From: Cypionkella aquatica
GTDB lineage: Bacteria > Pseudomonadota > Alphaproteobacteria > Rhodobacterales > Rhodobacteraceae
Length of the DNA: 64,000 nucleotides
Direction of reading: 5' to 3'
Assembly: GCF_030161095.1 (NCBI RefSeq)
Contig: NZ_BSPP01000004.1
Span: forward strand, 124,001 to 188,000
Shown here: positions 1-64,000 of the stretch, piece after piece
Layout of the letters: the number at the start of each line of letters is the position of its first letter
Position numbering within the stretch: position 1 is the first letter of the stretch
Notes under the pieces: generated by a model
Database searches by the model: none
Seen by the model: the letters and a program-made list of their open reading frames with translations, nothing else
Told to the model about the DNA's origin: nothing
Made by a program: the position numbers and the translations under genes

Positions 1-76
1 ATCCATCATCGCGGTTTCCTTGCGGCTTATGCGCTCTTGATATACGGCCAAGCCAGACATTCTCAAGGGGCAGCAG

Positions 77-1333
77 ATGGCAGAGGCAAACGCAGGCTTG
101 GGCGCACGGGCCGCAACCTTGGCTATTCTTGCGGCGATCATGGAAGAAGGCCAGACCATGGCCACCGTGCTTGCCAACAAGAACGGCGCGCTGAAAGGCG
201 TGGGCCCGCAAGACCGCGCCCGCGCCCAGCGTCTTGCCCTGCAAGTGATCCGCCTGCTGGAGCCGGTTGACCGCCTGCTGGAACCGCATCTGCGCAAAGC
301 CCCACCCTTGGCCGTGATGAACATTCTGCGGCTTGCGGTCACCGAATTGCACGACGGCTCTGCCGCGCATGGTGTGGTCAATGCGGCAGTAGAGCTCGCA
401 CGCAAGGGTCAGAAAACCACCCATATGGCCGGCCTGATCAACGCAGTCTTGCGTAAAATCCCCGCAGGCGCGCCGCTGCCAGGCCCCGCGCAAATGATGC
501 CGCGCTGGCTGCGCCAACCGCTTGTCCACGCCTATGGCCGCGACGTGGTCAGCGCGATTGAAACCCTGCAAGCCAAGGCCCCGCCGCTCGACATCACGCC
601 GCGCGGCGACACGCTGCCCGAAGGCACTGCCCTGCCGACCGGATCAATCCGCCTGTCAGAACCCGGCCAAGTCTCTGCCCTGCCCGGCTTCGCCACCGGT
701 GATTGGTGGGTGCAAGACGCCGCCGCCGCCCTTGCCGCCCCCCTGCTGGCCGCAAAAGCTGGCGAGAAAATCCTCGACCTCTGCGCCGCCCCCGGTGGCA
801 AAACCCTGCAACTCGCCGCCGCTGGCGCGCATGTCACCGCGCTGGACATCTCTGCCCCAAGGATGGAGAAACTGCGCGATAACCTCACCCGCACCCGTCT
901 GCAGGCAAAACTGGTTGTCGCCGATGCCCTGCATTGGCAGCCCGAAACGCTGTTCGATGCTGTGCTGCTGGACGCCCCTTGTTCCGCTACAGGCACAATC
1001 CGCCGCCATCCAGAACTGCCGTTCCTGAAAGACGGCTCTGAACTGGCCGAGCTGACGGCCCTGCAATCGCAATTGATCGACCGTGCGTTGATGTTCCTGA
1101 AACCCGGTGGCCGCTTGGTGTTCTGCACCTGCTCTCTGCTGCCAGAGGAAGGCGAAGCGCAACTCAGCGCCGCGCTCGCCCGCCATCCCGGTCTGACAGT
1201 GCAGCGCCCCGACCTGCCCGGCATTGATCCGGCTTGGATCACCCCTGAAGGTGGTTTGCGCCTGCGCCCCGATTACTGGGCCGACATCGGCGGCATGGAT
1301 GGCTTCTTCATGGCCAGCCTGATCCGCGCTTAG
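77..1333 (+). CDS. rsmB: 16S rRNA (cytosine-967-C5)-methyltransferase RsmB
   Basis: SAM-dependent methyltransferase that makes m5C967 in 16S rRNA; cytoplasmic, 418 aa, close to the usual RsmB length of about 430. An N-terminal NusB-like helical RNA-binding domain fills about residues 1-140. The Rossmann methyltransferase domain follows, with the SAM motif DLCAAPGGKT near residue 233. The two cysteines of the RsmB/Nop2 mechanism are in DAPCSATGT (about residue 300) and FCTCSLLPEEGE (about residue 350). The ATG at 77 has AAGGGG 7 bases upstream. The gene meets the SDR gene tail to tail, with a 4-bp overlap of stop codons. In related genomes rsmB often lies beside a heparinase-like gene and purH; here those two are 13 kb away (recalled, not checked). 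Confidence 0.95.
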   Translation: MAEANAGLGARAATLAILAAIMEEGQTMATVLANKNGALKGVGPQDRARAQRLALQVIRLLEPVDRLLEPHLRKAPPLAVMNILRLAVTELHDGSAAHGVVNAAVELARKGQKTTHMAGLINAVLRKIPAGAPLPGPAQMMPRWLRQPLVHAYGRDVVSAIETLQAKAPPLDITPRGDTLPEGTALPTGSIRLSEPGQVSALPGFATGDWWVQDAAAALAAPLLAAKAGEKILDLCAAPGGKTLQLAAAGAHVTALDISAPRMEKLRDNLTRTRLQAKLVVADALHWQPETLFDAVLLDAPCSATGTIRRHPELPFLKDGSELAELTALQSQLIDRALMFLKPGGRLVFCTCSLLPEEGEAQLSAALARHPGLTVQRPDLPGIDPAWITPEGGLRLRPDYWADIGGMDGFFMASLIRA

Positions 1334-2067
1334 GCCTTTTTCCCCGCGAACAGCCGATAATACAGCCAATCCGGCAGAAACTGACTGCCCCGGAACAGCC
1401 ACGAAAACACCATCGGAAAACTGCGCTTGAAGCGCGTGGTTTTCATCAGCGCCAGCATCTCGGCCGCCGCCTGTTCCGGCTCCATCAGAAACGGCATGTT
1501 GAAATCATTCTTCGCGGTCAGTCTTGTGCGAATAAACCCCGGATTGCCCAGCTGCACCCGCACGCCAGTCCCGCGCAGGTCGGCATAAAGACTTTCCGCC
1601 AAGGTCATCACCCCGGCCTTGCTGGCGGCATAGCCCAAAGCCCCCGGCAGACCCCGAAACCCCGACAGTGATCCTGTGATCACCAGATGCCCCGCCCCGC
1701 GCGCCACCATCGCGGGCAGCACGGCCGCCACAACCCGCGCACAGCCGGTGAAATTCACATCGCACATCGCCTCTAGCTGGGCCGCATCCACCGCTTGCGC
1801 TGTCATCGGCCAATAGACGCCTGCCAGAAACACCACACCGTCCAACGGACCGATCTCAGCCACAGCCTTCGCAACCGAAGCCGCCTTTGCCACATCCACC
1901 ACCACCGCCGTCGCACCCGGCACGCGGCCGCAAGCCTCGGCCAAGCGCCCCGGATCGCGCGCCGACAAGATCACCTTCGCGCCCTCTGCTGCCAGGGCCT
2001 GCGCCAGCGCCAAGCCCAGCCCATCGCTTGCCCCAACCAACCAATAGCGTTTGCCTGCAAACTGCAT
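1330..2067 (-). CDS. short-chain dehydrogenase/reductase
   Basis: Classical SDR of 245 aa, a cytoplasmic NAD(P)-dependent oxidoreductase of unknown substrate. The nucleotide-binding glycine motif is GASDGLG near residue 12. The catalytic Ser is in ITGSLSG and the catalytic Tyr/Lys pair in YAASK. A C-terminal RFKRSFPMVFSWLF stretch could touch the membrane. The start has AGGGGG upstream. It is the last gene of a leftward operon, 9 nt after the DUF1365 gene, which follows a flavin amine oxidase gene with a 4-nt overlap. The operon starts at an RpoE-type promoter. In R. sphaeroides a comparable group around RSP_1087-1091 belongs to the singlet-oxygen response and has been linked to modified fatty acids. 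That assignment is from memory, and the substrate here is unknown. Confidence 0.85.
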   Translation of the reverse strand: MQFAGKRYWLVGASDGLGLALAQALAAEGAKVILSARDPGRLAEACGRVPGATAVVVDVAKAASVAKAVAEIGPLDGVVFLAGVYWPMTAQAVDAAQLEAMCDVNFTGCARVVAAVLPAMVARGAGHLVITGSLSGFRGLPGALGYAASKAGVMTLAESLYADLRGTGVRVQLGNPGFIRTRLTAKNDFNMPFLMEPEQAAAEMLALMKTTRFKRSFPMVFSWLFRGSQFLPDWLYYRLFAGKKA

Positions 2068-2076
2068 AACAGCCCC

Positions 2077-2826
2077 CTAGCGTGAGATTTCTTCGCCCGG
2101 AGGCTTTGGCGGATTGCGGAACTTTGCCCCCTTCCACCACAGTTTAAGCGCCTGCCAATGGATCAGCGCTTGCACCCTCCGCGAGCCAAACGGGCGACGC
2201 AGGCAGGCGCGCAAGATCGCGCGATTGGTCAAACCCAGCCGTGCGCCGGTCAGCGTGGCGATCAACCCTTCGTCGCCCGCGCTGTAATCAATCCATATCC
2301 CGATCTTCTCAGCGCAAATATCAAAGCGAAAGCGATAGCTGCCCGCAACGGGTTGAAACGGCGAGACATGGAAGATTTTCTGCGCCTCTACGGTATCATC
2401 GCGCGTCAGCGGCGCCAGATCATCGCGGTGGCACAGATAGCTGTGACGGCTGCCATAGGTGTTTGACACTTCGGCAATCACCACCCGCAGGCCGCTGGCG
2501 TCAAAGCACAGCCAGAATGACACCGGGTTGAAGACATGGCCCAGCACGCGCGGCTGCGCCAACAACAAAATCTCAGAGGCCGCTGGCAATCCCTGCTCTG
2601 CCAGCACCTGCCGCACCCATGCCACCCCACGCCCAGCCCGCGGCGGCCCGCCATGATCCACGTCATGAAGCGCCAGCAGATTGCGACGGTTGCGCGAAAA
2701 CAGCCAAGGCCCGCGCGCGGTGTCGGGGTCCAGCAGCACATAATCCACCCGATAGCTGAACCGATTGGCCACAGCCCCGCGCCGCCCGTGAAAGGTCGTG
2801 CCTGCGATGTAGTCAACGCTGCTCAT
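2077..2826 (-). CDS. DUF1365 family protein
   Basis: Protein of 249 aa of the DUF1365 family, whose members usually sit beside a flavin amine oxidase and a cyclopropane-fatty-acid-synthase-like methyltransferase. The family signature is visible: YxHRRG-like start (FHGRRGAVANRFSYRVDYVLLD), then FNPVSFWLCFD and VSNTYGSRHSYL, and a conserved KIFHVSPFQPVAG. There is no signal peptide. Its ATG overlaps the stop of the upstream amine oxidase gene (ATGA at 2823-2826), so the two are probably translationally coupled. The biochemical role of DUF1365 is not established; a part in lipid modification under photo-oxidative stress is an inference from context. The methyltransferase that often completes this set is not present in the window. 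Confidence 0.85.
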   Translation of the reverse strand: MSSVDYIAGTTFHGRRGAVANRFSYRVDYVLLDPDTARGPWLFSRNRRNLLALHDVDHGGPPRAGRGVAWVRQVLAEQGLPAASEILLLAQPRVLGHVFNPVSFWLCFDASGLRVVIAEVSNTYGSRHSYLCHRDDLAPLTRDDTVEAQKIFHVSPFQPVAGSYRFRFDICAEKIGIWIDYSAGDEGLIATLTGARLGLTNRAILRACLRRPFGSRRVQALIHWQALKLWWKGAKFRNPPKPPGEEISR

Positions 2827-4118
2827 CCAGCGGGAACCCGCTGGCGCATGGCATCGACCACATCCACAGCACTGGCAAAGCCATCCTCATGAAAGCCGTT
2901 GCGCATCCACGCGCCGCAGAACCATGTGTTGCGCTGACCGTTCATCGCCTTGATCACCTTTTGCGCCCGCAACGCCGCGCCATCATAGACCGGATGGCGG
3001 AACGTCACCTGATCATAGATCAGCTCTTGCCGGATCGGTTGATTGGCGTTCAGCGTCACGAACAACGGGTCATCCTGTGGGATCGGCTGCAAAGAGTTCA
3101 TCCAATAGGTCAAATCAATCTTGTCAGGCCGCGCGCCCTGCGGCTCGGTATAGACCCAACTTGACCAGCATTTGCGCAAGGCCGGCATCACGCTGGCATC
3201 GGCATGCAGAATGGCATCATTCGGCTGATAGCGCACGGCGGACAGCGCGGCGGTTTCGGCCTCAGAGGCGTCTGAAAGCAGCCGCAAGGAATCGTCAGAG
3301 TGTGTGGCAAGGATCAGATCGTCAAACAACTCCCACTCACCGCCCTCGGCCCTGACCATAACGCCATCAGCGACGCGCTGAATACCGGCGATTGCGCTGC
3401 CCAACCGGATCTCAACGCCGTGACGCAGCAGATCGGCCTGCAAGCGGCTGACATAGGCGGTCGAGCCGCCCTTCACGGTGAACCATTGGTGTTGGTTGGA
3501 AATCTGCATCAAGGCGTGGTTTTGAAAGAACCGGATCAACGCCTGCGCTGGAAAGGCCATTATGTCTTGCGGCGGCGTCGACCAGATCGCGCCCGACAGC
3601 GGCAGGATATAGTAATCGCGGAAATACGGCCCCGTGCGCAACATGGCCAGCAGATCGCCAATGGTCAGATCCGGGTGGTCAGGGCTATCGGCCAAGGCGG
3701 CGGCATGTTTGTTGAAATGGGTAATATCGCGGCACATCCGCAAAAAGCTGGGGTTCAGCAGATTGCGGCGCTGCGCAAACAGCCCATCCAGATCGCGCAA
3801 AGCATATTGCAGCCGCCCGCCTCCGATGCTTGCGCCAAAGCTCATATTGCTGGGCGCGATGGGCACGTCCAACGCCTCAAACATCTTCAGCAGATGTGGG
3901 TAGTTCACCTTGTTGAACACGATAAAGCCGGTGTCCACAGGCTGATCGCCACGCTTACCAGCGATGACGGTGCGGGCATGACCGCCCAAACGGGTCTCTG
4001 CCTCAAACAACACCACCCCGTTGTCTGGGGCCAACTGATGCGCCGCTGCCATCCCCGCAATGCCACCGCCAACAATGGCAATCCGGCGTGGTGCTTGAGC
4101 GAAAGTCTCGAACGGCAT
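2823..4118 (-). CDS. flavin-containing amine oxidoreductase-like protein
   Basis: FAD-dependent oxidoreductase of 431 aa. The N-terminal dinucleotide-binding motif is IAIVGGGIAGMAAA (about residues 12-25), followed by FEAETRLGGHA, typical of the NAD(P)/FAD amine-oxidase fold. The C-terminal NTWFCGAWMRNGFHEDG is the FAD-binding end seen in family members next to DUF1365. The open frame extends 130 codons further upstream, but the ATG at 4118 has AAGGGA at the right distance and gives the family N terminus, so I chose it. First gene of the operon with DUF1365 and SDR, divergent from rpoE-chrR, with an RpoE-like promoter on its own strand about 30-55 bases upstream of the ATG. It probably acts on membrane lipid acyl chains in the singlet-oxygen response (inference from related loci). 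Confidence 0.88.
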   Translation of the reverse strand: MPFETFAQAPRRIAIVGGGIAGMAAAHQLAPDNGVVLFEAETRLGGHARTVIAGKRGDQPVDTGFIVFNKVNYPHLLKMFEALDVPIAPSNMSFGASIGGGRLQYALRDLDGLFAQRRNLLNPSFLRMCRDITHFNKHAAALADSPDHPDLTIGDLLAMLRTGPYFRDYYILPLSGAIWSTPPQDIMAFPAQALIRFFQNHALMQISNQHQWFTVKGGSTAYVSRLQADLLRHGVEIRLGSAIAGIQRVADGVMVRAEGGEWELFDDLILATHSDDSLRLLSDASEAETAALSAVRYQPNDAILHADASVMPALRKCWSSWVYTEPQGARPDKIDLTYWMNSLQPIPQDDPLFVTLNANQPIRQELIYDQVTFRHPVYDGAALRAQKVIKAMNGQRNTWFCGAWMRNGFHEDGFASAVDVVDAMRQRVPAG

Positions 4119-4143
4119 CGGCTGTCCCTTATTGGTATTTGCT

Positions 4144-4173
4144 ATAATACGCGCCGAAACCCGCGTCGGATCA
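4144..4173 (-). promoter_or_regulatory. candidate RpoE (ECF11-type) promoter for the amine oxidase operon
   Basis: On the minus strand TGATCC (4173-4168) is followed after 18 nt by TATTA (4149-4145). The -35 matches the TGATCC element known for R. sphaeroides RpoE exactly; the -10 is a weaker match. It lies 26-55 nt upstream of the amine oxidase start. Confidence 0.55.
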
Positions 4174-4183
4174 TCTTTTCCAG

Positions 4184-4213
4184 TGATCCAGATACGTCGC
4201 GCCCGCGTAAAAG
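4184..4213 (+). promoter_or_regulatory. candidate RpoE autoregulatory promoter of rpoE-chrR
   Basis: TGATCC (4184-4189), an 18-nt spacer, then TAAAAG (4208-4213), close to the RpoE consensus of R. sphaeroides (TGATCC, 18-19 nt, TAAGA). A start of transcription near 4220 would give a leader of about 85 nt to the GTG at 4305. Only 10 nt separate it from the divergent promoter on the other strand. Confidence 0.65.
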
Positions 4214-4304
4214 TTTCATGTTGCTTGACCTTACCCTGCACCAGCCCATCTATGGGCCAAAGCCCGCAAATCGGCGGATGTCTTGGCGTGGAGTGGCCAA
4301 TAGC

Positions 4305-4850
4305 GTGACCGGACGTATCGAGCAGACCGATTTTACTGCGCTGATGCTGGCGGTCAGGGATCAACAGGATCGCGCGGCTTTTGCGGCGTTGTTTCAGCAT
4401 TTTGCGCCGCGCGTGAAAGGGTTTTTGATGAAATCCGGCACCGAAGCCGCCTTGGCCGAAGATTGCGCGCAGGATGTCATGGCGGTGTTGTGGAACAAGG
4501 CCGCACAATTCGACCCGGCGCGGGCAAGCGTGGCGACATGGGTGTTCACCATCGCCCGCAACCGCCGCATCGACATCGCCCGCCGTGCCCGCCGCCCGGA
4601 ACCCGAGGTTTTGGATTGGGGCCCCGACACCGAACCTGATCAGGCCGAGATTTACGAGGCCGGGCAGGAAACCGCGCGCTTGGTGGCGGCCCTGTCAGAC
4701 CTGCCCGAAAAGCAGCGCGCTTTGATTCAGCGGGCGTTTTACGGCGAATTGTCACATTCCGAAATCGCGGCTGAAACCGGTCTGCCACTTGGCACGATCA
4801 AATCCCGCATCCGACTGGCGCTTGAGCGTCTGCGGCAGAATTTAAGCTGA
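4305..4850 (+). CDS. rpoE: ECF sigma factor RpoE (singlet-oxygen response)
   Basis: Extracytoplasmic-function sigma factor of group ECF11, 181 aa. It directs RNA polymerase to photo-oxidative stress promoters once released from ChrR. Region 2 contains FQHFAPRVKGFLMKSG and DCAQDVMAVLWNKA, then TWVFTIARNRRIDIARR; region 4 contains ALIQRAFYGELSHSEIAAETGLPLGTIKSRIRLALERLR. This is very close to R. sphaeroides RpoE as I recall it. I chose the GTG at 4305 because GGAG lies 11 nt upstream and it gives an N terminus (VTGRIEQTDF) matching the family. An in-frame ATG at 4278 would add 9 residues. chrR starts 9 nt after the stop. Autoregulation is likely from the promoter at 4184-4213. Confidence 0.93.
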   Translation: MTGRIEQTDFTALMLAVRDQQDRAAFAALFQHFAPRVKGFLMKSGTEAALAEDCAQDVMAVLWNKAAQFDPARASVATWVFTIARNRRIDIARRARRPEPEVLDWGPDTEPDQAEIYEAGQETARLVAALSDLPEKQRALIQRAFYGELSHSEIAAETGLPLGTIKSRIRLALERLRQNLS

Positions 4851-4859
4851 GGCTATGGC

Positions 4860-5648
4860 ATGAGCATCCGTCACCACCTGTCTGACCCCTTGTTGATCGC
4901 CTATGCGGCAGGCACCCTGCCCGAGGCGTTCAGCCTGCTGGTCGCCACCCATGTCTCGATGTGCGACACCTGCCGCGCCGCTTTGGCGGCGTTCGAGACC
5001 GTCGGTGGCGCCGTGCTGCAGGACTCTGCGGTGCCGCTGGCAGAAGACGCGCTTGCAGCGGCGATGGCGCGGTTGGGTGCGCCCGAAAAGCGCGAGGCCA
5101 TTGCGAAAAGCGATGCCGGGGCGAAAAGCGATGCCGGGGCGAAAAGCGATGCCGGGGCGAAAAGCGATGCCGGGGCGAAAAGCGATGCCGGGGCGAAAAG
5201 CGATGCCGGGGCGAAAAGCGATGCCGGGGCGAAAAGCGATGCCGGGGCGAAAAGACTGCCGAAACCCGGCGATCTTCCGGCACCCTTGCTGGATTACATC
5301 GGCGGCGATCTGACGGCGGTAAAGTGGCGCAGCTTGGGGATGGGCGTGCGGCAGGCGATTTTACCGACCTCAAAAGGTGCATCAGCGCGGCTTTTGTATA
5401 TCCCCGCAGGCCAAGCCGTCCCCGATCATGGCCATCGCGGCACCGAGCTGACGCTTGTGCTGCAAGGTGCTTTCCGCGATGCGACCGATCGCTTTGGCCC
5501 CGGCGATGTCGAGATCGCGGACGAAGATTTGCAACATATCCCCGTCGCCGACGCGGGCGAGCCCTGCATCTGCCTTGCTGCAACCGACGCGCCGTTGCGC
5601 TTCAGCGCGCTGATCCCAAGGCTGTTGCAGCCGTTGTTTCGGATTTAG
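4860..5648 (+). CDS. chrR: anti-sigma factor ChrR with an expanded repeat linker
   Basis: Zinc-dependent anti-sigma factor that holds RpoE inactive and releases it on singlet-oxygen stress. The N-terminal ZAS domain has His6, His31, Cys35 and Cys38, the same positions as in R. sphaeroides ChrR. The C-terminal cupin-like domain has HGHRGTE with His190, His192 and Glu196, then His226. I recall the R. sphaeroides ligands as 141, 143, 147 and 177, so each is shifted by exactly 49. The shift is explained by eight AKSDAG repeats at residues 82-129 between the two domains, making 262 aa against the usual about 213. The ATG follows a GAGG near 4850 and starts 9 nt after rpoE. Confidence 0.93.
   Translation: MSIRHHLSDPLLIAYAAGTLPEAFSLLVATHVSMCDTCRAALAAFETVGGAVLQDSAVPLAEDALAAAMARLGAPEKREAIAKSDAGAKSDAGAKSDAGAKSDAGAKSDAGAKSDAGAKSDAGAKSDAGAKRLPKPGDLPAPLLDYIGGDLTAVKWRSLGMGVRQAILPTSKGASARLLYIPAGQAVPDHGHRGTELTLVLQGAFRDATDRFGPGDVEIADEDLQHIPVADAGEPCICLAATDAPLRFSALIPRLLQPLFRI
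5103..5254 (+). repeat. 18-bp perfect tandem repeat, 8.4 copies, inside chrR
   Basis: Unit GCGAAAAGCGATGCCGGG starts at 5103, 5121, 5139, 5157, 5175, 5193, 5211 and 5229, with a partial ninth copy at 5247-5254. All full copies are identical. The length is a multiple of three, so gain or loss of copies keeps the frame and adds or removes AKSDAG in the linker between the ZAS and cupin domains. Identical copies suggest recent expansion by slippage. Confidence 0.97.
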
Positions 5649-5685
5649 CCCGCCGCCCTGCCCCCTTCGCGCAGCCCAACTGCCT

Positions 5686-6204
5686 CTAGCGATGCAGCCT
5701 GACCACAATGACCTGACCGCTCATGGTCAGGTCTTCGTCAGACAGGATCAGATCATAGACGGCTAGCGCGCGGCCATTGACGCGGGCCGGCTGCAGGGCA
5801 AAAACCGCCAACATATCGCCGCCACGCAGTTCCACGGCACCTGTGATCACTGCCACCTCGGGCTTTGGCAGATGCCGCGCTGTCATCACGTTGAAATCGT
5901 CCGACGCCAAGGTGACCGCCTCGGCCCGGATCGGCGAATCGCCTGCAAAGCTCACCGGGATCAGCGGCTTGGCCAGTAAATGCAGCCCTTCCCCCACCAG
6001 ATCAAAGCCGGGGCCGGTGATCACGGTAAGATTGCGCTCTACACCTGAAAAGATCGAAAACTCACCGTTTTCCACCACCGACGCGCGCGACAGCCGCCAC
6101 AGCATCTCGCCGTTTTCCTCGACCTTCAGCATCTCAACCGTCACGCCTTTGCCATTGGCCCAAGGCATGGTTTTGTAATCGGCGGGTGTCAGATGCTGGA
6201 TCAT
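5686..6204 (-). CDS. HutD/Ves family cupin protein
   Basis: HutD/Ves family, 172 aa, a double-cupin cytoplasmic protein often found with histidine-utilisation genes but of unproved biochemical role. Family features are PWANGKGVTVEM near the N terminus, WRLSRASVVENGEFSIFSGVERNLTVITG, and the later DFNVMTAR. No hut genes occur in the window, so a role in histidine breakdown cannot be claimed. Its ATG overlaps the stop of rmuC (ATGA at 6201-6204), making it the third gene of a coupled mutL-rmuC-hutD run. It ends 37 nt from the convergent chrR stop. Confidence 0.85.
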   Translation of the reverse strand: MIQHLTPADYKTMPWANGKGVTVEMLKVEENGEMLWRLSRASVVENGEFSIFSGVERNLTVITGPGFDLVGEGLHLLAKPLIPVSFAGDSPIRAEAVTLASDDFNVMTARHLPKPEVAVITGAVELRGGDMLAVFALQPARVNGRALAVYDLILSDEDLTMSGQVIVVRLHR

Positions 6205-7376
6205 TCAGCGGCTCTGGTTGGGGTGGGTCCAGCGGCAAGGATTGGGGTCGGCTCGTTGCGCTCCAATTCCTCAAAATCAAAGTTATCAAGCCGCGCCGCG
6301 CGTTTGCCAGCCCGTTCGGCGGCGGTGGTGATGCCATCCAGATCAGCGCGCGCCTGATTGAAATGGGTCGAGAGTTTATCCACCCGCTCGACCACAATTT
6401 CGACATCGCGGTGCAATTGGCGCAACGTGGTGCGGATCGCGCCCGCCTGTTCCCGCATCCGCGCGTCTTTCAGCACAGCCCGCATGGTGTTCAGCGTCGC
6501 CATGCAGGTGGTGGGCGATACGATCCAGACGCGGGCGGTGAAGCCATCGCGCACCACTTCGGGGAAGTTTGCATGCAACTCGGCATAGACCGCTTCCGAG
6601 GGCAGGAACATCAGCGCGCCATCGGCGGTTTCACCGTCGAGGATGTATTTCTCAGAGATTGCCTTGATATGGGTGCGCACGGCGACGCGCAGTTGCGCCT
6701 GCGCCTCGGTCGCCTCGCGCGGGGTTTGCGCACGGCGCAGCGCCTCGTAGGCTTCCAGCGGAAATTTTGCGTCGATCACGATGGGGCCCGGCGGATTGGG
6801 CAGGTGGATCAGGCAATCGGCCCGCTTGCCGTTGGAAAGGGTGGCTTGCATCGTATAGGCGTCAGACGGCAGCGCCTTTTGCACGATGTCATTCAGCTGA
6901 ATTTCCCCAAAGGCCCCACGCGCCTGTTTGTTGGCAAGGATGTCTTGCAGGTTCAGCACATTGCCCGACAGCTTTTCGATATTGGCCTGCGCTTTGTCGA
7001 TGGTCAGCAAGCGTTGCTGCAACTCGCCCAGACTATGCGCGGTGCGGGTGGCGGTGCCGTGCAGACTTTCGCCCATGGCGCGCTGCACTTCGGCCAGCCG
7101 CTTTTCCATCAGCTGCAACATGGCGGTTTGGCTGTTGGTTTGCGCTTCCGAGACATGATGCAACCCACCCGCCAGCCGTTCCTGCCCCTCACCCAAGGCC
7201 TGCACCCTTTGGCCCAGCCAACCCATTTCACGCATCAAGGGCGCGGCCATCGTCGCCGAGCGACCAGCGGCGCGCAGAATCAGGATCAGCAGCAGGGCCA
7301 GCACCAAAATTGCACCGCCGATCAGCAGCACCTCGGGGGCGTTCCACGCGTAGGTTTGGCCGAACAAGGTAATCAT
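6201..7376 (-). CDS. rmuC: DNA recombination protein RmuC
   Basis: RmuC family, 391 aa, implicated in limiting inversions and processing DNA ends. An N-terminal membrane anchor (about residues 14-36, VLLIGGAILVLALLLILILRA) is followed by a coiled-coil region of about 130 residues and then the RmuC nuclease-like domain (LPNPPGPIVIDAKFPLEAYEA, LMFLPSEAVYAEL, VWIVSPTTCMATL). An upstream extension of the open frame is ignored because the ATG at 7376 overlaps the mutL stop as ATGA and places the membrane segment at the N terminus, as in the family. Coupled on both sides, to mutL and to hutD. Confidence 0.92.
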   Translation of the reverse strand: MITLFGQTYAWNAPEVLLIGGAILVLALLLILILRAAGRSATMAAPLMREMGWLGQRVQALGEGQERLAGGLHHVSEAQTNSQTAMLQLMEKRLAEVQRAMGESLHGTATRTAHSLGELQQRLLTIDKAQANIEKLSGNVLNLQDILANKQARGAFGEIQLNDIVQKALPSDAYTMQATLSNGKRADCLIHLPNPPGPIVIDAKFPLEAYEALRRAQTPREATEAQAQLRVAVRTHIKAISEKYILDGETADGALMFLPSEAVYAELHANFPEVVRDGFTARVWIVSPTTCMATLNTMRAVLKDARMREQAGAIRTTLRQLHRDVEIVVERVDKLSTHFNQARADLDGITTAAERAGKRAARLDNFDFEELERNEPTPILAAGPTPTRAAE

Positions 7377-9220
7377 CTGCGCCCGAAAAGCCTTTCGATA
7401 TCGTGAAGTTTCAATTCGACATAGGTAGGCCGGCCATGGTTGCACTGGCCGGAATGGGGCGTGGCTTCCATCTCGCGCAGCAATGCGTTCATCTCTTCGG
7501 CGCGCATCTGGCGACCCGAGCGGATCGAGCCGTGGCACGCCATCCGGCTTAGGATCGCCTCGATCTTGCTTTGCAGCGATTGGCTTTGGCCAAGGTCTGA
7601 AAGTTCATCCAGCACATCGCGCAGCAAAGCGGCGGCAGAGGTGTTGCCCAAAATTGCAGGGATTTCGCGCACAGCGATGGCTGATCCGCCAAAGGGTTCA
7701 ATGGTCAGGCCAAGGGCAGTCAGATCGGCGGCAGCGTCCAGCAGACGCTGGGCATCTGACGGCGAAAGCTCAACAATTTCCGGGATCAGCAGGGCTTGGG
7801 CCTTGATGCCAGTCTCAGCCATCTGCCGTTTCAGGCGCTCATAAACAAGGCGCTCATGGGCGGCGTGTTGATCGACAATCACCATGCCAGTGGCAGTTTG
7901 GGCGATGATGTAGTTCTCATGCACCTGCGCGCGGGCCGCCCCGAGTGGGGTGTCAGTGGGATCGGCCTGCGCAGCCTCGACCCGGGCCGAGGGGGTTTCG
8001 GCAAAGGGCAGGGCTGCAAAAGCTTCGGCGAAACCTTGGGCTTCCGGGGCTTGAAAGGCATAAGCACGACCAAGGCTGGCTTGGCTGGGGCGATCCATTT
8101 GGTAGATGCGGGGCACTTGATCCTGCGGCTCGGGGCGCATCGCGGCCAAAGTGGCATCCGCGACAGTGGTGCTGGCGCGGTGGCCAGCGCTGCTCAGCGC
8201 CGTGCGCAGGCCAGTGATGATCAAGCTGCGGGCAGCTTCAGGTTCACGGAAACGCACCTCGGACTTCGCCGGATGGACGTTCACATCGACCCGCTCGGGA
8301 TCGCAGATCAGGTTCAACACCGCTGCGGGGTGGCGATCACGGCTAAGAAAATCGTAATAGGCGACGCGCAGAGCACCCAGCAGATTGCGGTCCAGCACCG
8401 GGCGACCATTGACGCAAACAAATTGCTGCACCGAAGATCCGCGCGAATAGGTCGGCAAGGCGGCGTATCCGGTCAGGCGCAAACCGTCACGGTCGATGTC
8501 AATTTTCAGCGCGTTGTCGATGAAATCACGGCCCAGAATATGCGACAAGCGGCCATGCAGCGCGTCAAAGAAATCCCCAGATTGGGGGTCAGCGCGAAAG
8601 ATCGTGCGAGGGGCATCGCCTTCGGTGATCTCGGTCAGGGTGAAGCCAACCTGCGGTTCAGCCATCGCAAGACGCTTGATCACCTCGGCTATCGCTTGCG
8701 ATTCGGCGCGGTCGGTGCGCAGGAATTTCAGCCGGGCGGGGGTGGCGTAGAACAGATCGCGCAACTCGATCACCGTGCCACGGGTGGCGGCGGCAGGCCG
8801 GGTCTGGCCCATGCGCCCCCCCGCAACGGTCAGGCTTGCGCCATCATGGCCATCGGCGCGCGAGGTCAGGGTCAGGCGACCGACAGCGCCAAGGCTGGCC
8901 AAAGCCTCACCCCGGAAACCGAACGAACGGATGTTAAGCAGATCAGACCCGTCGATTTTCGAGGTGGCATGGCGGGCGACGGCCAAGGGCAGATCGTCGG
9001 GCGTCATGCCGCAACCGTCATCGGTGACGCGGATCAGCACCTTGCCACCGGCAGAATAATCGACCGCGATGCGCCGCGCGCCAGCATCCAAGGCGTTTTC
9101 GACCAGCTCTTTGACGGCAGAGGCCGGGCGTTCCACCACTTCACCCGCCGCAATGCGGTTGATCGCGGATTCGTCAAGCGCGCGGATGATGGGGCGTATG
9201 TTGGGGGCATGCAGAGTCAT
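7373..9220 (-). CDS. mutL: DNA mismatch repair protein MutL
   Basis: MutL of 615 aa. The N-terminal GHKL ATPase shows ELVENALDAGARRI, DDGCGM and FGFRGEAL. The C-terminal domain carries DQHAAHERLVYE (about residues 447-458), the DQHA-x2-E-x4-E endonuclease motif of MutL proteins in bacteria lacking MutH. The metal-binding end motifs ACHGSIRSG and CNHGRP are also present. This MutL therefore probably nicks DNA itself. The start has GGGGG 3-7 nt upstream. It is coupled to rmuC through ATGA. Confidence 0.96.
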   Translation of the reverse strand: MTLHAPNIRPIIRALDESAINRIAAGEVVERPASAVKELVENALDAGARRIAVDYSAGGKVLIRVTDDGCGMTPDDLPLAVARHATSKIDGSDLLNIRSFGFRGEALASLGAVGRLTLTSRADGHDGASLTVAGGRMGQTRPAAATRGTVIELRDLFYATPARLKFLRTDRAESQAIAEVIKRLAMAEPQVGFTLTEITEGDAPRTIFRADPQSGDFFDALHGRLSHILGRDFIDNALKIDIDRDGLRLTGYAALPTYSRGSSVQQFVCVNGRPVLDRNLLGALRVAYYDFLSRDRHPAAVLNLICDPERVDVNVHPAKSEVRFREPEAARSLIITGLRTALSSAGHRASTTVADATLAAMRPEPQDQVPRIYQMDRPSQASLGRAYAFQAPEAQGFAEAFAALPFAETPSARVEAAQADPTDTPLGAARAQVHENYIIAQTATGMVIVDQHAAHERLVYERLKRQMAETGIKAQALLIPEIVELSPSDAQRLLDAAADLTALGLTIEPFGGSAIAVREIPAILGNTSAAALLRDVLDELSDLGQSQSLQSKIEAILSRMACHGSIRSGRQMRAEEMNALLREMEATPHSGQCNHGRPTYVELKLHDIERLFGRR

Positions 9221-9264
9221 GCCCCCAGTTCTAGCAGGAAGTGGAAGAAACCTCCACAGATTCG

Positions 9265-10581
9265 CTATTCGTTCACAACCCCTGTCGGCTGACCCACCAC
9301 GATGAAATGCAGATCCTCGGGCTTGATCAGACGGGCAGCCACGCGCTTGATATCTTCCAACGTCACCGCCTCGACCTTCTCGTTGCGGGTCTTGGGATAG
9401 TCAGGCGTCAGGCCAAGATCCTGCATGCCGACCAAAATCGACGCAATCGTGTCATTGCCGTCGAACCGCAACGGATAGGCCCCGGTCATATAGGTTTTGG
9501 CATTGGCGAGTTCGTCTTCCGTCACGCCATCCTTGGCAACTTTCGCCCATTCTTCGCGGATCACCTTGATCGCCTCGGCCACCTTTTCGTTGCTGGCCTG
9601 AAACTGCCCCATCAGCATCTGCGCATGGTCAAAACTGGCAAGCGAGGTGCTGACGCCGTAGGTCAGGCCACGCTTTTCGCGCACTTCGGTCATCAGACGC
9701 GCCGAGAACCGACCGCCGCCAAGGATTTCGTTCAGCAGGCTGGCGGCAAAGTAATCAGGGTCAGAGAACCGCAGACCGCCTTGGCCGAAAATGATCATCG
9801 ACTGCGGACCGGGGAAGTTTTCAACCGTGATACCGCCCTTGGTTTGCAGCGTGGCTTCGACAGGTTGCGGGGCACCCTGCGCGGGCAGATCGCCCAGCAA
9901 TTTATCCAGCAGATCGCCCAACTCGGCTGCGGTGATGTCGCCAGCGGCAGCGACGGTGATGCGGTCGCGGGCGATGGCATCGTGGAAGGCCAGTTCAATA
10001 TCATCGCGGGTCAAGGCGGTGACGCTTTTGATCGTGCCAGACCCATCCGAGCCATAGGGATGATCGCCAAAGCTGCGCTTGCGCTCCAGGTCCGCGGCAA
10101 TCGCAGCGGGGTCTTTAGCGTCCGAGCGTAGGCCGGACAGCACCTGTTCACGCACCCGGTCCACCGCCACCTGATCAAAGCGCGGCTTGGTCAGCGCCGA
10201 ATGAAGCAAGGCCATCGCCTGGTCGCGGTTTTCTGTCAGGAAATGACTAGAGACCGAAACGCCATCAAGATCGCTGTTAAAGCGGAACTCGGCGGCAAGG
10301 CCGTCGCGGGCGGCGGCAAAGCCTTGGCTGTCCAAAGCGCCCGCTCCTTCCTCGATCAGCGCGGTCATCAGATTAACCGCCCCGCGCGTCTCGGGCGTAT
10401 CCAACGAGGTGCCGCCTTTGAAACGAATTTCCAGTGAGGTGAAGGGGATGCCGTGATCTTCGACCAGCCAAGCCTTGATACCACCCGGAGAGGTGACGGC
10501 CTGAATGTTAACCTCGGCCCGCAGCGGGGCAGTGAAGGTCAGCAGCAACACGGCGGCTTTCAGCAACATGCGCGCGCTCAT
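9265..10581 (-). CDS. M16 peptidase family protein, non-catalytic partner
   Basis: M16 (pitrilysin/insulinase) fold, 438 aa, with a probable signal peptide MSARMLLKAAVLLLTFTAPLRAE, so periplasmic. It lacks the HxxEH zinc motif: the equivalent region reads AVNLMTALIEEGAG. It keeps the Arg/Tyr-type substrate segment TEVREKRGLTYGVST. Such proteins pair with an HxxEH-containing partner encoded next door, as in two-subunit M16B peptidases; the upstream gene supplies that partner. Start chosen at 10581, where ATG overlaps the upstream stop as ATGA. Substrate unknown. Confidence 0.88.
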   Translation of the reverse strand: MSARMLLKAAVLLLTFTAPLRAEVNIQAVTSPGGIKAWLVEDHGIPFTSLEIRFKGGTSLDTPETRGAVNLMTALIEEGAGALDSQGFAAARDGLAAEFRFNSDLDGVSVSSHFLTENRDQAMALLHSALTKPRFDQVAVDRVREQVLSGLRSDAKDPAAIAADLERKRSFGDHPYGSDGSGTIKSVTALTRDDIELAFHDAIARDRITVAAAGDITAAELGDLLDKLLGDLPAQGAPQPVEATLQTKGGITVENFPGPQSMIIFGQGGLRFSDPDYFAASLLNEILGGGRFSARLMTEVREKRGLTYGVSTSLASFDHAQMLMGQFQASNEKVAEAIKVIREEWAKVAKDGVTEDELANAKTYMTGAYPLRFDGNDTIASILVGMQDLGLTPDYPKTRNEKVEAVTLEDIKRVAARLIKPEDLHFIVVGQPTGVVNE

Positions 10582-11927
10582 TCGGCGGCCTCCTTGGTGG
10601 TCAGCCATCCGGTGACAGCTTGATCGCGGTTAAACACCAGCGCGGCCGCCGCCATCACGTCCTCGGGGGTGACGGCTTGCAGCACATCGGGCCAATCCTG
10701 CACATCCTTGACCGAAAGGCCGACCGCCAACGCCTCGCCATACATCCGGGCCAGACCGCCAGCATCGTCGCGGGCGTAGATCTGGCTTGCGCGAATCTGG
10801 GTCTTGATGCGGGCGAAATCGGCGGCGTTGACACCGTCCTTCATGAATTTGGCGATGGTCTGATCCATTGCGGTTTCGGCATCAGCCAAGCTAACCCCCT
10901 CGGCAGGCACCACGACAAGGCCAAAGGTTTGCGGATCAACCGAAGTGCCATCGTAATAGGCCGAGGAATACACCGCCGTCTGGCTGTCAAACTGCAAGGC
11001 TTTGGTCAGAACCGAAGTCGTGCCGGAACCGCCAAGCAGATTGGCCAGCACCGACAAAGCGGCGGCTTGCTTTTGATCGCCGGGGTTGCGCTCGGGTGCC
11101 ATATAGCTGCGCGCGACATAAGGTTGGGCGACACGTTCATCCGCCAGCACCATGCGGCGCTCGGCCAACTGCGGCGGCTCTTGCGGGCGCTGACGCGGCT
11201 TGATCTTGTCCGACGGCGGCAGCGGCCCGTAATACTTCTTGGCCATCGCCAGCACGTCATCCGGCTTTACATCGCCCGCAACGATCAGAATGGCGTTGTT
11301 GGGCGCATAATAGGCGCGGTAGAACCCGATGGCATCGTCCCGCGTCAGACCCGCGATTTCCGCGCGCCAGCCGATCACCGGGGTGCCGTAGGGATGGTTA
11401 AGGTATTGCGCTGCGGACATCTGTTCTTGCAGCAAGTTGCCGGGATCAGAATCGGTGCGCTGGCCGCGTTCTTCCAGAATAACCTGCCGCTCTGTCGTCA
11501 CATCTTCTTCTGACATGTTCAGATTGACCATGCGGTCGGATTCCATCTGCATCATCAGATCAAGCCGATCGGCTGCAACGCGTTGGAAATAGGCGGTATA
11601 ATCCTGCGTGGTGAACGCGTTATCGTCGCCGCCCTGCTTTTCAACAGTGGCCGAAAACTCACCCGAGGGCACTTTTTCCGTGCCCTTGAACATCAGATGT
11701 TCAAAGAAATGCGCGATGCCGGAATGGCCTGCGACCTCATCAGCGCGACCGATCTTATACCAGACCATCTGCGTGACGACCGGGGCGCGGTGATCTTCGA
11801 TCACCACCACCTGCATGCCATTATCAAGCGTGAAACTGCTGACCGTGTCGGCGCTTGCCACAACGGGCAAAATCGGCAGCGACAGGGCAATAAGGCCGAA
11901 CATGGTGCGGCCAAGGGTGCGAAGCAT
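10578..11927 (-). CDS. zinc M16 peptidase, catalytic subunit
   Basis: M16 family metallopeptidase, 449 aa, with signal peptide MLRTLGRTMFGLIALSLPILPVVASA, so periplasmic. The inverted zinc motif is HFFEH (His73, Glu76, His77), with the distal Glu expected in the NMSEEDVTTERQVILEERGQ region. The start at 11927 has GGAGGA 5-10 nt upstream. It is coupled to the downstream non-catalytic M16 gene, so a heterodimeric peptidase is likely (known arrangement for M16B proteins; pairing here inferred). Confidence 0.92.
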   Translation of the reverse strand: MLRTLGRTMFGLIALSLPILPVVASADTVSSFTLDNGMQVVVIEDHRAPVVTQMVWYKIGRADEVAGHSGIAHFFEHLMFKGTEKVPSGEFSATVEKQGGDDNAFTTQDYTAYFQRVAADRLDLMMQMESDRMVNLNMSEEDVTTERQVILEERGQRTDSDPGNLLQEQMSAAQYLNHPYGTPVIGWRAEIAGLTRDDAIGFYRAYYAPNNAILIVAGDVKPDDVLAMAKKYYGPLPPSDKIKPRQRPQEPPQLAERRMVLADERVAQPYVARSYMAPERNPGDQKQAAALSVLANLLGGSGTTSVLTKALQFDSQTAVYSSAYYDGTSVDPQTFGLVVVPAEGVSLADAETAMDQTIAKFMKDGVNAADFARIKTQIRASQIYARDDAGGLARMYGEALAVGLSVKDVQDWPDVLQAVTPEDVMAAAALVFNRDQAVTGWLTTKEAAE

Positions 11928-12021
11928 CGCGGTCCTCCGTTGGATCGGCTTCGTATCTGGAAGCTCGCCGCAGGCTAACCGCAATGCCCGGCCACGGAAA
12001 CCCGGGGCAACGGGGTTGTGA

Positions 12022-12543
12022 TCACTCTTTCGGATTGCGCGGCGGTGCCGATGGGGTCCGCGCACCCGCCGCACGCCAGCGCAACAACTCTGCATGCTGA
12101 TCCAGCGACATTTTCTCGTAGGCTTTGTAATAGACGTTCAGGTTGAACAGACGCTCCAGCGGGCGGCCCCGGTTCTTGCTGCGGAATTCCAGATCTTCAG
12201 CAGCCAGTTCGGCGCGGATACCCGGCGTCACGCCCTTGCGCGTGGCGTAATTGTAAAGCCCTGCATCGCTGACGCCAGTGGTCGCCGGGGGCTTGCCACC
12301 CAAAGCCACAATCGCATCATTTTCAGGGTGCGGGTCAGTCAGATTGCTGCCGCCGGGTGTCGGCGCGGGCAGATCACTCAATGAGGTCGGCAATTCCAGC
12401 GATTTTGGCGGCAGGATGGCAAATTCATCCGGCCCATTGCTGTCAGAGCGCAGGTTCATCAGCTCTGGCTCTGTGGCAGCGCAAGCCGTCAGCACCAACA
12501 ACGCTGCGCCCGCGATTGCGAGAACCACCCGTGCTGATCGCAT
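12022..12543 (-). CDS. DUF3035 lipoprotein
   Basis: Small lipoprotein of 173 aa, DUF3035 family, found across Rhodobacterales. The signal sequence MRSARVVLAIAGAALLVLTAC has lipobox LTAC, so it should be acylated and membrane anchored. The rest is low in hydrophobicity, with DEFAILPPKSLELP and a C-terminal PSAPPRNPKE. The start has GGAGG 9 nt upstream. Located between lspA, which encodes the lipoprotein signal peptidase that would process it, and the M16 pair. Function unknown. Confidence 0.85.
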   Translation of the reverse strand: MRSARVVLAIAGAALLVLTACAATEPELMNLRSDSNGPDEFAILPPKSLELPTSLSDLPAPTPGGSNLTDPHPENDAIVALGGKPPATTGVSDAGLYNYATRKGVTPGIRAELAAEDLEFRSKNRGRPLERLFNLNVYYKAYEKMSLDQHAELLRWRAAGARTPSAPPRNPKE

Positions 12544-12599
12544 ATTGCCGCCTCCACCAAGCCTTACCATCGTCGTCTTAGCCTATGATCCTGCCCGCG

Positions 12600-13106
12600 T
12601 CACGGGGTCTTTCGGCGCTTAGGCGCGGTTGGCTTGCCGGATTTCCCGGATTTGCCACTAAACAGCACCAAACCAATCGCCCCCGCAAAGATTGCGATGT
12701 CCGCGACGTTGAAAGAATAGGGGTTTTCAAAGCCACAGCACGACATGGTCAGGAAATCCGCAACATAGCCATAGGCAATGCGATCCACCACATTGCCCAA
12801 GGCGCCGCCGATCAGCAGCCCGCCCGCGATCATCGACCATTTGCCCGGACGCTCGCGCCGCAGCCAGATCAACACCCAAGCCGAGATCGCCACAGCCACC
12901 GCGATCAACACCCAGCGCATGAAATCTGCACTGTTGGCGAACAGACCAAAGTTCACGCCACGATTCTCGGCCCAGCGAAAGTTCAGGAACGGGTCGATCA
13001 CGTCGATCTCGCCGCGCTCGCGCAGCGAAAGCAGGCGGATCACACCCAGTTTGCTGGCCTGATCCAACAGAAAGACGATGATCGCGGTAAGGGAAAGTGC
13101 GCGCAT
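12600..13106 (-). CDS. lspA: lipoprotein signal peptidase LspA
   Basis: Inner-membrane aspartyl peptidase (signal peptidase II) that removes lipoprotein signal peptides; 168 aa with four membrane segments. The catalytic aspartates lie in GGALGNVVDRIAYG and FNVADIAIF; ENRGVNFG is the other conserved loop. The C terminus has an unusual SGKSGKSGKPTAPKRRK tail. The ATG at 13106 is 1 nt beyond the purH stop, so the two are probably cotranscribed. Confidence 0.95.
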   Translation of the reverse strand: MRALSLTAIIVFLLDQASKLGVIRLLSLRERGEIDVIDPFLNFRWAENRGVNFGLFANSADFMRWVLIAVAVAISAWVLIWLRRERPGKWSMIAGGLLIGGALGNVVDRIAYGYVADFLTMSCCGFENPYSFNVADIAIFAGAIGLVLFSGKSGKSGKPTAPKRRKTP

Positions 13107-13107
13107 G

Positions 13108-14694
13108 TCAGTGCCTGAAATGGCGCTGATCGGTGAACACCATCGCCAATCCCGCCGCATCCGCCGCCGCGATCACCTCGTCATCGCGCATCGAACCACC
13201 GGGTTGGATGATCGCCGTAGCGCCCGCTTCGGCAGCCGCCAAAAGACCATCGGCAAAGGGGAAAAACGCATCTGACGCCACAACCGAGCCAATTGTCGGG
13301 CTTTGCGCCAAGCCAAGTGCATCGGCCATGTCGCCCGCCTTGCGCGCAGCAATGCGTGTCGAATCAATCCGGCTCATCTGCCCTGCCCCCACACCAACGG
13401 TCGCGCCATCTTTGACATAGACGATGGCGTTCGATTTCACATGCTTGGCAACTTTCCACGCGAACAACAGGTCTGCAAGTTCTGCGTCCGTGGGTGCGCG
13501 CTTTGTCACCACTTTCAGATCATCCGCGGTGATGCTGTCAGTGTCACGATCCTGCACAAGGAAGCCACCTGCAACCTGCTTGAACGCCAGCGACTTCTCG
13601 GCAGGATCGGGCAAACCCTTGGTCGTCAGCAAGCGCAGATTTTTCTTGCCCGCAAAGATCGCACGCGCCTCGTCGCTGGCACCCGGAGCAATCACAACCT
13701 CGGTGAAAATCTTCACGATTTCTTCGGCGGTTTCGGCATCAAGCGGTTGATTCAGCGCCACAATCCCGCCAAAGGCACTGGTCTGATCACAAGCATAAGC
13801 CCGCAAATAGGCCTCTTTCAGACTGCCCGCCGTGCCAACCCCACACGGATTGGCGTGCTTGATGATGGCGCAAGCGGGGCCAGCATTGGCAAACTCTGCC
13901 ACCAGTTCAAACGCCGCATCGGTGTCGTTGATGTTGTTATAGGACAGCTCTTTGCCCTGCCATTGCTTTGCCGTCGCCACCCCCTCACGGCGCGAACCGT
14001 CGGTGTAGAACGCCGCCGCCTGATGCGGGTTTTCACCATAGCGCAAGCCCTGCGCCAGCACGCCGCCAAAGGATTTCGACCGCGTGAAGGGCTGGTTCAA
14101 CTGCCCCGACAGCCAGCCCGAAACGGCGGTGTCATAGGCGGCAGTGCGGGAATAGGCGGCCAAGGCCAATTTCTGCCGAAAAGCCAAAGTCGTCGCACCA
14201 TCATGCGCTTTCATTTGATCCAGCAACCCTGCGTAATCAGCGGGGTCGGTCAGCACGGTGACAAAGCGGTGATTTTTTGAGGCCGCCCGGATCATCGCAG
14301 GGCCGCCAATGTCGATATTCTCGATGCAGGTGTCGTGGTCGGCACCCTTGGCGACGGTTTCCTCAAACGGGTAGAGGTTGACGATCAGCAGATCAATCGG
14401 CTCGATCCCATGCGCGGCCATCGCCAGCAGGTGCTCGTCATCGTCGCGCAATGCCAAAAGCGCGCCATGCACATTCGGATGCAGGGTCTTGACGCGGCCA
14501 TCCATCATCTCGGGGAAGCCCGTCACATCAGACACATCGCGCACCTTCAGCCCTGCGGTGCGCAACATCCCACTGGTGCCACCGGTGGAAATCAACTCCA
14601 CGCCCTGCACAGCCAGTGCGCGGGCAAGGTCCAGCAGGCCGGATTTGTCGGATACGGAAATCAGCGCGCGGCCGATCGGAACAAGATTGGTCAT
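13108..14694 (-). CDS. purH: bifunctional AICAR formyltransferase/IMP cyclohydrolase PurH
   Basis: Catalyses the last two steps of IMP synthesis; cytoplasmic, 528 aa as usual. The N-terminal MGS-like IMP cyclohydrolase domain (about residues 1-145) includes [11 protein letters not shown] and STGGTSGML. The AICARFT domain includes [23 protein letters not shown] and [15 protein letters not shown]. The ATG at 14694 has AAAGGG upstream; the open frame extends further but without a ribosome-binding site. It starts 16 nt after the heparinase-like gene. Confidence 0.97.
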
Positions 14695-14710
14695 GGCAGC
14701 CCTTTCAAGG

Positions 14711-16450
14711 TCAGATCGGAACCGGCATCTCGTCGCGGTCCAGATCACGGATGGCCAGCGGAGTATCCTGTGCTTTCGCCAAGGTCCAGCCGATCCGCGT
14801 CTCGAGATCGGTTGCACGAGCGGAAAGCACGATCTGCCGCGTCGGACGCGGTTTCAGACGGCCTTTTTCCAGAAAAACCGAAGGTTCCAGCGTCAATCGG
14901 GCGATACCATCATGGCGAAACACCCAGATTTCGCCACTTTTTAGGGCAAGTGAAACAGCCGAGCCGCCCATATCCAGCGCCGCATCGACATCCGGGTGCA
15001 GATGGAATCGCACTGCAAAGCCCGCACCCTGCAGTTGCGCCTCATTCATCAGCCGCTCAAACCGGGCGCGCTCGGCCTGTGTGCGGGCGATCAGCGCATC
15101 CATTCCGGCCAGTTTGCGGCCATCCTTGGTCAGCAGCAACTCGCGCGCATGGGTCAAGCCATGCGTCGCAGACCACCCCGAATGTGCCATATACAGATGC
15201 AAACCATCTGGCAGCTGGCCCTGCCGCAGCGACGTCACCTGCGCACGATCCACCAAGGCATCATGGCCAAAGGCCAGCAGCGGGCCCGGTTTCAGACGGC
15301 TTGACGAATAGCCCTCCACCGCCAGCGTCGCATGCGAGGCTGTCGCCCGCCCCGCCTGCCGCCACTCAGCGCCAAACGGCGCGCCCGAGCCACAGTTGAC
15401 GATCACCGGCCGCCGCCCCGAGGTCAACTCGAACGCCCCGGTCGAAGCATGCGCCCACATACCAGCAGCCCCCCCCGGCGGCCGTGCGGCATCAACGATC
15501 ACTGTCGTGCGCGCCTCGGCCAGCCGCGCAAAGCCCATTGCAAGCCCAAGCCCCACACTTGAGCCAGGCTTTACCCCGGTCGCGGCCAAAGCCAGATCCA
15601 ACCGCCCCTCTTGCCCGCGCCCGCCCCCATGGAAACGCGCAAGCCCGCCGTCGGCATGGCGCAAAGCACGCAAGCTGGGGGCAATCCGCTCTAACGCCGC
15701 AACCAAAGCTGAAGGGGGGATATGCCCCGCCTCTGACAACGCCTGCTCGGCCCAAGTCAGCAGCGTGAAAACTTCTAGCAGTTCCTCGGGGTTGCGGGTG
15801 GGGATGCCGCCCATCGCGTCAATCTCGCGGCCACATTCCACAGCCAAAGCCGCCACCGCGGGGGCCACACGCGCCTCCATGCCCGTCAGCGCCAGCCCCG
15901 CATAGATCAACCCCGTCAGCGCTTCAAACCGCGGCAGGCCCGGTGCGGCATAGGCCCAACGCCGCGACAAAAACACCACCTGCGCCGAAAGGCTGCGGTA
16001 ATAGGCCTCCGATTGCGCCCGATCACGCCCCTGCAACAACAGCAAAGCATGGTTGATCCAGCGGATCAGCCGCCGCCCGGTCAGATCTGGCGTCCAGCCG
16101 GGCCCCTGCCCCGCACCAAACCGCTCGATCCACCCCCAAGTCCACTCTTGCGCACGGGTCCGCGCGGCAAAATCACCCAGCGCGCCCAGATCATCCAGCC
16201 ACAAGAAGCCATGCACCTCGGCAGGCGCGCCCGGATCGTCAAAGCCCACATCCCAGATCAGCGCCTTCGGAGCCACGACCAACTGACCGGCAAACTGGAA
16301 ATTCCCCGCCACCAACTGCCGCCCGCGCGCATAAAGCCCGATCGAACGCGGCTCTGGCTGCGAGACAAACCCGGTCGCGGGTGCGGCACGCAGCGCGCGC
16401 CACATCGCCAGCCGATTGCCAAGGCTTGCCCTGCCGGGTGTGCGTTTCAT
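14711..16450 (-). CDS. heparinase II/III family protein
   Basis: Heparinase II/III-type protein of 579 aa. An N-terminal alpha-toroid-like region ([41 protein letters not shown]) is followed by a beta-sandwich with [39 protein letters not shown] and [18 protein letters not shown] see no clear signal peptide. These proteins are conserved beside purH and rsmB in Rhodobacterales, which argues for a general envelope or polysaccharide function rather than heparin use; the real substrate is unknown. Start chosen at 16450, with AGGA upstream. Confidence 0.85.
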
Positions 16451-16539
16451 TGCGTTCCTGTAACCTGCCAGCCCGCTTGTCTGCGGATCGTTGCGCCAAC
16501 CATAGCGCCAAGGCCCTGCTATGTCACCCGCCCCGGCGA

Positions 16540-16568
16540 TTGCTCTTTTTGAAATACTCCCTGCGGAG
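16540..16568. repeat. dispersed intergenic repeat, half-element
   Basis: TTGCTCTTTTTGAAATACTC followed by CC and TGCGGAG. The same sequence, apart from two changes in the last nine bases, appears in reverse orientation at 56033-56062 as the arm of a larger inverted repeat. It lies between the saccharopine dehydrogenase terminator and the heparinase-like gene. Such elements recur in intergenic DNA of Rhodobacteraceae. Confidence 0.6.
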
Positions 16569-16593
16569 CATGCAACCGCCGATCCAAACGCAA

Positions 16594-16616
16594 AGGCCGG
16601 GCATCGCACCCGGCCT
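16594..16616 (-). terminator. intrinsic terminator after the saccharopine dehydrogenase pair
   Basis: Arms AGGCCGGG (16594-16601) and CCCGGCCT (16609-16616) form an 8-bp stem. On the minus strand it is followed by TTT. It lies 65 nt past the stop at 16681. The T-run is short. Confidence 0.55.
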
Positions 16617-16680
16617 CCCATCGCGCACCAAAGCCGCCGAGCGGGGGCTCGATGCCCCCCGAGGCGGCACCCCGATCAGG

Positions 16681-17817
16681 TCAATGCTGCACGCGGTCCA
16701 TATATTGCGCCAGACCGCGCACTTGCCCCAGCCAGCTGTCCAGCAGTTTCGCATCATGCGGCGCGCCATGGACACCCACCGCGATCTCGCGCTTCAACAC
16801 CGATTCCACCGCAAAGCTGACCGGGGTAGACACCAGCCGCGCCATCGCCGATCCGCGCGCATCGCCCCAGGCATCCATCGCCCAGGTCTCGTGGAACACC
16901 GGACGGCCATCGCGTTCTGCCTTCAGCGACACGAACAAGATCACCCGATCCGGCTCTCCGGGCGCGTAGGAATTCTCGGCAACAAACTGCGCCGCCATTT
17001 CAGCCAGACGCGCATCGCCGCTTGGGCCTTCCAGCGTCTCAATCTCGCGGAACACCGGGGTCCAGGCATCTTGCCAGCCGTTCAGACGGATGGTGCCACG
17101 CACGAAATCCTTGACCTTCCAATCGGCATCAAAGCGGTAATCTTCCATGAACGGATAAGAATCGCGGTTCGGATAAACCTCAAAGCTTTCCGGGATCGGC
17201 AGCGGTGCATCATATTTGGTGATCGCATCCCAAGGCCGATTGACCCGCAGTTCGCTGAAATTGCGCAAAGACCGCGACGGTGAACGCAGAGCCTTCAGCA
17301 CCCCCAAAGGTGCCCACGAAAACTTATAGCGGAACGGGTTCGGGATCTTTGGCACGCCGCCGCAATAGCTGGTGAAAGAGATCACATTCTCAACGTCATA
17401 GGCTTTGGACGCGCGATACCGCGCCACCAGATCATGCGCCATCAGATGGTCGATACCGGGGTCCAGACCGACCTCGTTGACCGAAATCAGACCTGCCTCG
17501 CGGAACGCCTCATCCAGCGCTTTCATCTCGGGCGCGATATAGGATGACGACACAAAATGCGCCTTTTTCTCAAGGCAGGTCTTGGCAATCGCCACATGCT
17601 GATCGGCGGGCAGCATCGAAATTGCTATGTCGCCGGGCTGCAACGCGCTTGCCAAAGCCTCAAGACTATAGGCGCGAATATCCGCGCCCAGATCGCCGAC
17701 AGCTTCGCGCGCCTTTTCAACCGTGCGATTCCACACCACGACATTGTGGCCATTTTCAATCAACCGCCGCAGGCCGGGGGCCGAGGACAGGCCAGTGCCG
17801 CACCAATGAATTGTCAT
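16681..17817 (-). CDS. saccharopine dehydrogenase, LYS9-like (glutamate-forming)
   Basis: NAD(P)-dependent saccharopine dehydrogenase family, 378 aa. The N-terminal Rossmann motif is unusual (MTIHWCGTGLSSAPGLRRLIE). LYS9 signatures are VSSSYIAPEMKALDEAF, NEVGLDPGIDHLMAHD and SYCGGVPKIPNPFRYKFSWAPLGVLKALRS. It would convert saccharopine to glutamate and 2-aminoadipate semialdehyde. It follows the LYS1-like gene by 13 nt. With dapD and dapE in the same window giving lysine by the diaminopimelate route, this pair most likely degrades lysine (inference). Confidence 0.85.
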   Translation of the reverse strand: MTIHWCGTGLSSAPGLRRLIENGHNVVVWNRTVEKAREAVGDLGADIRAYSLEALASALQPGDIAISMLPADQHVAIAKTCLEKKAHFVSSSYIAPEMKALDEAFREAGLISVNEVGLDPGIDHLMAHDLVARYRASKAYDVENVISFTSYCGGVPKIPNPFRYKFSWAPLGVLKALRSPSRSLRNFSELRVNRPWDAITKYDAPLPIPESFEVYPNRDSYPFMEDYRFDADWKVKDFVRGTIRLNGWQDAWTPVFREIETLEGPSGDARLAEMAAQFVAENSYAPGEPDRVILFVSLKAERDGRPVFHETWAMDAWGDARGSAMARLVSTPVSFAVESVLKREIAVGVHGAPHDAKLLDSWLGQVRGLAQYMDRVQH

Positions 17818-17830
17818 GTTCTCTCTCCCC

Positions 17831-18883
17831 TTAAAGACCAGCTGAATGGCGGATGTATTCCGCCTCGGCCCGGCCCCAAACGCCAGAATTCAGATCGACC
17901 AGTGTTGCCAAGGATGGCAAAAGCTGGGCGGCATAATCTTCGCTGCTCTCCACCGGCAGCAAGGACGGCAGGTTGTCAATCGCGGTGACATCCAACACCG
18001 GGCTTTGCGCGACACGCAAAGCCGGCGCATCCCATTCGGTCACCCGGTCATAGACCTTGATCGGCGAGAAATCCGAGGTCGGATCGCAGGCAATATCGCC
18101 GATCACCGTCAGTTTCCGCGCCGTGTCGTCCTTGGCCGAGGCTGGCACGAACACCGGGCAGCCGGGGCGCGCAAGGATGCAATTCAGGAAAATCTCGTGC
18201 TGCAGCACCTGCGGGAACGGCCCGCCGCTGGCGGTCTCCGCCTGATCCCAGCCCGTGACATGCACGCCCAGCGCCGCGCACAGGTCCGATGCGCCAGTGC
18301 CGACGCGACCCAAAGCCCCGATCACGATGGCTTTCGGGCGTTTGAACTCCGCCAGATCAGCTTCCAGATCGGCCAACAATGCCGACTTGCCGGGGTATTT
18401 TGCCACTGGCCCGGCGATGCCGCCACGTTGCTGCGCCGCCCAGCATTTCAACGACACCGCAGCCCCCGCATAGCCCGCCCAATAGCCAAAGGCAGCAACC
18501 CGGCGGCCGGTGGAATCCACCAGATATTCCAGATCATACAAAGTGCCACCCCCTGCCTTGAAGCGCGCAAGCAACACCTGCCCCGCTGGCTGGCCCTTGT
18601 AGGCATGACCGAACATGATGTGGCGGTGGGTCAAAGGCGTGCCATCCTCGGGCAGCTCTTTCAGCCCAAAGATGATCGCATCGGCGGGCGCATGTGGCCA
18701 CAGATTTTCGGCGACAATCTCACATCCTGCCGCCTTGTAACCCTCAATGCCAATCGCACGGACCGAGCTTTGCTCTACCGTCACCCGGATGCCCGCTGCA
18801 ATCAGCGCCGCAGCCCCTTCGGGCGTCAGGCCAACACGTTCCTCATTCGGGCGTTGCTCTGCCCGGACCCAAAGATGCGTCAT
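17831..18883 (-). CDS. saccharopine dehydrogenase, LYS1-like (L-lysine-forming type)
   Basis: Alanine-dehydrogenase/LYS1 fold, 350 aa. Recognisable segments are MTHLWVRAEQRPNEERVGLTP at the N terminus, IIFGLKELPEDGTPLTHRHIMFGHAYKGQ, FGYWAGYAGAAVSL and an NAD-binding IVIGALGRVGTGA. Yeast LYS1 makes lysine from saccharopine; in reverse it condenses lysine with 2-oxoglutarate, the first step of saccharopine-route catabolism. Stand-alone LYS1 plus LYS9 replaces the fused LKR/SDH enzyme of animals and plants. Start at 18883, with AGGGACAGG just upstream. First gene of a two-gene operon. Confidence 0.88.
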   Translation of the reverse strand: MTHLWVRAEQRPNEERVGLTPEGAAALIAAGIRVTVEQSSVRAIGIEGYKAAGCEIVAENLWPHAPADAIIFGLKELPEDGTPLTHRHIMFGHAYKGQPAGQVLLARFKAGGGTLYDLEYLVDSTGRRVAAFGYWAGYAGAAVSLKCWAAQQRGGIAGPVAKYPGKSALLADLEADLAEFKRPKAIVIGALGRVGTGASDLCAALGVHVTGWDQAETASGGPFPQVLQHEIFLNCILARPGCPVFVPASAKDDTARKLTVIGDIACDPTSDFSPIKVYDRVTEWDAPALRVAQSPVLDVTAIDNLPSLLPVESSEDYAAQLLPSLATLVDLNSGVWGRAEAEYIRHSAGL

Positions 18884-19055
18884 GCCTGTCCCTCGTGCTT
18901 AGGTCATTTTCCCGGTTCAATATCAGATCATCGCGCAAGAAACAGGGGGCGCGGCGGCGCATGGCCCGAATTTCGCCCAAACTGCGCTGTAACCCGAGTG
19001 GCGATACGGCAGCGTTCCAGCTATCCTTGCCGCACCCTGTTGAATGAGGCGCCTG

Positions 19056-21587
19056 ATGTCCCTGTTTTCCCTGCTGACCGACATTCTGTTCATTGGTCAT
19101 TCACTGGTCGGCCCAACTTTGCCAACCGTGCTGGATGCCACCCTGAAGCAGATGGGCGATCCGGCCGTGGTCGAGGCGCAGATCATCAACGGATCGTCCT
19201 TGGCCTATAACTGGGACAACTCTGCCAATGCCGAAGGGGTGGATGCCAAAGCACGGCTGAAAGCCCGCCCCGCCGATGTGTTGATCATGACAGAAGCGCA
19301 GCCGCTGAAGGCGCAACTGCAGTACAATGACACCGCAGGCTATGTGGCGAAATTCGCAGGCCTCGCGCTGGAGGCTAATCCGCAGACCCGGATTTTTGTC
19401 TATGAAACCTGGCCCAGCCTGAACTCTGGCCCCGGCATCGTCAGCAAAGACGACCCCGATGCGGGGATTGCGTGGCGCGAACGTCTGGCACTGGAATTGC
19501 CGCTGTGGGAGGGGGTGGTGGCCGATGCCTCTGCCAAGGCGGGGTATGAGGTGAAATTGCTTCCAGTGGGGCAGGCGATGGGGCATCTGGCCGATGAAAT
19601 TAAGGCAGGCAAAGTGCCCGGGGTCAGCGATATCAAAGAGATGTTCTCGGATGACATCCACCTCAGCGGCAAGGGCCTGTATTTCGTGGCCATGGTGCAG
19701 GCTGCAGCGATCATGGACAAAAGCCCCGAGGGTGTGGCCGCCAAGGTCACCCGCGCGTGGACTTCTCGTGATGCGGTGATCACGCAGGAACAGGCCGGGG
19801 CGTTTCAGCGCATCGCTTGGGAGGCGCTGCAGACTTATGTTCCCGGAAAAATCGCCGCGCAGATCAACCCGGCTGCGGTGGTGGTGGCAGCGGCGTCTGA
19901 CCCAATTAGTGCGGCCGCACCCACGCCCCCCCCTGCGGCAATGGATGCGCCATTCCCCAGCTTTAAACCCGTCACCAACACGCATCTGGCCTTGGGGCTG
20001 GCGGGGGTGAATGATTGGTCGGTGCAGCAGCCGTTCCTGAATGTGATGAAAACGGCGCGGCCTTGGATTGGCCATCTGCCCGGCCAATTCGGCGGCTGGA
20101 CCGAGGCTGATCTCGCCAAGGCGGGGGCGCTGGGGCCGCATGGCTGGCCTGTGAAAATCCCGCCAGAGGTCGAGAAAATCTCAACCCTGATCCTGACCGA
20201 ACTGCCCGCCGACGCCGCAGGTGTCGCGGGGCGGTATAGGCTCAGCTATCAAGGCAAAGGCACGCTGACGGTCGAGGGTCGGGTGCAAGTGGTTGCTGAA
20301 CAACCCGGAGAGGTGTTGTTCGATTTCACCCCCGGCGATGGTCTGGTTGCGGTGACTTTGCTGGCTTTGGATGCCACCGATCCGATCCGTGACATCGTGG
20401 TGGTGCGGGCATCGCGGGCGCAAGCCTTGGCCGATGGCGCGATCTTCAACCCCGATTGGTTGGCGCGGATCAGGGGCGTGAAGGGGCTGCGGTTCATGGA
20501 TTGGATGATGACCAATGATTCCTCCTTGGCCGATGTCAAGGATCGCCCCTTGCCTGCGGATTATTCCTATGCCCGCAACGGCGTGCCTGCCGAGGTGATG
20601 GTGGCGCTGGCGAATGAATTGCACGCCGATCCGTGGTTCACCCTGCCGCATCTGGCCAGCGATGATCTCGTGCGTATCTATGCGCAAATCGCGCATGATG
20701 GCTTGGACAAGGGGCTGAAAGCGCAGGTCGAATACTCCAACGAAGTCTGGAACTGGCAATTCGCGCAAGCCCGCTGGGCAGAAGAACAAGGCATTGCGCG
20801 CTGGGGGCAGGACAAGACTTGGGTGCAATTCTACGGGTTGCGCGCAGCACAGGTGATGGCGATCTGGTCGGATGTGTTCAAAGATGACCCAACCCGGCTG
20901 ACCCGCATCATGGCTGTGCAAACCGGCTGGCTTGGTTTGGAAGAACAAATCCTCGACGCGCCTTTGGTGGTGGCCGAGGGTCTGCCCGCCCCCGCCGACA
21001 GCTTTGACGCCTATGCAGTGACAGGTTATTTCAGCGCGGAATTGGGCGGTGAGCAGAAATATACCACGGTGAAAGATTGGCTGAAGCAATCCGCCGAGGC
21101 CGCGCGCAACGACGCCGCAGCGCAAAGCCTGACCGGCGCCGATGCCGATGCCTTTGTCGCAGCCCACCGCTATGATCTCGCCGACAAGCTGGCGGGGCAA
21201 GAGCTGCGCGATGGCTCTGTGACAGGCAATCCGGGCAACAGCGTGACGCAGATGCTGGCCGAAACCCTGCCCTATCATGCCACCATAGCCGCCAATCGCG
21301 GGCTCAAGCTGATGATGTATGAGGGGGGCAGCCATGTGGTCGGCTATGGGTCGGCTGTCGATGATGAGGAATTGACCGCCTTTTTCGTGCATCTGAACTT
21401 CACTCCCGAAATGGGCGCGCTTTATGCCGAAATGCTGGCGGGCTGGCAGTTGATCTCGGATCAGCCTTTCAACGCCTTTGTCGATGTATTCCGCCCGTTG
21501 AAATGGGGGTCTTGGGGCGCGTTGCGGCATCTGGGCGATAACAACCCGCGCTGGGATGCGCTGGCGCAGGGCTGCATAACGTGCTGA
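19056..21587 (+). CDS. large protein with SGNH-like N domain and glycosidase-like C domain
   Basis: Protein of 843 aa. The N terminus LFIGHSLVGPTLP resembles the SGNH-hydrolase serine block, with IINGSSLAYNW and SDDIHLSGKGLYFVAMV (a D-x-x-H-like block) near residue 205. After a Pro/Ala-rich linker (about residues 285-305) comes a region resembling clan-A glycoside hydrolases, with VEYSNEVWNWQFAQARWAEEQG as a likely acid/base Glu site and LMMYEGGSHVVGYG as a likely nucleophile site. I see no convincing signal peptide. Start at 19056, with GAGG 6 nt upstream; an ATG at 19044 lacks one. The stop overlaps the glycosyltransferase start by 7 nt. Substrate unknown; an exopolysaccharide role is inferred. 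Confidence 0.75.
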   Translation: MSLFSLLTDILFIGHSLVGPTLPTVLDATLKQMGDPAVVEAQIINGSSLAYNWDNSANAEGVDAKARLKARPADVLIMTEAQPLKAQLQYNDTAGYVAKFAGLALEANPQTRIFVYETWPSLNSGPGIVSKDDPDAGIAWRERLALELPLWEGVVADASAKAGYEVKLLPVGQAMGHLADEIKAGKVPGVSDIKEMFSDDIHLSGKGLYFVAMVQAAAIMDKSPEGVAAKVTRAWTSRDAVITQEQAGAFQRIAWEALQTYVPGKIAAQINPAAVVVAAASDPISAAAPTPPPAAMDAPFPSFKPVTNTHLALGLAGVNDWSVQQPFLNVMKTARPWIGHLPGQFGGWTEADLAKAGALGPHGWPVKIPPEVEKISTLILTELPADAAGVAGRYRLSYQGKGTLTVEGRVQVVAEQPGEVLFDFTPGDGLVAVTLLALDATDPIRDIVVVRASRAQALADGAIFNPDWLARIRGVKGLRFMDWMMTNDSSLADVKDRPLPADYSYARNGVPAEVMVALANELHADPWFTLPHLASDDLVRIYAQIAHDGLDKGLKAQVEYSNEVWNWQFAQARWAEEQGIARWGQDKTWVQFYGLRAAQVMAIWSDVFKDDPTRLTRIMAVQTGWLGLEEQILDAPLVVAEGLPAPADSFDAYAVTGYFSAELGGEQKYTTVKDWLKQSAEAARNDAAAQSLTGADADAFVAAHRYDLADKLAGQELRDGSVTGNPGNSVTQMLAETLPYHATIAANRGLKLMMYEGGSHVVGYGSAVDDEELTAFFVHLNFTPEMGALYAEMLAGWQLISDQPFNAFVDVFRPLKWGSWGALRHLGDNNPRWDALAQGCITC

Positions 21588-22405
21588 ACCCGCAGCTGTC
21601 GGTGATCATCCCGGCGTCAAACGAGGCAGGCTATATCGGGGCCTGCCTGACGGCGCTGTTTGCGTCAGATGTGGCGGGCGAGTGTATTGTGGTTGCCAAC
21701 GGCTGCCGCGACAACACCGCCGCCATCGCGCTGGGGTTTGCGGCGCAGGCCAAAGCCGCTGGCTGGACGCTGACCGTGCTTGACCTTGCACAAGGCGGCA
21801 AACCCAATGCGCTGAATGCAGGCGACCGGATCGCCACGGCAGCGGTGCGGGCCTATCTGGATGCCGATGTGCAGGTCTCTCCTGATCTGATGGCGCAACT
21901 GGTCGCGGCGCTGTCTGTCACAGATCCGCTTTACGCCACCGGAACCGCCCAGATCCCGCGCGCGCAAAGCGCTGTGACGCGGGCCTATGCAAGATTCTGG
22001 CAGCGCTTGCCCTTCGCCCAAAGCACCGCCCCCGGCTATGGCCTGTTTGCGGTCAACGCCGCAGGCCGGGCGCGCTGGCAGGATTTCCCGCGCATCATCT
22101 CGGACGATACCTTCGTGCGACTGCAGTTTGAACCGCACGAGCGGGTGCAGGTGCCAGCCCCCTACGCATGGCCGATGATCGAAGGGTTCAATGCCCTGAC
22201 CCGCGTGCGCCGTCGTCAGGATGCGGGCGTCGCCGAAATTGATCGGCTGTATCACGGTCTGCTTGCGCGCGAAGCCAAAGCCCCCCTTGGCAAATCACGC
22301 TTGTTGGCGCTGGCATTGCGCGACCCGTTAGGCTTTGCCACCTATGCCGCCGTGTCCATCGCCGTGCGCCTGAAACGCGATCAGAATTGGACGCGCGGTC
22401 GTTAA
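21581..22405 (+). CDS. family 2 glycosyltransferase
   Basis: GT-A fold glycosyltransferase of 274 aa starting at GTG 21581, inside the 3' end of the preceding gene. LSVIIPASNEAGYIGACLTALF and VVANGCRDNTAAIA form the nucleotide-sugar-binding start. The metal-binding DxD motif is in RAYLDADVQVSPDL, and SDDTFVRLQF is the acceptor-side acidic block. There is no membrane-spanning tail, so it is probably cytoplasmic and peripheral. The tight overlap implies it works with the SGNH/glycosidase-like protein, for example in making and trimming one surface polysaccharide (inference). Confidence 0.88.
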   Translation: MLNPQLSVIIPASNEAGYIGACLTALFASDVAGECIVVANGCRDNTAAIALGFAAQAKAAGWTLTVLDLAQGGKPNALNAGDRIATAAVRAYLDADVQVSPDLMAQLVAALSVTDPLYATGTAQIPRAQSAVTRAYARFWQRLPFAQSTAPGYGLFAVNAAGRARWQDFPRIISDDTFVRLQFEPHERVQVPAPYAWPMIEGFNALTRVRRRQDAGVAEIDRLYHGLLAREAKAPLGKSRLLALALRDPLGFATYAAVSIAVRLKRDQNWTRGR

Positions 22406-22476
22406 CGGGCGAAAACCCACACAATAGATAGACCTAAGCACAACATAGTGTGGCCCTCTACATTTCGACCCACAAG

Positions 22477-22573
22477 TCTGTCCCCGCTGGGACAAACGCC
22501 ACCAATCTCAACCCGCGATCGCCACAAGCCGGAATTCGAGCGAATTCCGTGCACGATTTCCGCGCGGAAATCG
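22477..22573. repeat. cluster of three palindromes
   Basis: Three palindromes stand in a row between the convergent glycosyltransferase and xth genes. The first is TCTGTCCCCGCTGGGACAAA (22477-22496), imperfect. The second has arms CGGAATTCG (22530-22538) and CGAATTCCG (22541-22549). The third is CGATTTCCGCGCGGAAATCG (22554-22573), perfect. None is followed by a T-run, so they are not typical intrinsic terminators. The first has a perfect relative at 45810-45829. Confidence 0.85.
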
Positions 22574-22575
22574 CC

Positions 22576-23364
22576 TTACAGATCAAACGTCGCGAACACC
22601 GGGGCGTGGTCAGAAGGCTGCTCCCATCCCCGCACTGGCCGCAAAATCCGGCTGGCATGGGCAGATCTGACGATATCCGGCGTGGCCCAGATGTGATCAA
22701 GGCGGCGGCCCTTGTCAGCTGCATCCCAATCGGGCGAGCGGTAACTCCACCAGCTGAACAGCTTGCCTTCGGGAATATCGGCGCGGGTGACATCGACCCA
22801 GTTGCCCGCCTCCATCACCGCGCCGAAATGTTCAACCTCGATGGGCGTATGACTGACGATCTTCAGCAGGGCTTTGTGATTCCACACATCATCCTCACGC
22901 GGAGCGATGTTCAGATCGCCGACAAGGATCGACTTGGATGGCTTTTCACCATGAAACCAATCGCGCATCTCGGTCAGGAAATCCAGCTTCTGGCCGAACT
23001 TCAGATTCTGCACCCGGTCAGGAATATCGCCGCCCGCAGGCACATAGCAATTGTGGATCACCACGCCATTGGGCAGCCGCGCCGCCACATGCCGCGCATG
23101 GCCCATCAATACGAAATCGCGCCCGCCCACATCTTCCAGCGGCAGCTTTGAGATGATCGCCACGCCGTTATAGCCCTTTTGCCCACGCGCAACCATGTAG
23201 TTGTAACCCAAGGCGCGGAACTGCTCGACCGGGATCAACTCGACCGGGCTTTTGCACTCTTGCAGGCACAGCACATCCGGTGACTCGCTGGCCATCAATT
23301 GCGTGACAAGGCCTTCGCGCAGGCGAACCGAGTTGATGTTCCAAGTGGCGAGGGTGAAAGTCAT
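22576..23364 (-). CDS. xth: exodeoxyribonuclease III
   Basis: AP endonuclease/3'-5' exonuclease of base-excision repair, 262 aa. It has the metal- and DNA-binding blocks of the EEP fold: TWNINSVRLR, LCLQECKSP (Glu ligand), YNGVAIISK, VLVGDLNIAPREDDVWNH, RLDHIWATP and the final SDHAPVFATF. The ATG at 23364 has AGGAG 9 nt upstream; a 32-codon upstream extension has no family similarity. Cytoplasmic. Transcribed leftward into the palindrome cluster. Confidence 0.95.
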   Translation of the reverse strand: MTFTLATWNINSVRLREGLVTQLMASESPDVLCLQECKSPVELIPVEQFRALGYNYMVARGQKGYNGVAIISKLPLEDVGGRDFVLMGHARHVAARLPNGVVIHNCYVPAGGDIPDRVQNLKFGQKLDFLTEMRDWFHGEKPSKSILVGDLNIAPREDDVWNHKALLKIVSHTPIEVEHFGAVMEAGNWVDVTRADIPEGKLFSWWSYRSPDWDAADKGRRLDHIWATPDIVRSAHASRILRPVRGWEQPSDHAPVFATFDL

Positions 23365-23482
23365 GGCGCGCTCCTGATCCAGAGCATCAAGCCTATGCGG
23401 GCCGTTCCCAAGAGGCAAGCAAGCTGCCGGAACGTCAGACCCTGCCGGAACATCAGACATTCCTGCAAGTCACACCCCAGAC

Positions 23483-23600
23483 AAAAAGTCGCCCAGCCAA
23501 GGTGGCCGGGCGGAAGGTCCAACAGGGAGGTAATCTCCAAGATATACCACAGAATACCGCCGTTTGGCTCAGACTGTTACAAATTCCCGTCGGCATGGCT
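23483..23600 (-). ncRNA. candidate small RNA A (CCTCCCT core plus terminator), downstream of hemP
   Basis: Read on the minus strand: a hairpin (23547-23528; GGTA and ATCT pair with AGAT and TACC around one bulge), then single-stranded CCTCCCTGTTGGACC (23530-23516), then a 10-bp stem (23512-23503 with 23499-23490, one G-T wobble) and TTTTT (23487-23483). The same 15-base core and the same order of parts occur at 39273-39343. CCTCCCT can pair with Shine-Dalgarno sequences, as in CcsR-type RNAs of Rhodobacter. The 5' end is a guess; the RNA could be cut from the hemP mRNA, which ends 47 nt upstream of this interval. Confidence 0.6.
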
Positions 23601-23646
23601 TTTTCGCCACAACCCGAGATTGCGCCATCGCCGCACAGGGATCCGA

Positions 23647-23829
23647 TCACTTGGTCAGGATCAGCTTTGCCGATTTGGTGATGCGCAAAGTGTAAATCTG
23701 GCCGTCCAGCTCGATATAAGCCGTCCCCGCCCCCCCAGTCAGCGCGCGGGCGTCGTAACGCAGGGTACGGTCGGATGCGACGGGTTCCGGCGCGGGGGCC
23801 ATAGGCGAAAGGATCTTGGTTTCGAACAT
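23647..23829 (-). CDS. hemP: hemin uptake protein HemP
   Basis: HemP family, 60 aa. The conserved C-terminal half is intact: DARALTGGAGTAYIELDGQIYTLRITKSAKLILTK. In related bacteria HemP is strongly induced by iron limitation and in some acts as an activator of the haem receptor gene. The ATG at 23829 has CGGAG upstream; an open frame 12 codons longer lacks support. It stands apart from hmuV (193 nt) with its own upstream region carrying the motif at 23922-23949, so it is probably a separate iron-controlled transcript. Confidence 0.9.
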   Translation of the reverse strand: MFETKILSPMAPAPEPVASDRTLRYDARALTGGAGTAYIELDGQIYTLRITKSAKLILTK

Positions 23830-23921
23830 CGGGTTGCTCCGCAGCAGCTGGTTGCAGGTGATCACTGGCTTCCCTGATGCGGGTGGCTTGGCGTTGGGAT
23901 TAACCTATCAAATTGGTCGGG

Positions 23922-23949
23922 ATTGTAAATCCTGATTCTTTTACTTAGC
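23922..23949 (-). promoter_or_regulatory. shared iron-locus motif upstream of hemP
   Basis: Plus-strand ATTGTAAATCC, T, GATTCTTTT, A, CTTAGC. Apart from one inserted base and small end differences, the same sequence occurs at 37926-37952 upstream of the imelysin operon, in the same orientation to its gene. Read toward hemP it contains a -10-like TACAAT and an imperfect dyad around GAATC/GATTT. It lies 93-120 nt upstream of the hemP ATG. Probably an operator (Irr-, RirA- or Fur-type not distinguishable by eye) overlapping a promoter. Confidence 0.55.
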
Positions 23950-24021
23950 TTTAACAATCATCATTTGAGCCTGCTTTTTCCCGGCAGCGCCCGACGTTCC
24001 AAACCTGATCTGCTGCCTAGC

Positions 24022-24798
24022 CTAACCCGCCACAGCCTGCGGCAGCAGCCAAGTGCCACTGGCTGGCAGGGCATTGGTGCGAATCGGGCAACCATAGGCG
24101 CTGGAAAGCTGGGCATCGGTCAGCACGGCCTCGGGTGTGCCAGCGGCAACCAGGCTGCCCTTGGACAGCAAAGCCAAGCGGTCGGCAAACATCGCTGACA
24201 GGTTCAGATCATGCATCACGGCGATCACGCCTCCGCCCGCATCGGCAAAGCGCCGCGCCAGTCGCATCACTTGCAACTGATGCCCCAGATCAAGGCTGGC
24301 GACCGGTTCATCCAGAAACAGCCAGCGCGCCGCGCCATCGGCCACCGGGTTCCAGACCTGCACCAAGGCGCGGGCAAGCTGCACGCGCTGACGTTCGCCG
24401 CCCGACAGGTCCTGATAATTGCGGCTTGCGTATTGCAGCAGATCTACCTCTGCCAAAGCCCGCTGCGGCAGATCGCGGTTTTCAGCATGTTGGCCCATGC
24501 TGAGGCCAAGCTGGATCACCTCCAGCACGGTGAACGGAAACGCCAGCTGTGTTTCCTGCGCCATCACCGCGCGGATGCCCGCCAATTGCCATGCCTTGGC
24601 GCGCGCCACATCCAAGCCGTTCAGGCTTATCTTACCCTGACAGGCAACCTCACCCGTCATTGCCCGCATAAGGGTGGTCTTGCCCGAGCCATTCGGCCCG
24701 ACAATCGCCGTCAGCGTGCCGGGGCGTGCGGTCAGGCTGACATCGCGCAGCACCGGGCGGCGGCCAAGTGCCACCGAAACATCTTCAACGATCAGCAT
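24022..24798 (-). CDS. hmuV: haem ABC transporter ATP-binding protein HmuV
   Basis: ATPase of the haem importer, 258 aa, on the cytoplasmic face. Walker A GPNGSGKTT, signature LSGGERQRVQLARAL, Walker B RWLFLDEPVASLD and H-loop AVMHDLNLS are all intact. It starts 3 nt after the hmuU stop and is the last gene of hmuSTUV. No terminator is visible before the hemP promoter region. Confidence 0.95.
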   Translation of the reverse strand: MLIVEDVSVALGRRPVLRDVSLTARPGTLTAIVGPNGSGKTTLMRAMTGEVACQGKISLNGLDVARAKAWQLAGIRAVMAQETQLAFPFTVLEVIQLGLSMGQHAENRDLPQRALAEVDLLQYASRNYQDLSGGERQRVQLARALVQVWNPVADGAARWLFLDEPVASLDLGHQLQVMRLARRFADAGGGVIAVMHDLNLSAMFADRLALLSKGSLVAAGTPEAVLTDAQLSSAYGCPIRTNALPASGTWLLPQAVAG

Positions 24799-24801
24799 CG
24801 C

Positions 24802-25869
24802 TTACAACCCCATCAGGCCCTGACGCCGTATCAAAATCCACAAGAACACCGGAGCGCCCAGCAATGCCGTCACAATACCGATCGGCAATTCGGCGGGGGC
24901 TACGATGGTGCGGGCGATCATATCCGCCGCCAAAAGCAGGCTAGCGCCCAGAAGGGCTGCGTTGATCAGCAGATAGCGGTGGTTCGGCCCGGTCGAGATT
25001 CGCAACAAATGTGGCACCACGATGCCGATAAAACCGATGCCGCCCGAAACTGCCACGGAAGCACCCGTTGCCGCTGCCACCGCAAGGATGGTCAACCGCT
25101 TCAACCGCTCAATCTCAATGCCCAGATGCGCGGCTTGCGCCTCGCCCAGCGCCAATGCGTTCAGGCCGCGCGCCATCAGCGGCGACAGCAGCAGCACAGG
25201 CAGGATGAACGGTGCCGCCGACGCGATCTTGCCCCAACCTGCCCCCGCAAGCGAGCCCATGCCCCAGAATGTCAGATCGCGCAGCTGGCGATCATCGGCC
25301 AGATAGACCAGCACGCCGATCACAGCACCGCCCAAAGCCCCCAATGCGATACCCGCCAACAGCATGGTCGCCACCGAAGTCTGACCGCCACGCGTCGCCA
25401 CGCGGTAAAGCAGTAATGTTGTAACCCAACCGCCCACAAAGGCCGCCACAGGCACCAGCTGGCCGCCGAAATGCACAGCGATGCCTGCAGGCAGCAGCCC
25501 GCCCAACACAATCGCCATCACTGCCCCAAGCCCTGCCCCCGCGCCAACCCCAACAATGCCGGGATCAGCCAAAGGGTTGCGGAACAGCCCTTGCATCAGC
25601 GCGCCAGAAACGGCCAAGGCGGCTCCGATCAGCATGCCCATCGCCAGACGCGGCAAGCGGATGTTCCACAAGATCACCTGATCGCGCTGCGAAAGCTGCC
25701 TTTGGATCACGGCATCGCCCAGATCAAGCAGCGACAGCCCAGCCGCCCCAGTGCCCAAAGACAGCACCGAAACCGCCAACAGCAGCACGATCAGCAGCTT
25801 TGTCATCAGGGCGGCGCGCGCTTCGCGGTCGTCGCCCGCCATCACCCGCACCATGCCAAGCGACACCAT
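24802..25869 (-). CDS. hmuU: haem ABC transporter permease HmuU
   Basis: FecCD/BtuC-family inner-membrane permease, 355 aa, with about ten membrane segments. Conserved parts are LPRLAMGMLIGAALAVSGALMQGLFRNPLADPGIVGVGAGAGLGA and the later GGIGFIGIVVPHLLR, followed by FLWILIRR at the end. The ATG at 25869 has GGAGG 7 nt upstream, preferred over the internal MTKLLIVLLL start. It follows hmuT by 12 nt. Confidence 0.95.
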   Translation of the reverse strand: MVSLGMVRVMAGDDREARAALMTKLLIVLLLAVSVLSLGTGAAGLSLLDLGDAVIQRQLSQRDQVILWNIRLPRLAMGMLIGAALAVSGALMQGLFRNPLADPGIVGVGAGAGLGAVMAIVLGGLLPAGIAVHFGGQLVPVAAFVGGWVTTLLLYRVATRGGQTSVATMLLAGIALGALGGAVIGVLVYLADDRQLRDLTFWGMGSLAGAGWGKIASAAPFILPVLLLSPLMARGLNALALGEAQAAHLGIEIERLKRLTILAVAAATGASVAVSGGIGFIGIVVPHLLRISTGPNHRYLLINAALLGASLLLAADMIARTIVAPAELPIGIVTALLGAPVFLWILIRRQGLMGL

Positions 25870-25881
25870 GTCAGCCTCCTC

Positions 25882-26745
25882 TCAACCCGCCTTGGGATAG
25901 AGCGCGTCGTACAGCGCATGAGCGGCATCGGGCGTGCGTGGGCCAAAGCCCAACAACATCATGCCATCCATTCGCAGAATTGCCCCGGCCTGTGCCGCAG
26001 GGGTCTGCGACAGAGTCGGATGCGCCATCACATCCGCGTTGTTGATCGCAAGATCACCCTCACGGTCCATCATCAGGATCAGATCGGGTGCGGCGGCCAA
26101 AACCGCCTCATCCGTCATCTGCTTGTAGCCCTGAAACCCGCTCGCCGCATTGACGCCCCCTGCCAAAGCGATGATGCCTTCTGCCGAAGAGCCTTCGCCC
26201 CCCGCCATCAAACGCCCACCTTGCAGTGACAGCACAAACAACACGCGCTTTTTCACGGGCACAGCAGCGGCGCGGGCCTCGGCTTCGGCCAGACCAGCCT
26301 GAACCTTGGCGGCCAGTGCATCACCTTCGGCCTTGCGACCCAAAGCGTCAGCCACTGCGTTGATCTTGGCAACCACACCCGCCGGGGTCGGATCGCCCGG
26401 CATCCGCAGGAACGGCACACCTGCCGCGTTCAACACATCGACCGCCGCCGGAGGGCCAGCATCCGCCTCGGCCAAGATCAGATCGGGGGCGACTGACAGC
26501 ACACCTTCTGGTGAAAGCCCCCTGATATAACCGACATCGGGCAGGCCAGTGACCTGCGCGGGGTAATTCGAGGTCGAATCCCGCGCCACCAACAGGTCGC
26601 CAGCCCCCAAAGCCACAGCAATTTCGGTGACCGAGCCGCCAAGCGTCACGACCCGTTTGGCATCCTCGGCCACCGCTGGAGTGATCAGCGCGACTGAAAC
26701 AGCCAGCGCCAGACCTGCCCGCAGAGAATTCAAATTCAACATCAT
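25882..26745 (-). CDS. hmuT: periplasmic haem-binding protein HmuT
   Basis: Haem ABC transporter substrate-binding protein, 287 aa, with signal peptide ending ALITPAVAE (about residue 27). RVVTLGGSVTEIAVALGAGDLLVARDSTSNYP and LPDVGYIRGLSPEGVLSVAPDLILAEADAG are typical; the Tyr in GYIRGLS is the usual haem ligand in this family. Its ATG overlaps the hmuS stop as ATGA; a second ATG follows at once (26742), so the N terminus is certain within one residue. Confidence 0.95.
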   Translation of the reverse strand: MMLNLNSLRAGLALAVSVALITPAVAEDAKRVVTLGGSVTEIAVALGAGDLLVARDSTSNYPAQVTGLPDVGYIRGLSPEGVLSVAPDLILAEADAGPPAAVDVLNAAGVPFLRMPGDPTPAGVVAKINAVADALGRKAEGDALAAKVQAGLAEAEARAAAVPVKKRVLFVLSLQGGRLMAGGEGSSAEGIIALAGGVNAASGFQGYKQMTDEAVLAAAPDLILMMDREGDLAINNADVMAHPTLSQTPAAQAGAILRMDGMMLLGFGPRTPDAAHALYDALYPKAG

Positions 26746-27797
26746 GCCAGCTCCGCCTCAAGCGCCGGAAGCGCTGTCACGAAGGCATCCCATGCCACCG
26801 GCGGCGCATCTTTGCGATAGCCGAAGATCTGCAGGATCAAACCGCCCTCGGCATCAAAGGCCTCAATGGAAATCGCATCGCCGCGCTGCGTCGGCTTGAT
26901 CACGCGCCAACATTCGGCGATGTGATCGGCACGCAGATGCAGGTTGAAGCGCGGGTCCATTACATTGATCCAAGGCCCCATCGGCACTATTTTTTCGACC
27001 ATCCCGCCATGAATCTGGATACAGCCCGCGTTGCCAACAAAGATCATCAGCGGAATCTTCTGATCAGCCGCCGCATGCAGAACCTGCGTGATCGCATCGC
27101 GCGCAATCGGTGCAGCAAACGGCGCACCAACCATGCGGTTCGCGCCCAGACGGTTGAACTTCAACCGATGTGTCAGGCGCAGAAACTGATGCGTGTCGGT
27201 CATCGCCTTCCATTCGGTGCGCAATTCTTCAAGCCGTGCCGCGTCGCCCTTCGGGCCTTCAACCGGGGCGCGCGCAGTCAAGGTCAGGCTGCCCGACTGT
27301 TCCGGCAGGCGCAGCGCCGCGACCAAAGCATCAAACGCCACGGCATCCGAAGCTGCGTTCAGATGCACCTTGTGCACCGCATCGCCCGCCGCATCGAAGA
27401 CCTGAATACTGCGCTTCGGGCCATCCTCGCCCGCGTCGACCAACGCAAAGCCGAATTTCCAATGGCTGGGGAACATCCGCATATCAATTTCGGAGCCCAG
27501 CACCATCGACGCATGCGCGCCCGAGTGGTAATCCTTGTAGATGCCGCGCCGCTCGTGGACGCAGCTTTCATTGCGGGTCAGCGCCAGCACATCGCCAAGA
27601 TTGCCCAACAGCGGAAACAGCGCATCGGGCGCCGCATTGATCGCAGTGGCAGTATGGCCGACATAAGCCGCCACCAGCTCGGCCTCGGTGATTCCCTGCA
27701 GTGCTGCAAAATCGCGTGCGCGTGCCTTGGGGTTTTCAGCGCGCAAGGCGCGAATCTGCTCGGGGGTATGCGTGCTGGGGGTATGCGTGTTGGCCAT
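26742..27797 (-). CDS. hmuS: haem-degrading/haem-trafficking protein HmuS
   Basis: HemS/HmuS/ChuX family, 351 aa, cytoplasmic. Two related halves are visible: SCVHERRGIYKDYHSGAHASMVLGSEIDMRMFPSHWKFGFALV in the first and IHGGMVEKIVPMGPWINVMDPRFNLHLRADHIAECWRV in the second. The family takes haem from the transporter and in some members releases its iron. First gene of the leftward hmuSTUV operon, divergent from hmuR across 217 nt. The start is preceded by TAGGAT. Confidence 0.93.
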   Translation of the reverse strand: MANTHTPSTHTPEQIRALRAENPKARARDFAALQGITEAELVAAYVGHTATAINAAPDALFPLLGNLGDVLALTRNESCVHERRGIYKDYHSGAHASMVLGSEIDMRMFPSHWKFGFALVDAGEDGPKRSIQVFDAAGDAVHKVHLNAASDAVAFDALVAALRLPEQSGSLTLTARAPVEGPKGDAARLEELRTEWKAMTDTHQFLRLTHRLKFNRLGANRMVGAPFAAPIARDAITQVLHAAADQKIPLMIFVGNAGCIQIHGGMVEKIVPMGPWINVMDPRFNLHLRADHIAECWRVIKPTQRGDAISIEAFDAEGGLILQIFGYRKDAPPVAWDAFVTALPALEAELA

Positions 27798-27891
27798 GCC
27801 AGAATCCTAACGTTTGCAGGGAGGCGCGGGTCTGGCGGGCCGAACGGGCGTGGCTGGAGCGCAAGGGTCCGATATATCTTCAGGGATATAC

Positions 27892-27953
27892 TTGACAGTT
27901 ATAGTCTGGCTTTTTATGAGCTTATTCTTGACAGATCAAGTCGGAATATATTC
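27892..27953 (+). promoter_or_regulatory. hmuR promoter region with two dyads
   Basis: TTGACA (27892-27897), a 17-nt spacer and TATGAG (27915-27920) make a good sigma-70-type promoter toward hmuR. Just downstream lie an inverted repeat CTTGA/TCAAG with a 4-nt centre (27927-27940) and a 10-bp palindrome GAATATATTC (27944-27953). Both are well placed to bind an iron or haem regulator. Which dyad is used, and by what protein, cannot be told from sequence alone. The motif shared by hemP and the imelysin operon is not found here. Confidence 0.5.
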
Positions 27954-28014
27954 TGCCGCCAGCTTGCACCCCGGCAAAGCCAGCCATTTGCAGACCCCTT
28001 AACAAGGAACGCAC

Positions 28015-30129
28015 ATGCTGCCTCGCCGTACACCCGCCCTGCGCGGACAACTTCTGCTATCAACCTTTGCGATTGCCCTGATCGCTGCCCCCGCCGCCGC
28101 CCAAGAAACCCCCGCCGCCGATGACGGCGTATTTCAAATGCTGGGCCGGATGATTTTCGGCGCAGGCACCGCGAAAGTCGCCATCGACACGCCGCAAGCC
28201 GTCACCGCGCTTGAACAGGCCGACATCGACCAAAAGCAACCCAAAACCCTGTCAGACCTGCTGAAAGGCGTGCCCGGCGTGCAGACCGCTGGCGCATCGG
28301 CGCGTCCACTGGGCCAAGCGTTCAACATCCGAGGCATCGGTGCGACCGAGCAAGCCGCCTCGGAAGACCGGATCAAAGTCACCATTGACGGCGCGCCAAA
28401 GTTCTTTGAGGGCTACCGCATGGGCGCATTCTTTGGCGATCTGGAGCTGTTCAAGCGGGTTGAAATTCTGCGCGGCCCAGCCTCGTCAACGCTTTACGGC
28501 ACCGGCACCATCGGCGGCGTCATCGCCTTTACCACCAAAGATGCCAGCGATTTCCTTGCAGATGGCGAAACCACTGCCCTGCGCTTCAAAGGTGATTACG
28601 GGTCCAACGGCGATTCCACCGGCGCTGGCGTGATCTTGGCGCATCGTGCGGGCAATGCGGAATTTCTGGCCTCGCTGCACAAATCTGACAGCGGTGTGCT
28701 GAAAGACGGCGCTGGCAATGACATCCTTGGCACCGAATTTGACGGCACCTCGGCCTTGCTGAAAAGCAAATTCAGTTTTGGTGAGGCCGACGACCAATCC
28801 GTGACATTGTCCTATTCGCGCAGCTCGGCCGATCTGAAAAACACCCAAGTGGTGCAAACCGGCGGCTCGGCGTTCTTCTCGGTCTTTGGTCTGGCCGATA
28901 TCGCCACCACCGACGACACCGCCACCGTCACCTATAGCCACGGCGTCGCGGGCAATGATCTGCTCGATTTGAAGGTGCAACTGTCTTACACCAACACCAC
29001 TGTGGATAAATCCAACTTCCATGACGGTGCGTTCAGTTGCGGTCCGGGCAACCTTGCGATCCTGTGTGACAGCACCTACGGCTATGAAACCTTCGCGCTT
29101 AAGGTCGAGAACACCGCCGATCTGTCCTTTGGCGGCTGGCAGAACTTCCTGACCACAGGTGTGCAATTCACCGAACAGACGCGCACTGCGTCTTCGACTT
29201 CGGGCAACTTCGCGTTCCATCCCGAAGGCAAAGACAGCAAGGTTGGCGTCTATGCGCAGGGTGAATTCACCCTCAATGAACGCTTTGTGCTGATCCCAGG
29301 TATCCGCTTTGACTTCGGCGACCGGGACCCTTCGGCTGCAGTGATTGCGGCGGGCGGGGACGCGACCAATGACACCGCGATGTCGGCCTCTCTGGCGGCT
29401 TTGTATAAGTTCACCGAAACCTTCTCGGTGTTCGCATCCTATTCCACCACCGAGCGGATGCCGACGCTGGACGAACTTTACACCAGCAGCGGCACCCAAG
29501 CGGCAAGCTTTAACCTTGAAAAGGAAAAGGCCGAAACCATCGAGCTGGGCTTCACGGTTGATAAGCAAAACCTGATTTCCGAAGGCGATGTGCTTCAGGT
29601 GAAAGCCACTGCTTTCCACAACGATCTGGAAGACCTTATCACCCGCAACACCGGCGCGCCTGCTGGCACCGCTTATTATACCAACATCGGCAAAGCCGCG
29701 ATCTGGGGCGCTGAACTGGAAGCCTCTTATGATGCCGAGCGTTGGTTCGCCTCTGCATCATGGAGCAGCGTCAAGTCGCAAAACCGCGTCACTGGCGCGC
29801 AACTGGCTGAAACACCTGCGGAAAACGTATCGCTGTCCTTGGGCATGAAATTGCCAGAGCAAAATCTGACACTCGGCTGGCGCGGTTATTACTTTGACGA
29901 AATCAGCACTGGTGCAGCAACCACGACGGGCAACGCGCTGGCGGGCAAATCCTATGACACCCACGATCTGTTCGTGGCGTGGAAGCCGGATGAAGGCGCT
30001 TTGCGCGGTCTGGAAGTCAACTTCGCGGTCGAGAACATGTTCGACAAAGCCTATATCAACAACCTCGCCTTGGATAACGGCGTTGGCCGGAACTACAAAA
30101 TCTCGGTCGCCAAGTCGGTGACTTGGTAA
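28015..30129 (+). CDS. hmuR: TonB-dependent haem receptor HmuR
   Basis: Outer-membrane TonB-dependent receptor, 704 aa. Signal peptide ends [10 protein letters not shown]. The plug domain includes [22 protein letters not shown] and [26 protein letters not shown]. The barrel ends in the expected aromatic residue (SVAKSVTW). The haem-receptor FRAP/NPNL region appears as [37 protein letters not shown]. Start preceded by AAGGAA. Its stop overlaps the exbB start as TAATG, so it is cotranscribed with exbB-exbD-tonB. Confidence 0.95.
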
Positions 30130-30923
30130 TGCGCAAACTTGGCGCTCTTATCATAGGGGCGGGCCTTCTGGCCCCCCCTGCTTTTGCCCAAGGCCTTGCC
30201 TCGGATCTGGCTGCGCCACATGCGCCCAGCACTGATCTGTTCAGCATCATCCTGTCTGCGCATTGGGTCGTGCAGGCGGTCATGGTGATGCTGGCCGTGG
30301 CAGCCTTTGCGGCGCTGACCATCATGGTGCAGAAGATCGCCGAACTGACGCTGGCCTTTCGCGCCCTGCGCCGCTCTGCCCAACAGCTGACCACCGCGAC
30401 CACGCTTGCCGCAGCCGTGCGCGGCCTGCACGGCCAGCGCGATGCAGCCAGCCAAATGGCGCGCGTCGCCGCCGATGAATTCGCCAACCTGTCCGAATTT
30501 CCCACCGACTCCGCCTATGCGCATGCCGCCCAACAGCGCACCCGCCTTGCGATGGACCGGATCGAGGCCGGGGCCTTGGCGCGTCTGCGCGCAGGGTCGG
30601 GGTTGCTGGCCTCTATCGGGGCGACCTCGCCCTTTATCGGGCTGTTCGGCACCGTGTTCGGCATCATGAACGCCTTCCTTGCGATTGCCGAAACCAAGAC
30701 CACCAGTCTGGCCGTCGTCGCACCCGGCATTGCCGAAGCCCTTTTCGCCACCGCCATCGGCCTGCTGGCTGCGATCCCGGCGGTGCTGATCTACAACGGC
30801 CTGTCGCGCGCGGTCATCGCCTATCGCCGCAAGCTGGCCGATTCCGCTGCCCAGATCGAGCGTCTGCTCAGCCGCGACATCGACCGCCGCCACGCTGCAC
30901 AATCCCCCCAAACCACGGGCTAA
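30129..30923 (+). CDS. exbB: ExbB-type proton channel protein
   Basis: MotA/TolQ/ExbB family inner-membrane protein, 264 aa. It has an N-terminal signal-like segment ([17 protein letters not shown]), an extra periplasmic stretch, then three membrane segments; [26 protein letters not shown] and [27 protein letters not shown] carry the conserved channel residues. It energises TonB with ExbD. ATG at 30129 overlaps the hmuR stop. A dedicated Ton system for the haem receptor is indicated by the operon. Confidence 0.93.
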
Positions 30924-30926
30924 AAC

Positions 30927-31373
30927 ATGGCGATCACCCCCAGCACCAGCCGCGATGACGAAGATGATGCGATGGCCGATATCAACGTCACGCCATTTAT
31001 CGACGTGATGCTGGTGTTGCTGATTGTGTTCATGATTGCAGCCCCGCTTTCGACCGTGGATGTGCCGCTGAACCTGCCGTCATCCTCAGCAGCCGCGACC
31101 GAGCGACCCGAAGATCCGGTCTGGCTTTCGCTTGCCCCGGATCTGACGCTGACCTTGGGCAACCAGCCCCTAAGCGAGACCGAACTGCAAGCCGCCCTTG
31201 ATGCTCAGACCAAAGGCAAACGTGATGTGCAGGTGTTTCTGCGCGCCGACCGCGTCGTGCCCTACGGCGATCTGATGACCGTGCTGGATCAGTTGCGCAT
31301 GGCGGGCTATCTGAAAGTGGCCCTCGTCGGATTGCAAAGCACCACTGCCGCACCAACGCAGGTGACACCATGA
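30927..31373 (+). CDS. exbD: ExbD/TolR-type energy transducer
   Basis: Single-span inner-membrane partner of ExbB, 148 aa. The cytoplasmic N-terminus and span read [25 protein letters not shown], with the essential Asp in [10 protein letters not shown]. The C-terminal periplasmic domain includes [33 protein letters not shown]. It starts 3 nt after exbB, and its stop overlaps tonB as ATGA. Confidence 0.95.
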
Positions 31374-32323
31374 GCAAACAGTTCCGCAACTGCCCGATGT
31401 CCTGCCCAATTGCCGCCGCAGCGCAACCGCAACGCGCGTGGCTCAGCTGGACGCTTTCGGCGACCACGACCGCGCTTATCCTGAGTGCGGCCAGTGCCTT
31501 GGCGCTGACCTCTCATTCCACGCCCATCATGGATCAGCCGATTTACCTGACCCTGCCGCCCGCTCCCGCTGCCGCCGAAAGCGTCGCCGCGATGACCGAC
31601 CCCGCCCCGGTTGCCAGCGCCGAGGCCCCGCCCCAAACCGCCGCAGCCCCGCCGGATGCGGCAGAGCCCGACACCGCTCCTGATCTGCCGCCCGCGCAAC
31701 CGCTGGCCAAGCCCAGCCCGCCCGACATGCCAAAACCCAACACCTTGGCCGATGCCAAACCTAACCCGGACACCGCGCTGCCGCTGCCCGATCCCTTGCC
31801 CACCCCCGACGCGATGCCCGCAGCAGCCAAGCCTTTGCCAATAGAAAAGCCACCAGAGCCTGCAAAGCCAAAGCCTGCAAAGGCAAAAAAGCCGGCGAAG
31901 ACTGCCGATAAGCCGAAAAAGGCTGATAAAAAGCCCGCCAAAGCTAAGACCCAGAAATCCGACGAACCGGCCCCGAAGAAAACCACCAAAGCCGATGCGT
32001 CGGCCCCAAGTGCGGGGGGTGCGACGGCCGCAGTAAAGGGCGCAAAAGCAGCGGCGCAGGGGCAATCCCCGGCAGCTTACCAGAAAGCTGTGATGAAAAA
32101 GATCCGCGCCACCAAACGCCCGACCAGCCCCGGCAAAGGCATCGCCGTTGTGGGCTTTGCAATCTCGGCAAGTGGTGGTCTGTCGGTGGTGAAAATCGTG
32201 AAAAGCTCGGGCAATCCGGCGCTGGATTCCGCCGCAGTCAGCCATATCAAACGCTCGGCCCCGTTCCCGGCCCCCCCCGCTGGCACCTCGGCGCGTTATT
32301 CGTTCGAGTTTGTGGGAAAATAG
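31370..32323 (+). CDS. tonB: TonB energy-transducer protein
   Basis: TonB family, 317 aa. It has a short cytoplasmic start, one membrane span (about residues 24-45), a long Pro-rich segment and then a Lys/Ala/Pro-rich segment (about residues 150-215) that crosses the periplasm. The C-terminal domain SPAAYQKAVMKKIRATKRPTSPGKGIAVVGFAISASGGLSVVKIVKSSGNPALD is typical of TonB. Last gene of hmuR-exbB-exbD-tonB; it ends 2 nt from the convergent DUF1513 stop. Confidence 0.92.
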   Translation: MSKQFRNCPMSCPIAAAAQPQRAWLSWTLSATTTALILSAASALALTSHSTPIMDQPIYLTLPPAPAAAESVAAMTDPAPVASAEAPPQTAAAPPDAAEPDTAPDLPPAQPLAKPSPPDMPKPNTLADAKPNPDTALPLPDPLPTPDAMPAAAKPLPIEKPPEPAKPKPAKAKKPAKTADKPKKADKKPAKAKTQKSDEPAPKKTTKADASAPSAGGATAAVKGAKAAAQGQSPAAYQKAVMKKIRATKRPTSPGKGIAVVGFAISASGGLSVVKIVKSSGNPALDSAAVSHIKRSAPFPAPPAGTSARYSFEFVGK

Positions 32324-32325
32324 CC

Positions 32326-33396
32326 TTAAGCCAATGCGATCAAGTGGTTATCCCACAAAGTCGCGTTGCGGCTCAGCGGCATCAAACCAGCGTGACCATA
32401 GCCCCAAACCCCGCCCTGCCCATCGGTCAACCGCAAGTCATCGCCCACCGCCGCCGCTCCCGAAACATCGGCGCGCTGATCTGTTGCCAGCCATTGCCCT
32501 GCCCCATTAAACAGCATCACCACCCCCGCCGGGGCCGAGGTCAGCGCGATCAGATCGCTCGCACTACTGACCGCAATCGAGCCTGCATATCCTTTCATCG
32601 CATATGCCTGATCATCAGGGGGCGGGCAAAGCACGGGGGCAGCCCCCGGCACCCACAGGCCCAGTTGCGCCACAGGCTCGAACGGATCGCCTTCCCACTG
32701 CATCGCAAACGCCACGCCGTCGCCCAGCAGCGCCAGATGCCGGATCGAATTTTGGTGCAGCGCGTCTTCCAGTTCCACCTGATCCAGCAGTGCGCCTTCG
32801 GGCGAGAGCAAACTCAGGTTGGGTCGCATCACATCGACATTCAGCTTGGTGCGGTCGCCGGGGTCGGTTTCAATCCCGCCATTCGCCACCACGATCCGGC
32901 CATCCGCCAACCGCCTGATATCATGCGGGCCAATGCCGTGGCTGTCCCATTCAGCGATCCGAGTGAACGCCGCAGTCTCCCACAGCCCAATCCGCCCCGC
33001 CGAGCCTTCCGCCACCACCTCAGATGTCATCAGCAAGCTGCCATCCATCGAAAACGCGCCATGGCCGTTGAACTGCCGCCCCTCAGGTGGGGTCAGTCGG
33101 TGCCGCGTCACCCCGGTCAGACAATCCAGCACCAAGGCAAAGGTGCCCGGACGCCGCGCGAAGGCCACCGCCAATGCCTGTGACGGATGCGCCGCCGCCG
33201 CGTGGCCGCGCGCGGGTAAGCCAATCTCGAACAGGCTATCACCCGCCGCACTTAGGCCATGCAGCACAAAGTCATCGCCCAGTTTACCCGCCGCCAGAAA
33301 GGCTGGCGAGCCGACCTCGGCCCAAGACACCCGCGGCAAGCTGGCCGCCGACAAGCCAGAGGCCAGCCCCGCCAGAAATGCCCGCCGCGTCGCCAT
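32326..33396 (-). CDS. DUF1513 family protein, probable Tat substrate
   Basis: DUF1513 beta-propeller-like protein, 356 aa. The N terminus MATRRAFLAGLASGLSAASLPRVSWAE has a twin-arginine signal, so the folded protein is likely exported. Inside are propeller-like strands such as FNGHGAFSMDGSLLMTSE and HGIGPHDIRRLADGRIVVANGGI. Family members sit with imelysin and di-haem proteins in iron-limitation operons; function unknown. Start at 33396, 1 nt past the stop of the preceding gene. Last of five genes in the operon. Confidence 0.87.
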   Translation of the reverse strand: MATRRAFLAGLASGLSAASLPRVSWAEVGSPAFLAAGKLGDDFVLHGLSAAGDSLFEIGLPARGHAAAAHPSQALAVAFARRPGTFALVLDCLTGVTRHRLTPPEGRQFNGHGAFSMDGSLLMTSEVVAEGSAGRIGLWETAAFTRIAEWDSHGIGPHDIRRLADGRIVVANGGIETDPGDRTKLNVDVMRPNLSLLSPEGALLDQVELEDALHQNSIRHLALLGDGVAFAMQWEGDPFEPVAQLGLWVPGAAPVLCPPPDDQAYAMKGYAGSIAVSSASDLIALTSAPAGVVMLFNGAGQWLATDQRADVSGAAAVGDDLRLTDGQGGVWGYGHAGLMPLSRNATLWDNHLIALA

Positions 33397-33397
33397 G

Positions 33398-34384
33398 TCA
33401 GTCACCATCCGCCGCGTTAAAGCCGATGCCGACGTCCAATTCAGGCCCAAGCTCGGCCAGCACCGTGATATCCAGCGCCGCGATGGCTTGCTGCAAAATC
33501 TCGACCTTCAGGCGTCCTCCGGGTGTAGCAACACCCGCGAAAACCGGATCATTCAAGCTCTTGGCCTGCGTGATGGCGCGGTCAAAGCCTGCCAAGGTCT
33601 GCGGCGCATCCGGGGTCAGCGTTACCACCATCGCGCGCAAAGCTTGCAACGACAACAAGACGTTGCGCAGACTGCGACCCGAGGCCACCGCCTCGGCGCG
33701 CTCGGGTCGCGGCTTGTCGAACGTGCCCAGTGGCCGCGCCAGCCGCTGATCTTTGTCAAACTCCAGCCCCGCCACGATCTGAGTAAACATCACCTGCCGC
33801 ACCTCTGGCCGGGTCTGATAAGTCGTGTTGCCCGCCGCACCAGCCGTCAGCACGGTTTTGGCATAGCCGTTCAGCCAAGCCTCATTGATCTGATGCGCGA
33901 TACGGGCCAGATCCAGCGTGGTGGCGCGGATCAAATCGCACGGGTCGGCGGGCAAAGGCTCTGCCGGATACAGCAGACGCTCCAGCCCGGTCAGGCCGCG
34001 CGCCGCCACCGATTGGTCGGGAAAATGCGCGGGCGTCAATTGCAACGGATCGCCCAACAGCAAGCCGCGCTGCGCCTTGGCACCCGAGCCTTTCGGGTCG
34101 GGCCAGAACGCAATCGCCACCGAATGGCCATCTGCCTCTGCCGGACCAAAGCGCAAATGCTGCACGCCCAACCAAGCATCATAGGCGGCATTGAAGCCCG
34201 GCTTCAGCCCCTCAGCCTTGCAGTTTTGCGCCGCTTCATCCGACAAAGCCTGCGTCGCCGCCGCAAAATCGGCATAGCCGGGCAGAATATGATCGGAAAC
34301 CGTCTGCTCAAAATCCGCCAAAGCCGGGGTGGCGCAGATCGGCAAAGCACAGCACAGCGAAAGCAGTATTGGGCGCAGCAGCAT
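33398..34384 (-). CDS. imelysin family protein with altered GxHxxE motif
   Basis: Second imelysin-like (M75) protein of the operon, 328 aa, with signal peptide MLLRPILLSLCCALPICATPALA, so periplasmic. The family motif GxHxxE appears as GLTGLE (Gly130, Thr132, Glu135): the His is replaced by Thr, while IrpA in the same operon keeps it. FGPAEADGHSVAIAFWPDPKG and FNAAYDAWLGVQHLRFG are typical of the shorter imelysins that accompany di-haem proteins. Probably iron-related rather than a peptidase. 2 nt downstream of the di-haem gene. Confidence 0.87.
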   Translation of the reverse strand: MLLRPILLSLCCALPICATPALADFEQTVSDHILPGYADFAAATQALSDEAAQNCKAEGLKPGFNAAYDAWLGVQHLRFGPAEADGHSVAIAFWPDPKGSGAKAQRGLLLGDPLQLTPAHFPDQSVAARGLTGLERLLYPAEPLPADPCDLIRATTLDLARIAHQINEAWLNGYAKTVLTAGAAGNTTYQTRPEVRQVMFTQIVAGLEFDKDQRLARPLGTFDKPRPERAEAVASGRSLRNVLLSLQALRAMVVTLTPDAPQTLAGFDRAITQAKSLNDPVFAGVATPGGRLKVEILQQAIAALDITVLAELGPELDVGIGFNAADGD

Positions 34385-34386
34385 GA

Positions 34387-35895
34387 TTACAAACTTTCAA
34401 GAAAAGCGATGATGGCGTCACGGTCGTCTTTCGGCAGCGCCACCACGGCGTCGCGGCTGGCCTGCGCCTCGCCACCATGCCACAGCACCGCTTCCAGCAG
34501 ATTGCGCGCGCGCCCGTCGTGCAGAAACTCGGTGTGACCCGAGACGTGCGCCGTCAAACCAATCCCCCACAGTGGCGGAGTTTTCCATTCGCTGCCCGTC
34601 GCACGGCCCTCGGGGCGGTTGTCGGCCAGCCCCGGCCCCATGTCATGCAGCAACAGATCGGTATAGGGCCAGATCAACTGAAAGCTCTGCTCGGGCTGAT
34701 CTTTCAAGCGGTCGGTGACATATTTTGGCGTATGACAGGACGTGCAGCCGCTGTCATAGAACACCTGCTTGCCGCGCAAAATCTGCGGATCATCGACGCC
34801 CCGACGCTCTGGCACACCCAGATTGCGGGCATAAAATGTCACCAGATCAAGGCTTTGGTGATCTACCTCCAGCCCATCGCGCACGCCGGGCTCTTGCCCG
34901 CTGATGGCCGCCCGACAAGCGGTCTGCGCGGCGGTGCAATCGCCCCAAGGATCGGTGTGCAAAGCGGTGGAAAGCCCCATATCGCCCTGAAACGCCGCCG
35001 CGGATTGATCGCGGATCGCGGCTTTGCCACCTTTGAAGCCAAACCGCCCCAGCATGGGCGCACCATCAGCGCCAGCCGGAACCATGCTTGCGCGGCCCGA
35101 GATACCATCACCATCGGCATCCTCTTCGTCGACCTGCGCCAGAATATCAGCCTCGGGGATCGCTTCCAGCAGCCCCAAGCCGATCATCTGCGGCGCAATG
35201 CGTGGCGACAGCATCACATCGCTCGCCATCGGCCCATACCCCAGATCGGCCACAGAATAGCGCGGCGCGCGCAAAGACACCACGCTGCCATCGGCCAGCG
35301 TCACCGGCACCTCAGTATAATCAATCACCATCCGGCCTTCCGACGCGATCCCGGTCGCGGCGAAATCCTGAAACTGACCGCCATAGGTCGGCTCGTCTTG
35401 CGTCGCCAGCCAATCCTTGATCTCGGCAGGATTGCCGCCCCCCGGCACCGACAGCCGCAGAAACATCGACACAGCGCTTTCCTGCGGCCCCGGCACATGG
35501 CCACGCCCGTCTTTCAAATGGCAATCCTGACAGCCGCGCGCATTGAACAGCGGCCCCAGCCCGTCTGATGCCAAAGTCGAGGCCGGCGACGGCACCCAAG
35601 CCTTGGTGAACAACGCATTGCCAAGGTTGAAATTCATCTGCCGGTCAAACGCCATATTGCCGGAAAACTGCGAGAACGCATCCGCTCCGGGCCGCACCCG
35701 CACCGAGGCAGCTCCACCCGATTTGGCCTCAAACATCTCGGCCTTGCTGAAATCCTGTGGCGCAGCCAGCACCCGCGCGATCCGCGCAGTCTCGGCCGCC
35801 GTGCGCGGGATCACTTGCAACGGCATATCTTCGGGGCCTTGGGCAAGGGCTGGCCCGCCTGCCACCGCCAATACAATCGTCAGGACGCGGCGCAT
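34387..35895 (-). CDS. di-haem cytochrome c family (thiol oxidoreductase-like) protein
   Basis: Periplasmic c-type cytochrome, 502 aa, with signal peptide MRRVLTIVLAVAGGPALAQ. Two CxxCH haem sites: CQDCH (Cys122-His126) and CTSCH at about residue 387. NARGCQDCHLKDGRGHVPG and YDSGCTSCHTPKY are typical of the di-haem proteins annotated as thiol oxidoreductases that accompany imelysin. Its redox partner is unknown. Start at 35895 with AGGGAAG upstream. Flanked by the two imelysin genes in the same operon. Confidence 0.9.
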   Translation of the reverse strand: MRRVLTIVLAVAGGPALAQGPEDMPLQVIPRTAAETARIARVLAAPQDFSKAEMFEAKSGGAASVRVRPGADAFSQFSGNMAFDRQMNFNLGNALFTKAWVPSPASTLASDGLGPLFNARGCQDCHLKDGRGHVPGPQESAVSMFLRLSVPGGGNPAEIKDWLATQDEPTYGGQFQDFAATGIASEGRMVIDYTEVPVTLADGSVVSLRAPRYSVADLGYGPMASDVMLSPRIAPQMIGLGLLEAIPEADILAQVDEEDADGDGISGRASMVPAGADGAPMLGRFGFKGGKAAIRDQSAAAFQGDMGLSTALHTDPWGDCTAAQTACRAAISGQEPGVRDGLEVDHQSLDLVTFYARNLGVPERRGVDDPQILRGKQVFYDSGCTSCHTPKYVTDRLKDQPEQSFQLIWPYTDLLLHDMGPGLADNRPEGRATGSEWKTPPLWGIGLTAHVSGHTEFLHDGRARNLLEAVLWHGGEAQASRDAVVALPKDDRDAIIAFLESL

Positions 35896-36027
35896 CCGGG
35901 TCTTCCCTATATCAGTTGGCACCGCAGCGCTCGCGTGCAAGGCGAAGCGCTGCGCCACCTGCCTACACAGAATGGGTTTCAGCGCCTTATCCCTGCCAAA
36001 AGCAAGCACAAGGCGCTGACAAAGGCG

Positions 36028-37293
36028 TTACTGGAACACCGCCGACGGATTATCAAGGCTGTCCGAGCCTTCGATGCTGGTGCCGCTCAGCCCCAGCACA
36101 GTTATCGCGCGCTGGATCGAGGCCGTTTGCGTGACCAAACCGTTCACCCCGGCCATCACCAAATCTTCACCCTCTTTGTTGCCAGCAGCCAGCATCTGAT
36201 CGTAAGCCATGCCGCCTTCCGATGCCTTTTTGATCGCCCCCAAAGCTGCGACCGACGCATCCAGTTCTGACTTCAACTGAGCATCCACCGCCGGATCAGC
36301 CGCCGCGACCAGTTCGGAAATCGACGCCCCCGACACCACGCTGCCATCAATCCGGGTATATTTGCCAAGATAGACGTTCTGGATGCCAAGGCCGTCGTAG
36401 TAATGGCTGTCTGCAGTGTCGTCCGAGAAGCAATCATGCTCTTCTTCCGGGTCGTTCAGCATCAGGCCCAGACGCATGCGCTGGCCCGCAACCTCGCCAT
36501 AAGACAAGCTGCCCATCCCGGTCAAAATCGCCGACAAAGCCGCCTTGGGGTCGCTTTCAATGGTCGCGCGCGCAGAGCCGCCCGTGGCCCATTGCAGCGC
36601 CATATCGGCCAGATCGGTCACCAGCAAATCCGTCGCAGCCTTCAGATACTCCGCCCGGCGATCACAATTGCCGTTGGTGCAAGCCTCGCCCTGCGCATAA
36701 TCGGTGAAGGCACGGTTGCCCGCCCCCGGCCCGGTGCCGTTCAGATCCTGCCCCCACAACAGAAACTCCACCGCGTGATAGCCCGACGCCACATTGGCCT
36801 CGATGCCCCCCGCTTCTTGCAACGTGCCCGAGATCAGCTCTGGCGTGATCTTGGTCGCATCGACCTCGGTGCCCGAGATCACGAATTTCGGATTGGCGAT
36901 CACGTTCAACGTCGCCAGATCGTTCTCTTCCGACTTGCCATAAGACGGATCAACATAGTCGATCAGCCCCTCATCCAGCGGCCAGGCGTTGACCTTCCCC
37001 TCCCAGTCATCCACCGCCGCATTGCCAAAGCGGAACGCCTCGGTCTGCATATAGGGCGGGCGCGAGGCCAACCATGCGGCGCGCGCGGCCTTCAGGCTGT
37101 CGTCGCTGGGGCTGGAAATCAGCGCATCCACCGCTGCTTGCAGCTCTTTGGCTTTGATCAGGCTGTCTTCATAGCCCGCCGCTGCGATATCCGCATAGGT
37201 CTTTGCAACCGCCGCCGGATCGGCGGCTAAAGCGGGCTGGACAGCCGCCGCGACGGCTGTGGTGGCAAGCAAGGTGAAAAACGCAGGGCGCAT
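36028..37293 (-). CDS. irpA: imelysin family protein IrpA
   Basis: Iron-regulated imelysin (M75) protein, 421 aa, with signal peptide ending QPALAAD; periplasmic or outer-membrane associated. The GxHxxE motif is intact as GYHAVE (Gly171, His173, Glu176) followed by FLLWGQD. AFRFGNAAVDDWEGKVNAWPLDEGLIDYVDPSYG is characteristic, as are four cysteines (CTNGNC and others). IrpA homologues are needed under iron starvation; whether they bind iron or cut proteins is unsettled. The start is preceded by AGGAAAG; 12 nt after the unknown first gene. Confidence 0.92.
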   Translation of the reverse strand: MRPAFFTLLATTAVAAAVQPALAADPAAVAKTYADIAAAGYEDSLIKAKELQAAVDALISSPSDDSLKAARAAWLASRPPYMQTEAFRFGNAAVDDWEGKVNAWPLDEGLIDYVDPSYGKSEENDLATLNVIANPKFVISGTEVDATKITPELISGTLQEAGGIEANVASGYHAVEFLLWGQDLNGTGPGAGNRAFTDYAQGEACTNGNCDRRAEYLKAATDLLVTDLADMALQWATGGSARATIESDPKAALSAILTGMGSLSYGEVAGQRMRLGLMLNDPEEEHDCFSDDTADSHYYDGLGIQNVYLGKYTRIDGSVVSGASISELVAAADPAVDAQLKSELDASVAALGAIKKASEGGMAYDQMLAAGNKEGEDLVMAGVNGLVTQTASIQRAITVLGLSGTSIEGSDSLDNPSAVFQ

Positions 37294-37305
37294 ATGGGAT
37301 CTTTC

Positions 37306-37833
37306 CTAGTGACGCGTGGTTGGATGGGCAGAGGAATTGCCGTGGATCGAAGGGTATGCCGAAAGTTTGTGAATGATATCAAGCGTGGCCCGCCCCACAT
37401 AGCCAGCCGTCAACACGGCCTCATAGGCCACATCGGGCGGCAGCATGGTCAGCGCAAAGGCCATCGCATCTTCGCGGTCGCCCGCAGTGGCAGCCGCCAC
37501 CATCTGCGCAAAGGCACTTTCATCGCCGCCAAGACAGGTGCAAGCGGTATGGTGCCGCATCAAGGGCCGCCGCCCCATCTGCACCATCAGCGAGAGCAGG
37601 TGCGCCAGATGATTGACCTCGATCGCGGCCACTTCCGGGCCAAGGATCGCGGTGAATTCTTCGGCCACGGCAATACGACCTGCCTCGCCATCGCACCACT
37701 GCCGCAGCAGGCGCACAACGCCACGCTCCAGCGGCGGCATATCCGCCAACACCCCCACCGCAGCAGCGCCTCGGGATGGATTGGCTGGGCTTGTGGCCTT
37801 GGCTTTCGATGTTTTGAACCAAGAATAGCTCAT
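37306..37833 (-). CDS. conserved protein of unknown function, first gene of the imelysin operon
   Basis: Protein of 175 aa that I cannot assign. It has no signal peptide or membrane segment, so it is probably cytoplasmic. A central helical part (LERGVVRLLRQWCDG, IEVNHLAHLLSLMVQMG) leads to HHTACTCLGGDESAFAQM. His75, His78, His94, His95, Cys98 and Cys100 could bind metal or haem. The C terminus is polar and His-rich. It starts at 37833 (ATG in TCATGA context); the open frame runs 55 codons further upstream through the shared iron motif and is not used. Leads an operon of irpA, di-haem protein, imelysin and DUF1513, which suggests an iron-related role. Confidence 0.72.
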   Translation of the reverse strand: MSYSWFKTSKAKATSPANPSRGAAAVGVLADMPPLERGVVRLLRQWCDGEAGRIAVAEEFTAILGPEVAAIEVNHLAHLLSLMVQMGRRPLMRHHTACTCLGGDESAFAQMVAAATAGDREDAMAFALTMLPPDVAYEAVLTAGYVGRATLDIIHKLSAYPSIHGNSSAHPTTRH

Positions 37834-37925
37834 GATCTGTCGACTGCCCCTCAAGCCTGTGTGTTGCATCCTAGCGCTGCCACCTTGGGCAGGCGTTTTC
37901 ACATTAACTGACTGATTTAGTATGA

Positions 37926-37952
37926 ATTGTAAATCCGATTCTTTTGCTAGGC
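37926..37952 (-). promoter_or_regulatory. shared iron-locus motif upstream of the imelysin operon
   Basis: Plus-strand ATTGTAAATCC, GATTCTTTT, G, CTAGGC. It matches 23922-23949 near hemP except for one missing base and the last few positions, and both face leftward genes. It lies 93-119 nt upstream of the 37833 start, the same distance as at hemP, and 69-95 nt upstream of the divergent MFS gene, so it could control both directions. Confidence 0.55.
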
Positions 37953-38020
37953 AATCAGCACCACCCGCCTGCGCACCACGCCGCTTGACCCAACACATGC
38001 GCCCGTGCAGTCATGCCGCC

Positions 38021-39244
38021 ATGACCCAAAGTGCCCTCTGGAAGAACCGCAATTTTCGGCTGATGTTCGCCTCGTCGGCGGTAACCAATCTGGGCGATGG
38101 CCTGATCACGGTGGCCGTGGCATGGCTTGCCACCCTCCTGACCAATGATCCTTTCCTGATCGGCCTTGTCGCCACCGCCCGCCATCTGCCGTGGTTTCTG
38201 TTCGCTTTGCCCGCAGGCGTGATCACCGACCGCGTGGATCACCGCCGCCTGATCATCGGGGCCGATTGCCAGCGCTTTGTGCTGTCGCTGGCCCTGCTCA
38301 GTCTGGCCTTGACCGCAACCCCCGGCACCGCGCCCGTGCTGGTGATGGCGGCACTCTCCTTCATCCTTGGCAGCGCCGAGGTGCTGCGCGACAACACCGC
38401 ACAAACCTTCACGCCTTCGGTTGTCGAGAAAACCCAACTGGAACAAGCCAATGGCGCGATGTGGAGCGCTGAACAACTCGCAGGCCAGTTCATCGGCCCC
38501 CCGCTCGCCGGGCTGTTGATCGGCATATCGGTGGCGCTGCCCTTCGGCATCCAAGCCGCAATGCTCGCCGCAGCCATTGGCTTTATCGCCAGCATGACCC
38601 TGCCGCGCCGAGTGCAAACCGCACCGCATTTGCCGATGCGCGCCGCCCTGAAAGAGGGCATGCTTTGGCTCTGGCATGACCTGCCTCTGCGCAGACTGGC
38701 CTTTATATTGGGCGGTTTCAACTTCATCGGCTATGGCTTCGCCGCCGTGCTGGTGCTTTACAGCCAGCGCGTGCTGGGCCTCGATGCTTTTGGCTTCGGC
38801 GTGTTCCTGACCTTGGCGGCTTGCGGCGGGCTGGCGGCGACGCTGATCGGCCCGCGCATCCTGCGCCACATCCGCCCGCGCTCGGCCATCCTGCTGGGCA
38901 TGGCCGGTTTCACAGGCGCTGCTTTGGTCTTGGCCCTGCAAGCGCCCCTTTGGCTGATCGCCATTGCGATGGTGCTGGATGGCTTTTTCGGCATGCTGTG
39001 GAACATCGCGCAAGTCAGCTACCGCCAACGCCACATTCCCGCCCCCTTGCTTGGCCGCGTCAACGCCGCCTTCCGCTTCATCGGCACCGGCCCCGCCGCC
39101 TTTGGGGCGTTCAGCTTTGGCGCGCTGATCTCTTGGGCCGCACCTTGGGGCACTGTCGAAGCTGTGCTCCTCCCATACGCCGTCGCAGCGGCCATCGGCG
39201 GCACGCTGACAATTTACGCCGCCGCCCGCCTGCACCTGCGCTGA
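38021..39244 (+). CDS. MFS transporter, EntS/DHA3-like
   Basis: Major facilitator of 407 aa with about twelve membrane segments. The N terminus ALWKNRNFRLMFASSAVTNLGDGLITVAVAWLA and loop GVITDRVDHRRLIIGADCQR are typical of the DHA3 group that includes the enterobactin exporter EntS. Divergent from the imelysin operon with the shared iron motif between them, so an iron-related export role is possible but unproved. No siderophore genes are in the window. The start is uncertain: no clear Shine-Dalgarno precedes 38021, and an in-frame ATG at 37997 is an alternative. Confidence 0.85.
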   Translation: MTQSALWKNRNFRLMFASSAVTNLGDGLITVAVAWLATLLTNDPFLIGLVATARHLPWFLFALPAGVITDRVDHRRLIIGADCQRFVLSLALLSLALTATPGTAPVLVMAALSFILGSAEVLRDNTAQTFTPSVVEKTQLEQANGAMWSAEQLAGQFIGPPLAGLLIGISVALPFGIQAAMLAAAIGFIASMTLPRRVQTAPHLPMRAALKEGMLWLWHDLPLRRLAFILGGFNFIGYGFAAVLVLYSQRVLGLDAFGFGVFLTLAACGGLAATLIGPRILRHIRPRSAILLGMAGFTGAALVLALQAPLWLIAIAMVLDGFFGMLWNIAQVSYRQRHIPAPLLGRVNAAFRFIGTGPAAFGAFSFGALISWAAPWGTVEAVLLPYAVAAAIGGTLTIYAAARLHLR

Positions 39245-39272
39245 TCTTCTGCACCTGCGCTGATCTCAAGAT

Positions 39273-39400
39273 AAAAAAAGGCCGGGCACAAGGCCCGGCC
39301 AGGTCCAACAGGGAGGGTGCTGTGTCATAACCCCGACACAGCAAGGGGAACTTTTGGCCGCCGGGCGGGGAGGGCGCCGTTTAGCCTGAACCAATAGATA
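39273..39400 (-). ncRNA. candidate small RNA B (hairpin, CCTCCCT core, terminator)
   Basis: Read on the minus strand: a perfect 9-bp stem TGCTGTGTC/GACACAGCA (39343-39318), then CCCTCCCTGTTGGACC (39317-39302), then an 8-bp GC stem GGCCGGGC/GCCCGGCC (39300-39280) and seven T (39279-39273). The last two form a strong intrinsic terminator. The 15-base core is identical to that of candidate A near hemP, with the same order of parts. It lies in the 226-nt gap downstream of the response-regulator gene; independent promoter or 3'-UTR origin is open. The 5' end is approximate. Confidence 0.65.
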
Positions 39401-39470
39401 ACCATCCAATCAGGCAACAATAAGACCCGTAAGTGACGAAATCCTTACCTTGGGTCAGCTGGTTTCCGCC

Positions 39471-40157
39471 TTAGGCCACCAGCTTGTAGCCGCCATTTTC
39501 CGTCACCAGCAGCCGCGCATTGCTGGGGTCAGACTCGATCTTCTGGCGCAAGCGGTAGATATGGGTTTCCAACGTATGGGTGGTCACCCCGGCGTTATAG
39601 CCCCAAACCTCGTGCAGCAGCACATCACGAGCCACAACACCTTGCTGCGCGCGATACAGGAACTTCAGGATGTTGGTTTCCTTTTCAGTCAACCGCACCT
39701 TCTTGTCCTTCGCATCGACCAGCATTTTCTGTGCCGGTTTGAATGTATACGGCCCCATCTGGAACACCGCGTCTTCCGACTGTTCATGCGTGCGCAATTG
39801 TGCCCGGATCCGCGCCAATAGCACCGGAAATTTGAACGGCTTGGTCACATAATCATTGGCCCCCGAATCAAGACCCAAGATCGTGTCACTGTCCGTGTCA
39901 TGCCCCGTCAGCATCATGATCGGGCATTTCACCCCGGCCTTGCGCATCCGGCGGCACAATTCGCGGCCATCGGTATCCGGCAAACCAACGTCCAAAATCA
40001 CCAGATCAAACAGCCCCGCCTTGACCTTCTCCATGCCTTCGGCACCATTGCGGCCCTCAAACACGTCGAAATCTTCGGTCATCACCAGTTGTTCGCTCAG
40101 CGCTTCGCGCAAATCGTCATCGTCATCAACCAGCAAAATCTTCCGCAAAGTAGCCAT
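39471..40157 (-). CDS. OmpR-family response regulator
   Basis: Two-component DNA-binding regulator, 228 aa. Receiver domain: [14 protein letters not shown], phosphoacceptor Asp in [14 protein letters not shown], and Lys in [10 protein letters not shown]. The winged-helix domain ends [46 protein letters not shown]. No histidine kinase lies nearby, so it is an orphan here. Start at 40157 with GGAGG 9 nt upstream. Transcribed toward candidate small RNA B. The regulated genes are not inferable. Confidence 0.92.
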
Positions 40158-40308
40158 TCGAGCCTCCATCAGCCGAGCCGTTCGCTCTTGCACAAACACA
40201 TGCGCCCCGCCTTCGGTTCCGGCAAGATTTGCTACAATCGTCTCACGCGGTCGTGTCACAGGCGCGGCGAATGTTTCAATCCGCTACCGTTTCGCCTATG
40301 TATCCCGC

Positions 40309-41394
40309 ATGAGTCTCAGCCCCTCCACCCCCGAAATCCTTGCCCGCGCCCGCGCTGATCTGCGGCTTGGGCTGGCCATTGTGCTGACAGGTGGCGGCCA
40401 AGCCATGCTCTGCGCCGCGGTCGAAGAACTGACCGAGGCCCGTCTTGCCGCCCTGCGCGCCCAAGGCCAGCCCGAACTGGCGCTGACAGCGCGCCGGGCC
40501 GAAACTCTGAAAGCGATCCCCTACGACAGCGACCTCGCCCGCCTGCGCGTCCCCGCCGAGGCCGATCTGCGCTGGCTGCGCGCTGTCGCGGACCCCGCAG
40601 ATGATCTGAACGTGCCGATGAAAGGCCCGCTGGTGGCCCTGCGCGATGGCCCCGCCACGCTGCACCGCACCGCGATCGCACTGGCAAAATCCGCGCAACT
40701 GCTGCCTGCGATGCTGCTGGTGCCAGTGACGGATGCCCTGACCCTCGCCGCCCGCAACAACCTGACCCTGCTCGCCAACACCGATTGCGCCGACCTTGAT
40801 CGCCTTGCCCCGCTCGCGCCGGTGATCTCGGCCCGCCTGCCAATGGCCGCCGCACAGGCCGGGCGTCTGCACATCTTCCGCCCCGACGATGGCAGTGCAG
40901 AGCATTACGCCATCGAAGTCGGCCGCCCTGACCGCGACAAACCCGTCCTCGCCCGTCTGCACTCTGCCTGCTTTACCGGTGACGTTTTGGGCAGCCTGAA
41001 ATGTGACTGCGGACCGCAACTGCACGCTGCCCTCGCGCAGATGGGGCATGAGGGCGCAGGCGTGCTGCTCTATCTGAACCAAGAAGGTCGCGGCATCGGT
41101 CTTGCCAATAAGATGCGCGCCTATTCGTTGCAGGATCAGGGCTTTGACACAGTCGAAGCCAACCATCGCCTCGGCTTTGAAGATGACGAACGCGATTTCC
41201 GCATTGGTGCCGAAATCCTGCAAACCATGGGCTTTTCCCAAGTCCGCCTGCTGACCAACAACCCCAAGAAAATCACCATGCTGCAAGCCTGCGGATTGCA
41301 AGTGACCGAGCGTGTGCCGCTGCACGTCGGTCAAACCGCGCAAAATCGCGGCTATCTCGCCACGAAAGCAGCCAAATCCGGGCATCTGCTATGA
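40309..41394 (+). CDS. ribA: GTP cyclohydrolase II with N-terminal extension
   Basis: First enzyme of riboflavin synthesis, 361 aa. The C-terminal RibA domain (about residues 190-361) carries the zinc cysteines in [15 protein letters not shown] (about Cys221, 232, 234) and [39 protein letters not shown]. The first about 185 residues are not the usual DHBP synthase domain, and I see none of its acidic active-site residues; it may be a degenerate relative. The open frame extends upstream without support, so ATG 40309 is chosen. It is coupled to the L,D-transpeptidase gene by ATGA. Confidence 0.88.
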
Positions 41395-41891
41395 AATCCA
41401 GTGACCTGATCCTGACCCCAACCGGCTTGCTGTTCCAAAACCGCCGCTTCCCCTGCACCATCGGGCGCGGCGGCATCACGGCGGATAAACACGAAGGCGA
41501 CGGCGGCACCCCCGTGGGCGCGCACCGCATCGTGGGCGCACTCTACCGCCCCGACCGCATCGCCAAAACCGCCGTGCCAAAATGGGCCGTGCCCATCCGC
41601 CCCGGTGATCTGTGGTCCGACGATCCCAACGATTTCGACTATAACCAACTCGTTCGCGCGCCCTACCCTTACAGCCACGAGCAGCTGACCCGTTCAGACC
41701 CGCAATATGATCTGATCCTGATCACCGATTGGAACTGGGACGACCCCACCCCCGGCGCAGGGTCCGCCATCTTCATCCACACATGGCGCAGCCCCAGCCA
41801 CCCGACCGCAGGTTGCATTGGCCTGTCGCGTCACAGCCTGCTCTGGATCGCAAACCGCTTGCGCCCCGAAAGCCGCCTCATCGTGCGGTAA
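41391..41891 (+). CDS. L,D-transpeptidase family (YkuD) protein
   Basis: YkuD-fold protein, 166 aa. The catalytic His/Cys block is complete: [33 protein letters not shown] is the usual N-terminal motif. It lacks a clear signal peptide, so its site of action is uncertain; canonical members cross-link periplasmic peptidoglycan, and short leaderless ones are common in alphaproteobacteria. Start overlaps the ribA stop as ATGA. Confidence 0.9.
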
Positions 41892-42032
41892 GGGGGTTGG
41901 CGTTTTGGTGGAACCAGATCAGAAAACGCCCAGTCCTTCGCGCGGATCCTCATTCAACATAAACGCAAACCGCCTCCAGACTTCCCAAAGCGGTTCGAGC
42001 AGCCTATTCTGGCCCCAAATCGGGGGGATAAG

Positions 42033-43904
42033 ATGGCCAAAGCTGCAAAACCAGACGACCAGATTTTCACCCTGCGCATGGCCCGGTCTGCCCCTGATCT
42101 GTGGCCGATGCTGGAACAGCTTTACGGCACACACCCCAGCTTTGCTGAATTCTGCACCGATCTGAAAGCCGCCCTTGCCGAAGGCTGGCGCGACCGCCCA
42201 GCCGATCTTAAACTCTTGGATCTAAAGCGGGATCTGGAGCCTGATTGGTTCCAACGCGCCGATATGGCGGGTTATGTCTTCTACATCGACCGCTTTGCCG
42301 GAAACCTGCGCGGCGTGCTTGATCACCTCGACTATCTCGAGGATCTTGGGATCACCTACGTCCATTTCATGCCCTGCCTCACGCCCCGCCCCGGCGATTC
42401 TGATGGCGGATATTCGGTGATGGATTACCGCAATATCAACCCGGATTACGGCACGCTCGATGATTTCAAAGCGGTTTCAACCGCCCTGCGCCAGCGCGGC
42501 ATCTCGCTCTGTATCGACCTTGTGCTGAACCACACCGCGAAAGAACACGCTTGGGCACAGGCCGCAGCGGCTGGCGACAAATCGGCGCAAGACCTGTATT
42601 GGATGTTCGACACCCCCGACCAGCCAAATGCCTATGCCAAAACCCTGGTCGAGGTTTTCCCCGACAATGCCCCCGGCAATTTCACCCATTACCCCGATTT
42701 CGGCAAATGGGTCTGGACCACCTTTAACGAACACCAATGGGATCTGAACTGGTCTAACCCAAAGGTTTTCCTGGAAATTACCAAGATCATGCTGCATCTC
42801 GCCAACACTGGCGTTGATGTGCTGCGCCTTGATGCGGTGGCTTTCATGTGGAAACGCCTCGGCACCCGCTGCCAGTCGGAACCCGAGGTGCATATGCTGC
42901 TGCAAGCCCTGCGCGCTTGTTGCCGCATAGCAGCGCCAGCGGTGATCCATTTGGAAGAGGCCATCGTCTCGCCACAAGAAATGCTGCCCTACCTTGGTCG
43001 CGGCAAACATGACGGGCGCGAGGGCAATCTGGCCTATCACAACTCTTTGATGGTGCAATTCTTCAGCGCAATGGCGACCCGCGACACCCGATTGATGACG
43101 CATGTGCTGTCCGCCCACTTTCCGGATCGGCTGACCAACGCGACCTATGCCACCTATATCCGCTGCCACGACGATATCGGCTGGGCGATCACCGATGAAG
43201 ATGCCGCCGCCGTTGGCTTGAACGGCCGCGCCCACCGCCGCTTTCTGTCAGATTTCTACGAAGGCGGCTTTCCCGGCAGCTTCGCGCAAGGCACGCCGTT
43301 TCAGGTCAATGAGGCGACGGGCGACAAACGGATTTCCGGCAGCTTTGCCTCGCTTGCCGGGCTGGAAGCCAGCGACCCGCACGACCGCGAGATGGCCGTT
43401 CAGCGCATCTTGCTGGGCCACGCCCTGATCGCGGCCTTTGGCGGCATCCCGTTGATTTACATGGGCGACGAGTTGGCGATGCTGAACGACCACAGCTACC
43501 GCGCCGATCCCGCTCATGCGCATGACAGCCGCTGGATACACCGCCCCCGGATGGATTGGGCGCAGGCGGCGGATCGGCACTCGGGCGTCTCGGCCGCCTC
43601 GCAATGTTTCCTTGGCACCCAAACCATCCTTGCCCGCAGGCGCGCGACGCCGGGGCTGCATGGCGCAAACCCGGTCCAGATCGTGCCGATTGATAACCCA
43701 ACGCTGTTCGTGGTGAAACGTGGTGCGCCGACCGGGCCGATTCTCTGCCTGTTCAACTTTTCGCAGCATTGGCAGCATGTCGCGGGCGGTTGGTTGCAAG
43801 CGCAGGGCATCACGCATTGGCACGACGCTTTGTCGGATCAGATCGTGACGCTGCATGGTGATTATCTGGCGCTGCCACCCTATGCGCGCGTGTGGCTGAC
43901 CTAA
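42033..43904 (+). CDS. amylosucrase-like GH13 protein
   Basis: GH13 (subfamily 4-like) alpha-glucan enzyme, 623 aa, no signal peptide, so cytoplasmic. The helical N domain leads into the barrel: YVFYIDRFAGNLRGVLDHLDYLEDLGITYVHFMPCLTPRPGDSDGGYSVMDYRNINP. The nucleophile is Asp267 (VLRLDAVAFMWK), acid/base Glu308 (IHLEEAIV), and Asp380 is in RCHDDIGW. Such enzymes make glucan from sucrose or hydrolyse sucrose. No sucrose transporter or fructokinase is in the window. It converges on yggS, with overlapping stop codons. Confidence 0.9.
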   Translation: MAKAAKPDDQIFTLRMARSAPDLWPMLEQLYGTHPSFAEFCTDLKAALAEGWRDRPADLKLLDLKRDLEPDWFQRADMAGYVFYIDRFAGNLRGVLDHLDYLEDLGITYVHFMPCLTPRPGDSDGGYSVMDYRNINPDYGTLDDFKAVSTALRQRGISLCIDLVLNHTAKEHAWAQAAAAGDKSAQDLYWMFDTPDQPNAYAKTLVEVFPDNAPGNFTHYPDFGKWVWTTFNEHQWDLNWSNPKVFLEITKIMLHLANTGVDVLRLDAVAFMWKRLGTRCQSEPEVHMLLQALRACCRIAAPAVIHLEEAIVSPQEMLPYLGRGKHDGREGNLAYHNSLMVQFFSAMATRDTRLMTHVLSAHFPDRLTNATYATYIRCHDDIGWAITDEDAAAVGLNGRAHRRFLSDFYEGGFPGSFAQGTPFQVNEATGDKRISGSFASLAGLEASDPHDREMAVQRILLGHALIAAFGGIPLIYMGDELAMLNDHSYRADPAHAHDSRWIHRPRMDWAQAADRHSGVSAASQCFLGTQTILARRRATPGLHGANPVQIVPIDNPTLFVVKRGAPTGPILCLFNFSQHWQHVAGGWLQAQGITHWHDALSDQIVTLHGDYLALPPYARVWLT

Positions 43905-44566
43905 GTGTAAGCCCGCGCGCCGAAAAGCGCCGAGCCGACCCGCACATGCGTCGCGCCCGCCGCGATTGCGGCTTCAAAATCACCGCTCATCCCCATGGAA
44001 AGACCTGTCAGCCCATTGCGCGCGGCCATCCCGGCAAGCATGGCGAAATGCGGCGCTGAATCCTCAGCTTCGGGTGGAATACACATCAGCCCGGCAAGGC
44101 CGAGATCCATCTTGCGACAGGTGGCAATGAAATCATCCAGCGCATCTGGCAGAACTCCGGCCTTCTGCGGTTCGAACCCGGTATTCACCTGCACGAACAA
44201 CTCTGGACACGCCCCGCGCGCTTGCGCGAGCTTAGCCAGCTTTTCGGCCAAGGATGCCCGATCTACCGTGTGAATCGCGTCGAACACGTCCATCGCTTGT
44301 TTGGCTTTGTTGGTTTGCAGCGGGCCGATCATATGCACGCGCAAAGACCCCGGCGGCGCGTCAAACTCCGCCCGAAACCCCGGCCATTTGCCAGCGGCTT
44401 CCTGCACGTAATTCTCGCCAAACAGCCGATGGCCTTCCAATAGCACAGCGCGCACCCGTGCGTCGGGCTGCACTTTGCTGACCGCAATCAATTGCGCCGA
44501 ACCCGCTGCCCGTCCGGCCAACGCCTCTGCCGCGCGCATCCGCGCTAGAATTTCCTGCAACGCCAT
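43901..44566 (-). CDS. PLP homeostasis protein YggS family
   Basis: YggS/PROSC family pyridoxal-phosphate-binding protein, 221 aa, cytoplasmic. PLP Lys is in LIAVSKVQPDARVRAVL; LFGENYVQEAAGKW, HMIGPLQTNKAKQAMDVFDAIHTVDR, FVQVNTGFEPQKAG, LMCIPPE and SMGMSGDFEAAIAAGATHVRVGSALFGAR are all conserved. The start at 44566 follows AGGGGG. It stands downstream of the porin terminator and so is probably transcribed on its own. Confidence 0.95.
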   Translation of the reverse strand: MALQEILARMRAAEALAGRAAGSAQLIAVSKVQPDARVRAVLLEGHRLFGENYVQEAAGKWPGFRAEFDAPPGSLRVHMIGPLQTNKAKQAMDVFDAIHTVDRASLAEKLAKLAQARGACPELFVQVNTGFEPQKAGVLPDALDDFIATCRKMDLGLAGLMCIPPEAEDSAPHFAMLAGMAARNGLTGLSMGMSGDFEAAIAAGATHVRVGSALFGARAYT

Positions 44567-44614
44567 GCCAGCCCCCTGTTTTGACGGCACTTGGCCACAG
44601 CCTTGCACAAAAGA

Positions 44615-44641
44615 AAAGAGCGGGCACAAGGCCCGCTCTTT
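44615..44641 (-). terminator. intrinsic terminator of the porin gene
   Basis: Perfect 11-bp arms AAAGAGCGGGC (44615-44625) and GCCCGCTCTTT (44631-44641) with loop ACAAG. On the minus strand the stem runs into TTTTCTT. It lies 24 nt beyond the porin stop and separates it from yggS. Confidence 0.85.
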
Positions 44642-44664
44642 CCATAACGTTTGATCGGTTAAGA

Positions 44665-45558
44665 TCAGAACGACATACGCACGCCGAGGTCAGCCGACAT
44701 ATCGCCGGTGAAGCTCGAGTGAACAGCGCCAGCCAAGGTCGCGCCGCCGAGGTCGTAGGCAGCGCCCAGACCGTAAGCGGTGTCAGCACCATCGGTGTCC
44801 GAGTCGGAAACATAGCCAGCAACGGTGATGCCGTTGATGTTGTAGTTGCCGTACAGGGTGATGGTTTTGCCCAGAACGGACAGGCCGTTGTCGTTGTAGT
44901 TCAAGCCAACGTTAGCAACGTCGTTGATTGCATAAGCTGCGCCAACGAAGGTGATGTAGTTGCCTTCGATGCCAGCGCCTTGGTCAGCGTAAGCAGCTGC
45001 CAGGGTAACTTGGCCGAAGGTGTAGTCAGCAGCGATCGACGATTCGTCAACCGAGTTCGGATCGTCTTGGTTCGACTTGATGTACGAAGCCTTCAGGTTC
45101 ACACCCGAGTACGAGTAAGCTGCGTAGATACCAACGCGGTCAACATCGTAGCCGCCGCTGGAGAACGAGTAGAACGCGCCTTGCGGATCGCCGAACGACG
45201 ATTCGGTGAAGCCGATTTCCGGGTTGTACATCAGAGCAACCGAGTCGATTGCGGTGTTGGCGTTACCAACTTCGACGCGGACGCCCGAAGCTTCAACGTA
45301 CAGCATTGCTGGCGAGAAGTAAGCTTCGCCTGCCGAGCCATCGTCTTGGAAGCGGATACGACCACCGTAGGTGACGCCGTTGTCAGCTTCGAACTTTGCG
45401 TTCACGTTGATACGCAGACGGTAAGCCAGTTGGGTTTCAACAGCTGCGGTTTCGTCGTAAACCAGACCGAAACGGCCGGTACCGCTCATGGTCACTTCTG
45501 CAGCAGCTGCACCAGCGGTCAGAGCCAGCAGGGTGGTGGAGAGAAGAATTTTTTTCAT
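44665..45558 (-). CDS. outer-membrane porin
   Basis: Porin of 297 aa with signal peptide MKKILLSTTLLALTAGAAAAE. The barrel starts VTMSGTGRFGLVYDE and ends in Phe (DLGVRMSF), with alternating strands and YSFSSGGYDVDRVGIYAAYSYSGVNLKASYI in the middle, as in Rhodobacter-type general porins. Codon choice is narrower than in neighbours, suggesting high expression. Start at 45558 has GAGGAA upstream; the open frame before it is not family sequence. Followed by a strong terminator at 44615-44641. Confidence 0.93.
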   Translation of the reverse strand: MKKILLSTTLLALTAGAAAAEVTMSGTGRFGLVYDETAAVETQLAYRLRINVNAKFEADNGVTYGGRIRFQDDGSAGEAYFSPAMLYVEASGVRVEVGNANTAIDSVALMYNPEIGFTESSFGDPQGAFYSFSSGGYDVDRVGIYAAYSYSGVNLKASYIKSNQDDPNSVDESSIAADYTFGQVTLAAAYADQGAGIEGNYITFVGAAYAINDVANVGLNYNDNGLSVLGKTITLYGNYNINGITVAGYVSDSDTDGADTAYGLGAAYDLGGATLAGAVHSSFTGDMSADLGVRMSF

Positions 45559-46003
45559 CGTGTTTCCTCGTTTTTTCTCAAAGACGCGACCATACTCAAG
45601 CAAGCCTGAAGCAGGTATGGCGCTGTTTTCCTCCTCCACGGGTCTGATTGCAACGGGAAGCGCACCAATCCGGCCAATCGCCCCTGCGGTGATGCACGCT
45701 TGCCACAGTGCTTTCCGGCGCCAAGACACTGGCTTTGGCGCAAAGCCGGGCAGTTTCACATCTTTGGTGCGCGCGGCACTTTGGCCAAACCCGCTGCTTC
45801 ATGGCTCAATCTGTCCCCGCGGGGACAGACTTGATCGCGTCTGGTATAATCCACGATATCTAGGGCAAGGCACCTTATAGTGTGGCCAGTTGTGCGAGGC
45901 CTATACGCGCGGCATGGCTGGAAACCCTGCATCTGGGTGGAAAAGCCTTGGCACTGCGCAAGCTGTCAGTATAAACAGCGACAGGTTGGCATGGGGAAAC
46001 CGG
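45559..46003. other. 445-bp intergenic region between porin and DUF3576 genes
   Basis: No convincing gene. The porin leader and promoter must lie in its left part, but I cannot point to clear -35 and -10 boxes. The right part holds the 20-bp palindrome at 45810-45829 and an extended -10 promoter facing the DUF3576 gene. Open frames crossing the region lack ribosome-binding sites and family similarity. Confidence 0.6.
45810..45850 (+). promoter_or_regulatory. 20-bp perfect palindrome over the -35 of an extended -10 promoter
   Basis: TCTGTCCCCGCGGGGACAGA (45810-45829) is a perfect palindrome. GGGACA inside it (45822-45827) sits 17 nt upstream of TATAAT (45845-45850), which has the extended-10 TGG before it. 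A protein bound to the palindrome would cover the -35, so it could be an operator for the DUF3576 transcript. An imperfect copy stands at 22477-22496. Confidence 0.6.
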
Positions 46004-46510
46004 ATGATCTTGCGTCGTATCATGGGTAAAGCGGTGAATTTCGGCTTGATGGCCGCGCTTTTGACCGGGATTTCCGCCTGTGGCGCGCTTGGCAACCGCC
46101 CTTATAGCGAAGCCACGCAAGCCCAGTTGTCGCGTGAGAACCGGGATGAGGCAAAGGGCCGTAAAACCGGCATCGGCCAGTTGTTCCGCAAATCGGACAA
46201 TCCCAACACCACGGTCGAGGTCAATAAGTACCTTTGGAACGCCAGCCTTGATGTGCTGAACTTCCTGCCCATCGAATCGGTGGACCCGTTTTCGGGTGTG
46301 ATCGTCACGGGCTATGGCACGCCTCCGGGTGGTGGCCGCTCTGTGCGCGCGACGATCTATGTGCAGGATCCGGCCTTGGATGCGCGCAGCCTGAAGATCG
46401 CGATGCAGGGCAGTGGCGGCGGTGCTGTCTCGCCCGAAACCATCCGCGCGGTGGAAGATGCGATCCTGACCCGTGCGCGTCAGCTGCGGATTCAGGACTC
46501 CAAACTCTAA
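46004..46510 (+). CDS. DUF3576 lipoprotein
   Basis: Lipoprotein of 168 aa, DUF3576 family, conserved in alphaproteobacteria. Signal region MILRRIMGKAVNFGLMAALLTGISAC has a lipobox ISAC. Conserved part: VNKYLWNASLDVLNFLPIESVDPFSGVIVTGYGTPPGG, then VRATIYVQDPALDARSLKIAMQG. Family members are thought to act in the outer membrane, but no function is established. Start at 46004 (GGGGAAA upstream); ATG 46022 is an alternative. Codirectional with leuS-lptE-holA but 165 nt away. Confidence 0.85.
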   Translation: MILRRIMGKAVNFGLMAALLTGISACGALGNRPYSEATQAQLSRENRDEAKGRKTGIGQLFRKSDNPNTTVEVNKYLWNASLDVLNFLPIESVDPFSGVIVTGYGTPPGGGRSVRATIYVQDPALDARSLKIAMQGSGGGAVSPETIRAVEDAILTRARQLRIQDSKL

Positions 46511-46570
46511 GCTGCGGAATTGGGGGCGAGCCCTCCGCTGCTGCGGCGTATCTTCGCTTCTGCGCAGCAA

Positions 46571-46604
46571 CCTCTGCGCACACCGGGATATTTGCGCACA
46601 GAGG
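46571..46604 (+). other. hairpin in the leuS leader
   Basis: CCTCTGCGCA (46571-46580) pairs with TGCG and CAGAGG (46593-46604) around a 2-nt bulge, giving a 10-bp stem with a 12-nt loop. It lies about 70 nt upstream of leuS. No T-run follows, and I do not see the conserved parts of a T-box or a leader peptide rich in Leu. Role unknown. Confidence 0.35.
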
Positions 46605-46675
46605 ATGAGGGCAGGCTGGACCTTGCCCCCCAAGCCAGTGTATTCGCGCCAAGGAACTAGCCTGAGGGGCCTGAT

Positions 46676-49312
46676 ATGTCGCGCTATGAACCCAAAACCA
46701 TCGAGTCGAAATGGCAAGCGGCTTGGGACGCGGCCGAGACCTTCAAGGCGCGGCGCGATCCGGCCAAGCCGAAGTACTACGTTTTGGAGATGTTCCCCTA
46801 TCCGTCAGGCCGCATCCATATGGGCCATGTGCGCAACTATACGATGGGCGATGTTGTGGCGCGCTATAAGGCCGCGCAGGGCTTTAGCGTGCTGCATCCG
46901 ATGGGTTGGGATGCCTTCGGCATGCCCGCCGAGAACGCCGCGATGGAGCGGGGCGGCCATCCCAAGGAATGGACTTACGGCAACATCGCCGACATGCGCG
47001 CCCAGATGAAGCCCTTGGGTCTCAGCATCGACTGGTCCCGCGAATTTGCCACCTGCGACCCGGAATATTACGGCCAGCAGCAGGCCATGTTCATCGACAT
47101 GATGGCCAAGGGTTTGGTGTATCGCAAGAATGCAGTGGTGAATTGGGATCCGGTCGATATGACCGTTCTCGCCAATGAACAGGTGATCGACGGCAAGGGC
47201 TGGCGCTCGAACGCCCCTGTGGTGCGGCGGGAACTTACGCAGTGGTTCTTCAAGATCAGCGATTATTCGGCGGAATTGCTGTCGGCTTTGGACGGCTTGA
47301 AGGATTGGCCTGAAAAGGTCCGCGTGATGCAGGCGAACTGGATCGGCCAATCGCGCGGCCTGCAATTTGCCTTCACCACCACCGGCGCCCCCGAGGGCTT
47401 TGATCGGCTTGAGGTGTACACCACCCGCCCCGATACCCTGCTGGGCGCGTCGTTTGCGGCCATCGCCGCCGATCACCCCTTGGCCAAACATCTGGAGCGT
47501 CACGACCCGGCTGTGGCAGAGTTCACCGCCGAATGTCGCAAGGGCGGCACCACCGCCGAGGCGATGGAGACGGCGGAAAAGATCGGCATGGATACCGGCA
47601 TCCGCGTGCTGCATCCGTTTGATAACTCTGTCGAACTTCCGGTCTATATCGCCAATTTCATCCTGATGGATTACGGCACCGGCGCGATTTTCGGCTGCCC
47701 CGCGCATGACGCTCGCGATTTTGAATTTGCCACCAAATACGGCCTGCCGATCCCGGTGGTTTTCGTGCCGGAAGGTGCCGAGGAGGCCGATCTGGACGAA
47801 CCCTTTGTCCCGATGAAATCCGAGCGTGTGCAGTATATCCGCGGTTTCGCTGGCAATGATCTGCAAACCGGCGAAGACGCCATCGCCGCCGCCATCGCCG
47901 AGTGCGAATCCCGTGGCATTGGTCGCGGTGTGACAAACTACCGCCTGCGCGATTGGGGCATCAGCCGCCAGCGCTACTGGGGCTGCCCGATCCCGGTGAT
48001 CCATTGCGACGCCTGCGGTGTGGTGGCGGAAAAGAAAGAAAACCTGCCTGTCCGTCTTCCCGATGATGTCAGCTTTGACATCCCCGGCAACCCGCTGGAC
48101 CGTCACCCGACCTGGCGGCAGTGCACCTGCCCGCAGTGCGGTGCCGATGCGCGGCGCGAAACCGACACGATGGATACGTTCGTCGATAGCAGCTGGTATT
48201 ACGCCCGCTTCACTGCCCCGCATGCGACCACCCCCACCATCGCCGAAGATGCCGACTACTGGATGAACGTCGATCAATACATCGGCGGTATCGAGCATGC
48301 GATTCTGCACCTGCTCTATTCCCGCTTCTTCGCCCGCGCCATGCACGCCACCGGCCATCTGCCCGCCAAAGCCATCGAGCCGTTCAACGCTTTGTTCACC
48401 CAAGGCATGGTGACGCATGAGATTTACAAAACCACCGACGCCGCAGGCCGCCCGATCTATCATCTGCCCGAAGATGTCACCACCTTCACCGTCGGCGACC
48501 GCCGCGTCACCGTGCTGGGCGATGTGGCCCCGCCCGACCCAGATATGATCCCCGACATCAACGCATGGATGCAGGGCCTGAACGACGAGGGTGCGCTGGT
48601 CGAAGTCATCCCCTCTGCCAAAATGTCGAAATCGAAGAAAAACGTCGTCGATCCGATGAACATCATCGAAGCCTTCGGTGCCGATACCGCCCGCTGGTTC
48701 GTGATGTCCGACTCTCCGCCAGAGCGCGATGTGGAATGGACAGCCTCGGGCGCTGAAGCCACCTTCAAACATCTGTCGCGCGTCTGGGCCCTGTGTTCGC
48801 GCATCGGCGACATGCCCGCCGACCACGCAGGCGAGGGCGATGCCGAGATTGCCAAAGCCACTGCCAAAGCCGTGGATGAGATCACCCGCGCCATCGAAAC
48901 CTTTGCCTTCAACAAGGCCATCGCGGCGCTTTACGGCCTGACCAACACGCTGGCCAAAGCCAACGGCTCAACCCCCGCGATGAAGCAGGCCATCCGCACG
49001 CTCGCGCAACTGATGTGCCCGATGACCCCGCATATCGCCGAATCGATCTGGACCTATCAGGGCGGCGCGGGCCTTTGCGCCACCGCCCCGTGGCCAAAGG
49101 CCGACCCGGCGCTGCTGGTCGACGATACCGTCACCCTGCCGATCCAGATCAACGGCAAACGCCGTGCGGAAATCAGCGTGCCAAAAGACATGCCTGCATC
49201 CGAGGTTGAAAAAATCGCGCTGGCGGATGAAGCTGTGGTCAAATTCCTTGCAGGTGCGCCTGTGAAGAAGATCATCGTTGTGCCGGGGCGCATCATCAAT
49301 GTCGTCATTTAA
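46676..49312 (+). CDS. leuS: leucyl-tRNA synthetase
   Basis: Class I aminoacyl-tRNA synthetase charging tRNA-Leu, 878 aa, cytoplasmic. The HIGH motif is HMGH in [20 protein letters not shown] and the KMSKS motif is in [14 protein letters not shown]. The CP1 editing domain contains [21 protein letters not shown] and [14 protein letters not shown]. The Leu-specific insert and a zinc-like CTCPQCGAD segment are present. Start at 46676 with GAGGGG upstream. Confidence 0.98.
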
Positions 49313-49333
49313 AGCGTGCTGCATTAAAATGCC

Positions 49334-49392
49334 TTTCATTGCGAACCTGAACGCGGTTGCGGTGCAAGCGCTGCCTCAGGTTCGCAATGGAA
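49334..49392. repeat. long hairpin between leuS and lptE
   Basis: Arms CATTGCGAACCTGA (49337-49350) and TCAGGTTCGCAATG (49376-49389) are perfect 14-bp inverted repeats, extended by one T-G wobble and two T-A pairs to 49334 and 49392. The 25-nt centre folds again (GCGGTTGC with GCAAGCGC, one mismatch). It ends 13 nt before the lptE ATG and lacks a T-run, so it is not a usual terminator; it may control lptE translation or mRNA stability. Confidence 0.8.
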
Positions 49393-49405
49393 AAGGTCAG
49401 TTTCA

Positions 49406-49900
49406 ATGAACGCAACACGCCCGAACCGCCGCCTGTTCCTGCTGACACCGCTGGCGCTCGTGGCCTGCGGCTTCACACCCGCTTACGGCCCAAACGGCCC
49501 GGCGCAGGGCATCCAGACCAGCATCCGGGTCGCCGACCCCACAGACAAAAACGCCTTCGATCTGGTCGAGCGGCTTGAAGAACGCTTGGGCCGCCCGCAA
49601 AACCAACGCTTCAACCTGACCTACACCATCAAAACCACCGCCGTTGGCGTCGGCATCACCCCCGACAACGCCATCACCCGCTATAATCTGAACGGCGTCA
49701 TCGACTGGGCGCTGATCAACCGCGCCACTGATGCCCGCGTCACCGGGGGGCAAGTCACCAGCTTCACCTCTTACTCTGCCATCGGGTCCACCGTCGCAGG
49801 CCTTGCAGCGCAAGAAGACGCCGCCCGCCGTTTGATGCGGATTCTTGCCGACCAGATCACCGCAAGGTTGTTGGCGACATCTGGCGTCTGGAACCAATGA
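49406..49900 (+). CDS. lptE: LPS assembly lipoprotein LptE
   Basis: Outer-membrane lipoprotein that plugs and assembles LptD for lipopolysaccharide export, 164 aa. Signal MNATRPNRRLFLLTPLALVAC with lipobox LVAC (Cys21), followed by GFTPAYGP typical of alphaproteobacterial LptE. Strands such as RFNLTYTIKTTAVGVGITPDNAITRYNLNG fit the LptE fold. Located between leuS and holA, the common alphaproteobacterial order. Preceded by a large hairpin and AAGGTC. The stop overlaps the holA start as ATGA. Confidence 0.9.
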   Translation: MNATRPNRRLFLLTPLALVACGFTPAYGPNGPAQGIQTSIRVADPTDKNAFDLVERLEERLGRPQNQRFNLTYTIKTTAVGVGITPDNAITRYNLNGVIDWALINRATDARVTGGQVTSFTSYSAIGSTVAGLAAQEDAARRLMRILADQITARLLATSGVWNQ

Positions 49901-50910
49901 AGCTCACCGGGCTTGCCGCCAGCCAATATTGCGCCAAGCCCGACACCAACCGCGCGGGCCTGCTGATCTTTGGCGCCGACACCATGCGCGTCGCGCTGAA
50001 ACGGCAAGAAGCCATCGCCGCGCTGATCGGCCCGCAAGGCGAATCCGAGATGCGCCTGACCCGCATCCAAGCAGGCGATCTGCGCAAATCCCCCAGCCTG
50101 CTGACCGATGCCAGCCGCGAGATCGGCTTTTTCCCCGGCCCGCGCGTGGCCTTTCTAGAGGACGCGACCGACGGTCTGACCGCTTCCGTCGCCGCCACCC
50201 TGCAAGACTGGCGCGCGGGTGATGCGCAGATTGTGGTGACGGCTGGCAATCTGACAGGCAAATCCACCCTGAAAACCCTGTTTGAAAAGCATCTGAACGC
50301 CGTCAGCATCGGCCTTTATGACGACCCGCCGACGCGCGAGGAAATCGAAGCCGAACTCGCCAAAGCTGGCCTGAAGAACTTTGCGCCTTCGGCGATGGCT
50401 GATCTCACCACCCTTGCCCGCGCGCTGGATCCCGGCGATTTCCGCCAGACCTTGGAAAAGATCGCGCTCTACAAATACCAAGACCCCACGCCGCTGACCC
50501 CCGACGAAATCCACGCCCTTGCCCCCGCCACGATAGAGGCCGAGGTCGATGATCTGATCGCCGCCGCTGCAGATCAAAATGCCAGCCTGATCGGCCCGCT
50601 GCTGCGCCGTCTTGAAGGCCAAGGCATCCTGCCCGTCACTATCTGCATCGGCGCACTCCGCCATTTCCGCAGCTTGCATATCGCCGCCTCTGACCCCGGC
50701 GGCATCGCTTCGGGCATCATGAAGGCCCGCATCTTCGGCCCCCGCCGCGACGCGATGCAGCGGCAGGCCAGCACTTGGGGCATGATACGCCTTGAAGACG
50801 CGCTTGGCCTCTTGCTGGAAACCGACCTCACCCTGCGCTCGACCTCGCGCGCCCCCGCAATGGCAGTGATGGAACGCGCGCTGATCCGATTGGCGATGAT
50901 GAAGCGCTAA
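49897..50910 (+). CDS. holA: DNA polymerase III subunit delta
   Basis: Clamp-loader delta subunit, 337 aa. It opens the beta clamp. Features: LLIFGADTMRVALKRQEAIAALIG at the N terminus, FFPGPRVAFLEDATDGL, and the C-terminal collar helices GPLLRRLEGQGILPVTICIGALRHFRSLHIA and RLEDALGLLLETDLTLRSTSRAPAMAVMERALIRLAM. Coupled to lptE through ATGA. Its stop codon lies inside the first unit of a short tandem repeat. Confidence 0.93.
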   Translation: MKLTGLAASQYCAKPDTNRAGLLIFGADTMRVALKRQEAIAALIGPQGESEMRLTRIQAGDLRKSPSLLTDASREIGFFPGPRVAFLEDATDGLTASVAATLQDWRAGDAQIVVTAGNLTGKSTLKTLFEKHLNAVSIGLYDDPPTREEIEAELAKAGLKNFAPSAMADLTTLARALDPGDFRQTLEKIALYKYQDPTPLTPDEIHALAPATIEAEVDDLIAAAADQNASLIGPLLRRLEGQGILPVTICIGALRHFRSLHIAASDPGGIASGIMKARIFGPRRDAMQRQASTWGMIRLEDALGLLLETDLTLRSTSRAPAMAVMERALIRLAMMKR

Positions 50911-50989
50911 CCACCAAGTCGGCTAACCACCAATCCCCAAGCCAGCTAACCACCAATCCCCAAGCCGCCCGACCACCAATTCCCAAGCC
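50905..50989 (+). repeat. 23-24-bp degenerate tandem repeat, about 3.5 copies
   Basis: Units containing GCTAACCACCAATCCCCAAG begin near 50905 (partial, including the holA stop), 50920, 50944 and 50968 (changed to CCGACCACCAATTCCCAAG). The copies follow each other without spacers. Not a CRISPR array. Confidence 0.7.
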
Positions 50990-51010
50990 GCCCCGGACTT
51001 GATCCGGGGC
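50990..51010. repeat. REP-like palindrome
   Basis: GCCCCGGA (50990-50997) and TCCGGGGC (51003-51010) around CTTGA. This CCGGACTTGATCCGG type is a common intergenic repeat in alphaproteobacteria. A related pair of copies occurs at 57945-58015. It could also end holA transcription, but no T-run follows. Confidence 0.65.
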
Positions 51011-51097
51011 CTCATGCGTGCCCAAGGCCGCGACATGCTTGCGGATAGGCTAAACAGGGTAATTTCTACAGATTGAAACGCCTGACATCGTCGGCCA

Positions 51098-51331
51098 TCA
51101 CCATTGCCGCGATGCCATAGGCCAAACCAAACCAAACGGCAGCGCCACCAAAGCTAATGCGACAAACATCATCCCGCGCAGCTCCACCAGCCTCGGCGCA
51201 GGCCAAAACACCGCCACCGCCCAGATCAACAAAGCCACCGACAGTGCCACCCGCCGCACCCTCCGCCAATACGCCGGGCGTGACAACAAATGTTTGGGTA
51301 GCCAAAGCGGGCGCGGAATTTCTTCGGTCAT
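51098..51331 (-). CDS. small membrane protein of unknown function
   Basis: Short protein of 77 aa, not recognised. It begins MTEEIPRPLWLPKHLLSRPAYWRRVRRV and then shows two hydrophobic segments, VALSVALLIWAVAVFW and GMMFVALALVALPFGLVW. The basic stretch before the first segment suggests an inner-membrane protein with its N terminus in the cytoplasm. The frame ends abruptly at MASRQW, while another frame continues YGIAAMVMADDVRRFNL, which would make a more natural membrane-protein end. A frameshift is possible. Confidence 0.45.
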   Translation of the reverse strand: MTEEIPRPLWLPKHLLSRPAYWRRVRRVALSVALLIWAVAVFWPAPRLVELRGMMFVALALVALPFGLVWPMASRQW

Positions 51332-51688
51332 CACCACCACACCAGATCACCCGCACGGCCGCGCGCCAAGGGCGGAAATCCCCACCCGATTCGCAAACAC
51401 GGTTAACACCGCCCGCCGCCTGCACCACTGGAAAACTCTATGGCCGCTATATGGCCCTTTTCCATACGGTTTCTGGGTTATTAACCTTTGATAAATCCGC
51501 CGATTAACAATGCGTTCTCAATGGCTTGCCCAGACCACACCCCCGATCACCCTCACCCCCCTTAATCCCCCCTCTCCCCTCTCGAAACCCACCTATCGCC
51601 GAAAGCCTCACCCCCGGCTTGCCACTTCAGCGACCTTGACCAAGTCTCCCCTACCTGCTTCAACCCAAAGCGAACAAAGCAGGCCCCC
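51332..51688. other. 357-bp intergenic region
   Basis: No convincing gene. AT-richer than its surroundings near 51440-51510, with CTATATGG and TTATTAACCTTTGATAAA. TTAA (51481-51484), 7 nt and TAAA (51492-51495) is one base off the CtrA half-site pair TTAA-N7-TTAA. Promoters for the flanking divergent small genes probably lie here, but I cannot name their boxes. Confidence 0.4.
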
Positions 51689-52027
51689 ATGCCCAACACC
51701 ACCACACCCATCGAAACCTTCCTCGCCCCACTCAGCAAACTCGCCCTCAAACACCCCGAGGTCGAAGCCGAGGTGATCTGGGCCGCAGACGCCGAATGGG
51801 AGCCTCAGCAAGGCACAGATGCCCTGCTAGAGGCCGAGGAAATTCCCTTTTATGCCGAGGGTTTACTGCTCGAAGGCTTTCAGATGCACTACCAGATTCT
51901 CGCCGATACCGATGCGGCAAAGCTGCCCGCGCATGTCCGGCTGTTCTTCTGGCAAGCCGATCCACCAGCACTGCCAACCCCAGAACCGGGCCTGATCCTG
52001 CTCGCAGGTGCCACATGGACCGCCTAA
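51689..52027 (+). CDS. hypothetical protein upstream of the HPP-CBS gene
   Basis: Protein of 112 aa, not recognised. It is acidic, with no signal peptide or membrane segment: FLAPLSKLALKHPEVEAEVIWAADAEWEP, FYAEGLLLEGFQMHYQILADTDAAKLPAHVRLFFWQADPP. It ends within the HPP gene (13-nt overlap), so the two are probably cotranscribed. AGCAGG precedes the ATG. Probably real because of the ribosome-binding site and coupling. Confidence 0.6.
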   Translation: MPNTTTPIETFLAPLSKLALKHPEVEAEVIWAADAEWEPQQGTDALLEAEEIPFYAEGLLLEGFQMHYQILADTDAAKLPAHVRLFFWQADPPALPTPEPGLILLAGATWTA

Positions 52028-53124
52028 GGCAAATTCTGCACAGCCTTGGCCCCTCGATGCCAGCCCCGACGCCCACCGAGGCATTGCGCGCAAGCTTGGG
52101 TGCAGCCCTTGGCCTCGCCCTCACCGCCGTGGTGCTGTGGCTGCTGAATCCCACGACCAGCCTGATGACCCACCCCGCCCTGATCGCCCCGTTCGGCGCA
52201 TCGGCGTTCCTGATTTTTGCCGTGCCAAACAGCCCGATGGCGCAGCCTTGGGCGGTGGTCCTGGGCAACACCGCCGCCGCCCTCTGCGCCATCCTGATCC
52301 TGCACGCCAACCTGCCAATGCTGCCCACCGCAGCCCTTGCGGTGATGCTCGCAATGCTCGCCATGGCCAGCTTGCGCGCCATGCATCCCCCCGCCGGCGC
52401 AGTCGCGCTTGCAACCGTGCTTTCTGCCCACCCCGAGGCCCTGCCGGGCCTGCACTATCTGCTGCTTCCCGTCGCCAGCGGCAGCATTGCACTGGTCGGG
52501 CTTGGCGTGATTTGGAACCAAGCAACAGGTCGGCGCTACCCATTCCGGCTTAGCCCCACCCCCACCCCGCACGGCACCAAAGACCCCGCCCAAGATCGCC
52601 GTTTTATGCCGTCGCACCAAGTGCTTGCCGCCACCCTGACCCGATTGCGTCTTAGCGCCAACCTTGGCGTCGAAGACCTTGCCCGCCTGATCGAAACCGC
52701 CGAAACCGAGGCCAATGCCAGCCTTTTTGGCCCGATCACCGCCGCGCAAATGATGTCGCGCGACATCATCAGCGTCAGCCCTGATACCCCCCTGCCAGCG
52801 CTTGCCGAAAGCTTCCGCAGCCACCGCTTCAAGACCCTGCCGATCCGCAATCCTGACGGCAGCTTCGGCGGTCTGGTGTCACAATCCGCCCTTGTTGGCC
52901 GCGCCGATCCCGGCCTGACCGCAGCCATGCTGGCAGATGCAAACACCGTCACAGCCACCCCGCAAACCCCACTCGCGCAGCTGATTTCATGGCTGGCAGA
53001 TGGCGGTCAACAAGCCATCCCGGTGCTCGAAGGCACGACGCTTGTCGGCCTGATCACCCGCTCGGACATGATCGCGTTGCTGTCCGGCCACATGCCAACT
53101 GACCCTTTCAGGAGCCTGCAATGA
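52015..53124 (+). CDS. HPP family membrane protein with CBS domains
   Basis: Protein of 369 aa. The N-terminal HPP domain has four membrane segments with the family motif in SLRAMHPPAGAVALATVL and PFGASAFLIFAVPNSPMAQPW. A linker leads to a C-terminal CBS pair (about residues 240-365): MMSRDIISVSPDTPLPALAESFRSHRFKTLPI and MLADANTVTATPQTPLAQLISWLADGGQQAIPVLEGTTLVGLITRSDMIALL. HPP proteins are linked to nitrite or other anion transport in plants and cyanobacteria; the CBS pair may sense adenine nucleotides. Substrate here unknown. Coupled on both sides. Confidence 0.88.
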   Translation: MDRLRQILHSLGPSMPAPTPTEALRASLGAALGLALTAVVLWLLNPTTSLMTHPALIAPFGASAFLIFAVPNSPMAQPWAVVLGNTAAALCAILILHANLPMLPTAALAVMLAMLAMASLRAMHPPAGAVALATVLSAHPEALPGLHYLLLPVASGSIALVGLGVIWNQATGRRYPFRLSPTPTPHGTKDPAQDRRFMPSHQVLAATLTRLRLSANLGVEDLARLIETAETEANASLFGPITAAQMMSRDIISVSPDTPLPALAESFRSHRFKTLPIRNPDGSFGGLVSQSALVGRADPGLTAAMLADANTVTATPQTPLAQLISWLADGGQQAIPVLEGTTLVGLITRSDMIALLSGHMPTDPFRSLQ

Positions 53125-53552
53125 CCCAAGTCTACGACACCCTTCACGCCGCTTGCGCCGCCCTTGGCACCCGGCTGTTTACCGTGACGGTGCAAGACCT
53201 TACGCTTGATGTCGCCCGCCGCGCCTATACCTCGCATCCGGTGGAATATCCTGTCTCCGGCACCAAGCCGCTGACCCGCGATGGCTGGTATGACTTCTGC
53301 ATCACCGGTCAGCAAACCTTTGTCGCCAACACCACGCCCGAGTTTGCAAAATATTTCTTCGACCACGCGCTGATCAGCTCGCTTGGCCTTGGCTCTTGCA
53401 TCAACATCCCGCTGGTGGACGGCGGTGCGGTGCTGGGCACTGTCAATCTGCTGGCCGAAGAGCATCACTTTACCCCCGAAAAACTGGCGGCTTATCAAGC
53501 GCTTGTCCAACAGAACCACGCAGCCCTCGCCGCAGAAATGGCCAAAGGCTAA
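53121..53552 (+). CDS. GAF domain protein
   Basis: Stand-alone GAF-like protein, 143 aa, cytoplasmic. LFTVTVQDLTLDVARRAYTSHPVEYPVSGTKPL and GSCINIPLVDGGAVLGTVNLLAEEHHFTPEKLAAYQAL give the fold. It is not the free-Met-R-sulfoxide reductase, because I do not see that enzyme's cysteine arrangement. Its ATG overlaps the HPP stop as ATGA, so it probably works with the HPP-CBS protein, perhaps as a small-molecule sensor (inference). Confidence 0.8.
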   Translation: MTQVYDTLHAACAALGTRLFTVTVQDLTLDVARRAYTSHPVEYPVSGTKPLTRDGWYDFCITGQQTFVANTTPEFAKYFFDHALISSLGLGSCINIPLVDGGAVLGTVNLLAEEHHFTPEKLAAYQALVQQNHAALAAEMAKG

Positions 53553-53562
53553 GCATTGCCTA

Positions 53563-53584
53563 GGGGTGGGGCAGCCCCCCACCC
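53563..53584 (+). terminator. possible terminator after the GAF gene
   Basis: GGGGTGGGG (53563-53571) can pair with CCCCACCC (53577-53584) in an 8-bp GC stem. No clear T-run follows, so termination is uncertain. Confidence 0.4.
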
Positions 53585-53715
53585 GACCGCAAGCCTTATC
53601 GTTTGATCAAAAATCTGCGCGTCGTCGCTAATTTTTCATTGCCAAACAACACCACCCCGCTACCGTGATGCCAAGACCGGGAACCCGGCTTTCGCTCAAT
53701 CACAGGGAGCTTTCG

Positions 53716-54882
53716 ATGACCAAAACCCGTAAAACTGCCGCCGCTGCCGCCGTTTTGGCCAGCCTTGCCACCGCCATCACCCCCGCTTTCGCCCAGATGA
53801 CCGAAGTGGGCGCGGGGGAAGGCCAGCTGAACATCGTCGCTTGGGCCGGCTATATCGAGCGCGGCGAAACCGACAAAGCCTTCGACTGGGTGACGAAATT
53901 TGAAGCCGCCAGCGGCTGCAAAGTTGCTGTCAAAACCGCCAATACCTCGGATGAGATGGTGGCCTTGATGAACGAGGGCGGCTTTGACGTTGTCACCGCT
54001 TCGGGCGATGCCTCGCTGCGCCTGATCGCAGGCAAACGGGTGCAGCCGATCAACACCGCGCTGATCCCCAGCTGGTCAAAAATCGACCCGCGTCTGGTGG
54101 ATGCCAAATGGCATACCGTCGATGGCACCCACTATGGCACCCCCTATCTTTGGGGTCCTAACGTGTTGATGTATAACACCGATGTGTTCAAAGAAGCGCC
54201 GAAGTCGTGGAACGTGGTGTTTGAGAAAATGGACCTGCCCGACGGCAAGTCGAACGAAGGCCGCGTGCAGGCTTATGATGGCCCGATCCACATTGCCGAT
54301 GCCGCGCAATACCTGATGTTCCACAAGCCCGAGCTGAAAATCACCTCGCCCTACGAGTTGAACGAAGAGCAATACAAGGCGGCACTGGACCTGCTGCGCG
54401 TCCAACGCACGCTGGTCAGCCGCTACTGGCACGACGCCTTTATCCAGATGGATGATTTCAAGAACGAGGGTGTGGTCGCCTCTGGCTCTTGGCCGTTCCA
54501 AGTTGGCCTGTTGCAATCAGAAAAGCTTCCGATTGCCTCGACGATCCCCGAGGAGGGTGCGACGGGCTGGGCCGATACCACCATGCTGGCCACCGATGCG
54601 GCAAACCCAAATTGCGCCTATAAGTGGATGGAGCATACGCTAAGCTCTAACCTGCAATCGGATCTGTCGGTCTGGTTTGGCGGCAATCCGGTGGTGCCAG
54701 CGGCTTGCACCGACAAATCGGGGATGCAGACGGCTGAAGGCTGCACTGCCAACGGCTTGGACAACTTCGATAAAATCCGGTTCTGGACCACGCCTGTCGC
54801 CAATTGTTCGCAAGGCGAAGGCGCTTGCGTGCCCTACTACCGCTGGGTGTCGGATTACATCGGCGTGATCGGCGGCCGGTAA
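53716..54882 (+). CDS. spermidine/putrescine-type ABC substrate-binding protein
   Basis: Periplasmic binding protein of the PotD/PotF type, 388 aa, with signal peptide MTKTRKTAAAAAVLASLATAITPAFAQ. GQLNIVAWAGYIERG at the mature start, GGFDVVTASGDASLRLIAGKRVQPIN and VDGTHYGTPYLWGPNVLMYNTDVFKEAPKSW are typical. The mature part has several cysteines (for example NCSQGEGACVPYYRW) that could form disulfides. Start at 53716 with AGGGAG upstream. First gene of a four-gene importer; substrate probably a polyamine or related cation, not proved. Confidence 0.92.
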   Translation: MTKTRKTAAAAAVLASLATAITPAFAQMTEVGAGEGQLNIVAWAGYIERGETDKAFDWVTKFEAASGCKVAVKTANTSDEMVALMNEGGFDVVTASGDASLRLIAGKRVQPINTALIPSWSKIDPRLVDAKWHTVDGTHYGTPYLWGPNVLMYNTDVFKEAPKSWNVVFEKMDLPDGKSNEGRVQAYDGPIHIADAAQYLMFHKPELKITSPYELNEEQYKAALDLLRVQRTLVSRYWHDAFIQMDDFKNEGVVASGSWPFQVGLLQSEKLPIASTIPEEGATGWADTTMLATDAANPNCAYKWMEHTLSSNLQSDLSVWFGGNPVVPAACTDKSGMQTAEGCTANGLDNFDKIRFWTTPVANCSQGEGACVPYYRWVSDYIGVIGGR

Positions 54883-54968
54883 ACTTGGCCTGTGACCTTG
54901 CCTCAAAGGGTGCGTGACATCACGCACCCTACCCTCTTGCCGCCTTGCCGGATAAAGGCCTATCGTTC

Positions 54969-55967
54969 ATGCCCGCAGCCGTAGAATTTCGCAGCGTTTC
55001 CCGCCATTTCGGCCCCAGTTCTGCCCCCGTGAAAGCCGTGGACAGCGTCGATCTGACCATAGCCGAGGGCGCATTTTTTGCCATGCTTGGGCCATCAGGG
55101 TCAGGCAAAACCACCTGCTTGCGGCTGATCTCGGGCTTTGAATCCCCCACAGCGGGTGAGATTTGCATCTTTGGCGAAAATGTCTCCAACACCCCGCCGC
55201 ATCTGCGCAACGTCAACACCGTGTTCCAGGATTACGCCCTGTTCCCGCATATGAACGTGCGCGATAACGTCGCCTATGGCCTGATGGTCAAGGGCATGGC
55301 CAAGGCCCAACGCTATGCCAAGGCCGAAGAAATGCTCGCCCTTGTGCATCTTGACGCTTACGGCAGCCGCAAGCCCGGTCAGCTTTCCGGGGGCCAGCGC
55401 CAACGCGTCGCCCTCGCCCGCGCATTGGTGAATGAACCCAAAGTTTTGCTGCTGGATGAACCGCTTGGCGCGCTGGATCTGAAGCTTCGCGAAGCCATGC
55501 AGGACGAACTGAAATCCCTGCAACAGCGCCTTGGCATCACCTTTGTTTTCGTCACCCATGATCAGCACGAGGCGTTGTCGATGGCCGATAGCCTTGCCGT
55601 GTTCAACGATGGCAAGATCGCTCAGATCGGCACCCCAGCGCAAATCTATGCGCAACCGAAAACCCGCTTTGTGGCTGATTTCGTAGGCTCTTCCAACGTG
55701 CTGCCACCCGCCCTGACCCAAAACCTCGGCGGCCCGGCCAAATGGTCCAGCTTGCGCCCCGAATCCCTGCACCTTGACCCAAGCGGGCCGCTGCAAGGCA
55801 CTGTCACCTCTTTGCGCTACCTCGGCTCCGGCCACCGTGTTGCCATCACCACCCAAGGCCAAGACATCGCCGCCATCCTGCCAGCAGGCAGCCCACTGCC
55901 CGAACCCGGCGCGCAAATCCAGCTTGGCTTTGCCCCGGCTGCTTTGCACATCATGGATGAAGTGTAA
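54969..55967 (+). CDS. polyamine-type ABC transporter ATP-binding protein
   Basis: PotA-like ATPase, 332 aa. Walker A LGPSGSGKTT, Q-loop VFQDYALFPHM, signature LSGGQRQRVALARAL, Walker B VLLLDEPLGALDLKLR and H-loop FVTHDQHEAL are intact; the C-terminal TOBE-like domain follows VGSSNVLPP. ATG 54969 chosen; an in-frame TTG at 54945 is an alternative. An inverted repeat of about 57 bp separates it from the permease genes. Confidence 0.93.
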   Translation: MPAAVEFRSVSRHFGPSSAPVKAVDSVDLTIAEGAFFAMLGPSGSGKTTCLRLISGFESPTAGEICIFGENVSNTPPHLRNVNTVFQDYALFPHMNVRDNVAYGLMVKGMAKAQRYAKAEEMLALVHLDAYGSRKPGQLSGGQRQRVALARALVNEPKVLLLDEPLGALDLKLREAMQDELKSLQQRLGITFVFVTHDQHEALSMADSLAVFNDGKIAQIGTPAQIYAQPKTRFVADFVGSSNVLPPALTQNLGGPAKWSSLRPESLHLDPSGPLQGTVTSLRYLGSGHRVAITTQGQDIAAILPAGSPLPEPGAQIQLGFAPAALHIMDEV

Positions 55968-55992
55968 TGGCCGCCGGTTTCATTCGTTTTCT

Positions 55993-56049
55993 AAATATCC
56001 CCGCCGGAGGCTCCCGTAGCGGCACCCGAAGCCTCCGGCGGGAGTATTT
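55993..56049. repeat. 20-bp inverted repeat between the ATPase and permease genes
   Basis: Left arm AAATATCCCCGCCGGAGGCT (55993-56012) pairs with right arm AGCCTCCGGCGGGAGTATTT (56030-56049) with one mismatch and one wobble; loop 17 nt. The right end continues CAAAAAGAGCAAA, matching the element at 16540-16568 in reverse. In this position it may act as an mRNA-processing or partial-termination site that sets ATPase and permease levels. No T-run follows. Confidence 0.75.
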
Positions 56050-56070
56050 CAAAAAGAGCAAATCCAAGAG

Positions 56071-57012
56071 ATGCGCGCGATGAGTGCCGTCCTGCCCGCC
56101 AAATCGCTGGCCGACCGGCTGACCACCTTGTTCTGGCGCAAGCCCAAGCTTTTGTTGGCGCTGCTGATCACCCCGCCTTTGCTTTGGCTTGGGGTGATCT
56201 ATCTTGGGTCGCTGGCCGCCCTTCTGCTGCAATCTTTCTATTCGATCGACGAGTTCTCCGGCATGGTGGTGCCCGAGTTCACCCTGAAAACCTATGCAGA
56301 ACTGCTGCGACCGCAGAACTATGACATCATTCTGCGCACGCTGATCATGTCCGCGACCGTCACCCTAGGCTCGGTGATCCTTGCGTTTCCAATCGCCTAT
56401 TACGCCGCCCGCTATGCCAAAGGCCGCTGGAAGGCGGTGTTCTATTTGGGCATCATGCTGCCGCTGTGGTCGTCTTACCTTGTCAAAGTCTATGCGTGGA
56501 AGTTGATCCTTGCCAAGGAAGGCATCCTGACGTGGGCCGCCACGCAGACCCATACCAATTTCCTACTGGATGCCGCACTTGCGCTGCCGGGTATTGGCGG
56601 CAATTCGCTGTCGACCAGCTATATCGGTATGTTTCTGGTGTTCACCTATGTCTGGCTGCCGTTCATGATCCTGCCGATGCAGGCGTCGTTAGAGCGGGTG
56701 CCGACCTCGATGCTGGAAGCCTCCCAAGACCTCGGCGCCACCCGCGCGCAAACCTTCCGTACCGTTATCATCCCGCTTGCGCTGCCAGGCATCATCGCCG
56801 GGTCGATCTTTACCTTTTCGCTGACGATGGGCGATTACATCATCCCGCAGATCGTCGGAAATTCGGCCAATTTCATCGGCATGGCGGTGTATCAGCTGCA
56901 AGGCACTGCTGGGAACACCCCGCTTGCCGCCGCGTTCGCGGTAATCCCCATAGTGATCATGCTGATCTATCTCAGCCTCGCAAAACGCGCCGGAGCTTTC
57001 GATGCGCTCTGA
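56071..57012 (+). CDS. polyamine-type ABC transporter permease (PotB-like)
   Basis: Inner-membrane permease, 313 aa, with six membrane segments. The ABC-permease EAA loop is SMLEASQDLGATRAQTFRTVIIPLALPGI. Conserved LPLWSSYLVKVYAWKLIL and SFTLTMGDYI-like SLTMGDYIIPQIVG match the PotB group. A second ATG at 56080 is an alternative start; Shine-Dalgarno support is weak for both. Overlaps the next permease by 11 nt. Confidence 0.92.
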   Translation: MRAMSAVLPAKSLADRLTTLFWRKPKLLLALLITPPLLWLGVIYLGSLAALLLQSFYSIDEFSGMVVPEFTLKTYAELLRPQNYDIILRTLIMSATVTLGSVILAFPIAYYAARYAKGRWKAVFYLGIMLPLWSSYLVKVYAWKLILAKEGILTWAATQTHTNFLLDAALALPGIGGNSLSTSYIGMFLVFTYVWLPFMILPMQASLERVPTSMLEASQDLGATRAQTFRTVIIPLALPGIIAGSIFTFSLTMGDYIIPQIVGNSANFIGMAVYQLQGTAGNTPLAAAFAVIPIVIMLIYLSLAKRAGAFDAL

Positions 57013-57808
57013 CCAAGCCCCGCTTTCGCTAAAAATTGCAGCCATCGGTGGCTTGTTGTTTCTGCATTTGCCGATCCTGCTGATTTTCCTCTATGCCTTC
57101 ACCACCGAAGAGCGCACCTATGCCTTCCCACCCCCCGGCCTGACCCTGCACTGGTTCAGTGTGGCGTGGAACAGGCCCGATATCTGGGAAGCGCTGGCCC
57201 TGTCGGTGAAAGTGGCCACAGCGGCCACAGCGCTGGCGATGGTGCTTGGCACGTTGATTTCTGCCGCCATGGCGCAAGCGCGGTTCTTCGGGCGCGAGCA
57301 AATAAGCCTGCTGATCATCCTGCCCATCGCCCTGCCCGGCGTGATCACTGGCATGTCCTTGCGCTCGGCGTTCGGCCTGATGGATATTCCATTCTCGACC
57401 CTGACCATCATCCTTGGCCATGCCACCTTTTGCATCGTCATTGTCTATAACAACGCCGTCGCCCGCTTTCGCCGCCTGTCCGGTGGCGTGCTAGAAGCCT
57501 CTGCAGACCTTGGCGCCAATGCGTTTCAAACCTTCCGCTATATCCTGCTGCCGAACCTTGGCACCGCTTTGCTGGCAGGCGGTATGCTCGCCTTCGCGCT
57601 GTCGTTTGACGAGGTGATCGTCACCACCTTCACCGCAGGCCAGCAATCTACCCTGCCGATCTGGATGCTGGAGGAACTGATCCGCCCGCGCCAACGCCCC
57701 GTCACCAATGTCGTCGCCATGGTGGTGTTCGCCGCCACTTTCTTCCCGATCTTGCTGGCCTATTACTTGACCCGCAACGGATCAGAGACTGCGGGTTCGG
57801 GCAAATAA
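57002..57808 (+). CDS. polyamine-type ABC transporter permease (PotC-like)
   Basis: Second permease, 268 aa, six membrane segments. EAA loop: GVLEASADLGANAFQTFRYILLPNLGTAL. Family features: HLPILLIFLYAFTTEERTYAFPPPGLTLHWF and ALSFDEVIVTTFTAGQQSTLPIWMLEELIRPRQRPVTN. Last gene of the importer operon. A C-terminal polar tail ends NGSETAGSGK. Confidence 0.93.
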   Translation: MRSDQAPLSLKIAAIGGLLFLHLPILLIFLYAFTTEERTYAFPPPGLTLHWFSVAWNRPDIWEALALSVKVATAATALAMVLGTLISAAMAQARFFGREQISLLIILPIALPGVITGMSLRSAFGLMDIPFSTLTIILGHATFCIVIVYNNAVARFRRLSGGVLEASADLGANAFQTFRYILLPNLGTALLAGGMLAFALSFDEVIVTTFTAGQQSTLPIWMLEELIRPRQRPVTNVVAMVVFAATFFPILLAYYLTRNGSETAGSGK

Positions 57809-57944
57809 CGCTGCCGCATTTTCGCCGGAAAGATAGAATATAAGGCAGATACGGTCCAACCGACCTCTGCGGTAGGCTCATAGCTCTGATGCGGCACCGC
57901 TAAGCGCGCCGCATCAGCGCGCCTTCCACCCAATCAGCAAGCCA

Positions 57945-58015
57945 CTCCGGACTTGATCAGGGGACTCTGGCATCGTTTGGGCTGGGCAGAGGCCCCGGGG
58001 CAAGTCCGGGGCGGC
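57945..58015. repeat. REP-like palindromic repeat pair
   Basis: CACTCCGGACTTGATCAGGGG near 57946 and CCCCGGGGCAAGTCCGGGGC near 57995-58013 are two related copies, in opposite orientation, of the CCGGACTTG repeat also seen at 50990-51010. They lie between the convergent importer and GNAT genes and could fold into one large hairpin. Confidence 0.6.
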
Positions 58016-58020
58016 TTGGG

Positions 58021-58443
58021 TTAAAACCCCAACACCATATCGCGATGATCAATGCCAGCATCGTCATAGACCGGGCCTATGGCTTGAAATCCCAGCGCCT
58101 TATAGAAGCCAAGCGCATGCACTTGCGCACCAAGTTTCGCCTGTGTCATCCCCGGCATCGCCCGAAACCGCTGAACCGCCGCGCGGATCAAGGCAGCGCC
58201 GATCCCCGAGCCTCGCGCACTGGCCAGCACGCAAACCCGGCCGATCTTGCCGGTATTGCCCTGCACCAGCAACCGGGCAGAGCCAACTGGCACGCCATCC
58301 AACAAGGCCAACAGATGCAGCGCCACATCGTCAAGGTCGTCAACCTCGTCCGCCTCAGAGACGCCCTGTTCCTCGATGAATACGATGCGACGCAGCTGGC
58401 GGCACAAAGCAATGTCGCGCGTCTCGGCAATCTCAAGCGTCAT
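58021..58443 (-). CDS. GNAT family N-acetyltransferase
   Basis: Acetyltransferase of 140 aa, cytoplasmic. The acetyl-CoA motif is [22 protein letters not shown], preceded by [44 protein letters not shown] is the usual ElaA/GNAT end. The substrate is unknown. ATG overlaps the dapE stop as ATGA (58440-58443). Confidence 0.9.
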
Positions 58444-59594
58444 GCGAAATAGTCCCGCAAGATCCGGGTGTAGATCGCCTTCAGCGCATGGATCTGCGCC
58501 ACTTCGACCCGCTCATCCACTTGGTGCATGGTCTTGCCGACCAGCCCAAATTCGACCACTGGGCAGTGATCCTTGACAAACCGCGCATCCGAGGTGCCGC
58601 CACTGGTGGAATATTCCGGTATCCGCCCGGTTTCAGCCTGCACGGCCTTGGCCACCAATGCCGAAAAATCACCCGGAGGCGTCAGAAAGCTTTCGCCCGA
58701 CACCGTCACACGCATGGAAATCTCTACCCCAGTCGCGGCCTGCACCGCCGTCGCATGATCCTGCAACCAAGCCGTCAGAGACGCACCCGAATGGGCATCG
58801 TTAAAGCGGATATTCACGGTCGCAAAGCCCTTTGCAGGGATCACGTTCGTCGCCTTGTTTCCGCAATCAATCGTAGTGATCGCCAAGGTCGAGGCATCAA
58901 AATGCGCCGTGCCCTGATCCAAAGGCTCTGCCTCAAGCCGCGCCATCAGGGCGACAAGGGCGCTCATCGGGTTGCGGGCTCGGTGCGGATAGGCGGAATG
59001 ACCCTGCACGCCCACTGCGGTGAAGTAACACGTCATGCTGCCGCGCCGGCCAATCTTCATCATCTCGCCCATCTCATTCGGGCTGGTGGGTTCGCCCACC
59101 AGACAATGCGTCATCCGCTCACCATTGCTGGCCATCCAATCCAACAACGCCACCGTGCCGTCGAGGGCATCGGCCTCTTCATCGCCCGTGATCGCCAAAA
59201 TCACTGCGCCATCCGGCGGGGTCTGGCGCACGAAATCCACCGCGGCGGCGGCAAAGGCTGCCACGCCCGATTTCATGTCGGTTGCACCGCGGCCATACAT
59301 AAAGCCATCAACCACAGCAGCGCCAAACGGGTCTTGCGTCCAAGCCGCAAGATCACCCACCGGCACCACATCGGTGTGGCCATTGAAACCGAAAGACTTG
59401 TTCGCCCCCGCCACCCCCCAGCGCGCATAGAGGTTGGCAATCCCGCCACGATCGACGCGGGTACAGGTAAAACCCGCCGTTTCCAACACACCGGCCAAAA
59501 GCACCAAGGCCCCGCCTTCTTGTGGCGTGACCGAGGCGCAGCGGATCAAATCGGCGGTTAGTTTCTCGGGATCGACCGGCGCATGGGCAAGCAT
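58440..59594 (-). CDS. dapE: succinyl-diaminopimelate desuccinylase
   Basis: M20 metallohydrolase of lysine and peptidoglycan-precursor synthesis, 384 aa. Metal-binding parts: [28 protein letters not shown] and [14 protein letters not shown]. Substrate-side [27 protein letters not shown] is typical, and [12 protein letters not shown] supplies the late Ser/Gly block. ATG 59594 chosen (AAAGG upstream); a longer open frame to the right is not family sequence. Partner of dapD 2 kb away. Confidence 0.95.
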
Positions 59595-59882
59595 CACTCT
59601 GACCTTTATGCTGAAAATCGCAGATTTCGGGATATAGCCTTGGCCAAACCAATGCAACGCCTGCCAAATCTGTGGCGGTTGCGCAACCATCGCAGCTTGG
59701 CCACCGCATAACCCGAAAATGCAATGGCAGCGCCCGCGCATCGCCCTTAGGCTTGCCTGCAATACCATGCGAAGGGGCCAACGCGCCCGCAAAACCAGCG
59801 CAATGGCAGTCGAGGCAGTGATGAAACCGGGCGTCCCAAGCACCCCGCCAGTGCAGAGCAGCGCCCCGCTTGTCGCGGGCAG

Positions 59883-60902
59883 ATGGCGCGTGACTTGATG
59901 CTGCAGCCCCTTGATCAAGGCTGGGTGGCGCTGTCAGATCGCGGCCTGCTGGCATCCGCCGATCCGGCGCAGCTGATCCATCGCGGCCTGTTCGTGATGG
60001 AGCTGGCCCTGCCCTTGCAAAGCGTAAACCTGCTGCTTGACCACCAATCCAACCAGCACTGGCCGCGTACGTTTGCAATTTTCCATGACCCCGCAACCGG
60101 AATTGTCCTATTGCACCGTCAGGGCAAAGACGTGGTCCGGCATGTGTTGCCCGGCCCGCTGCCGCAAGGGCGCGGCACCGCTCGGTTGTCGTTCCAGTTC
60201 GATGCGCCCGCGCGGCACTGGAGCCTCAGCTTTGAGCTGCTTGGCAATGATCCTCCGGTGAAGATCGCCGCCCATGGCAGCAATCCGCTGCCGATGCCGT
60301 TGGCCGATCTGCAAGCGCTTTGCACAGCACCGCGCAAGCCCGGCCCGGTGCTGTGGTTCGGCATGACCAAAGGCGCGGCCCCACCCGGCACTGCACCATG
60401 GATAGGTCTGCGCACGCCCGTCGAAACCAGCCTTGGCACAGTCATGGCTGGGCATCTGAAACCGGGTGACATCCTGCTGACCGAAGATCGCGGCCCGGTG
60501 CCCCTGCTTGCCGCCACGCGGCTTGCCTTGCCAGCCCGCGGCAGCTTTGCCCCCGTGTTGCTGCGCGCGCCGTTCTTTGGGCAAACGCAAGATCAATTGG
60601 TTTCGGCCGATCAGTTGCTGGCGATCTCGGGGCACGAGGTTGAATACTTGTTCGGCAGCGATTCCGTGCTGATGCCCGCCGGGGTTTTGGTCGATGGCTG
60701 CACGGCCTTGTCGGACCAACGCCGCGCCATCACAGATTCTGTAGCGCTTGATCTGGGTCGACCGGCGCTGATCTTTGCCGATGGCTGCCTGCTGTCCATC
60801 GGCCATGATGCCGCAAATGAGATGCCGCTGCGCTGCCTGCAAACCCACGAAGTGCTGACATTGATGACGCTGCTGGGCCGCACACCACGACGCGCCGCGT
60901 GA
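59883..60902 (+). CDS. Hint-domain protein with degenerate splice site
   Basis: Protein of 339 aa with an unassigned N-terminal half (about residues 1-165, beta-rich: [41 protein letters not shown]) and a C-terminal Hedgehog/intein-type domain: [33 protein letters not shown], then [28 protein letters not shown]. The nucleophilic Cys or Ser expected at Hint position 1 is absent (GLRTPVET), so self-cleavage is unlikely. Such Hint proteins are numerous in Rhodobacteraceae; function unknown. Start uncertain: no clear Shine-Dalgarno at 59883, and ATG 59898 is possible. Confidence 0.78.
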
Positions 60903-60999
60903 CTGCGTGAACTCTGCGCTCGCGGTTGGATCAGACCGCTGCTGCTGAGGCTTTCACCAAGTTCCGCACCAACACCAAAGCGGCTGGCGGCTTGCGACC

Positions 61000-61215
61000 T
61001 TACTGCCGTGAGATACTGCCAGCCGCGGCTATGCTCAGACGTTCTCGGCGCGGGTAAAAGAACAAAAGCAACCCGCGCTCGGACCGCACTTCAACTCTCG
61101 CTGCATTTTGCATGGCGGCGCCCCAGATCACATGGCGCTCGCCTTGGTCGATCACTTTGGTGCGCGGCTTGGCGGTCAATGCGCGCACAGCATGTATTAA
61201 AATACGATAAGGCAT
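61000..61215 (-). CDS. small hypothetical protein
   Basis: Protein of 71 aa, not recognised: MPYRILIHAVRALTAKPRTK then QGERHVIWGAAMQNAARVEVRSERGLLLFFYPRRERLSI. No signal peptide. Kept as real because GGAGG stands 6 nt before the ATG. A positively charged N half and a short hydrophobic LLLFFY segment are visible. It stands alone between the Hint gene (convergent) and a 207-nt gap. Confidence 0.55.
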   Translation of the reverse strand: MPYRILIHAVRALTAKPRTKVIDQGERHVIWGAAMQNAARVEVRSERGLLLFFYPRRERLSIAAAGSISRQ

Positions 61216-61422
61216 AGCAACCTCCGGTAACTATCTGGAACCACTATCAATCCGAAAACACGGATCGTCAGACTCTGATCTTGCATTAAAGATTAATTTA
61301 CAATTAGGGCGGCGATGTGGCAACGCCAGCTGATCCCTGCCACAATTATGTTCAGACATTTCCCAAAGATATCGCCCGCCACGCAAGCCGCAGCTGTGTT
61401 GCAAGGCTTGCTTTTTTGCAGA

Positions 61423-61743
61423 TCAGTCGAAAAACGGCATCATCTGCGCCACGACGACCGAGTTTTCGGCCAAAGCCCGCGCCATCAGATCGCGTTCTTC
61501 CGCCTCAATCTCGTCACCCGCAGCCAAGCGTTCGTCCAAAGTGCCATAGCCTGATACATCCAGCGGGGCGAGATCGGCCTGTTTCAAAATCGCCACGGTT
61601 TCACGCACCGCTTCGGCCTCATCCACGCCGCTGGCATAGATCATCAGCGCCGCGCCCGTGGATTTTTCGGGCAAACCGTCCCCCGGTTTGCGCCCCACTT
61701 CGACCATCAGCGTGTAGACCTGCTGTTTGCTGCCCTCGGACAT
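61423..61743 (-). CDS. conserved hypothetical protein downstream of dapD
   Basis: Protein of 106 aa, acidic and cytoplasmic: MSEGSKQQVYTLMVEVGRKPGDGLPEKSTGAALMIYASGVDEAEAVRETVAILKQADLAPLDVSGYGTLDERLAAGDEIEAEERDL is its main part (shown as family context; no motif known). The start and end read as a small alpha/beta ferredoxin-like fold. It follows dapD by 36 nt, so it is probably cotranscribed. I recall similar proteins near dapD in Rhodobacteraceae but know no function. Confidence 0.75.
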   Translation of the reverse strand: MSEGSKQQVYTLMVEVGRKPGDGLPEKSTGAALMIYASGVDEAEAVRETVAILKQADLAPLDVSGYGTLDERLAAGDEIEAEERDLMARALAENSVVVAQMMPFFD

Positions 61744-61779
61744 ATCAATCTCCTTCGCGCGACAAACGCGCTACCTTAT

Positions 61780-62607
61780 TCAGTCGCGCAGCAACTCGTT
61801 GATGCTGGTCTTGCTGCGGGTTTTGGCATCGACCTTCTTCACGATCACCGCGCAGTACAGGTTAATCCCGTTCTTCGATGGCATCGACCCTGCCACCACG
61901 ACCGACCCGGCAGGCACTTCGCCATACATCACAGCCCCGGTTTCACGATCAACAATCTTGGTGGACTGGCCGATGAACACACCCATCCCCAGCACGCTTC
62001 CTTCGCGGATGATGCAGCCTTCAACCACTTCGGACCGCGCGCCAATGAAGCAGTTGTCCTCGATGATCGTCGGGCCAGCCTGCATCGGCTCTAGGACGCC
62101 ACCAATGCCAACGCCGCCAGACAAATGCACGTTCTTGCCGATCTGCGCGCAGGAACCTACCGTCGCCCAACCGTCCACCATCGCGCCCTCATCAACATAA
62201 GCGCCAATGTTGACGAAAGACGGCATCAGCACCACGCCCTTGGCGATATAGGCCGAGCGCCGCACAATGCTGCCCGGAACCGCCCGGAACCCCGCCTTGC
62301 GCCAGTCAGCCTCGGTCCAGCCCTGAAACTTCGAGGGCACCTTGTCCCACCAGTTCGAGCCGCCATTGCTGCCGGAAATCTCATACATATCGGTCAGGCG
62401 GAACGACAACAGCACCGCCTTTTTCGCCCATTGGTTGACATGCCAATCGCCAGTGTCGCGCTTTTCCGCCACCCGCAATGCGCCGCTATCCAGCGCGCTC
62501 AGCGTCGCTTCAATCGCATCGCGCGTCTCGCCTTTGGTGCTGGTCGAGATGCTATCCCGCGCCTCCCAGGCAGCTTCAATTGCAGTCTCCAACGCGGCAT
62601 AGCTCAT
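61780..62607 (-). CDS. dapD: 2,3,4,5-tetrahydropyridine-2,6-dicarboxylate N-succinyltransferase
   Basis: Fourth step of lysine and diaminopimelate synthesis by the succinylase route; cytoplasmic trimer, 275 aa. N domain [13 protein letters not shown] and [23 protein letters not shown] precede the left-handed beta-helix, with [45 protein letters not shown] and [30 protein letters not shown]. Start at 62607 with AGGAG upstream. Complements dapE in the same window. Confidence 0.97.
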
Positions 62608-62711
62608 GGCAATCTCCTCAAAGCTTTGCAGCCCTATACCGATGCAGGCGCTACCATGCAATCGCTGTGGGCGGCATCAGGCCGGCCACAGACGACGCCC
62701 CAATATAGCAA

Positions 62712-62745
62712 ACGCCGCCCGCCTCGATCCCGAAGCGGACGGCGT
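62712..62745 (-). terminator. terminator of the phytase-like gene
   Basis: ACGCCGCCCGC (62712-62722) pairs with GCGGACGGCGT (62735-62745) in an 11-bp stem with one wobble. On the minus strand TTTGCTAT follows. It lies 20 nt beyond the stop at 62765. Confidence 0.6.
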
Positions 62746-62764
62746 CAAAGGTAGACGCGTCGCG

Positions 62765-64000
62765 TTACTTCATAGCGCCAATCGACCAGAACAGCGTCTC
62801 GCCCGAGCTGTCATCAACGCCGTCATTGTCGGTCACCACAAACCCGGAGCCTGCCGCATCAATCGCAAAGCCTTCGATTTTGTCGACGTTATAGCCGTTC
62901 AACACGCCCAGATCGGGCAGAAGATCGCGCACCAGTTCCTTCTTCACCACCGGAAGCGTGCCGCCCAGTTCTGCCGGGGCCAGATCGCCCAGCGCCACGC
63001 GGTAGAGCTTCTTGGTCACAGCTTTGTCGGCGATCTGGTTGTCACGCTCGATGATATAGGCCCAATCGCCCTTCACCGTGATTTCCGACAGCCCCATCCA
63101 AGCGCCTTCAGCGGGAGCATCCAGCGGGTAATGCACCGCACCCCAGGTTTCGTCCTTGGTGTTATAGGCAAGCAGTTTGACCATGCCTTTCGGATCATCC
63201 TTCCACTCGCGCTGCACCGGCATCCACAAGGTATCACCCACAACCGTGATGCCCTCAAAGCCATAGCGAGTCTCATTGGCCAGCAGTGCCTCGGGCAAAC
63301 CAATCTCTTGATCTATCGCGCCCTCGGCATCGACGTGGTAGATCGCATGTGGCACCAGCTTGTCGCTGCGCCCCTCCGAGGCCAGCCAAAAGCCGCCCTC
63401 GCCATCCGCCGCAATGCCTTCCAGATCCAACTTCTGCGCCGCATCGCCGCCGCGCGTCACGACCATGGCAGAGGTGATTTTTGCGGGGGTCTGCGTGGCA
63501 TCAATGCTGAAAATCGTCGGCGCGGCCGCGTAGACGCTGTCCGACACCGCGTAAAGCTTGCCCGCTTCCTTCGGATCCGCCGCAAGGCCTGAAAGCGCGC
63601 CCCAGCCGATCAGCTCTTCACTGCCCGCCGACGTGATCATCGGATAGGCCGCAGGCCCTTCCGCCAGTTGGTAAATCATCACATGCGCAGGGGCCAAACC
63701 ATCCTCGCGCAGATCAACCTCATTGGCCGAAACCAGCAGATTGCGCTGCGGAATGGCCACCATGCCTTCAGGCGAAACCCCCGACGGCAGCAGTTGCTTC
63801 AACACCGGCGCCTTCGGATCGGTCACATCATAAACGCCGATGACCGAACCACGCTCCGAGGCCACAAACGCCATCGGCACCTCGCCAAACGTCGCCACCT
63901 CGACCGATTCCAGCTCAACCCCCTTGGTCTTGCTGCGGTGCTCAGGGTAATGCCCGATCTCGGCAATCGCCCGTTCCAATGACGCTCCGCTTTCATACAC
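62765..64000 (-). CDS. esterase-like (phytase-like) protein, partial
   Basis: The C-terminal 411 residues or so of a larger protein; the start lies beyond the right edge. The first part visible (VELESVEVATFGEVPMAFVASERGSVIGVYDVTDPKAPVLKQLLPSGVSPEGMVAIPQRNLLVSANEVD) resembles choice-of-anchor/LVIVD beta-propeller repeats. The second part (LSGLAADPKEAGKLYAVSDS, KLDLEGIAADGEGGFWLASEG, GFEGITVVGDTLWMPVQ) matches the esterase-like-activity-of-phytase family. Probably secreted, but the signal peptide is outside the window. Terminated by the hairpin at 62712-62745. Confidence 0.85.
   Translation of the reverse strand: MYESGASLERAIAEIGHYPEHRSKTKGVELESVEVATFGEVPMAFVASERGSVIGVYDVTDPKAPVLKQLLPSGVSPEGMVAIPQRNLLVSANEVDLREDGLAPAHVMIYQLAEGPAAYPMITSAGSEELIGWGALSGLAADPKEAGKLYAVSDSVYAAAPTIFSIDATQTPAKITSAMVVTRGGDAAQKLDLEGIAADGEGGFWLASEGRSDKLVPHAIYHVDAEGAIDQEIGLPEALLANETRYGFEGITVVGDTLWMPVQREWKDDPKGMVKLLAYNTKDETWGAVHYPLDAPAEGAWMGLSEITVKGDWAYIIERDNQIADKAVTKKLYRVALGDLAPAELGGTLPVVKKELVRDLLPDLGVLNGYNVDKIEGFAIDAAGSGFVVTDNDGVDDSSGETLFWSIGAMK

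Follow-up and report, generated by a model that had tools for sequence, protein, structure and literature searches.

The window, a stretch of 64,000 nucleotides from Cypionkella aquatica, contains two known or candidate small RNA elements on the minus strand, separated by an island that was delimited by Pfam/NCBIfam matches and genus comparison (23647-39244). The island holds hemP, ABC-type haem uptake genes (named hmuVUT from context), HemS, a TonB-dependent haem receptor, ExbB, TonB, DUF1513, imelysin, DHOR, imelysin and MFS genes. The last gene of the island is hemP (23647-23865, minus strand; PF10636, 54.9 bits, cut-off 25). Downstream of the 23.5 kb element lies xth for exodeoxyribonuclease III (22576-23364, minus strand, predicted start codon; TIGR00633, 158.9 bits, cut-off 99.05), which by synteny is the downstream neighbor of this element in the genus. 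Upstream of the 39.3 kb element lies a gene for an OmpR-type response regulator (39471-40259, minus strand; Response_reg and Trans_reg_C), taken as the putative RSP_0847/CenR counterpart on the basis of its small RNA neighbor. The domain matches thus bear out that hemP and a response regulator are the neighbors, as originally predicted.

Both elements are real and mutually related. The 15-mer CCTCCCTGTTGGACC is found exactly at 23530-23516 and at 39316-39302, both on the minus strand, and these are the only two exact copies in the 4.04 Mb genome, while the reversed pattern does not occur. If up to three mismatches are allowed, three matches appear in the window, but 26 of 100 shuffles get as many, so loose matches are uninformative and the exact ones count. 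The core is followed by an intrinsic terminator in either case, with 10 pairs at 23512-23490 and a T-run at 23487-23483, and with 8 pairs at 39300-39280 and a T-run reaching 39273. Folding of the stretches as first delimited gave z-scores of -3.49 and -4.13, with none of 200 shuffles as good, and with extra flank -2.73 (two shuffles as good) and -3.49 (none). The original prediction of two related elements with identical 15-mer, terminator and T-run is confirmed by these data. Its claim of the same layout with a hairpin in first position applies to the 39.3 kb element (39318-39343, 10-pair stem), but not to the 23.5 kb element, where the hairpin is weak and unsupported over 15 second copies.

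The 39.3 kb element (39273-39348, minus strand) is the known stress RNA SorX. It matches RF02784 with 83.8 bits (gathering cut-off 46.6, E 3.6e-19) over the full length of the model (1-73 of 73, 39348-39274) and lies 3' of the gene for the OmpR-type regulator on the same strand, in the putative ompR-1/cenR 3' UTR. A CcsR-type kinship had been suggested before, overlooking this nearer match. CcsR/cuckoo RNAs carry the CCUCCUCCC motif, and their letters complementary to the Shine-Dalgarno sequence are similar to those of both elements. However, the motif itself is different: the window contains no match to CCTCCTCCC, one of the elements reaches the gathering score of SorX, and no CcsR-type family is among the family matches of either. 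Membership was rejected for the absent motif and the missing family match, and the idea that both elements are CcsR/cuckoo RNAs hardly deserves credence. Four such RNAs, CcsR1-4, are described for Rhodobacter sphaeroides (PMC8625941). In the same organism SorX is reported to derive from the 3' UTR of ompR-1 (RSP_0847) by RNase E processing (PMC8625941; PMC6238624; PMC9438474), to be ∼75 nt long after the RNase E cut, to depend on Hfq and to target potA (PMC9438474). Here, too, RNase E would be expected to cut the 3'-terminal part of the ompR-1/cenR transcript and release a ∼75-nt Hfq-dependent SorX, which would block translation of target mRNAs, as for potA in R. sphaeroides.

The 23.5 kb element, which we call SorX2, appears to be a second SorX copy that has not been described before. 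Based on synteny and profile R1 it is predicted as a ∼50-nt sRNA consisting of seed and terminator (23483-23534, minus strand, putative 5' end). Like SorX it has the core CCUCCCUGUUGGAC and the terminator; its score with RF02784 is 21.4 bits, under the cut-off of 46.6. Since none of the nine SorX2 copies from nine loci of the genus reaches this cut-off, the Rfam SorX model overlooks the paralogous set and family members are undercounted. Profile R1 gives 55.2 bits (E 3e-9) for SorX2, with the element itself being part of the model, which holds two base pairs only and is in effect a sequence profile. Over 15 second copies the terminator is paired in 99.2% of cells and one pair is changed on both sides, which 44 of 500 shuffles equal; the proposed covariation check thus had little yield, as the pairs are kept but hardly vary. 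The 5' hairpin is paired in 75.5% of cells of the same copies, a value reached by 84 of 500 shuffles, and its covariation score is matched by 248 of 500. A conserved hairpin (GGUA..UACC), for which compensatory changes between the window and genome G247 had spoken, is not borne out over the 15 copies: all but two of its pairs are broken in 2 to 6 of them, and the two unbroken pairs include bases of the -10-like TGnTA and of the core. The rows of alignment A3 were chosen by the core, so that core invariance is no evidence there. The 13 SorX rows used were taken by hand from the xth-locus set.

Within the family the core 14-mer occurs in 364 of 394 genomes, with at least three matches of the reversed control among those listed. 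Among 15 genomes from the genus, which seems to be Cypionkella, 11 have a readable ompR-xth locus, and all 11 loci have SorX2, as core plus terminator, upstream of xth and on its strand at a distance of 85 bp to 1.1 kb. SorX and SorX2 form a tandem ∼150-190 bp apart in five loci (G397, G398, G399, G400, G405), while genes lie between the copies in the other six: an MFS gene alone in G406, 7.6 kb in G404, and the full haem/iron uptake island of 15.4-15.8 kb with hemP at its end in G000, G247, G396 and G403. Among 80 named xth loci 19 have two core copies, and in 13 of these 19 the second copy has no SorX-like hairpin; all but one of these 13 are found outside the genus. From the synteny in the genus hemP looks like a newcomer beside SorX2, and the hemP 3' UTR is probably not the main source of SorX2. 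The lack of a conserved 5' hairpin would fit a functionless core, a relic within what is only the hemP terminator and formerly that of a duplication remnant. However, when the 11 genus loci are read by position, 10 have the exact 14-mer and the remaining one has it with a single substitution (G405, where the second copy was located by reading the sequence), whereas the flanks diverge. Together with the conserved upstream blocks, this makes the relic reading improbable.

These blocks comprise an extended -10-like sequence TGGTATATC (23541-23549, minus strand), a conservation peak with TGnTA in all 15 aligned second copies, and the block GCAATC..GGTTGTGGCGAAAAAGCCATG (23594-23623, minus strand) with the inverted repeat TGGC-N6-GCCA at 23609-23596. 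The latter block has one perfect match in the genome, at this position; with up to three mismatches there are two genome matches (one perfect, one with three mismatches) and two for the reversed control, so no regulon can be read from it. In most windows between -98 and -54, and again between -38 and the core, none of 200 shuffles is as conserved as the upstream regions, but windows at -110 to -102, -62 and -50 to -42 do not stand out in this way; the figures come from related sequences and are inflated. A -35 or activator site would be expected in the windows at -62 and -50 to -42. A scan for the sigma-70 consensus gave no promoter in the SorX2 region. Judged from conservation, SorX2 most likely has its own promoter, which would start a ∼50-nt RNA at the CCUCCC seed. 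By eye the block is unlike TGA-N8-TGA, the published CenR motif (PMC9275681), and CenR control of SorX2 was rejected. Of 27 hand-picked second-copy upstream regions, 8 have an exact TTGAT-N4-RTCAA at -48 to -50, and a ninth has it with one mismatch. The strict pattern of FNR box plus core occurs in 4 of 394 family genomes, where it precedes SorX-like hairpins in three cases. As the box is limited to some lineages and absent from the window, it is not a general SorX2 feature.

Co-transcription of SorX2 from hemP is possible, since the scan for terminators gave none in the stretch that separates the two. SorX2 could thus now be a true 3'-UTR sRNA of the hmu/hemP transcript that is released by RNase E under iron scarcity: hemP shares its strand and ends ∼115 nt ahead of it, the R. 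sphaeroides hemP is one of the iron-uptake genes reported as induced when iron is limiting (PMC3413700), and SorX, too, is a 3'-UTR product, although in that organism its processing is described as reduced in iron-depleted medium (PMC8625941). However, the promoter-like blocks are also kept in genomes without hemP at the locus, which argues for selection on the blocks independent of hemP, and we consider this origin rather unlikely. The original view that the hemP-side copy is 3'-UTR-derived like SorX is not supported, since its upstream neighbor in the genus was SorX until other genes intervened, and the promoter-like region is conserved.

Based on core-terminator homology, synteny and conservation, we propose with good confidence that SorX2 is a tandem-duplication copy of the SorX at 39.3 kb, split from it by the island, with its own promoter and SorX-like action; the order of events, the transcription start, the use of Hfq and the targets are predicted. 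The duplication would have resulted in the order ompR - sorX - sorX2 - xth, and in this lineage the haem/iron island would have come between the copies, so that SorX2 is now behind hemP. SorX2 would have kept the seed CCUCCCUGUUGGAC and the terminator without a conserved 5' hairpin, and a promoter just upstream of the seed would place the seed at the 5' end of the RNA. It would act like SorX on Shine-Dalgarno regions, with partly shared targets and different control. The pattern AACAGGGAG-N3..10-ATG occurs five times in the genome and the reversed control not at all; one of the five sites precedes a polyamine-type ABC transporter-like cluster, as named by eye from translations. In 120 genomes the seed-target test was not specific, with 25 solute-binding family matches among 54 ORFs behind the seed complement compared to 26 among 60 ORFs behind the permuted control; these are member-family matches, the families overlap, and the counts cover the 25 most frequent families out of 65 and 72. 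Both target sets comprised 70 loci, the first listed matches and not a random draw. Left out were three antisense-of-sRNA matches (seed set) and ORFs under 100 aa (13 and 10); when the final 40 seed-set loci were chosen, antisense-to-sRNA matches were omitted by eye, and so were five others (one located at a contig end, two from the genome that contains the window, one near-repeat and one doubtful match), while the control was taken in order.

More tentatively, SorX2 may be an autonomous seed-first mini-sRNA that arose from a 3'-UTR sRNA by tandem duplication, gain of a promoter and rewired control. An FnrL-type box in the promoter of some relatives, centred ∼41 bp before the predicted start, would then confer oxygen control, while in the window, without the box and with the haem-uptake island upstream, the seed may perhaps have come under iron control. 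If true, one could trace here how a 3'-UTR sRNA turned independent and was rewired. The passage from an sRNA at an mRNA 3' end to an independent sRNA gene is rarely visible, and here one genus holds the tandem pair, the one-gene split and the iron-island split, with a (nearly) constant seed and changing upstream regions.

Other known sRNAs share parts of this architecture. MmgR (RF00519 'suhB') and SorX2 both have a CCUCCCU core ahead of the terminator, but the MmgR model consensus is without the UGUUGG part of the SorX2 core, and RF00519 gives 23.5 bits for SorX2, under the cut-off of 41. SorY (RF02651) has core and terminator in common with SorX2, and a third core copy in the genome (G000:C10:193153-193230), which scores 61.8 bits with the SorY model, is SorY-like. 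RF02651 gives 19.2 bits for SorX2 at a cut-off of 111, which is reached in none of 41 genomes and discriminates poorly. SorY, for which a separate promoter is described in R. sphaeroides (PMC6238624), belongs to a separate locus and has ACTT after the core, whereas in the window ACCT follows the core of both SorX and SorX2; position and these letters are the basis for deriving SorX2 from SorX rather than from SorY. The 39.3 kb element agrees with SorX from the R. sphaeroides ompR-1 (RSP_0847) 3' UTR in hairpin, core, terminator and gene context. SorX2 shares with SorX the core, the terminator and the ancestral locus, but differs in the letters of the terminator stem (GCCCGGCC.. in SorX2, GGCCGGGC.. 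in SorX), in being without a conserved 5' hairpin and in having a promoter-like sequence of its own.

The 39.3 kb element (minus strand, 39273..39348) is SorX. Rfam RF02784 matches it over its full length with 83.8 bits (cut-off 46.6), and the gene in front of it encodes an OmpR-type response regulator, as first noted, just as SorX of R. sphaeroides sits in the 3' UTR of ompR-1 (RSP_0847). Published work describes that R. sphaeroides SorX is released by RNase E from the ompR-1 3' UTR, via a 116-nt precursor, as a 75-nt RNA (PMC8625941, PMC6238624, PMC9438474), that it is Hfq-dependent and represses the polyamine transporter gene potA (PMC9438474), and that RSP_0847 is the essential regulator CenR (PMC9275681). 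This half of the finding is already known. For its relative at 23.5 kb (SorX2, minus strand, predicted extent 23483..23534) Rfam makes no call, the best scores being 23.5 bits for MmgR, 21.4 for SorX and 19.2 for SorY, all far below cut-off. At its gathering cut-off the SorX model finds SorX in the seven genus loci holding it, but SorX2 in none of nine. No publication describing a second copy of SorX turned up in a literature search, which is weak evidence of absence, since most subscription papers lie outside its coverage.

The two elements share the exact 15-mer CCTCCCTGTTGGACC on the minus strand (23530-23516 and 39316-39302), as had been claimed, and these are its only matches in the whole genome (none for the reversed pattern). 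The predicted common layout holds for this core and for the intrinsic terminator found 3' of both copies, but not for the hairpin 5' of the core, which has 10 pairs at 39.3 kb and is only weak at 23.5 kb. Within the limits first proposed, both stretches fold better than 200 shuffles; with added flank, 2 of 200 shuffles fold as well as the 23.5 kb element. Across the second copies compared, the base pairs of the SorX2 terminator are intact in 99.2% of cells, yet barely vary, and the 5' hairpin is unsupported. Structure adds little to the case. The 43 core copies compared were found through the core, so their invariance is partly by construction; a better gauge comes from the genus loci read by position, where the core is exact in 10 of 11.

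The core is present in 14 of 15 genomes of the genus. In all 11 whose ompR-xth locus was readable, the window's included (G394, G395, G401 and G402 are outside this count), a second copy lies 85 bp to 1.1 kb upstream of the exodeoxyribonuclease III gene xth, on the same strand; these gaps were scanned for homologues of window proteins, and the wider ones may hold an unrelated small gene. This copy follows SorX at 149-191 bp in four genomes (G397-G400) and at 148 bp in G405, where one core substitution hid it from the pattern until the locus was read. The copies are 1.4 kb apart in G406, with an MFS gene (54% identical to that of the window) between them, 7.6 kb apart in G404, where a TonB match is 71 aa long, and 15.4-15.8 kb apart in the window's genome, G247, G396 and G403. 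In the window the intervening island (23647..39244) encodes an MFS transporter, TonB, ExbB, a TonB-dependent haem receptor (TIGR01785, over cut-off), HemS, ABC transporter parts (named hmuTUV from context) and HemP. It also holds an imelysin-DHOR-imelysin-DUF1513 set (32326-37293) adjoining the haem uptake genes.

Among 80 named xth loci, 19 have two core copies with one substitution allowed, and in 12 the core is absent from the xth strand. The second copy lacks a SorX-like hairpin in 13 of the 19 (L126, L127, L129, L130, L131, L133, L138, L146, L151, L159, L174, L180, L201), L130 being the genus mate G406. In the other six (L128, L136, L142, L149, L186, L189) both copies carry such a hairpin behind ompR, a different type of duplication at this locus. 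Since the tandem arrangement also occurs outside the genus, we infer that it came first, that SorX2 remained next to xth when genes became interposed between the two copies, and that hemP is a later neighbour. The G404 arrangement could be either an intermediate stage or a deletion.

SorX2 appears to carry a promoter of its own, judging from the upstream sequence of 15 copies (11 of the genus plus L126, L138, L159 and L231). In conservation, windows starting at -98 to -66, -58 to -54 and -38 to -10 exceeded all 200 shuffles, and those starting at -110 to -102, -62 and -50 to -42 did not; the sequences counted are related and share letters by descent. The far block is GCAATC-N4-GGTTGTGGCnAAAAAnCCATG with the inverted repeat TGGC-N6-GCCA; the near block, ATTCYRTGGTATR, resembles an extended -10 element, with TGnTA in 15/15 copies. 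A sigma-70 consensus scan gave no promoter at SorX2. Transcription is predicted to start some four bases 5' of the seed, which would yield an RNA of ~50 nt without a 5' hairpin. Among 27 hand-picked second copies, exact matches number 12 for TTGTGGCnnAAA (plus three with one mismatch), 10 for TGGTATR and eight for TTGAT-N4-RTCAA at -48 to -50. The latter corresponds to a published FnrL site type (PMC4634722); it is absent from the window and occurs together with the core in only 4 of 394 family genomes. SorX-like copies from three other genera (L228, L229, L230) have a TTGAT-N4-ATCAA box immediately 5' of their hairpin.

The core that both elements share is a trait of the family, with CCTCCCTGTTGGAC present in 364 of 394 family genomes (about one per genus), against at least three reversed-pattern matches among the matches listed. 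In the loci read it usually sits either 3' of ompR, in many cases with xth following at some distance, or in a SorY-like gene standing by itself. The window's genome holds three core copies in total, the third (C10:193153-193230) scoring 61.8 bits with the SorY model, below the Rfam cut-off of 111 that was reached in none of 41 genomes tested. This SorY-like copy stands alone, perhaps with its own promoter.

By homology, SorX pairs with Shine-Dalgarno regions, and SorX2 probably does the same. AACAGGGAG precedes an ATG at five sites in the window's genome. Of the genes behind them, named by eye, two encode solute-binding proteins and one a polyamine-type binding protein at the head of a transporter cluster; the remaining two encode a secreted protease and a cytochrome c. 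In 120 genomes, solute-binding proteins gave 25 member-family matches in 54 ORFs behind the seed complement versus 26 in 60 for the permuted control; therefore no seed-specific target class is shown.

Of 144 alphaproteobacterial genomes, 20 were matched by a profile of core and terminator that includes SorX2 itself. In three of them, the listed family members, every match was strong, at E 7.1e-8 or better; the 17 others had one weak match each (E 6e-6 to 9e-4). The loci read (L390-L396), from other alphaproteobacterial families, have CCTCCCTGTnnnACTT-like cores followed by a terminator, around position 1504 in L390, L391, L392, L394 and L396. The SorX model scores 40-44 bits on L390, L391, L392 and L394, just under its cut-off of 46.6, and 31-37 bits on L393 and L396, the latter with three such core places in a row (33-37 bits). 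L393 fits BjrC1505 better than SorX (39.7 bits, also below cut-off). From these sequence matches, the SorX type may reach beyond the family, perhaps class-wide.
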